A stretch of 37,599 nt of DNA from Perkinsus chesapeaki. Its lineage: Eukaryota > Perkinsozoa > Perkinsida > Perkinsidae. The notes under the pieces are model-generated. The model was given only the letters and a program-made list of their open reading frames with translations. It was not told where the DNA came from and did no database searches. Shown piece after piece: positions 1 through 37,599 of this stretch (its first letter is position 1; the number at the start of each line of letters is the position of its first letter). Where the stretch lies: positions 1 to 37,599 of the forward strand of contig JAAPAO010000344.1 of NCBI GenBank assembly GCA_013115145.1, read 5' to 3'. Position numbers and translations under genes: made by a program.

Positions 1-171
1 GGGGTTGGTGGATACTATTAAGATAGGGAATAAGGGTTAAGTGATGACTAGGCTACTCTACTAGGGGTTGTTGTATACTATTAAGATAGGGAATAAGGGT
101 TAAGCGATGACTAGGCTACTCTACTAGGGGTCGTTGGATACTATTAAGAAAGGGAATAAGGGTTAAGTGAT
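1..171. repeat. 63-bp tandem repeat, about 2.7 copies
   Basis: Copies begin at 1, 64 and 127 with a strict 63-bp period. The third ends near 171, where the sequence diverges. Units differ at only a few bases and share the core GGGAATAAGGGTTAAG and a GACTAGGCTACTCTACTA tail. The array may continue left of the window. It lies just downstream (in gene sense) of the 5' splice site at 206/207 of the minus-strand P-type ATPase, so it is intronic in that gene. No ORF or hairpin explains it. Confidence 0.95.
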
Positions 172-206
172 ATCACTTGGCATTGCAGAACACGAGCCTC
201 ACTTAC

Positions 207-3033
207 CCTGCGTCAGCGTCCCTGTCTTATCAAAAGCTACTAACTGAATCTTCGCCAGTACCTCAATGACAGTTGGAGACTTCAACACTGTGCCGTAGTA
301 CTGCCGGACACCTAAACGGAGGGATAATCTCTCACTGGTGTAGCTGTCATCACCTGTCACTATGGCGGTCATATAGGCTACTGGAGCCGCCATCACAATA
401 CTGCAAGGGCAGGCAGCGACAAGAACAATCAATCCGCGCTCCAGTGACCAGCAATATATACCGATAGCAAGGAAGATTATAACCACCAGAGGGGTGTAAT
501 ATCTGAAGGATAAACGACGTTAATTAAACGCCGGAAGGAGTGACCCTTAACAACTCCCAAGACTATTTCCTTTGCGATATCGAATGAACTAATAGGTAGA
601 GACCAGACAGTAATATAACAATACTAATCGTAGATAACCAATAATATGATAATACAGCAATAACCAATACTACTGACTAACAATAATAATATACTGTATA
701 GTTTCATAATAATATAATGCAATAAGAAGAACGAGTAACTGATTCAGATTATGAATTTATGATCTATTTTGATGAATTATGAATAATATGATTACTGAAT
801 TAGATCATAATAAACAAGAATGATACTACGTATAATAATATACTTCATATATGGTCGAGGGACGTTTTTCCCCTAACAGCATAACTACCGCCAGACATAT
901 ACTGTATATTATATAGTGTATGATATTTGATAAATTACCATCATACGGTTTTTACTTGCGGAGCTACAGTACGATGATACTGGTTTATTCAACAAATAAA
1001 ATAGTAAACTTATTATCAAAGTTAATCAATTGTAGAATTTTATTGGACAAGATGAGGATTCAGCTGAGACGGCAAATCTTCCATATTCCCCAAATGCACG
1101 CGTCTACTTTTGATACCAACAAAGTCACTACACATCCCAATCGGTTCTTCAGAAGACCTGTCAGACCCCTTACTTTGCGAAAGTATCGACTGTGTCCTGC
1201 AAAGGCGTTCGCTGAGCCGTTGCCTCCTGTATGAGATCTGTCACTTTTTGAGTTCTTCCGACTCTACTGGTGACCTGTAATGAACACTAGAATGCCTGCG
1301 TGCTATATCATAACGAAGGAGCATCACCAAACTCCTGCACGCACTTTGGTGCTAACAACAATATACATAAACGGCGCTGGCAATTATTTATCTGTATATA
1401 GACCCAATTGGAACGACTCTTTCCACAAATAATAGAGCTTATGATAATAATTCGAGCCACCGGGAAGAGGGACAGCTCGACACAATTACTCGGATACCTA
1501 CCTCCACACATGGCAATGCACCTTTGACGACCAGCGTGCCGCTGTACACCTCGGAGCCTTTACTTTTATATACCGGGATGGATTCACCTGAACGAATTTA
1601 ATACGGTCACACACGAGAAGTTGATGAACAGTTCACGCTCATTTAAATTTCACGAAAGCTTTCGAACAGTTTCGAGCTGACCGTGAAATGATGAGATGCT
1701 CCGTGCATTAAACTCACCAGTAAGACGGCTCTCATCGACACTCGCACTGCCGTCAATCACTTTCCCATCAGCCGGGATAGAGTCTCCCGTTCGCACTAGA
1801 ATTCTGTCGCCGACCTGATAAAGAGTAGGGGGAAATTTCCGAAATATCCCGAAGAAAACACCTCCAAATCCTCGACTTGTACTAGTTTCCGTGAGTCTGC
1901 GAGGGTAGCCGTGGGGGTCTCCGTAGTCGCCATGATGCCCGCTAGCGACGCTGTCACTCGAATGCCCATGCACGACTGAGGGCAATGCAGTGGGCCGAGC
2001 GGAAGGACAAACACTTACCTGAAGAAGCCCTGAAAGATTCACGATTGCGCCCACTAAGACGGCTCGGTCCATTGCATTTCGATGGCCGCTCCTACAGCAG
2101 CCAGAAACATGAGAACCTGACATGCCAAAAATCTTTCGAGTGCGCAAAGATACGCCTAGGAATACCGAAACGTCCGAGAATTTCCTCATCATCAACGCCC
2201 GAGCGAAGCTGAGGAAGAGCGAAAAGGAGAGACAAAAGGCGATAATGAGAGGCACCAGAGCACCTGAATGGAATGACATAATAATGCTGCCGACTCAAAG
2301 GTTCCAGCTACCCCATACGATAGCTCCCACTTGCAACACAATGAGCACGGCTTGCAGTCCGGCTTTGCGGCGCATGCCTTTCAGAGCGCTTGCCTCTGAG
2401 GCACCTTCGAGGCCGGTGTGGACCAGAGAGGCTCCCAGTAGCTTTGTATTTAGGAGACTGAAAGACGAGAAGTACAGAATTTTCAACAGAACCAAGATGG
2501 AATATTTATTTATCCATTCTTGGCAATCTTCTGGGGATCAGGTTTGATAAAATGGATCGATTGTGAACACAGCGAAGCGCCCAGACACGAGCGGATTGTA
2601 CCACGCCCGAATACAAGTTTTGCACTTCCAAGCCATCGACACTCCGTGGAAGCTTGATGCAGAACCGCTGCGTTACTTTCGCTGAATGGGGCGACCGTTC
2701 GCTCGTTTGTTTCATGAACTCGGCGATATATAAATGTTATAAGGTAAAAATAATGTAAATGAAATGGGGACGGCGTAAGTTCTGCGCCGGGAGAACAATA
2801 TATGAATTCATTATCATTGGATGATGATCTTACTTGCATATTTCCACAGGACTTATCAGCTCACTATCATGCTCAACCGTTGCTATTTTGGTAACAGTAT
2901 TAACAGTTACTCTCCTTACACCAGGTAAAGGCCTCAAGACATCACTCACCAAATCAGCCTCCAATGCACAGCAAAGATTCGCCACTCGGACTTGAGTGAC
3001 GGTCTCTGCGCTCGATGACGGTTCTGCCGACAT
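207..3033 (-). CDS. P1B-type heavy-metal ATPase (Zn/Cd/Pb type), 5' part, multi-exon
   Basis: Metal-exporting P-type ATPase of the HMA2/4-ZntA type, an integral membrane pump. In gene order: an N-terminal HMA domain with a CCALE metal site (exon 3033-2834), membrane exons near 2490-2310 and 2280-2160, the actuator domain with TGE (about 1735), a GESIPVYK-like strand after a spliced junction near 1590, the ACPC transmembrane metal-site motif (403-414) and the phosphorylation motif DKTGT (217-231). The CC-x-x-E HMA motif favours Zn/Cd over Cu. Introns are short GT-AG. The start is placed at the ATG at 3033; an upstream TTG extension is less likely. The last exon here ends at 207 before a GTAAGT donor; the ATP-binding half lies beyond the left edge. 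The exon at 2109-2019 needs a one-base shift at 2062/2063 (after WTE), so this copy or the assembly carries an indel. Exons at 2681-2510 are less certain. Confidence 0.93.
492..1180. other. AT-rich intronic stretch of the P1B ATPase
   Basis: Between the exon carrying ACPC (ending near 486) and the exon that encodes the segment after the actuator domain (about 1180-1275) the DNA is strongly AT-rich, with ATA/AAT runs from 600 to 1060. I see no coding similarity, tandem repeat or strong hairpin. It is best read as one long intron, unusual among the short introns of this gene. Confidence 0.6.
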
Positions 3034-3447
3034 TCCCCTCCCAAAAAACCAATCAAGCAAGCCTGCGTGGAATGACCGCGCGTTTACGATTCCCTCTCAT
3101 TCATCAAAGAGAATACCCTCGCGCTGGAAGGTGTGAAAATTTGTCGGAATTTTCGGTAAATTTCTCGGACCAAAATTCAGCCCCTCGGCTAGCGACAATT
3201 TGAATCTGTAGATATTAACACCAAGATATCAACCATATTTCAACTTGATCGCTGTAACACTCAACATCCCCACCGACAGTACCTCTCCGCGCTCGGTGCT
3301 TGAACTCTATACAACTGTTAGTTTCAGAACAGATTCGCTGTAGGTCACCTGTCCCTCTATATACTGTAGCACTCCACCGTCAAGGAGCGGACACAGAATC
3401 TGTCCCCTTTGCCCAATAACACTACACCACCGTATGAGAAACACATA

Positions 3448-6400
3448 TCAATATCGCATGGGTATGGTTCCATTACAGATCCTCCGCGGTGACTTCGGTC
3501 GCATCGGCCAGTAGCTCATCATCAGCAATTCTCGCAGCTTCGGACTTTCTCTATGTGGCCTGGTCTCGCCATTCTCAAACAGGTTTTGTGGCGCGCGGTC
3601 CCCATAGAATGCCTCCAGCAAGTCGTTGTAATGCACCCCTTCCCTGTCGTCCTTTTCCGCCACCTTTTCCTTGACCGTTTCGTCCGAGTCACCATGAAGG
3701 AAATGAAACAGGACTATTTCGTCCGGGTCACCAGTCCATCCACCGACCTCGACATGACGCGATGAGACAAATTGGACACCTGCCTCCAGATAGCCCCAAC
3801 GCGAAATTCCTATTTTTCCATCAGAATCTCCAGCAACATCTACCGGCAAATCCCTCGGCCACGCTACTCTCTCGCCTGCACCCAAAAAAGCCGACACTGT
3901 CTTCTGGTCATGCTCGTAAGGGGTGCGATAGACCCAGGAAAGGATTGCCAACCACCAGTCTCGAACTAAAGGCGTTGCACGAAGATATACAACCCCGCTA
4001 CATACGCAATCGGCGGCGAAGGAGCTGGCCGTCATCACGTCCAAGCCTCCGTTTTGCGCTAGTAGCGCTGGCAAGGGGTTCTTGAATAGGAAGACGTCGA
4101 AGTCCATCCAAAGCACGTCGATGCCAGCGTGGAGGAAGATCAGGGGCAAAGTGAACTTGTTGAGAATCGACGGAGTTCCCCGAATACATTTTCCGATCGG
4201 GTGCCGTTGGCAGACCTCATAGGCCTCTTCATCAAGCGTGAAAACAACGAACTGATTTAGTCCTACTGCTTTGGCGCGGTTGAGGTACTTTTTCAGGTAC
4301 TTATTGAAATTATTTCCGTAAACCATTGTCATTGGGACAAGCGTTGTATTCTCCTCCAGCTGCCATAACACAGACATCGTATCTGCCATGGCACGGCTAG
4401 TGACCTCCGGAGAATCTTGCAAGCTTCGAGCTAAGATATTTGTCGAATCTTCCAGCTCTTCCGGCAGGAAATCCAGCTTGTATCGATGTCGCTTCAAAAC
4501 CTTTCTCAAATGCACCAACATGCTGTACACTGGCCACTTCGATGACCCGATCACATGGGGCGAGACGTTACTAAGTACGTGATCAATCACCGTACAGTGC
4601 GAATTAAAACAGATGCTCTCCGTGTGGGCACAAATCATCCCCTTTACTATATTCGCCATGAGGAACCCCAGCGGGCATTCGTCAAATGCGGCCGTCCATC
4701 TGGCTTCCATCTCAGGCCCATACGCTACGTTGAGCGATGGCTGGTACCAGTCACTACGCAGGAACACTCTCGCGTAGGCCGGCCAATCCAGAATAGGATC
4801 TTCGACATCTTCGCAATTGTTAAACGTATCGGTCGACATCCCGTTGGTGATATTATGCCACCAAACTTGGCTGTTCAGCGTTTCCATTACAGGCCACTCA
4901 GTTCCCAGTAACACCTTGAACGACACTTCACCGAAGCCTTCCTTTACTGTATTATGTGTGTTGTGGTAGCAACTACTCGGGTCGATATGAAGGAAAGTAC
5001 CTTCCAGGACAGCCCTCAAAATCTCACGATCCCCACTAGTGACTATTTTGGACCGGACTAGCCTCCCCTGATAGCCAGCATTTCATATGAAAAATAAAGA
5101 TTCAAACGCACACAAGCTTAACATATTGGCTCAACTGGTACAACGGCATATAAAATATACGATACTCGGATGACCGAGGACGGAGACCGAAATTTCGGAG
5201 CGAAGGTTTTGGTAATATCCACATTTACATTATACTAGGACAAGTAATAAAGGTATGTATAGAGCTCTGAAGCAGTTAACGCTATTCCTTTGATTGGGAT
5301 GATATTCTTCTACTTCTCACGCACTTGTGCAGCTGGTTGATTTGCCAACCAAGATCATATCCAGGCAACCCTACTCCGCAGTAGGGTATATATTATCCCC
5401 CCGACACCGAAACCATAACACTCCCATTGCACTCCTAATGTGGTAAAGAGTATAATCATACGTTCATAAGTAGCCTCGTTAGCTCGCTGAGTTACAGTAA
5501 GTACTCCCCGGATGCGAAAAATGAGGATCGGCACAGTTGGTTGAGTCTATGAGGATTGATGTATCAACACCCAAGTTTGGTGACGCCGCCAGCGGGGATG
5601 AAATCTGGTAACGTTGTCAAAGAGGATCGGCGAAAGACGCTGTGATGAGCCCAAACGGAATGCATTCGAGTTCCCGAGTTGGCAGAAGTCCCTGTGGGAC
5701 TTAAAACTTGAAAGCGTGACGAAGCCAAACGAGACTTAGGTGGCATCTAACAGATCATTCTGCGGCCGAGAAGTAACGCTCCAATTTGAAGATTCGTCCC
5801 AAAAAGTCCTGACCGATTTGCCAGCCAACACTCCCGTTATAGTACCATCCTTCTGTCGATCACCAACTTCTTGGATCCAACAGTCCATCATTAGTATCAC
5901 ATCAACCATAAGTGAACCAATTCGACATTCCTTTCTTGAAATCTCTCGCCGATGCTCTTTTTCCAGTAGGGCTCTCACGTACGGTTTACTCACCTTAAGG
6001 AAAGCGGAGAACATATCAAATACAGGTGGAGCATTCGTTCTGGAGGAGGCAAAGAGTCGCCGAACATGGACTTATATTGAATAGCATGCTGCTACTATGC
6101 TTCGATAAAGGTCAACCGCGGATGATGGTATAATCGTATAAGTGACGAATCTATTCCGATGAATTGTAGATAACGATGAGTGAGCCAGTTGTCCGCGTTG
6201 ACCGTATGAGATGTGGCGTTTCCTAGAACATACCGCTCGATTTTCTAATTATACAACCGGACAGAAGACTGTTGATGAACTGTCAATTTAGTGCCATCTT
6301 TAAGGACGACCTAGTCACCTGGTAGTTACAATCGGTCAACGAATAAAGGTAATGAACCGTCCTAGTAACGTCTCAAACGGCAATGGCGACCCTACTAGAT

Positions 6401-6641
6401 TTACCACAATAAGAGGCTTATAAATGGAAAGTGTATAGACCACGAAAGCAGCTCAGAAGCCAAGGTGATAACTCACACTAAGTATATCGTCTAGCCCGTC
6501 AACTTCACTTAAATCTTCTCGCCATGAGTTCCAATCGATTACACCCTTCCGTCCAAGATTGCGACAATCAAAATCTGGGAACTTCTCGCTGTCATAGAAA
6601 GACAACGCGACACCGAGGAAGCCGAGTGGAAGAATGCGCAT
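3448..6641 (-). CDS. GT77-like nucleotide-diphospho-sugar glycosyltransferase
   Basis: The main exon (5067-3448) is open for 539 codons and ends in a stop. It holds a nucleotide-sugar transferase core: an LNKF/LPL segment, then the DxD-type metal site WMDFDVFLFKNPLP, then SGVVYLR and DWW motifs typical of the PF03407 (GT77; RRA/XEG113/RGXT) family. Such enzymes are type II Golgi proteins that transfer sugars to glycoproteins or glycans; the substrate cannot be told here. The exon starts after a CTATCAG acceptor at 5068, in phase 0. A plausible first exon at 6641-6477 starts with ATG, encodes a hydrophobic signal-anchor (MRILPLGFLGVALSF) and ends in phase 0 at a GTGAGT donor. Whether further exons lie between 6476 and 5068 is unresolved; 6014-5736 is an open candidate. 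The main exon is certain, the first exon moderately so. Confidence 0.88.
5090..5560. other. Stretch without recognisable gene
   Basis: I see no coding signature on either strand. The only structures are a CTCGG/CCGAG hairpin and a 12-bp even palindrome (CCGAAATTTCGG) near 5165-5200. It probably belongs to an intron of the GT77 gene. Confidence 0.5.
5736..6014 (-). other. Unresolved open segment, possible extra exon of the GT77 gene
   Basis: A 92-codon open stretch with codon-like composition lies in the presumed intron between the GT77 first exon and main exon. A good GTGAGT donor occurs near 5995 inside it. No motif is recognised and I could not join it in phase with both neighbours, so it may be an exon, an alternative exon or chance. 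Confidence 0.25.
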
Positions 6642-6688
6642 TTGAGGGCAAAAGTCGACCCAAGAAATAAGCCTGAGACTTCCACAGC

Positions 6689-6719
6689 GTGGGTGGTAGT
6701 GAGACTTAATACCACCCAC
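6689..6719. repeat. Inverted repeat, 10-bp arms, 11-nt loop
   Basis: GTGGGTGGTA (6689-6698) is followed after 11 nt by its exact complement TACCACCCAC (6710-6719). It lies about 50 bp upstream, in gene sense, of the proposed GT77 start codon at 6641, so it would sit in the promoter or 5' leader. It is one of several inverted repeats in this window with loops of 10-11 nt. Confidence 0.85.
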
Positions 6720-7003
6720 CCTGACTACTAGTGATTCCATACGGTTGGCCAAACCGATTGTCAAGTTGTAATAGTGATAGTCGTAATTAAAACAAACGGA
6801 TAGGAGTAAGTTCTTTATTTTGGTCCTTCCTAAGCTGTCTCATATCAGGAGACATAATAAAATTATGAGACTCATATCGAATTAAGACGAGGATAGATCG
6901 GTGGCGATAGCATAATTCTTGTGCTGCAGAAGTTGTGCATTATGCAAGACTCTTTTCGTTGAAGGAATAAGAACTGATGATGCCACTAGGTCTCTCCGAG
7001 AGG

Positions 7004-7070
7004 GGACAGAGCTCGGCGAAGCGTCATTACATCCTGGTGGAGGGTCGCGGGTTCGATCCCCAGGTCTGTC
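7004..7070 (+). tRNA. tRNA-like sequence or SINE head (not a clear functional tRNA)
   Basis: A good internal B-box (GGGTTCGATCCC) is followed by GTCTGTC, which pairs with GACAGAG about 60 nt upstream at six of seven positions like an acceptor stem, and then by a T run (pol III terminator-like). The D and anticodon arms do not fold convincingly and the T stem keeps only about three pairs. This fits a decayed tRNA or the head of a tRNA-derived SINE better than a working tRNA. I cannot assign an anticodon. Confidence 0.3.
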
Positions 7071-7308
7071 ATTTTTCCGCGGAACACGTTTTTCACCCTC
7101 AAACCTTCAAGCTAACCAGAAGCCTTTTTTGAATTTTTCATAGTATCCGCATTGTAGAGGCTATCAGATTGTATATACTATATAGCATGTAGTCGTAACC
7201 TATCTAGAACGACCTGGCTAATTTGTTCGCCTCACGCATGCACGCACGCACCGCGCGTGACGCACACATGGAGTGTGAGGCCGTAATGGTTAGACCTTCA
7301 CACCAGAG

Positions 7309-7812
7309 GGTTCATCAGATGGAAGAGATGAACCTGATCTCTTTAGTAGAGGTCACCCAAATATTTTCCAGTTACGGGTAAAGACCGCAAGTTGCGGTCC
7401 GCAACTGTCGTTAGCCTGTCGTCAACATTCATAGATTATGAATCATAATCAGAGCCCCCTGCGGGTTCCATACAAGAGAAATAGCAACCCCTCACCTTCT
7501 TCGGAGAAGAAGAATGGATAAGATTCTTCTCCATACATGTGAGTTTCATGATGGGACACAACCAGGCTAGTTGAACTAGCTGTTAAACCCAGTAACTGGG
7601 TCAACTTGACCCACACGGGCGCCCTGCGTGCTAGGCTAATGCAGTGCCTATACACAGTAGAGCATGTTAATTCAATGAACACAAGAGATCAATAATGAGT
7701 GAGCGCACTCCTGAACCAGGAATTCTGAGTCAGGATTCCTGACTCCTGGTCGGACCAGGCTTAGCCGCTAAGGTAGGGGAGAGAACAACAGAGAGCATTG
7801 CTCTCAGAGCAA
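7309..7812. repeat. Palindrome swarm block A (10 one-base-centre palindromes)
   Basis: Perfect inverted repeats with a single central base begin at 7383 (arm 8), 7390 (8), 7434 (8), 7566 (7), 7587 (7), 7598 (7), 7727 (9), 7745 (7), 7791 (7) and 7798 (7). Examples are ACCCAGT-A-ACTGGGT and GAGTCAGGA-T-TCCTGACTC. Neighbours such as 7383/7390, 7587/7598 and 7791/7798 share an arm. A GGTTCATC/GATGAACC pair with a 10-nt loop starts at 7309. Sequences are unrelated to one another. No gene is evident in this block. Confidence 0.9.
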
Positions 7813-8135
7813 GTGACGACATATTCTACGTCGTAGACCTCTCGTGTCCTCAGCTCGTAACCTTTGGATCTTAAGTCAGTAAATCACACTATGAAACCAT
7901 CAAAGTTTGACGTTCAAAAATTCAGACTCAAAATTCGACGACAAGATAGGGACATTACGAAGCTGTTAATGCAAGAAATCCCAGCCTAGGATGTTTGTGT
8001 AGGATTGGAAGCACGGCTAGCTGCGAACGCGTGAGAAAAATTTAGGTTGATTGCAACTTAGATCACGAGTAGTGTGCGCTATCTTGTATTATACAATTAG
8101 TATATTCCGTCACGCTATTGAATTTCAACAATAAC

Positions 8136-8953
8136 CTGTTGAATCAACAGTGTTGATGTAAGTTTTCATTTCATCGGGAAAGGTGTAGTCTAGTGCTTTT
8201 CCATTATTAATGGGTTATTAAACCAAACTCCATTGAATTGAACATATTTGACTACGTAGGGAACGCGATGGGCGGAGTTAGCAGAGTCATGGTTAAAAGT
8301 CAGCTAACTTAAGTTACTTAACTGGCCTGGCTTCTCGAGCGCTTATGGCTACTACGCTGAGAACGAGGCATCGACGGGGAACACACTGTTCCCCTGAATT
8401 ACCCTTCCTTTCGGTTCTCCCCATCTGAGGGCGTATCTTCGCCTTCGGTACAGATTTTCCAATCGTACGTTTCTGTAATGAATATAAGGTTACGCAATAT
8501 GCGATAAATGAAATATCTCATGCGGCGTTTACTTTTAACCTTTCCGGGGAAGGCTTCCCCACATTCTCCTCATCTGAGCAGTTATCACGCGCGTTCAGTA
8601 CAGGCTTTCCAATAGTACGTTTCTGGCTCAACGGAGTAAGCCATATGACTTAAAGTCATCGCCGTGGACCAATCTTTGACCGTCTGGGGGGTCTTTCTGG
8701 AGTCCCAAGGTAAATGCCACGCAAAGGACATGGGTGCATAAAGTCGTTCACGTCTCCAAGAATGGAAGACGAAGAAATGAATGCTTCGCCGAGCCATACT
8801 CCTTAAATGGGTGCTAGCACTGCACTTAGACGGCTTCGACCTTCTCGCAGAGGTCAGACACTTCATCAACTTCGCAGTTCTTAGTCGCGGTTGGTTTCTT
8901 GTATATGCCGAGACCGTTGATAACCGCTAGATGTAATTCAATTACAGTAATTG
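8136..8953. repeat. Palindrome swarm block B
   Basis: One-base-centre perfect palindromes begin at 8136 (CTGTTGA-A-TCAACAG), 8546 (GGGGAAG-G-CTTCCCC), 8932 and 8939; the last two share an arm. A GGGGAACA/TGTTCCCC pair with a 3-nt loop lies near 8378. The block also contains the 150-bp-spaced degenerate direct repeat described separately. No gene is supported; an open minus-strand stretch at 9305-8826 begins at GTG and has no recognisable motif. Confidence 0.85.
8417..8625. repeat. Degenerate direct repeat pair, 150-bp spacing
   Basis: The segment 8417-8475 recurs at 8567-8625 with a constant 150-bp offset and about three-quarters identity. Best conserved are CATCTGAG near the start and TTTCCAAT-GTACGTTTCTG at the end. 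It is either a duplicated 150-bp unit or two copies of a small dispersed element. Confidence 0.75.
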
Positions 8954-9158
8954 GTGCCCCGCGCAAGGAATCCAACAGTGAAGATTGGGAAGAATCACTG
9001 GAAGGAGTTGACGGGAGCATTTTTCCATGTCCGCGCCAGAATCGGCTGTGATGAAGAACACCCGACGAGAGATAAAGTGGCGTTAGTCTGTTTGGGTTCA
9101 ACCTACTGGGTTGAAAGATCACCTTCATTTCTATACGCTCTGCGCAGTTCCAACCGCG

Positions 9159-9607
9159 GACGCTACTAGCGTCACTGGGCTCTAGGCCGTATGCCGCCCA
9201 CGTACAGTATCCAACGAACCGGTAGGGCGGCCACATTGGCCGCCAGCCATAATGGCTGAGTAACCAAACGGTCAGAACACTGAGATGCCTCGAATTGACA
9301 TTCACGAAAGATAAAAAGAATAGTACTAACGATAATAGTTATCTTCGACAATGGCAATAGACATGACTACGAGAGAGATAAAATAAATCATTATAATCAA
9401 TCATCTGACATGTAGAGTTCTTGTAGGCTATGGTGTCGTTAATAACGACTCGTTATAAGATTACTCTTCAAGATCGCTCTCGTTTCTAGCTTCCACGGCA
9501 GCGATGTTGACCGAAATACCATTCTCCACGATACCGCAGATACGCATACCTCTAATAAGACGATCGATAGTAACCAAATCAGCATCTGATGCTATCTGAT
9601 TCAGATA
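9159..9607. repeat. Palindrome swarm block C
   Basis: Perfect one-base-centre palindromes begin at 9159 (GACGCTA-C-TAGCGTC), 9244 (CAGCCAT-A-ATGGCTG), 9442 (ATAACGA-C-TCGTTAT) and 9593 (TATCTGA-T-TCAGATA). GGCGGCCA/TGGCCGCC with a 3-nt loop starts at 9226. The 9593 copy lies inside the decayed coding relic at 9461-10130. Confidence 0.85.
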
Positions 9608-10130
9608 CAAATAGACGGCCAATAAAATTGACGTTCTTAAGGAATAGGTCTCTACTGATAGGACCAGTTTGATACAAAACGGCCTTGATATCAATCTTAG
9701 ATTTCTTTAGATCCATACCAATGATACCATTGAATAAGATCATTTTACAGATATAATTATATTTAATACCAGCTGCGTAGATGTAACGGGGTAAGGGGAT
9801 GCACTTCAACTCAGATCCTTTAATCTGATCATAGTCGTATTCACGTAGAGGAGTGATAGACATAACGTGCTCATTCGGCTCCATAGATAGATTACCAGCT
9901 GCGATCTCAAGAGCAACCACTGAGATATACCTTGCAAAGATACCAAGAGTAGATATACGGGGAACTCGGATAAGGGTGAAGTCGGTTAAGGCGGTGGTAT
10001 CCAACGAACCACCTCATATAAAATAGTAGATGTAGCTCCAGTTAAAATAAACTAACGATAGATTGGGCCTAAACTAGACCAGATGTAGGGACTGATACCA
10101 CCAGGTTTACTGATAGCAAGTTCAGAAAGG
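9461..10130 (-). pseudogene. Decayed AT-rich coding relic of foreign appearance
   Basis: On the minus strand one reading frame is open from 10004 to about 9600, and the coding sense continues in another frame to a stop at 9461. Upstream, about 10130-10010, a third open stretch carries one in-frame stop and a further shift. Together they would give about 220 residues. Composition and codon use are more AT-rich than in neighbouring host genes, and no introns fit the breaks. No family is recognised. The even mix of hydrophobic and charged residues resembles viral structural proteins, but this is impression only; a non-retroviral viral insertion, an organelle-derived fragment or an old host pseudogene are all possible. 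The breaks show it is not functional as it stands. Confidence 0.45.
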
Positions 10131-10259
10131 GCGTTTTCATGGTCAGTACAAGCATCAGGGCCGCGAGTCGCGGGCTGACTCTGCCGCTCCTTTCTTGTCG
10201 ATGAGCGCCTACCATCCACCTCCACGATGTGGAGTTCACATAGAAGCGGCGTCCACGCA

Positions 10260-10506
10260 GGAAAGCAAAGCTAACTTTGCTTGCATCGTGTCACACGTTT
10301 CGTGTGCCTCTCCGTGACACGGAGTCTGTGTGGTGCTGTACCTGGTTGTACAGTACAACCCTTTACTCGTGTGTACTACTGGTACACACGAGTACGTAAA
10401 AACGTCCGGGAGGCTTTCCGCGACAAACGTCACGCCATTTCATCCTAAGACTTGAGTAAACTGTCAGATGGTACCGTACCATCGGTAATACTAGTACGGT
10501 ACTAGT
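10260..10506. repeat. Palindrome swarm block D, nearly continuous hairpins
   Basis: About 250 bp consist almost wholly of inverted repeats: AGCAAAG/CTTTGCT (4-nt loop), CACACG/CGTGTG (3-nt loop), CTCCGTG-A-CACGGAG (10310), GGTTGTAC-A-GTACAACC (10344), a 12-bp-arm hairpin with a 5-nt loop (10365-10393), GATGGTAC-C-GTACCATC (10467) and ACTAGTAC-G-GTACTAGT (10490). GTGTCAC/GTGACAC also encloses the second of these. Arms are perfect and unrelated between hairpins. A CCGCGA-G-TCGCGG lies just upstream near 10165. Confidence 0.9.
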
Positions 10507-11071
10507 AGTACTCACGACCCCACATCTTACAACATGGAGTAATTCGTCTCTTGGATTGGTTAGAACAGTCTGGTTTATAATTAAGAAGTCAATGAATTCT
10601 AACAATCGGAATGCCAGTCGAGAAACCTCGCACTACGAATTCGCAGCATGCGACTCGAATTAGCGCTCGGAATTCTGAGCATTCGAAGGAATTCTCAAAA
10701 GCGGTCGTTCGACAATGCCGGATCGCCGATTCGGATCTCAAGAATTAAGTCAATATAAAGGTCTCGTGTAGGCTCGACGGTTAATGTTATGAACCAAACA
10801 CAATGCAAGCGGTCATAACCGTGTTAATCAGTTGTCATGAGCTCGTGCACCTTATCCTTGAAGACCTCAGCTGCTTCCGCATAAAGCCACTAAAATGGAT
10901 CAACAGCGGTGGAGACCCAATCTAATTCTTAACGATGAAGAGTCTTCATTGAAGACGTCAAATACTGGGACATTTCCAGGTTTGATCCAACCGAAGAGAC
11001 CTTGTGTTTGACATTGCCCAATGGACAACATTCGATGAGAACATTCACTGAGATGACAATTTGAAGGAACT
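10507..11071. other. Stretch without confident gene, 3' of the GT34 gene
   Basis: No coding similarity is recognised. An open minus-strand stretch (11175-10900) mostly overlaps the last GT34 exon in a different frame. If the GTATGA after the GDF exon is used as a donor, a small extra GT34 exon could lie near 10995-10910. Confidence 0.4.
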
Positions 11072-13520
11072 TCATACCTGGCATGGAAGTCTGTAATAGT
11101 GACATCCTGGATGATGACGAACGAAGTCTCCATCCTGGTATTCTCTCGATAGTACTGATTGAGCCGTTGCCTCATGGAACGATTGCATGTGCTCTTGTCG
11201 AACCACTCTCACCTAGCGCAGTAAGTCATGCAGGGGGCTGAGCATCAGAGCGTCGAAGAGTCATCCGTCTTCTCTCGGAATCCGAGACTCGGATATTCGG
11301 AAATCTCAGTTTATAGAAGAGCGACATATGACCTTCCATATGCGACAGACCTCTCCGATCTCGTTCAGTTAAGAGAAAGATTCGCCAACACGACAAATGT
11401 GGCAAAGATATCGAAGTAGCCTTCAAGGTAAAAGTTTTACCGTGGAACCCTACCGTAAAACCCTACCTCAGGCGGCCACATTGGGCCATCCAGCCTATCC
11501 CACTCTTCAGACCCTTCAGAATCCAGAAGTTGTCGTGTGCTTCGATCGTACAACAGTTCGTACTGCATTGTACCTCCGTAGTACTGAAGCGTAGGGGGTT
11601 TCGTTCATTGTTACTCTGGTCGCTGCAGTTGTGTTCTCGGCCAGCACCTTGCAAAATGCTCGACTGCCACCAGCGAGTTAGGAAACTCTTGGACCACTCA
11701 GAATTCCTCATCATCCAAACTCCGTTATTGATGCCAGTGCTATCAACTGCAATGAGCAGCTCGACCTGTCTCGGACTGTTATATGAGGTGCGTAGAATGC
11801 GACTTCACCTCGGGGAGATGAATACTCTCTCCTCTTTGGCTTTGAAGCTGAGGATGTATGATATGCTTTAACGTTCGGGTGAGCTCATTGTCCGCCTCTG
11901 ACACCTTGAGTTCTTCCCTATCCCTGTTGGTTGGATGCGAACGGTTATAAGTGTACCTCGCAAACGACTCGTGAACAATCTACCGGCAATATTCACCCCG
12001 AGGCTCACCACTATGGGTTGTAATTCTATAGATCGAACAACGAAGAGACGAAATGACAAAAATAGCGTTGTGCAGGCTTGACAGCAGTGCTTCTAGAGCA
12101 CTTTGTCCTCGAGCGACGAAAGATGGGCAGCGTTGATCAAGCACGGGTTAGAAATCTCCCGGTCGCTGGTTGGTGACTTCCTGCTAGTCACTTGCGACTC
12201 GCAAGTGACTAGCTGCAAGTCGCAAAAACGTGCACTCGTTGGAGGGCCGATTAGATTTACATTCGTATAACTGAGTCAATGGTTCTGAGAGGGTCCATAT
12301 AGAAGGCATCACAATCCATCCACATCACCCAATCGGGCCTATCTTCACTATCCATAACGTTACGCACGGCATTAACCTACTAATACAGTACATACAGCAA
12401 GTTGCTGCCGGCAACGCTACGGGAAGAGTTGGATAGTAGGGAAACGAATGTAAGGAATCAAGGCTACTACTGTAAAGTGTTTACTAAACAGTTGAGTAGC
12501 AATACCAGACATTGCTTAGGTATTAGGGAAATTGTGGGATAAGGAAGCGATTAGGCTACTCGAGAAGGGATTGGACGTTGAGAGAATTTCTCTCAGAGAA
12601 ATAGAGAAGAATAAAATAACTCGATTATGGTTTCCGATGGTAAATTGGAAGAGCTGATAAAGATACCTTCCAAAAGAATGGCTTTCGTCCATGGATCGAC
12701 ATGTTGCTCTCCGTATTTGGATATATATCCTCCGGGCCAGTGAACTGATGAAGAGTGTACCTTCCACCAAAAAATGAAGACATGTTAAGGACATCGAACG
12801 ATGTGCATCAAAACGGCTTCGGCGAAACCTTCACGTAAATCAGTATCGGAATATTCCCTCCACATGAAGAACTTTGATGCGGAATAGCAAATGGCTCGCC
12901 GTCAGCATTTCTGGTGAAGGTGTCAAACTTATGGAGCAAAACCCAACTAATCTTTTTTCCTACCCGTGAATCTGCGAGTACAGTGCATGGTTCTCTTCAC
13001 TTAGCACTCTCACAGTCTCATTTGCAGCATACCCGCATATACTAACAATGGCAATTTTCATTCCAGGCTCTCGATATCCTCGAATATCTGCTAGTTGAGA
13101 GGAGGTATCGGCTCCTTCGACAAACCTGATGTGACATGATCCAGTCACAGCGTCAGTCTGAGCCCTGCTCAGCTAGTTCTGTACTGTGTGTAGGACTCAA
13201 GGAAGTACACTATGCTCCCGCGGGCCGAGCGAAAGTGTGAAATGGCATGAAAAGCCGCTTCGCCTCGAGATCGGAGATACTATTGGTGTATTATATGTTC
13301 GAAAGCCAAACAATCGGCCCGGGATAACTTACTGTCTCGCGTGGAATGCCCCCAGAAGCATATCCCATCCTTGAATCGGCCATGGTGTACCTTGAGTTCG
13401 ATGTTTAGTCCTATACCGCATCACATGAAGCGTACACTCGTTGAAACCTCCATCCCTTGTGAATATGAACCCCATAAGCAGCAGTGCCTGCGCTCGTCGC
13501 ATCCGACCCTCCAAGGCCAT
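11072..13520 (-). CDS. GT34-family glycosyltransferase (galactosyl/mannosyltransferase-like), multi-exon
   Basis: Type II Golgi-like enzyme using a nucleotide sugar. Exon 1 (13520-13333) starts MALEGRMRRAQALLLMGFIF, a signal anchor. Exon 2 (13125-12964) carries IAIVSICGYA and SEENHALYSQIHG, exon 3 (12760-12667) continues YTLHQF and ends RKPFFWK, and exon 4 (12376 to about 12261) holds the metal site DWVMWMDCDAFYMDPL. The exon at 11765-11574 has INNGVWMMRNSEWSKSFLTRWW, and the last clear exon (about 11222-11072) carries YQDGDFVRHHPG. These match the GT34 order HGY...W.K...DxD...N.G.W..R...W...GDF..H. Phases agree for exons 1-4; the small exon near 11855-11815 and the segment after 11574 are unresolved. 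I end the gene at the in-frame TGA at 11074. Palindromes lie in its introns (11280, 11427, 12183, 12580). The start has TTGGCTCAAG two bases upstream. Confidence 0.85.
11280..11441. repeat. Two one-base-centre palindromes within the GT34 gene
   Basis: ATCCGAG-A-CTCGGAT begins at 11280 and GGTAAAA-G-TTTTACC at 11427. Both fall in sequence I read as intronic between the W..K/NNGVW part and the final GDF exon. Confidence 0.85.
12183..12213. repeat. Perfect palindrome, 15-bp arms, one-base centre
   Basis: The left arm GCTAGTCACTTGCGA is followed by a single C at 12198 and its exact 15-base complement. It is the longest palindrome seen in the window. It lies in the GT34 intron after the DxD exon. 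The flanking GCTGCAAGTCGC repeats part of the arm again, as if a third copying step followed. Confidence 0.97.
12580..12602. repeat. Overlapping palindrome pair
   Basis: GAGAGAA-T-TTCTCTC (12580-12594) overlaps ATTTCTCT-C-AGAGAAAT (12586-12602), sharing one arm. It lies in the GT34 intron between exons 3 and 4. The nearby stretch 12536-12570 also loosely resembles the 63-bp repeat unit at the left edge (GGGATAAG... TAGGCTACTC). Confidence 0.85.
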
Positions 13521-13532
13521 TTCTTGAGCCAA
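13521..13532 (-). promoter_or_regulatory. Spliced-leader-like 3' end before the GT34 start codon
   Basis: On the minus strand TTGGCTCAAG (13532-13523) is followed by AA and then the GT34 ATG. These ten bases equal the 3' end of the dinoflagellate/perkinsozoan spliced leader (known to end ...TTTTGGCTCAAG). The rest of the leader is not recognisable upstream. It may be a relict leader from an old cDNA insertion, or just an AG acceptor that resembles it. Confidence 0.3.
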
Positions 13533-13559
13533 GGACCAATACCTTGGTAAGTAGTGGAG

Positions 13560-14160
13560 CCAAACTAGCGACTTTTTCACACTACAAACTTGCTGTAGCC
13601 ATGGGGCACTCGAACCCCAAATGGAATGGTGTAGTTGCGGTATTGAGGAGGGTTACTAGTTGATGCCTCCTATGTTGCCTTGCAGATGTCCCGGCGAAGG
13701 ACAGCGCGCGTATTTTGTATCTGTCTGCAGACTTCGAGAGAAGCTAACCAGCCCTAGCCAGATCCAAAAGCAAGGAAATTTGCAATTGAGCATGTATGAC
13801 TGTAGGAATCGAGGCAGTTGCGATAACTCCATAAAAGCCTGTATTGGAAAGCATTACAGCTCTTCTCCTAGTATCTCCCAGTCGAGCCCCATAGCTGTCC
13901 TCGGACACTCATCTGATATGTCAATCTTGAAATAATCACACTCACAGAGACCATCTGGGTTTGGCTGTTCCAAGTTGCGGCTCGTGACCAGCAGGAGGAG
14001 TGTGGAGCCAACGAGGAGCATGTTATCCTGGGCAACTTGCTACTTTCAATCGATAAACGTCTTTAGTGGCTCAGGCTGAATCTGTTTTCATGATTGGTTT
14101 TAGACCAACGGTTTATAATCTTGTTTCGACCACAAGTCGCTCGTAACGAGTTCGCATAAT
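13560..14160. other. Stretch without recognised gene upstream of GT34
   Basis: Open stretches exist on both strands but none shows a motif, splice pattern or start context that I can support. It should contain the GT34 promoter, which is not identifiable by sequence here. Confidence 0.4.
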
Positions 14161-14163
14161 CAG

Positions 14164-14736
14164 GAGCACCTTCGTGCTAGGGGCTACCCGACAGCCGCTG
14201 TCGGCCCCCCAAGCAGAAAGCTATCACGTTTCTGAAAACAAGTTTACGTCCATCACAGGCTTCTGCCGAGTCTTGCGGATAATCCCTTCGGCCACGCGAT
14301 GAGTAATCACTTTGACAAGTGTTGCCATGGTGCAGCACGTGAGCTACTATCCAATCACAGCTCCTCTTCAGTGAAGGATGTTACACAATGCCTCGGATAT
14401 ATGGTTACCAGAACTGTAGAATCGAGAAATAGTGCTGGTGCGTTCACCTGTCTTCGATATTTGTTACACATTAATTTCTCATTGAATAATATTCGAACGC
14501 AAAACTCAAAGTTACAGTGGAGGCTTTTGCGAGTCACGCAATGGCCGTCACTATACAGTAAGTCTATCATAATCCATCCAACAACGAAGACTCAGCGCCG
14601 CTGAGCTACTGACGGGTTGAGCAATCAATGCTTGGAAGTTTGGGATTAGAAATGTCATTGAACATTTTAAGATAAATCAGAAGAAGCACGGATGCTTTAC
14701 TATCACCGTGGATCACGGTCCGTGATAGTATCACGG
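14164..14736. repeat. Palindrome swarm block E
   Basis: CCGACAGC-C-GCTGTCGG begins at 14188. ATCACGG-T-CCGTGAT (14712) and CCGTGATA-G-TATCACGG (14720) share an arm, and CTATCAC/GTGATAG with a 15-nt interior encloses part of them. AGCAC/GTGCT with a 4-nt loop is near 14165. The second cluster ends about 60 bp beyond the stop of the small secreted-protein gene at 14794. Confidence 0.88.
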
Positions 14737-14793
14737 CAATAAGACATTCCATTGAAACCGCAAAAACCGATGGAGTCATAAATCTTGGGGAGA

Positions 14794-15237
14794 TTACAGG
14801 GGACGGTCGTAGATGTATCGAGATACCCCATTTTTCCAATACATAATGATAGTGTTCGACGGCACATATATAACCATCTGCCTCAAGGTCAAAAAGACTT
14901 TCAACTCTCTAAACGCTCGCCGAAACTTCTGAGGTAGACGTGTCTTCGAGTGGATGTTCAGAATACCACCGGGCTCAGTAGTGTAGAGAGCAGAGATGTA
15001 CTCCCTTGAAGGTCTGTTAGTTTCAACTTCATCGCTGAGAACGAAAGTAAGGTTGCAAACACCAACAGAGCCACGAAAGTGAAGCTCCGTGACCGGGACC
15101 GTTCTAGCAGTTGAGTTGAACTGAAGCGTATATTTGCCGTACAGGCACGCGGGACATGTGGACTCGGACGGAGGAGCAGGTAGGGCGATGACAACGCAGA
15201 TGACAGAAGCGAAGGTGGAGAGGATAATATTGCGCAT
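14794..15237 (-). CDS. Small secreted protein, lineage-specific, function unknown
   Basis: An intronless 147-codon ORF starts at ATG 15237. Residues 1-20 (MRNIILSTFASVICVVIALP) are a clear signal peptide with a likely cleavage site before PPSESTC. The mature part has CPACLYGKYTLQFNST, alternating beta-strand-like segments and a GSVGVCNLTF stretch with a possible N-glycosylation site, which resembles beta-rich secreted proteins of protist parasites. No catalytic motif is seen. The ORF is open further upstream to 15309, but only from a non-ATG codon, so 15237 is preferred. It could be one member of a larger family; this cannot be tested from one copy. Confidence 0.55.
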   Translation of the reverse strand: MRNIILSTFASVICVVIALPAPPSESTCPACLYGKYTLQFNSTARTVPVTELHFRGSVGVCNLTFVLSDEVETNRPSREYISALYTTEPGGILNIHSKTRLPQKFRRAFRELKVFLTLRQMVIYVPSNTIIMYWKNGVSRYIYDRPL

Positions 15238-15309
15238 AATGATCTGAATTCGCTGCCAGACAATTGAACAATAGGAGAACGGGATAACGATCGCCGAGCA
15301 ACAAGCCAC

Positions 15310-17151
15310 GGGCCTCTAAACAGTTAGACTTGAAACCTCAGCGCGGAAACAGTGCGCAACCTGCAGTCAGATACGTAGACATTTTCTCCTAATACATACA
15401 ATGAGCGTATTGGAGACAGCACGCATGTCGTTGTAGGAAAGCGAACAAGTGGATGAACATGCGCCACTCCAAATTGTGGCCACGATCTCCATAGGTCGTG
15501 AAGATGTATTGCTGTTTATCAACTCGACACTTATGCCCGAGTGGGGGAAAACTGCTTACAATTTCTTAGTTGGTCTGAACCTTTTATGAGCAAAAGTCGA
15601 TTATGGCGCCTATCGCCTGCGTGCGGACCAACTCCCACGCATGCACATGCTACCTTTCTGTCGACAATAGAGAGACAGAGTAGCCCAATCTACAAGGACT
15701 CCAATCGAGAAAAATGGATAAATACCGCAGCTAGTATAACAGTAGCCCGACTGCCGCCACTGCGTCATCGTAGCAAAGAAAAAATAACGGAAAATGACCA
15801 CATAATCATCACTGAGTAGCCCTTGTGCGGAGGGAGCCATCTTGTGGGGAAAAAGTGAACTTCACGGCGCAAGCGGCGAGCCAACACAAGCCTCATCCGC
15901 GCACCTAGGATCGAGGATCATGCGCACATCCCGCGATGTGCGGGCCGCACATTGTCGTCGTCCGGCCCATGTAACATGCATGCGTACCATCTTAATTCTT
16001 TCCATTATGAGGATTCATGTGCGCACTGGAATTATATTTCGGAGCTCCACTTCTGAATGGTTAGCTTTCTGGCCTTCTGTGGCACCTCCAGAAGACTCTT
16101 AGAACTGGGTCAGAGGGGCCTGTTATAAGCAGTCCTTCCTACTTAGCTTACTCTCGCTACAGTAATTCATTCTCTAATCCTTCAAGGACTCAAGTCTTCT
16201 CTTCTCAGAATTTCATACCACAACTGGCCGTCATGTCACCTGTGATCTTACAACGGTGAGGCCTTTCAACTTGGGAGATCAAGAATTGGATCGGGCCGAT
16301 TACAACCATTCACCTTTATACCATCGGTATGGGAAACCTTCAAGTGACTTGACCTATGTTTTAGTCTACTCCGAATAACTGCGATAAAAATTCGCGTGTG
16401 CGAGGATTCCCATATGCTTTGTCAACCCAGTTGCCCACGTAACGGTTCGAAACTTCGGCTAAATTCGCCGACCGTGATGTTTTTTGTGCCTAGCTACAGC
16501 TCAGCGAGGAGTACCCAATGCTAAGGTTTGCGCTCAGGAAGGATCGGCGGAAATGGGGCTGCTCTAAGTCCATTTTCACGTGTATAGTAAAACTCCTAGA
16601 ACACATGTCTCCACGATAGTAAGTGCAAGCTTTCGAGTTATGCTGGGATGGACTCTATTCAGGACCTATTCAGTCCAATCCACCTTCGATTGAAGTCTCC
16701 AAACTACCATGCTGAGCCCAGCGGTGTCCTCAGATTAGCGTCCAACCGAGACCGGTGGAATCAAGAGAAATTCAAAGTACGCATCGGTTCCCATAATCGC
16801 ACTGTCGTCCCGTAGAGTTACTGTGAGGGTGAAATGCACAAGTGATATATAAATATATAACGCATAAAATCCGATCCTTCAATACAAGTGGCCCGCGTAT
16901 CCTCAATTTTTGAAAAGTAAGCAATTTCGTGGCGCGCGACATTCCGAGTTGCGCTGCCTTTGTGAATTTTGTCTACGGTAATCGACAAAGGCCTATAAAA
17001 CTTAACAGTACGGGCTCACGAATTAACCTCCCGGGAATCGTTTGACTGTCCTGGTATGTCTCTTTGATCGTAACCTTCACGTTTGACCTAAGATTCGTAT
17101 TAGGTCGGGTCAAGGGCTCTCTCAGTTTGATTCCGTTTTCCGTATCCTACA
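15310..17151. other. Intergenic stretch between the secreted protein and OLA1
   Basis: About 1.8 kb with no gene I can support. A plus-strand open stretch at 15541-15819 and others look like chance. A GCACATC/GATGTGC hairpin with a 4-nt loop lies near 15930. Around 16830-16740 on the minus strand a short strand-like open segment (TVTLRDDSAIMGTDAYFEF) could be part of an exon but has no partner. The OLA1 promoter must lie near 17000-17150. Confidence 0.45.
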
Positions 17152-19132
17152 ATGGCCCCCAAGAAGAAGGTAGAAGAAGTGAAGAAGGTTAAATTCGGTC
17201 GACCAGGCAACACCCTCCGTATGGGTCTCGTCGGACTTCCCAATGTCGGCAAATCCACCACTTTCAACGTCCTTACTAAGGTAGCTTGGCTCGCAGGAGT
17301 TTCTATACCGCATTTCTTTCACATCAGTGTTCTATCCCCGCTGAGAACTTCCCCTTTTGCACAATAGATCCCCATGAGGCCGTCGTTAACGTGCCCGACG
17401 AAAGGTAGTGTGTGTTGTTTTCTTTCGATTGGCTCACTTTCCTTCTCAGAATGGATTGGTTGTCGGCCACTTTCAAGCCCAAGAACACTATAGCGGCAGT
17501 TCTTAGAATTTGGGACATTGCCGGTCTTGTCCCCAACGCTCACGAGGGAGAGGTGCGAGCCGCTAACTGGGAAGATTCTTTTGAGGTTGACTTTAGGGCC
17601 TCGGCAATGCGTTCTTGTCGAACATCCAATCGGTTGATGGTATTTATCATGTTTGCCGAGCTTTCACTGATGAGGATATTGTTCATACCGAAGGAGAGGT
17701 GATATCTTAGGTTGAAGCGTGCAAGATGCACAAAATGTCGATTCCCTGCGCGTTTCTCAGGTTAACCCCGTTCGGGATCTCGAGATCATTCAGAATGAGC
17801 TTATCTTCAAGGACTTGGCGCAAGCTACCAATCGGGCCGCCGAGTACGCCAAGAAGGCCGAGCAGAATAAGAAGATGAAGGAGCTTCAAGAGGAGTAAGA
17901 AGTACCTGCTCCTATCTTTCTACTATGCGCTTTATTTTCAGATACGAAGCTCTCACCAAATGTCAGAAGATCCTTGAAAGCGGAAAGCCTCTCCGTCTTA
18001 ATGCCGACTGGACTTCCAAGGAGGTTGAGATAGTCAACAAGTAGGCTCGGTCGTATAGCTTCTCGGCTTTGAAGATGAGGTTACCCCTCACTGCATTTGT
18101 ATAAGATGTTGGATCCATCGAACCATTTCTGAATTTCATTTGTCGAATCGATTCTAGTACAGAAACTTACTTGGCGAAATTTCGTTGGACGACTAGTGGT
18201 CTGTCTTTCACAGGTATCAATTCCTCACCACCAAGCCCACTGTCTACCTCGTCAACATGAGCGAGAAGGATTTCATCCGTCAGAAGAACAAGTGGCTCCC
18301 TAAGATCAAGGAGTGGGTGGACGCTAATGGCGGTGGCCCCATCATCCCCTACTCTGCTGCATTCGAGATGGACTACCAAGAATGCGGTAACTTGTTTCCT
18401 GTGAGACTGTGCCCGTGAAGTGTGACGGTTAGGTGACTCTGAGGAGGACAAAAAGGCCTTCCTTGAGAAGACCGGTGCTAAGAAATCTATGATCGATAAG
18501 ATCATCAAAACAGGGTACGGCCGACGGCTCTCGAACCGGCGTACTCTCTCCTCAGTTACGACTACCTGGACTTGATTCACTTCTTCACTTGCGGTCCCGA
18601 TGAGGTCCGATGCTGGACTATTCAGCGGGGCACCAAGGCCCCTCAGGCTGCTGGAGTTATCCATACTGGTGAGGGTGTTGTGGCGTATTTCCCAGTGAAA
18701 TCACTAGGCTTAATAATAGGAACGCTTTACTGATATGAATAAGTTACGATGATGCGACTGTTGCTATAATGTGTGTAGTTGTTTGGATTATCTCGAGCCT
18801 TATCCATTCACGTAAAAATGGGAAAGGCTGATCTTTGCTCCACTTGACGCTCAGAATAGGTCAATAGCGTGTTTGGAATTCCGCCACTTGATGCTTGTTT
18901 TGTCAGATATGGAGCGCGGTTTCATATGTGCTGAGACCTACCGTTATGAAGATATTCGGGAGCTCGGCGACGAGAGCGCTGTAATAATCCCTCCTCGGTC
19001 TCACCCAGGAATAATGCTGCTTTCGATTAGGTTAAGGCGGCCGGTAAGCTGCATCAAAACGGCAAGAACTACGAGGTCCAGGATGGCGACATTTGCTTCT
19101 TCAAGTTCAACGTCACCAACAAGGGCAAGTAG
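17152..19132 (+). CDS. OLA1: Obg-like ATPase 1 (YchF/OLA1 P-loop NTPase), complete, 11 exons
   Basis: Cytosolic P-loop ATPase of the Obg/YchF family that binds ribosomes and takes part in translation and stress responses. Exons: 17152-17280, 17328-17404, 17450-17552, 17597-17698, 17761-17894, 17942-18040, 18214-18386, 18433-18514, 18556-18668, 18907-18980, 19031-19132. All junctions are GT-AG and in phase. Motifs in order: G1 [10 protein letters not shown]3-like [18 protein letters not shown], the YchF NMSEKD (replacing NKxD, which explains ATP preference), and the C-terminal TGS domain ending [10 protein letters not shown]. The N-terminus is basic (MAPKKK). The length, near 395 residues, matches eukaryotic OLA1. 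No frame defects are seen, so the assembly is reliable here. Introns are mostly 43-51 nt, with longer ones at 18041 and 18669. The next gene begins only 130 bp after the stop on the same strand. Confidence 0.97.
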
Positions 19133-19262
19133 ACGACGCCTTCGCGGTGGCGCCGCCGAACTGTCTCCTCCGAGTTTCTCCTTCCACCTCACACCCGCTC
19201 TGGTCTAGCGTTGGGTTGTCGGGTGAAATATTTGGGAAGTGTTGAATTGCCAGTTGTCAATC

Positions 19263-21747
19263 ATGGCTGAAGAATATTTCACAGCGAAGCGGCGGTACCT
19301 GCTGCATCAGGGAATTGACCCTGACACTGTCATTAGAGAAGATGATGACTGGGAAACTGAGTAGTAGCGGGGGATTCTTGGATTAAGTTTTTACAGTAGA
19401 AATCGTCCTATGGGGATCATTCCGCTCGAATATAGAAAGCTAATCGGTAAGAATGTCAGTACTGAATGCAATGCGCGATTGGAACTTCAAGTGTGGTTCA
19501 TAGTGAAACTTTCATTCGTAGGATTTGTAACTTTGTGCCATATGCTTCATATGAAGTTTATGTCATATGATATGAATGGTATTTTTGCGAAGATAGCTAA
19601 GCGTCCTTAAGCTATCTGTTTAGAGGCGCATTACTTCTCAGTTGGACATTCCTCCCCCGTGGAAGTCGCTTTACACACTCATTTGTTGAGCCAGGGAGTC
19701 ATGAGCGGAACATCGATCAGGGGCGACTTATGTCTCCAGGAACATAATACAGTATGTTCAATATTCAATAAGGAAATCGTCATTATATTAGAAATTAATT
19801 TCAAGACGAGTTGCTCATTTTAACTGCTCTTTAATGATTCAGGTCTCAAAAGCTATCATCTCTCCTTGAAGAATATGAACGATCGGTAGACGTTCGAGCA
19901 GCATTGAGTTATGTTTGCTGTCGCGATATCACAGTTCCGTTGGAGGTGCCTCTGGCAGAAGACACCGATAAGGTAATACAAGCTCTGCACTGCCGGTTCA
20001 AAATTAAATCTACGTCATATAAATTCTCATATCCCGGCATACTGGAGGCGTCACATCCGTTTCTTCTAGGGATTATTCAACGCCCTCTACCTCACACGAT
20101 TTGGTCGAAACTGTAGAATTAGAAAGGGTAGGAAATTGGCCCGAGTTTAGAAAATTGGCCCAAGTTGTCGTCGATTAGCCAGGCTATTATTCTGTCGTAT
20201 AGGTGTAAGTCTGACTATTAATCTGTCGTATAGGTGTAAGTCTGACTATTATTCTGTCGTATAGGTGTAAGTCTGACTATCATTCTGTCGTATAGGTGTA
20301 AGTCTGACTATTATTCTGTCGTATAGGTGTAAGTCTGACTATTATTCTGTCGTATGGGTGTAAGTCTGACTATTACTCTGTCGTATAGGTGTAAGTCTGA
20401 CTATTACTCTCTCTTATAGGTGCTGTGTCTGGGAGCTAACATGGTGGAAACACCGGTCTACGCGGCACAGATAATATCCAAGCGACTTGAGCAGAGTTCA
20501 GCTCGACCGGTATGTACATTCACCTCACTTCAGGACATAGGCAGGTTTCTCCTCAGCTAATTCTCATCATTTCCGGTGGCATTGGCCGACTCACACCGTT
20601 GCTGTGCGACAATGTGATAGCTTGGTCCAAGAAGGAAGACTTAGTGGATCTCGGTAATATGGACGGCTTATTATTGTGGCCGACTCTCAATATGGTGCGG
20701 GGAGGGCATAGTTGTCTCGAGGAAATACATACCTCTAAACATGCACGCTCGAACACGTAGGCTTTTTTGTCAGCTACCAACCTTACCCGTGGAGAGGTAC
20801 CGTACCAGTCCAAGCTTAAAGGGCTCACCGAAACTGAGAAGCTGGAGCCAGTTCGAGAGGAAGACGCAATACGATTCAGCCGAGATGGATACAAGTCGAG
20901 GGACGATCTAGAAGGGTACTAACAGGTGTGGGGTGGGGTGTACGGGACTCCCGTACCACCCGTAACGGGAGGTTAGGCGGTCTTTACGCCGCGCATCTTT
21001 TAGCTACTATCATCATAGACGTGGACTGAGTCCGCTGGACTCGTTTCTCGCATCGGAGGTGGTAAACAGTTTGGGTTATCTTAGGTTCTTGACTGAAGGC
21101 AATCTCTATCTTGAAGTGATACTGGCGGTTCTAATCGAGAAACAGAAGATAATTGGCTATAGCGACATTCGTTTGTTGGACCGCCACAATGCAGCCTCCT
21201 TCGACAAGAAGAGCTTCTGTGGCAAACTTGTGATCATTCTAGAAAACACCAGCACCAACACGGGCAACAATGTCACCCACACGAAAGAGCTCCTCGGTGA
21301 AGCCAATCTATTGAGCCCCGAGACGCGAATGGCTGTGGTGGATATTCCCTATCTGGGGCGGAGGGCCTTAGCTACTTTGGCCTGGCATTTCGGTGAGCTT
21401 CTGGGAATTTGATCTTGTCGAAACGGATGCTCTGTAGGCCCGCTAGTAGCTGGCTACGAAGCGCGAATGCCTCCTGTGTTGCTTAACTATCCCGAGGATT
21501 TCCCAACCCTTCCCGATAGAGTTTTGGGAGTCCATATGGCGGCAGGAGAACTCATTCGAATGGCTAAGTACGTTCATTTTCCTTGCCTTTTGCGACCCAT
21601 GCATTTAGATATTCAAGGGGCACGGCCAAGCAGAGATTTTTTGACATCCCGGAAGATTTCCCGAGAGCTATTTACCAGCAAGTCGTCGAGGCTGAGCCAT
21701 TATTGAATGAGATGCGCCGTATTCTTGGCGAGCGAATTCCAGCGTGA
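19263..21747 (+). CDS. YdcF/DUF218-like protein, complete, 8 exons
   Basis: Exons, all in phase with GT-AG or near-consensus sites: 19263-19360, 19843-19972, 20420-20509, 20545-20653, 20774-20915, 21085-21392, 21447-21567, 21636-21747. The product has the DUF218 (YdcF/SanA/ElyC) signature: VLCLGANMVETP at the first strand, LILIISGGIGR as the SGG motif, ENTSTNTGNNV as the E-STNT-N motif, and VVDIPYLGRRALATLAWH as the final strand-helix. Bacterial relatives bind S-adenosylmethionine or act in envelope metabolism; the eukaryotic role is unknown. No signal peptide or membrane helix is seen, so it is probably soluble. The PEDFP motif recurs in exons 7 and 8. Intron 2 (19973-20419) holds a 31-bp tandem array whose last, degenerate unit supplies the acceptor of exon 3. 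Intron 5 holds a one-base-centre palindrome (20940). Confidence 0.92.
19591..19617. repeat. Inverted repeat, 8-bp arms, 11-nt loop, in DUF218 intron 1
   Basis: AGATAGCT and AGCTATCT are separated by 11 nt. Just upstream (19540-19576) are several CATATG-centred inverted repeats, including TCATAT-G-ATATGA. Intron 1 (19361-19842) is otherwise unremarkable. Confidence 0.75.
20191..20419 (+). repeat. 31-bp tandem array with splice-site-like ends inside DUF218 intron 2
   Basis: Units begin at 20191, 20222, 20253, 20284, 20315, 20346 and 20377 with an exact 31-bp period; a degenerate eighth unit starts at 20408. Each unit contains a GTAAGT donor consensus, then CTGACTAT (branch-point-like), a T-rich part, and TATAG followed by GT. 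The true exon-3 acceptor at 20419 is the TATAG of the last unit, and there the following GTGTAAG has become GTGCTGT, which codes. Thus the array looks like an intron end duplicated several times. Confidence 0.95.
20940..20956. repeat. One-base-centre palindrome in DUF218 intron 5
   Basis: GTACGGGA-C-TCCCGTAC, arms of 8, is followed closely by CCCGT-A-ACGGG. It shows the palindrome type also enters introns of an intact gene. Confidence 0.9.
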
Positions 21748-21895
21748 TTTTTCTTCTGTTGCGTGTCTAGTTTTTCTTCGGAGTTTTGGCGTTGCGCGGT
21801 CAAAGGATGGAGATTCGGGGCGCCTCGGTAGTTTGTGGGAAATTGAACGCACCTTCATATTCTAAAGTACAGAACAGCAGTGCAGGGTTCAAGCT

Positions 21896-22606
21896 GTCGT
21901 ATTATACGACTCGTATGTAGTCTCCTAATTTGATGAGTGTGAAGGCTCACTCTTTACAGTTAGGGAAATTTCATGCGGGTTGGAGTCCAAGCTGGACTGT
22001 CCAACTGTTATACTACTAGTATTAGGAGTCGACTGAATATCACTAGTCTCATACACGGGACTAGCTCTTAGCTGCTAATTAATAGCTACGTAGTCAAGTA
22101 CTAAGCCAGCTACTTAGTCTGAGACTAGCATCGAAAACTTACGTGGGCCACGCATCAGACTAACGTTCTGTAGCACTGGCTACTAGCCAGAATAAGAGCG
22201 ACAGCTGCGAAAGCTCCAAGTTTTAGAGGATTGTCCACCTTTCCTGTGGTTGAGGCGTCCGAACGGAGATTATGCGGTGAAAGATTTTCTAATCCTTTTT
22301 GCCAAGCATCTAGCTTGAGACATACTCTTTCTAAGTTGAAGACGGATAAGGGCACTCGGGGCTTCATCCTCTGACTCCTGGAAGGATTCGCGCGCTTCGT
22401 GGGCTTAGTGCGACCTCTTAAAAACATACCGACGGAATGTACCGAGTATGACGGTCATACTCAATAACTACTGCTCAGTTATCAATGATAACTTATCACG
22501 TTCTCAGTATCAACATATCACACAGTGGTAACAGTGGCGAAGATCTGCGACAAGGCAAGCACTGATACATCTGTGCTTGCCAGGTTGCATAGACTGGCAA
22601 GCAACC
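21896..22606. repeat. Palindrome swarm block F
   Basis: One-base-centre palindromes begin at 21896 (GTCGTAT-T-ATACGAC), 22176 (CTGGCTA-C-TAGCCAG), 22444 (GAGTATGAC-G-GTCATACTC) and 22478 (GTTATCA-A-TGATAAC). Inverted repeats with exactly 10-nt loops occur at 22043 (6-bp arms), 22555 (GCAAGCAC, 8-bp arms) and 22575 (GCTTGCCAG, 9-bp arms), the last two sharing an arm. GTTGGA/TCCAAC encloses a smaller hairpin near 21980. Confidence 0.88.
22155..22427 (-). CDS. Hypothetical 90-residue protein with C-terminal hydrophobic segment
   Basis: An ATG-started ORF on the minus strand. It has a basic N-terminal third, a polar middle, and a hydrophobic stretch (LKLGAFAAVALILASSQ) about ten residues from the C-terminus, as in tail-anchored proteins. 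No family is recognised. It contains the one-base-centre palindrome at 22176-22190, which encodes LASSQ. Being short and inside a palindrome swarm, it may be spurious. Confidence 0.25.
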   Translation of the reverse strand: MFLRGRTKPTKRANPSRSQRMKPRVPLSVFNLERVCLKLDAWQKGLENLSPHNLRSDASTTGKVDNPLKLGAFAAVALILASSQCYRTLV

Positions 22607-22619
22607 TGAAGTTCCAAGT

Positions 22620-23084
22620 CCTGAACGGATAACTCCAACAGTCTTGAAAAAGTCAAAGGAAAAAGTCAACAGTGCACCAACACGTGTTATACACTGTACG
22701 AGGCCATTGTCTTGATGACAACTACCGTTAGACTCTCCGCTGTGTACTGGGCAGCGAAGCCTCGCACAATCGCATCAGGGCTTGCGGCCATCTTTCTTAG
22801 GAGGATGACAAATTGACATTGACAATGTCGTCTATCAGAGTGAGTTTGTTGCACATGGTGCTACTCGCGAAGACCCGCTCCGCCCGTAGAAAGTTTCTAC
22901 TAGAAACCCGAAGCTGAACTGGCCGTGAAAGCTGTGTTATATCGTATCCGCGGTGCCGAAGAAGCTCTGAATCGAGGCCCTGATAGCCATTCAGATGCGG
23001 TGGTCTCCGCCTTGGCTGCAGACTATCTAAGATAGTCTATCTTCACATCCTTGGAGATGCTGATTACCCTGCATGCATCTGGGC
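22620..23084. other. Gene-free stretch between swarm block F and the MULE relic
   Basis: I see no coding segment with a motif and no strong repeats. It is probably decayed transposon or intergenic sequence. Confidence 0.4.
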
Positions 23085-23543
23085 TCATATAGAAGTCCGA
23101 CAACATAGCGATAAACGACATTTCGTAGTTGCGGTCCATACTGGGAGCCTAAGTACGCGGGAAGCGCGACCTTCGATCATGCTGGCTATCTTGCCCAGGT
23201 TATGGTCCACTTCAGTGAGGACCTCGCGGAGAGCATCGCCTGAGTGTGTGTCTCTGTCTTTCTGGCCCCACTTGGTATTCTCAGACTTCCCAGCGTCGAG
23301 CAGGGCCCTCTCCCCAGAAATGGCTCCTCTATCCCATTCGGCACGGAAGTCTTCCGGATAAAACCAGTGCTGAACATAGGGGCGTGCGTCAGAGCGTAGA
23401 CAAGCTCGTTTGACACGCCCTTGGTTTTCCTTACGGAGGCTTAGAGACCACGCGGCGTGGAACAAGTAACCGCGTAGATTCTGATTATCGAGCTCGAACA
23501 CGTCAGAGACAGCGTTTCGGAGGCCCTTCTCGAAGTCTGTCAT
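23085..23543 (-). pseudogene. MULE-type (Mutator-like) transposase fragment
   Basis: A 152-codon open fragment starts with TDFEKGLRNAV and continues to GYLFHAAWSLSLRKENQG. This matches the MULE transposase DDE domain pattern, an acidic DFE followed after about 20 residues by G-C-LFH and a short G-terminated helix; the usual cysteine is Tyr here. The other catalytic acidic residues and the zinc finger are not seen on either side, so only a domain fragment remains. The tail beyond about residue 70 has no recognised match. It could be a domesticated remnant, but its surroundings suggest a dead element. Confidence 0.5.
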
Positions 23544-23962
23544 GACACGCTGTACATGGAACTCTCATCTGCGAGCTAGAATGACACGTTTCAACTCGCG
23601 AAGTCTTCGCGAGAACGAACCGGTAAGTCCTCTCTTGCTTGTCAGGTAGAATAGCCTATGCAAGGGGGAGTGAGGATCATATCGTACAGTGCAAGCTCGC
23701 AGAGTCACTCTGTCAGAGTGCCTATTCGTGTAGCCCTTATCCGTACAGCTGCAACACATAGTTTTGAGCAAATACTTCAAATACTTCCAACTTTGCATTG
23801 CAATTTTGCAATACTTCCTGTTCGCGAAGAAGCCACAAATGGACTTCGAGGACATATTCGTTGGCAAAATACTAGGATTATTAGTAGAATTCGAGCTCGC
23901 ATAGTTTTGCTCGCAATACCGAAAGACTAAATCTCCTCATTTTTTGCCATATCTTCAATCCT

Positions 23963-24238
23963 CTAGGGTTGAAGTGTGATAAACTTAGCAATATCAGCTG
24001 GCATCTTATCCAGGAAGTCCATGGATTTCTGGTTTGCATCAAGGGTGGCACCTACATCTTTTTGTTGTTGGTCAAGTAAGAGCCATTCTGCATAGAAGTC
24101 TTGAAACTCGATAACATTAGGCTGCGATTTCAGCTTGAGCCCTTTAAGTTTGCTCAACAGATCGCCTTTGCGGACCGTCTCGGACTTTTCATAAACACTT
24201 CTAAGATGCTTCTTCAACCCAGACAGTGATACTTTCAT
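23963..24238 (-). pseudogene. Copia-type retrotransposon gag-like fragment (UBN2-like)
   Basis: A 91-codon ORF from ATG has the pattern of the copia gag/UBN2 domain: a helix with LKKHLRSVYEKSE, then LLSKLKGLKLKSQPNVIEFQDFY, then a helix ending FLDKMPADIAKFI, corresponding to the usual L-x-x-LP-x-x-Y/F end. No zinc knuckle, protease or reverse transcriptase is found next to it, and no LTR is evident. It is read as a remnant. Confidence 0.4.
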
Positions 24239-24707
24239 TAGCTATTAGCTTGGTCCCTCGAAAGTAAACATCAGTAATCTTACATGCGGAGCCCTTCATA
24301 GATTGTCGTCGTGCCTTGTACCAGTTTGACCGCGTACGAGTTCAACCCTGTTCCAGCTTGCACTGTACGATATAATACTCACCCCGTAAGGGGTACGAAC
24401 TTACTTTCGAAAGAATAGATATCCGATCTCAGGTGAATAGTTTGAGCGAATGCCGGTGGCTCGCTTGGTCATAGCTTGAACTGCTACACGGCTTTATGAA
24501 GGCCCTACAATTACTTCTAGTAATACTATAGTATACTAGTAATTTACTGGTATACTTTCTATCAATGGAGGTAGTTGTCAGAGTCGACATGCTCGTGGTG
24601 GTCACTTGGCCTAATCACCTGGCTATTTTTGAGGAGGACTCAGCGCTTCGGGCATTGTTCGGCTTGCGCTGAGTCACAGATCGCTATCACAACTGGTGAT
24701 TCACTGG

Positions 24708-24860
24708 CTCACGGTTACCGTGAGGCTCACGGTAACCGTAAAGCTCACGGCGTGAGCTTCACATGGCACGCTCTACGCTTCATCTGGATTCCATGAAGCG
24801 GATGAGGTCTTTACTACTAGCTGGAAATGAAGGCCATCCAATAGCGGCTATTGAATAGCC
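24708..24860. repeat. Palindrome swarm block G
   Basis: CTCACGGT-T-ACCGTGAG begins at 24708, AAGCTCACG-G-CGTGAGCTT at 24741, CAATAGC-G-GCTATTG at 24839 and GGCTATT-G-AATAGCC at 24846; the last two share an arm. CTTCAT/ATGAAG with a 9-nt loop lies near 24779. CTCACGGT recurs three times within 50 bp in alternating orientation. Confidence 0.9.
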
Positions 24861-25401
24861 TGATGATAAACTCACTATACTAGCCGATGGCCCGGACCAG
24901 TTCCTCACTCGAGTACCTCACCTAGTGTGGTCACAGTCCAAGGGCTTCCCCAAGTTTGATGACAACTGTCTCCCAAAGTTAAAGTTAGGGCTCGTGATTT
25001 GTCACGGCAGAGCTTCTTATAGGTAGTCCCACCAGACAAGAGTCATATAAGCTTACTGTTGGCTGTCGATCAGTTTTACTCATTCACCGTTTTTGAAATT
25101 CAGGGAGCAAACATGGTTATAGAGTCATTCGAGCGAACTCTCGTGGCTTTGCGTGGCACGATGACCTCCCACGTTCTGGGTACGTACATGTTCAGTTGCA
25201 GAGTTCATCAAAAACGGAAATTGCGTGCGCATAAATTACCGTGAAATCCCCATGACGCAGAGGTTGGGAGTGTGAACACTGTAAACACAACGTATAACAG
25301 TGTAGCACAACGTAAGTGCTTACTCTCTGCCAAAGCTATTCAGTAGGGCACTCGGGTCTGCCCGACCTCACGTCTAACACTGACAAGGTCAGCGGACCCG
25401 A

Positions 25402-25853
25402 ATGTCCTACCTCCACTGGAGGTAGGACATGGCATGTCCAGGGGATGCGGAGCGCTGGCTTCAACTCGCATTTACTTAATCACGTTCCACATCCAAACAA
25501 TCTCCGACAATCTTCATTACTAGCTTGAACGGTTCAAGTTGAACCACTATATTCAACGTATGATTCAATTGACGTAGCGCGCCATTTTATGGCGCATCGA
25601 AAAATCTCTGCTTAGTAATATTACTCACGCTGATCTACTTCCAGTTGATCGCTACCATGAAAATCTCTCGAATTTCCGAAGATGCGCGGAAATTTCGGAG
25701 ATCACTGGAATACAGGTTAACGAAGTTTGTCCCTTTTACTTGAGGACGTCTCCCGATTGAGTTGGCACGCGCATTTACGAGTATGTACTACATACTATGT
25801 AGCGTTTGAATCTTGATGGGCGAGCGAAATAGGTTTCATTGAGTCAATGAAAC
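25402..25853. repeat. Palindrome swarm block H, including a 14-bp-arm palindrome
   Basis: At 25402-25430 the arm ATGTCCTACCTCCA is followed by one C and its exact complement. Further one-base-centre palindromes begin at 25524 and 25531 (shared arm), 25780 and 25788 (shared arm), and 25833 (GTTTCATTGA-G-TCAATGAAAC, arm 10). GCGCCAT/ATGGCGC with a TTT loop is near 25579, and AGTAATATTACT is an even palindrome near 25614. No gene is recognised in 24860-26250. Confidence 0.93.
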
Positions 25854-26050
25854 ATATTTGAGTGAAGTTATTCGAGTTGTTAAAGTTGTTTTAGTTTATT
25901 TTCCCGTCCCGCCCTCCCTGGTGAAGCGTCTCTCCAACTCGCATAATGTCGTCAACATTATGTTCTCCGGAATCGATAGTACTTCAGCGCGAGTCGGAGA
26001 AAATAAGAATAAATATAAACATGATCTTCTAAATAAATTCAAGCGCCGGA

Positions 26051-26212
26051 TCGACATAATGTCGACGACGAGTCGTCGGTGTGCTGTCGCATTTGCGAAC
26101 CACGGCATGTAACCTAAATGATGGGATTCATGAAAATTCAGGGACTCAGCCGAATGGGATTCGCAAAGCAGGAATGCCCATGATGCACATTTATACATGT
26201 AGAGTCTACATG
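26051..26212. repeat. Palindrome swarm block I
   Basis: TCGACAT-A-ATGTCGA begins at 26051 and CATGTAGA-G-TCTACATG at 26196; the latter overlaps GTCTAC/GTAGAC with a 3-nt loop. CATAATGT/ACATTATG with a 5-nt loop lies near 25943. This is the right end of the second swarm; none of comparable density follows up to 37.6 kb. Confidence 0.85.
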
Positions 26213-26250
26213 GTAGACACGAAGGAGCACTTAGATTATGTACTGAATGT

Positions 26251-26574
26251 CTACAAAATGTATACATAACCGTTTTGTCCATTGCCTATGGGAACCTGAC
26301 GGACGATGTATTTGTGATGAAGGGTTTTGATATAAGCCTCAAAACATTGTGAATCTGACGTACTGCTCCGATATTCTGGAGCTCTGGAGTACACTACTCG
26401 ACGCTGGGAACCGTCCGCACACTTCATCGCTCCACCAGGAACACGGGCATCGCATGAATTCACACAGGATTCTTTGAAGATGTTGTCGGCTCTACGTGTC
26501 GCGAAGTAATCTAGGATTAGTACTATAATTCCAACCGAAGGTTGCCCTGGGGTTTTCGTGTCGTTTTCAGTCAT
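26251..26574 (-). other. Open segment of 107 codons, unassigned
   Basis: The minus strand is open from a start codon (MTENDTKTPG...) with varied composition and four cysteines, but shows no signal peptide, motif or splice continuation that I recognise. It lies between the palindrome zone and the phosphatase cluster. Coding status is uncertain. Confidence 0.2.
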
Positions 26575-26921
26575 TGGAGGTTGGGAAAACTCCTACCCAG
26601 CCAGATAATGCTTAGTAGGCATGGTAATACTCGCCAACTGGGATGGTTGGATTTGTGCACACAAAATCAGGCTTCTCCACTCTACATAAAACTAAGTCGA
26701 ACTCGGCATGGAGTGCCTCTCTTTGCACACTGCAGGCCACTGAGCTCAATGCATTCACTCTCTGATGACAACATAACCACTGTCATTGTTAGAAACCGTT
26801 TCCATTTATAATAATGGTTATGCTAGATACTCATACAGTGATCTAATGGAACGAACTGAATGTTTGGTATTTGTAACTTCTTTACTATATAAAAACGCTT
26901 TTAGAATATCATCTTATATTA

Positions 26922-29420
26922 TCACGCTTGAGCCTCATCGTCTTCGGCTTTACCGATATCAGCTTGAGTGAGACCAACAAGATAAAGAATTGTTGACAGA
27001 TCTTTATTGTTAACTCTGAAGTTGGCTTGCTCCTGAACCTTAGGTTTTGCGCAGAAGGCAACTCCCAAGCCAGCGGTAGTCAGCATAGGAATATCGTTTG
27101 CACCATCACCAACGGCGATTGCCTGAATTAAGCCTTTACTATACTTTGAGAAACTCACAGAAGCTTACCTGGTCCACACGGACACCTTCGACTCTAGCGA
27201 GCATTACCAAAAGATCACGCTTCCTCTGAGGGGTTACCACAGGCCCGACCTAACAGGAGTGATCGCAATAACAACAAGTCCAGAGATCGTACCGTCTTGC
27301 CGGTGAGAAGGCCGTTAGAGTCGATCTCAAGCTCATTAGCATAAGCATAGTCCAAACCCAACTCCCTCTTAGCATGCTGAGCAAAGGGAAGGAAACCGCC
27401 TGAGAGAAAGTATCAAGAATCTCGAAAGGTCTCCATTTCTTACCAGAAATAACAGCCATCTTGAAGCCCATCGCCTTGAGAGTTCTCGTAAGCTGCTTGG
27501 CACCCGGCATGAATTTCATCTGACTATCGACAGCGTGTATCATATATTTAGCCGAGGATCCCTTCAGTAATGCAACCTGCGAGGACAGCGGTGAAGCCGA
27601 AACTAGACGTGTCACAGCAGCACTTACTCTCTGCTTGAGACTCTCGAAGAAGTCGATTTCACCGTGCATTGCTCGAGAAGTGATGGCAGAGACTTCCTTA
27701 TCAACACCAGCGATTTTAGCGAGCTCGTCGATGACCTGAGAACCCGCCATTTCGAAAATAAGCAAGAAACCGAATCTGCTCACCTCGCCCTCGACCAGGG
27801 TGGAATCCATATCAAACACAACGAGACGACGGCACAGCCTTGCAATGTCATCCACCTGACAAGTTATTATCCAACACGATTGAGGGAGACAGGACTCACC
27901 TGTACAGCGCAATCGACACATCCGCTCTGGACACAGTCTGCGCCGAGCAACTTCTCACGTAATGAGGAACGCACTTCCTGAAAACCGACAACTTTCCTTA
28001 GTGACCGGATAGAATCGAAAAGAACTAGACCTGACCGTGCCCGGGGCGCTAGGAACAGGAGACCCGGGTGTGATGAGGGGAATGCTCACGCAGCGTACAT
28101 CGGTGGACATCTCAGTGTCGTTGGTGGTGAGAACGAACTGAAGGGCACTCATTGCTCCTTCGGACTCATCTAGTCTTCTGATAACAGAAATGTTCATGTT
28201 ATTTTCGGCTAGAATCTGCCACAATAATAATCTATAGAAGCGATTTAAAACTATTCACCTGCAGAATCGTGGCCAGTGCGCCGGCTTCAAGCGTGGGCTG
28301 CTCGACGAGGGTGACAAGTAGGGAAGGAACTAATAATAAAATAAGCATCGAGGAGCACTAGGAGCGCGCACCTTCATTCGATTCAGCCTGCTGAGGTGTT
28401 GGGTTCTTAAAATCACTGTATGACGGCAGAGACGGCAGGCTTTCCTGAGAAGATTAAAGCAGCTATACTACAACCTATGGCGAATGGAAACGACAGCGGC
28501 TTGAGCAACGGTATCGGCGAAAACACTAACTCACTACTGACTGGAAACGACGACCGGGTTGTCCTCAGGGCGACTTGGAAGGATCAAAGAGAACAGGTGA
28601 GCTCACCTGAGTCGAGTACTGCATATCCATACCGCGGCCGTGAGTTATAAAGAGGATATCCTTCAGGCAGTCATCTCGAGAAGTAGGCTGAGGAATGATT
28701 TATTTACAGACCTCGAAAGTGACTCACATCAGTAACATAAATCTTCATTCCCATACAGAACACACCGTGAAGGTTGTAAGTGACGATTTGACCGATACTG
28801 CTACCTGAAAGACGAGAAAAAACTAAACTGAATTTCCGTTAGATTTTTTGCTTAGGAGGGATGCAGCGCCTTAGACTTGAAAGCTGTCCTAATACGTGTT
28901 GTATTTAAGAGATACTCCAAATGTCGCAGAAAAGGGGCAAGAAAATGATACTTCTAACATGCGAACGGGTGCACATTTTCATTCATCGTAAAGTTCCGAA
29001 TAGCGGTGTTTAATTTATATTTCATCCCTACGGCGAGATAGCGGTATCAGTTATGTCTATCGTCGCGATAGCCGGTAACCCATCCAACGGATGCCACAAA
29101 GCACAAGCTGGGCTAGAAACCGACCTGTCTTCACCACAGGGCCGAGGAGGAGCTCCATTAGGCCGGGGGCATCTGGTCCGATAACTCTGATATCACAACG
29201 CTCAAGTGGTAGGTCCGGCGATACGCCAGGAAGGGGCTCCAGGTCCCAGACACTACGGGCGAGAGGATCGGTCAGGGTGGTACCTGAGACAAGATGTACG
29301 AAAAGTAGAACGACGACGAAGCGTGCAGGAGGAACCTTAAAAACTTGCTAGCAGAAATTGAACTGTTAGAATCACGATCGAAGTTGCAGATAGATGTAGA
29401 TCCAGAATTATGGCTCATCG
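26922..29420 (-). CDS. Phosphoserine phosphatase, ACT-ACT-HAD type, catalytically intact
   Basis: Likely dephosphorylates O-phospho-L-serine in the last step of the phosphorylated serine pathway (SerB type), in the cytosol or a plastid-derived compartment. Gene order: an N-terminal segment with VIGPDAPGL (ACT1, about 29330-29100), small exons near 28816-28738 and 28665-28605, an exon near 28450-28378, ACT2 (28331-28259 and 28222-28092, LLVTLVEQPTLEAGAL...ILAENNMNISVIRRL), then HAD exons from about 27900. HAD motif I is FDMDSTLVEGE, motif II VISGG, motif III PQRKRDLL, and motif IV GDGANDIPML in the last exon (27122-26922). Introns are short GT-AG. The start is uncertain: a candidate ATG lies near 29416, and a hydrophobic stretch (RFVVVLLFVHLVSG) before ACT1 could be a targeting peptide. 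A catalytically decayed paralogue follows upstream in tandem. Confidence 0.9.
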
Positions 29421-29487
29421 ACAAGGACTAATTATGACATACTCAGAGTACAGCGGAAGGTTCTGCTGACCAATGAGAAATTTCAAA

Positions 29488-29505
29488 GTATACACTAGTG
29501 TATAC
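29488..29505. repeat. 18-bp even palindrome between the two phosphatase genes
   Basis: GTATACACTAGTGTATAC is fully symmetric with no central base. It is followed by CACTAATGT/ACATTAGTG with a 2-nt loop near 29527. It lies about 75 bp beyond the stop of the upstream paralogue and just before the proposed start of the active gene, so it could be part of a promoter or terminator. Confidence 0.85.
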
Positions 29506-29579
29506 AGTGTCATACTAATGTGTCACACTAATGTTGACATTAGTGTCGCTATTTTTTCTCTTTGGCAGGTCTCCTTCAG

Positions 29580-32500
29580 TCAGGCCAGAAGAATAGCCAT
29601 ATAAGACTCAGGTACTTGTGGGAAAGTCGGTTGAGCCTCATCAAGCGAGTTGACAAGTTTATATTGAAACCAATCACGTATCAACCAACAGCATGACGGT
29701 AGCGACTCTCCGCCCCGGTAAGCGAGAACACCAAAAGGCGAAGTGGCACAGCTTACTTCTAACAAATGCAACATTCTCATCGCTTGTTGCATCATCCTGA
29801 CTAGCCTCAGGCACCGCGGTGGAGGTTGTAGGCGTGAGCTGTTCCTCGATGCTCGGGGTGGCCCAGGAATCATTCGGGCCGGTTTGGGAGAGTTCATCGA
29901 GCTCACGGACGTGGGTTTCAGAGTAACCCAACAGGTGAAGGAGAACGCGCATATCGCCTTGCTGTTTGGCATTGAAATGAATCTGAAATAATAAGGGAAA
30001 GCTTAACCGTGGAAACAGCGATAATAGAAGATCATATATGTAAGGAAATGCTACACGAACGCTAGTGATATAATTACTCAACATGTGCTATTGATATCAT
30101 TAATAAGAATCAAAGAAGAACCAACCGGTGTACGATAAGACGGAAGTATGGTATGAAAATGAATAAAAACTCCTAATGTGGAGATGTAAAAGTAATAGTA
30201 CCGATGCGGAGGACCCGGAGCAATACAGGTACGATGAGACGGAAGTATGGTATGAAAAGTAATTTCACGTTCAAAGCTTACCCTGTAGCCACACTGATCG
30301 AAGAGATAATCGGCATGAACGTAATCACCAACAACAATAACATTTTCTTGACTGATGTTTTCCCTATCAGCAATAAGCCTCATATAATCAACCTGAAGAC
30401 AAACGATGCACTATAAGAACCGAAATAATACCACGTCTTACTTTACGGAAGTTGTCCATGAGCGTGCCATGTTTTCCTGTAATTCTATCAGTTTTGGGAT
30501 CTACCTCAATCTCAGTGGCCAAGGCGTAATCTAGACCAAGCTCCGACTGAACATGCCTAAAACAGGTGCAATTGGGGGATTTAATAGCAGCTGTTGAGAA
30601 ATCCAAGCGCAACTATAATCGGATTTTCCCTCCGGGAAGATTCGAATTTCAGCGATGCAATAACTTCTCTACTGTGCGACAAATTTTTGCAAATACAGCG
30701 GAGCGAAGCAAATTCTTACCTGGCAATTGACTGGGAAGCGCTGGAAGTAATAAGTGCGAGCTTGAAGCCAAGATACCTGAGATTCACCGACTTTACCATG
30801 TCGCACAAAAACCAATGGTTACTTCAATGCTTGGCATACTTTCCTGGCACCCTTCGTCAAACGCAGCTGCGAAATAGTTCTGGTAATCACATCTCTCGGA
30901 GCACCTACAACAAACAGCAGCGCTCGCCCAGGTGATCGATGCCATTATTGTTGTACCTTCCAAGGCTGCAACCAGGCGATGGCTGGTCTCGTTGACAGAG
31001 AGCTTTTGCTTCTCGCATTCTGCGCGGATGCCGTCGTAGTCTTTACCGGCCTGAGGAAGGGGCAGGCAGAGAGGATTTAGACTCATCAGCACCCAAGATT
31101 CTAGTTCCGAAAAAATATGTATTTGTGGAACCTTCATCAACGTAAGACACCGACTACGGAACATTGCACTCAAACAACTGCCACTATTTTGATACAGAAA
31201 TAACATATTAATTATTAATATAGAGTACATCTCAAATTTCAATCAATACTATATATTAAAGAATAAATATAATTAACAATTTAGAAATATTTCCTAATAT
31301 TTAATTGATAATCGAAAAAATAGCAACTGGAATATTTCCACAGTATCTATCTTCACGAATGTTACTTTCGTCCCTACTAAATCCTCATATCTAGAGCTCT
31401 TCCACAAACGTCAACGGTGGGAAGGTGAAGCATAGCGCTGCTCCTAGAACTCAACACCAACCTCCATCGACAGTGTGGAGATGCAGGAACAAGAGCATTT
31501 GCTACCTTGTGATATCCCGAGAAACTCTGTCCACCAAAAGTGCCAAGTTATACACTACAGTATTAAACAGGGCTCCGCGAAGTGTGCATGAGCGCCCCCA
31601 TTTCACTAAATCAATTCTGGGATGCAGAATCGAGTCCAACATCTTATTTAGCGTGTAAAAAGCAGTTCTGGAATCGATTCTCAATTTCAAAATCGGCTTA
31701 CTGAACGACCCACGATTAATACAGTTGGAAATTTCCACGTAGTGTTGGGCAGGCGGAATAAAGGAAGATTCTTACTTCTTTTAGCAACGTCATCAATACA
31801 TCATTCGTGACTAGCACTTCTGATAGACCGAAAACAACTAATGACTTCGGCTTCGGCTTTGAGGGAGCTTCATAGGGCCTGCCAAATATAACAACATTAC
31901 ACAAAAATGCAAACATGAAACGCTTCGCTCCGCTTCTCTTACCTTACAACCACTTCAGCTCCAACCTTATGGCAGACCTCCTGCAGGAGAAGATATAGTC
32001 TTTGACGACTGCCAACTGGATGCGATGCCGCGTTATATATATCTGAGGAAATACTCTAACAAAATCGATCATGTGATCGATTACCATCTTTAATGGGGAA
32101 CTCTGCGCCGAAGTCTCCCGTTTGACGAACTCTCAATTGGAGCGAATGAACCCAGAGGGGAGCGTCCGGATTGAAGTGCATGACAGAGATGACGTTCCAG
32201 CCTTCGTGTGTGGCCTGAAAAGCGGGAAACATGTCTCATTCTGACAGCGGAGCGTAGCAGATCAACTTACGATAGCGCACACATTGAGTAACAATGAAGG
32301 GGGCAAGCATTCCACTACAGTACCCTTGGGAGGATGATAAACAACCTAACAACAGACATTCCAATATTTCTTTTTCTGACACCTCTAGCCATACCTGTAC
32401 GAGGCAATCGTCCGCAGCGTTGATATCGTCATCTCCCTCAAGCGAGGCTGGGCGTTCCTCACCGTCTTTGCCTTCTCTGGTTTCGTCGTGGAGTTGACGA

Positions 32501-33188
32501 ACACTTACAGAAACACCCATACGGTTGGCTGGTAGAAGAAGCTCCTTCGTCAAAGCAGCTACGTGCTCGTCGTCAACCTACGAAAACAACAGTCGTTGTG
32601 GAAGAAAGACGAAAAGTGAAAGAGTACAGAATTATTAGTATTAGTAATTCCTGTGCTAATATCGCATTAGAACGGTTTTCAAATATAGTAAAAATTGACA
32701 GTTTTTAGCGCTTTTGTATGAACTCTGGAGATGCGGGGAAACAGCCAATATATAACGGAGTAAAAATGTCAAGTACCGGACACAGAGCCAGTCATATCAC
32801 GCAGAGGGGCTGAAAAAGACCGGAGGAGAGATAACTCACCTTCACAAGCAGACTGAGCATCAACAATTCATCAATGCATATCTGGGAAATATCAAGCAGA
32901 GTGCTGTCCTTGAAGTCCGCAATAGTTTGACACATCAGATGGGAGATACCAGGCTGATCCTTTCCGCGAATACTGAACAAGTACAGGCTGCTACCCGAAA
33001 TGCCCATTTCAGCCTCCAAAGGGGCAGTCGGTGCCGGAGAAACTGATGGAAAAAGCGTAAAAACACTCGGCGTCCCACGTCTTACCACTAAGCGTGCTGT
33101 CGGCACTATCTCTGTGCGAACGAGATCTGCGGCGCTGCTGAGGACGAAGCTCCCAAGTATCAGTGGTTGTTGGTGTTGTTGAAGTCAT
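29580..33188 (-). CDS. Phosphoserine-phosphatase paralogue with lost HAD catalytic motifs (pseudoenzyme)
   Basis: Fourteen exons in consistent phase: 33188-33086, 33042-32840, 32577-32395, 32324-32271, 32214-32085, 32015-31943, 31878-31776, 31050-30957, 30904-30823, 30776-30720, 30556-30442, 30392-30282, 29982-29757, 29707-29580. ACT1 is SLYLFSIRGKDQPGI...LLDISQICID; ACT2 contains ATHEGWNVISVMHF. The HAD part keeps its layout: ELGLDYALATEIEVD aligns with ELGLDYAYANELEID of the neighbour. However, motif I reads VVFGLSEVLVTND, lacking the nucleophile Asp and DxDxT, and motif IV reads GDYVHADYLFD instead of GDGANDIPML. A 40-residue acidic, Ser/Thr-rich region and a new C-terminus follow. No stop or frameshift breaks the chain, so selection seems to keep it. 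An ACT-domain sensor or regulator of the active enzyme is a plausible but unproven role. Intron 7 is long (725 nt). Confidence 0.87.
30130..30258. repeat. 30-bp direct repeat pair within an intron
   Basis: The segment 30130-30159 recurs at 30229-30258 with one difference (TACGATAAGACGG versus TACGATGAGACGG) at about 99-bp spacing. Both copies lie in the intron 30281-29983 of the phosphatase paralogue. Near-identity suggests recent duplication. Confidence 0.85.
32063..32082. repeat. 20-bp inverted repeat at a 5' splice site
   Basis: AATCGATCA and TGATCGATT are separated by two bases. On the minus strand the repeat begins at the third base of the intron after exon 5 (exon end 32085), so in the pre-mRNA a hairpin would start right at the GTAATC donor. 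Confidence 0.85.
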
Positions 33189-33596
33189 AATAATAATAGT
33201 AAACTGTACACAATGAAATGATAACGATATTCATGATCCGGAAAACGTTTGATTCTGAGAGCAACTTTTTCGAGGCAAAATTATGTCTTATTGGCTGTGG
33301 AAAACATGCCAATCTATGTTAAATATAGAGTGTCTGATATTCAGTGCATTAGGCTGCCTATCTGTAGAGTCCGTAATACCAACAGCTTCAGACACTTGCA
33401 TATTCAATAGGACGACGAATTCACAAATTTGTTAAGATAACAGAAATCCACTAAAACTAGCAGGAGTGAAGTGGGACGTTGGACCAAGTGTAAAACGCTA
33501 TAAGACCATACATCCTCATCAGTGAGCGGCGCAGCGCATAGAAGCTGAGCAACGAGTCGGAGGTGGCAACTCGACCACTTCACGGCCTGCCTGGGA
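33189..33596. other. Intergenic region upstream of the phosphatase paralogue
   Basis: About 400 bp without a coding signature. It should hold the promoter of the minus-strand paralogue. No core promoter element or strong repeat is identified. Confidence 0.5.
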
Positions 33597-33830
33597 CTAA
33601 CGAAAACCTTCCGGGACCTTCAAAACTTCACATGGACCACCAGTACCGCTAGCGGTTTCAAAGTAATCTACGTCGCGCACGGCAGGCGCGCGTGTGCACG
33701 AGCTGACGAAATACGCTGAGCCCTGACACAAAGCAGCAGACAGCTGGTGGAACCTTACCAGGCATTGTGTAAAGCGAAGCAGAGAAACAAAAGTCAGGAA
33801 GAACACAGTGGGGCGAAAAAGTCAATCAGT
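33597..33830 (-). other. Unassigned terminal exon
   Basis: A minus-strand stretch ends in a stop at 33597. A 36-nt GTAAGG...CAG intron fits at about 33763-33728, giving a hydrophobic segment (FFLTFVSLLRFTQCL) followed by a Cys-containing C-terminus (GSAYFVSSC...PEGFR). It could be the last exon of the membrane-protein gene to its right or a small gene of its own. Confidence 0.3.
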
Positions 33831-34139
33831 GGAGGAAAGTCGGTATGACGAAGAAGTGCTCGGGAAGTGCAAAGGCGAGCAAGGGTAAGCTAGATAGCAC
33901 TTGCGACACAATTTCTGTCTCCTCAGAATTAACGCCCCTTAAACGCAGCGTCCCATTCCCTCTGAATAGTCGGGAAGCGATAAGTGGAAGATGCTAGGTG
34001 CGTTCGAAAATGTCGGAAGGCAATGCAAAGATTTCAACTACAACGATGATGCCAAAACCGCTATGCCGTCCGAGAGCTCAGCCAGTGACGGTCAGATGGG
34101 ATTCCCACTAAGTCACAGATATCGGTACGGTCTCAGCCG

Positions 34140-36207
34140 ACAGGCAGAAAGTAGCGATTACTATCGAACGCATGAATTGAAAAAGCAAACACTTGTGCAG
34201 AAACTTTCGATGTCGTTGAGTGAGGATCAGCGGCAAGTAACGCAACTCGGGCATCTATAAGGTTAAAACAAAGGGCCTGAATGCCTTCTATACAAATTGC
34301 TTTCTGGTGCTTATCGCTGACCAAAATACCGTTATAAAGCCAACTGCAGTATACCTACCCTTCGAAGACCTTCTCCGTCATTAGGAGACTTCTCCACGGT
34401 GGGTGCTGCCAATGTAACTGACTGACCATCGACAAGCTGAAAAGACGAAATGACACCATTTAAAGCCGAAGCGAGTCTTACCAAACTGATGGGCTCTCCA
34501 CGCTCTACCGTCTTTGGTATTGAAATTGTAATGTTATCTCCATCAGATTGCTGTGGCCCAATACGCGCGGCAGGTGCAGGGATGATTGGATTCTGAACAG
34601 CAGTCGGGACACTGTAAAAATACCTCGGAAAATTCGCCCTCCTTAGAAACGGGCGAAAAAAAATCATTTTCCCCAAAGCTCCTCATTGCGGCAGATCTTT
34701 AGCCGAACAGTAAAATATTTGTCGCTCATATTTCAGTTTTAACGAACCATCTGTAACAACCCGCGGCTGCTTACCTCGATACACGAAGCACATCGCAGGC
34801 CCACCCATGCGACAAACGAGCGGAACCCTAGCTCGCACGCCACGGAGAGCATTAAGAAGAAGCCGCAAATGTAACCGAAAACTGAACGACAAAGAATCGC
34901 TACGGAGCAGACGCTTCAGACTTACGACTGGCCACTGCCTCCCTGTTGATGCTGAATGGTATATCTAGGTCCTTCAGAAACTCAAACTGAAAAGCGAAAC
35001 ATTCCAGCGGCGGAGCTCGACAGATCGGAAGAAAATAAATGCTTTCTATGCGGAGGGAGCGGTATGAAAGGAATAGTTTGCCACAGTGGCAACGCCACTA
35101 TATGCCCTCAAACAACGCTTACTAAGATGCCTACCATTTCAAAACCGACATACGGTAGTTAAGCTCTTAAGATCGCTGGAGGTGACTTACGATTGGCAAT
35201 TGTTGTATAAAATCCACCATTTGATCCAGCTGAGTCGTCACTGCCGCCTCCAACCAAATAAGAGTGGTCAATGCCATCAGACCCAGAGCAATTACTCGGA
35301 CCAAACACGAGTAGGAGTATGTACGAACATAGAGCGGGCTGGCAAGTAATATCGAAATAAGATGCTTCTGTGCTGCCAGGAGTTCATATAGCCGCACGAA
35401 AATGCGTTCCAGCGCTGCTAGTGCGAATCTCCGGTGGATATTCTTTATATATATCTATTTTAGATGTTTCTAGGGCAAAGCTAGACACCGTTTCGGGCAT
35501 GCCTACTCGAAACTTGTGATGTTCCTCAATCGTCCCCTGAACTGCGCTGAGTATTTATTTTTACATCAACATGCGTATTTTTATAATTTTTATGAAATTA
35601 CGACGCGATTTCCCCTCAGTTTCCATCGTTCTCACCATTCAGTATATTTCCCTGCTCCTTGCGAGCGGCTACTTGCAGTTAGGATTTATAGTGAACTTAA
35701 GATTCCCCGACCTTCAGATTCGACAAGAGCGAGCGTAATGTTCATAGTTCGGAAGATGCCCGCCATCTTACTTTTTCTGTTGAACGCCCATCAGTCCAAG
35801 CGCGGCCATTATGACCGTCGAAGCGGTCAAACCAGAGGCAGCAGCCTGCCACGAGAATAGTTTTCTGGCGCGCAAGAAATCGGCTTACCTGCACTGTACT
35901 GGCCATCTCATTGGTGGACCCCATCGTCAAAAGGGCATGAACTGGCCCGCCGTAGTAATCCGCGTAGCTCGATACCTCAGGAACCTTGCAGAAAAGTCAC
36001 GCGCCCAAAAATTAATCACCGTACAGTTTCAATGCTCTCCATGGCAACACTTAACAAATTCAGCAAACCAAAGATGAGGTCCATCGCAGCGAAGATCTGC
36101 AGGGACGTGATGAAACTGCACCCGCAGCAGCAAGTTGGTTCCGGCACCAGAACGACTCGAGGCTGCTGAGCACCGTCACCAGCTGCGTCACGGTTACGTA
36201 CTGGCAT
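34140..36207 (-). CDS. Multi-pass membrane protein, function unknown, multi-exon
   Basis: Exon 1 (36207-36025) starts MPVRNRDAAGDGAQQPR, then CCCGC and a first hydrophobic helix (FAAMDLIFGLLNLLSVAM). Exon 2 (35984-35889) is an extracytosolic-type loop, EVSSYADYYGG...MASTVQ. Exon 3 (35845-35772) is a second helix (STVIMAALGLMGVQQ). An exon near 35417-35191 has two more helices (ISILLASPLYV and VIALGLMALTTLIWL). The layout recalls tetraspan proteins, but no family motif is recognised. Introns between exons 1-3 are 40 and 43 nt and in phase. Further exon-like segments at 34892-34795 and 34676-34356 (polar, IPKTVERGEP, TVEKSPNDGEG) with a clean GTAAGA...TTTTCAG intron probably encode a cytosolic tail. 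The junction after exon 3 and the 3' end are unresolved. Confidence 0.55.
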
Positions 36208-36750
36208 TTCAAATGGGAAAATTGAAACCTATTTACAGCAGACGCATTAAGATAGAGGATACGAAGATACTCAGAAATTTTGGGATTTCAGAGACAGGGA
36301 GTCATAGCGCAACATGCTCACATGTTCACAGAAAGAATGCATTCAAGCTTTTTCCGTCCTAGCACCAAATTTTTTAAAAGAATTTCTATCATATCTAGCA
36401 GCGCTTGAGGGGCCTCGATGAGGCTGGGTGACTCGGTGGAAGGTGGAATGACAAGAAGCTAATTCACACGTAGATGCCCTCTGAAAATCGCAGAGGACAC
36501 TGAAAATTCAATCAGTGAACTAAACACTACTCGGCCACTAGACGCCACGATCGATGAAATTTTCGAGCTTACCCAGAGAGCCCTTATCGCATCGAAGCTA
36601 AAGATGGTTGGAATCCAACCTAACATAAGCGATAGGAAGTAAGTCTAGTTACTGCCAACGCAACGCACAGAGCTTTCGACATAACATCATCATCACACGT
36701 TAATGGCGAGCTGCACACGAAGTGGAGGCATGCGCTACTCCTACTTGGAC

Positions 36751-37490
36751 TCATTTCTCTTCGTTCATTTCCCGCAATTCATCTTCAAACTTCCTTCCAT
36801 TGTCCTCATAAAACTTCACCAACCACTCAAGAGACCCCCCGAACTTCTCGTACTTCTTGGGAGGGTAATTCGCAATTGCATCGATTATAGCGAAACATGC
36901 CTCATTAGACAGGTCGGTCTTGGGATGGAGTGATGGGATCAACTTTAGCGAGGAGAAGTGGGCGAATGGTAAGAATCCCTTCTACTTTAAAGTCTCGTAT
37001 TCTCCCTCCATGTTCTCTGGTCTTCCTTGGTACTGAACATCGCCGGCGCGGGCTTTAAGCTTGCCAAGGGTAGTAGAACTGATGAGGAAACTGATCCGAG
37101 TGTACAGACATATCTTATGTCACATCATATAAGTTCTGCCGGCCTTTATGTCCTCGAATGAAGACTCCGTGATATCGCCGGCCTCATTTACAGTACAGTA
37201 GTCCACAAATATGCCATGTCCACGCCGAGAGAGCAAGATCTGGGACCGATTGCCAAGCTTAGCGTCTGCTGGGAAACACTATGAGATATTCAAGTAATGC
37301 CGATCAATCAAAACAGAATTCCAGTAGAAAACTGACCTATGATTCCTTTGACCGCGCGCGGCAAACGGGCAGCCGGAAACCACACCCTCCCCACCTTGTG
37401 CGCATCGTCCTTTTCCGCAGACAATCTCAAGGCCACGGTCTCAGAACCGAGCGATAGGAGTAGTACTGGAGAGAAGCACTTGAACAGCAT
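36751..37490 (-). CDS. Secreted protein of unknown function with an in-frame TAG
   Basis: The start at 37490 gives a signal peptide (MLFKCFSPVLLLSLGSETVA). Exon 1 (37490-37337) ends in phase 1, and exon 2 begins at 37268 (ADAKLGNRSQILLSRRGHGIF) after a TTTCCCAG acceptor. Exon 3 follows a GTGACA...GATCAG intron of about 33 nt, with in-phase joining into FLISSTTLGKLKARAG. The frame then meets TAG at 36984-36982 after GEYETLK but stays open afterwards, with coding-like sequence (KGFLPFAHFSSLKL ... EWLVKFYEDNGRKFEDEL), to a stop at 36751. So it is a nonsense mutation, a readthrough stop, a missed tiny intron or an assembly error. No domain is recognised. The region right of 37490 shows no feature. 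Confidence 0.55.
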
Positions 37491-37599
37491 TTCAATGGGC
37501 AAGTGGGATGCTAAATAATAATAAACTGATAATATTTATAGTGCGTTGCACCGGCGCGCTGCACACAACGCATGCGTTTCGCCGGATACGTTTCACATA

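Follow-up and report, generated by a model that had tools for sequence, protein, structure and literature searches.

Single-centre palindromes in Perkinsus chesapeaki as probable excision footprints of hAT-superfamily transposons

An excess of palindromes with one central base

A 37,599-nt stretch of the Perkinsus chesapeaki genome, here called the window, is crowded with perfect palindromes that turn on a single central base, raising the question of what produced them. The original prediction listed 47 such palindromes; all 47 are present, four of them starting one base earlier than listed, and the window as a whole contains 67 with arms of at least 7. Dinucleotide-preserving shuffles of the window give 2.19 ± 1.6 (maximum 8 in 100 shuffles). 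Perfect palindromes with centre sizes of 0, 2 and 4 number 3, 6 and 7, sizes 0 and 2 being near background, so that the predicted excess over chance and its restriction to centre size 1 both hold. The counts at centres 3, 5 and 7 (33, 15 and 8) were considered as a separate excess and rejected, since a centre-1 palindrome with arms of 8 is also a centre-3 palindrome with arms of 7, and most of these counts reflect such nesting. A control stretch of E. coli of the same length gives 3, 5, 4, 4, 6, 6 and 5 palindromes for centres 0 to 6, without a centre-1 excess.

The centre-1 arm lengths in the window (5, 48 sites; 6, 26; 7, 40; 8, 17; 9, 6; longer, 4) peak at exactly 7. Palindromes with one mismatch are also in excess, with 135 at centre 1 versus 68 at centre 0 and 47 at centre 2, and the mismatches of the centre-1 set are spread near-evenly along the arm, matching the expectation for decay. 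The arm sequences are unrelated, so a repeat family is rejected, in agreement with the original prediction. At default thresholds, no RNA families or tRNAs were found in the window.

The palindromes form dense clusters within 7309..26218 (at about 6-15 kb and 20-27 kb). Their predicted avoidance of the compact genes at 15-19 and 27-37 kb is near-complete, with 1 and 3 perfect palindromes, respectively. They also lie mostly outside long open frames: in a 297-kb sample of the genome, the 39,169 bases within stop-to-stop frames of at least 200 codons contain 7 perfect palindromes, compared to 317 in the remaining 257,946 bases. This concentration could point to binding sites or structural hairpins held by selection. 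However, the sequences are unrelated, mismatches build up along the whole arm, and paralogous copies carry different sites (see below), which leaves the structural function suggested earlier without support and makes a selected function extremely improbable.

A 22-bp unit built from an 8-bp word

The palindromes are mostly paired, with their centres exactly 7 bases apart. Comparing each perfect palindrome in the window with those having at most one mismatch, and thus counting perfect pairs twice, gives 38 counts at offset 7 and 0-9 at the other offsets up to 30. Among 288 perfect palindromes in 288 kb of the genome, 64 have a perfect partner at +7 and 64 at -7, versus at most 4 at any of 11 control offsets; with up to 2 mismatches allowed, 197 of the 288 have a partner at ±7. 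The main unit is therefore a 22-bp double palindrome that reads as a single 8-bp word, T, as expected for an 8-bp target duplication: T1..T7, T8', T7'..T1', T2..T8, where the prime denotes the complement. No double units arise in ten mononucleotide shuffles of the 297-kb sample. The units are spread across the 35.4 Mb genome and number about 7,400 when extrapolated from 191 kb.

Perfect units in the window lie at 7384..7405 (T=ACCGCAAC), 7791..7812 (GAGAGCAA), 8136..8157 (CTGTTGAT), 8932..8953 (TGTAATTG), 9435..9456 (GTCGTTAT), 10935..10956 (ATGAAGAC), 11273..11294 (TCTCGGAT), 12580..12601 (GAGAGAAA), 22886..22907 (GTAGAAAC), 23022..23043 (ACTATCTT), 24839..24860 (CAATAGCC), 25524..25545 (CTTGAACC) and 25781..25802 (GTATGTAG). 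Units with one mismatch are found at 7428..7449, 7559..7580, 7722..7743, 8539..8560, 10310..10331, 10491..10512, 21896..21917, 22478..22499, 23699..23720, 26197..26218 and 35078..35099.

The word T fits the pattern nTnnnnAn. Position T2 is a thymine in 51 of 96 units and T7 an adenine in 50 (p = 2e-8 and p = 2e-7, respectively, relative to base composition), the remaining positions being weaker; both bases occur together in only 30 of 120 units, where composition alone predicts about 7%. This pattern, with an 8-bp duplication, is the target described for the hAT element Hermes (PMC10368747, PMC2803484). In addition, the central base is complementary to the base at the edge of T, which is borne out by comparing the bare sites of GTCTCGGG, CTCATAGG and TCTGAAAC with their scarred copies. 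Palindromes in hAT footprints centre on the complement of the base adjoining the transposon, which accounts for the single central base; the triloop geometry proposed earlier is unsupported. Together, the target motif, the bare words in paralogous copies and the complementary centre base indicate that the odd-length palindromes are, with high confidence, excision footprints of hAT-superfamily transposons.

In such a process, a hAT element would insert at the 8-bp word T and duplicate it, and at excision the transposase would close each flank into a hairpin with a single unpaired base at its tip, complementary to the base that formerly touched the element. We infer that each hairpin is then opened some way back from this tip to give a 3' overhang carrying T inverted, and that the two overhangs, being complementary over 8 nt, anneal before they are trimmed and sealed. 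The product would be T1..T7 T8' T7'..T2' T1' T2..T8, with 22 bp replacing 8; this order of events is likewise deduced. In a minority form, the opened hairpins may be joined end to end, or one side trimmed, yielding single or longer-spaced palindromes. The scars would be passed on by inheritance and eroded by point mutation.

Several sites in the window depart from the main unit. At 20940..20971 the left and right hairpin products appear end to end (T=TACGGGAG, right suffix ACGGGAG), representing a second footprint class. The palindrome at 12183..12213 has a long arm of 15, possibly reflecting hairpin opening well away from the tip. At 25402..25439 a palindrome with an arm of 14 is followed by a second, and the TCCAG end of T is kept at the right. 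The unit with one mismatch at 14705..14736 is accompanied by a palindrome centred 9 bp further on, suggesting a repeated hit, and 24708..24759 holds a complex set of nested centre-1 palindromes (T=TCACGGTA) in which the whole 8-bp word appears again 3 bp on.

Isolated palindromes (42 of 288) are only partly accounted for by the hAT footprint model, and could in part come from template switching or snap-back synthesis during replication, where a nascent strand folds and copies itself to leave an adjoining inverted copy. That process would yield perfect, unrelated and decaying palindromes in non-coding DNA. Template-switch mutations have variable arms and spacers and are not known to have a target motif or a fixed paired unit, and this signature is not what the palindromes present. 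The process predicts neither arms nor pair offsets of exactly 7, nor does it predict a fixed 8-bp word, the T/A target motif of that word, the insertion of about 14 bp there or the limit to a single central base. Moreover, palindromes lacking a partner also bear marks of the 8-bp word, with A adjoining the centre in 34 of 74 and a suffix of T of at least 5 nt coming next in 21 of 148 tests, versus 2.0 expected. Template switching is thus highly unlikely. The hairpin-copying process of the original prediction survives in its hairpin intermediate, which is likely, and fails in its replication template switching, given the motif, the fixed 7-bp offset and the 14-bp insertions at an 8-bp site.

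The footprints could instead belong to another hairpin-capping cut-and-paste superfamily, such as MULE. MULE target duplications are mostly 9-bp, whereas offset 7, corresponding to 8-bp words, dominates here and offset 8 has no perfect partners on either side among the 288 palindromes. The MULE domain is found at 9 places in the genome, and duplications of 8 or 9 bp are described for the MULE Muta1 (PMC5225508). However, the same source describes Muta1 excision as precise in about 90% of yeast cases, and it is for hAT Hermes that the 8-bp nTnnnnAn target is published, so that a MULE origin is very unlikely.

Paralogous copies and the search for source elements

Six paralogous pairs, containing 9 double units with at most one mismatch, allow scarred and bare sites to be compared. 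None of the 9 units is common to both copies. For six of them the other copy shows 13-15 gapped bases, as for insertions of about 14 bp, and one falls inside a 24-base gap; the other two are at overlapping sites, one per copy, with no gap visible, and were read by eye. The bare 8-bp word, also judged by eye, is exact in the other copy in 5 of 9 cases and differs by 1-3 bases in 4 of 9, the latter counting against the hAT reading. The CTCATAGG scar is perfect in copy L046, has one base changed in L044 and is absent from L045, so it has been inherited and is decaying. The six pairs differ by about 10 scars and 541 substitutions, and scars would therefore make up an appreciable fraction of insertion mutations.

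Remnants of hAT genes are present in the genome. The Dimer_Tnp_hAT domain exceeds the cut-off at 4 places, indicating the presence of hAT transposase sequence, and DNA related to these relics occurs at further places. No full-length hAT frame was found in relics L002, L042, L044 and L045, a result that allows for introns and for relics that are not broken. The relic ends (TAGGCGCCC) are placed only tentatively, and BLAST of the relic 5' ends against the 3' ends gave nothing. A terminal-repeat pattern preceded by the target motif occurs at 4 places in the genome versus 0 in a reversed control, too few to use. Searches for DUF659, another hAT marker, and for copia reverse transcriptase, sought as a source of paralogues, returned 0 matches each, but their controls were silent as well. 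A search for Ku, with microhomology repair in mind, gave one match barely above the cut-off, with stops inside, and so does not support a lack of end joining.

A search of about 288 kb for hAT elements bounded by terminal repeats and an 8-bp duplication, able to detect those of 60-7,000 bases contained in a single stretch of sequence, returned no such element, and hence no occupied site was seen. A looser search returned only pairs resembling chance, low complexity, masked bases or tandem repeats. This observation covers about 288 kb of 35.4 Mb, and concerns the source element and not the scar structure.

Thousands of scars (by extrapolation) with no element in about 288 kb might suggest that a domesticated hAT-type transposase makes paired breaks with hairpin caps at 8-bp sites where no mobile element is involved, or removes insertions by a programmed process. 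Domesticated hAT transposases whose breaks are hairpin-capped do exist, Kat1 being one described (PMC4763223). Against this stand the hAT remnants in the genome and the inherited, decaying scar, which argues that scars are not simply remade every generation; this alternative is unlikely. It is conceivable, if rather unlikely, that hAT insertions are removed near-completely, possibly in a programmed manner or by a domesticated hAT transposase. Excision would then nearly keep pace with insertion and a single stereotyped pathway would repair the sites, so that the genome would retain scars in the thousands but hardly any elements, with scar formation as a main source of insertions in non-coding DNA.

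Relation to known hairpin systems

The mechanism itself is already known, and what is new is its scale, uniformity and imbalance between scars and elements. The P nucleotides at V(D)J coding ends are likewise palindromes from opened hairpins, but those hairpins are not known to have an unpaired tip base and give even-length palindromes, in contrast to the odd-length ones of P. chesapeaki. Hermes resembles the present case in its 8-bp nTnnnnAn target and, as described in PMC4763223, in forming hairpins on flanking DNA; it differs in that no intact element was found in about 288 kb of P. chesapeaki.

The closest parallel is with Ac/Ds in plants, S. cerevisiae and C. albicans, where the palindromes have the same centre and joins are often at microhomology. 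In the study of excision scars scored at a reporter gene (PMC5873905), the centre of Ac/Ds footprint palindromes is described as complementary to the base adjoining the transposon, and their arms reach 20 nt in yeast; microhomology is given as 85-100% in Arabidopsis and yeast, and as only 51%, with short arms, in C. albicans. The plant and yeast footprints described there are heterogeneous, whereas P. chesapeaki has one dominant 22-bp form, with joins that use the whole inverted 8-bp word and thousands of inherited copies (extrapolated). Among alveolates, the introner elements of Amoebophrya are described as having inverted repeats of 8-20 nt and direct repeats of 3-5 nt, and are likened to DNA transposons (PMC7789003). 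They are inserted, spliced elements, unlike the P. chesapeaki scars, which keep no insert.

The P. chesapeaki scars can be read from sequence alone, each event recording its target word, repair outcome and relative age, with few elements left. This would let past transposon activity be measured in genomes that have lost their elements, and it brings to light a single dominant product of hairpin repair in an alveolate.

Palindromes with a single central base

The 47 perfect inverted repeats with a single central base (arms of 7-15 bp) that the original prediction had listed by eye are all real, and a complete count finds 67 in the window with arms of at least 7. The claimed excess over chance is borne out by 100 dinucleotide-preserving shuffles of the window, which gave a mean of 2.19 and a maximum of 8, and even-length palindromes are indeed rare, with three at centre size 0 and six at centre size 2. 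An apparent excess at centres of 3, 5 and 7 bases proved to be mainly the same palindromes recounted with shorter arms. The distribution of arm lengths has a pronounced peak at 7 and declines above it. In a few cases (L015:1472 and L042:4543 elsewhere in the genome, and others) the arms reach 11-25, pointing to hairpins whose opening lay well away from the tip. One-mismatch versions number 135 with one central base, against 68 for centre 0 and 47 for centre 2, and they look like decay of palindromes, since the mismatches are spread fairly evenly over the arm. A length-matched stretch of E. coli DNA lacks the single-base-centre excess.

The window palindromes lie mainly at about 6-15 kb and 20-27 kb. 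Over 297 kb of the genome, palindromes are about sevenfold rarer within stop-to-stop frames of at least 200 codons (7 in 39,169 bases) than elsewhere (317 in 257,946). There are no perfect single-base-centre palindromes in the gene at 3448-5019 (minus strand), which encodes a nucleotide-diphospho-sugar transferase (a glycosyltransferase, PF03407). Among the best 8,000 candidates by number of shared words, which were the ones scored, its relatives are two Perkinsus olseni proteins at 77% and 51% identity and named dinoflagellate proteins at 33-43%. These identities place the organism in Perkinsus or near to it. The window also carries exon-like fragments of an E1-E2 ATPase (1650-2279, minus strand) and a HAD-type hydrolase (27250-27921, minus strand), and tandem repeats with units of 63 bp (1-189) and 31 bp (20146-20453). 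A repeat of about 72 bp at L002:444-516, on another stretch, matches 20 other genome places at 79-94% identity; ARAGORN does not call it a tRNA.

The 22-bp unit and its 8-bp word

In the window, a spacing of exactly 7 bases between adjacent palindrome centres accounts for 38 counts, in which perfect pairs score from both sides, and no other offset up to 30 exceeds nine. A sample of 288 kb contains 288 perfect palindromes. A second perfect palindrome sits at +7 for 64 of them and at -7 for 64, compared to 0-4 at 11 control offsets. When two mismatches are allowed in the partner, 197 of the 288 belong to an offset-7 pair; of the rest, 49 lie close to some other palindrome and 42 stand alone. The resulting 22-bp unit has the order a, B, c, B', a', B, c' (primes mark complements), with a 6-bp B. 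It can be written as a single 8-bp word T, equal to a B c', that encloses its own inverse: T1..T7, T8', T7'..T2', T1', T2..T8. Ten mononucleotide shuffles contained no such units.

The word itself has a preference. In 96 units from the window and loci L002-L034 (at most one mismatch in total, a few overlapping), T2 is T in 51 (p ~2e-8 against base composition) and T7 is A in 50 (p ~2e-7). Once overlaps are excluded, the final set comprises 120 units (25 from the window, 95 from other stretches); T2 is T in 65, T7 is A in 58, and both bases occur together in 30, against about 7% from composition alone. Published work describes an 8-bp duplication for hAT elements and the preference nTnnnnAn for Hermes (PMC10368747, PMC2803484).

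No partner at +7 or -7 is found within three mismatches for 74 of the 288 palindromes. An A adjoins the centre in 34 of these, and a suffix of T of at least 5 nt follows in 21 of 148 tests (the 74 in both directions), against 2.0 expected with swapped words. Several look, from their sequence, like end-to-end joins of two opened hairpins; candidates are at L013 388/403 (where L013 has 22 additional bases relative to L010), L030 2410/2428 and window 20948/20964. Some AT-rich entries are probably chance, and the remaining single palindromes could have a different origin.

Scars and bare sites in paralogous copies

Six pairs of paralogous copies were aligned, plus two additional pairs involving L046. 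The alignable DNA of the six pairs contains nine units (at most one mismatch), none of which is common to both copies compared; pairs L019 and L033 C have no units. Six of the nine lie opposite 13-15 gapped bases in the other copy, one of them within a 17-base gap. The unit TCTGAAAC (L045) is opposite a 24-base gap, read as 14 bp plus an adjacent 10-bp duplication. The units TTAGGATG and TGGGATAG (L033) occupy overlapping sites, one per copy; the aligner opened no gap there, and these two were interpreted by eye. For five of the nine, the exact bare word T stands in the other copy (GTCTCGGG, CTCATAGG, TCTGAAAC, TTAGGATG and TGGGATAG). In the cleanest case, at L033, one copy reads GTCTCGGG and the other GTCTCGG C CCGAGAC TCTCGGG. 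In the remaining four, of which L010/L013 supplies three and L033 B one, the word is off by 1-3 bases; these are weaker cases, although such differences would be expected for pairs 75-91% identical.

The CTCATAGG scar is common to L046 and L044, which share 98% identity along a 596-base alignment; it is perfect in L046 and has one base changed in L044, and L045 has the bare word. The scar is thus inherited and decays. Two weaker units, one in L044, L045 and L046 (two to three mismatches) and another in L044 and L046 (three mismatches), could reflect either chance or earlier scars common to the copies. The two MULE copies L010 and L013, whose identity over 1.7 kb is about 91% when gaps are set aside, differ in perfect single-base-centre palindromes: 18 in 3.2 kb of L013 versus only one in L010.

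Proposed excision model, abundance and possible hAT sources

In Hermes the first nick falls one base into the flank, which gives the hairpin a single-base tip. With T duplicated at both sides, two opened hairpins would have 3' overhangs complementary over 8 nt; annealing of these and then trimming, a step that we infer, would give the exact 22-bp product seen. Three features are predicted by this model, and all are observed: arms and offset are both exactly 7, and the gain is 14 bp. Two papers describe flanks ending in hairpin caps after Hermes excision (PMC4763223), and Ac/Ds footprints as inserted palindromes whose centre is the complement of the transposon-adjacent base, with arms up to 20 nt and microhomology in 88-89% in yeast, and shorter arms and 51% microhomology in C. 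albicans (PMC5873905). The scars are, with high confidence, hAT-type excision footprints.

The assembly is 35.4 Mb in 884 contigs. Twenty 10-kb stretches, picked by contig number before inspection and totalling 190,999 bases, contain 40 units with no more than one mismatch, or roughly 7,400 genome-wide; the extrapolation is rough because density is very patchy (0-16 per stretch in a slightly looser count). The L022 stretch is N at 8,706 of 10,000 bases.

hAT dimer domains occur at four places in the genome. DNA related to one hAT relic is present at C257, C690 and C736, and DNA related to another locus at C176, C4, C396 and C64, among others. No full-length hAT frame is present in the listed frames of the relics L002, L042, L044 and L045, where introns are possible, and about 288 kb yielded no convincing element in which terminal repeats are flanked by an 8-bp duplication. 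A local hAT relic family (L045:2550-3350 and L002:1937, minus strand) has tentatively placed ends reading TAGGCGCC; an intact duplication was not found there.

A scar-to-element imbalance of this kind was not found described in the accessible text of the open-licence literature searched. A comparison in rice that deals with recent activity of DNA transposons (PMC4423477) may be an earlier instance of counting footprints across a genome. The kind of footprint is already known; what is new, as far as could be seen, is how abundant it is, how nearly uniform the repair product is and how scarce the elements are.
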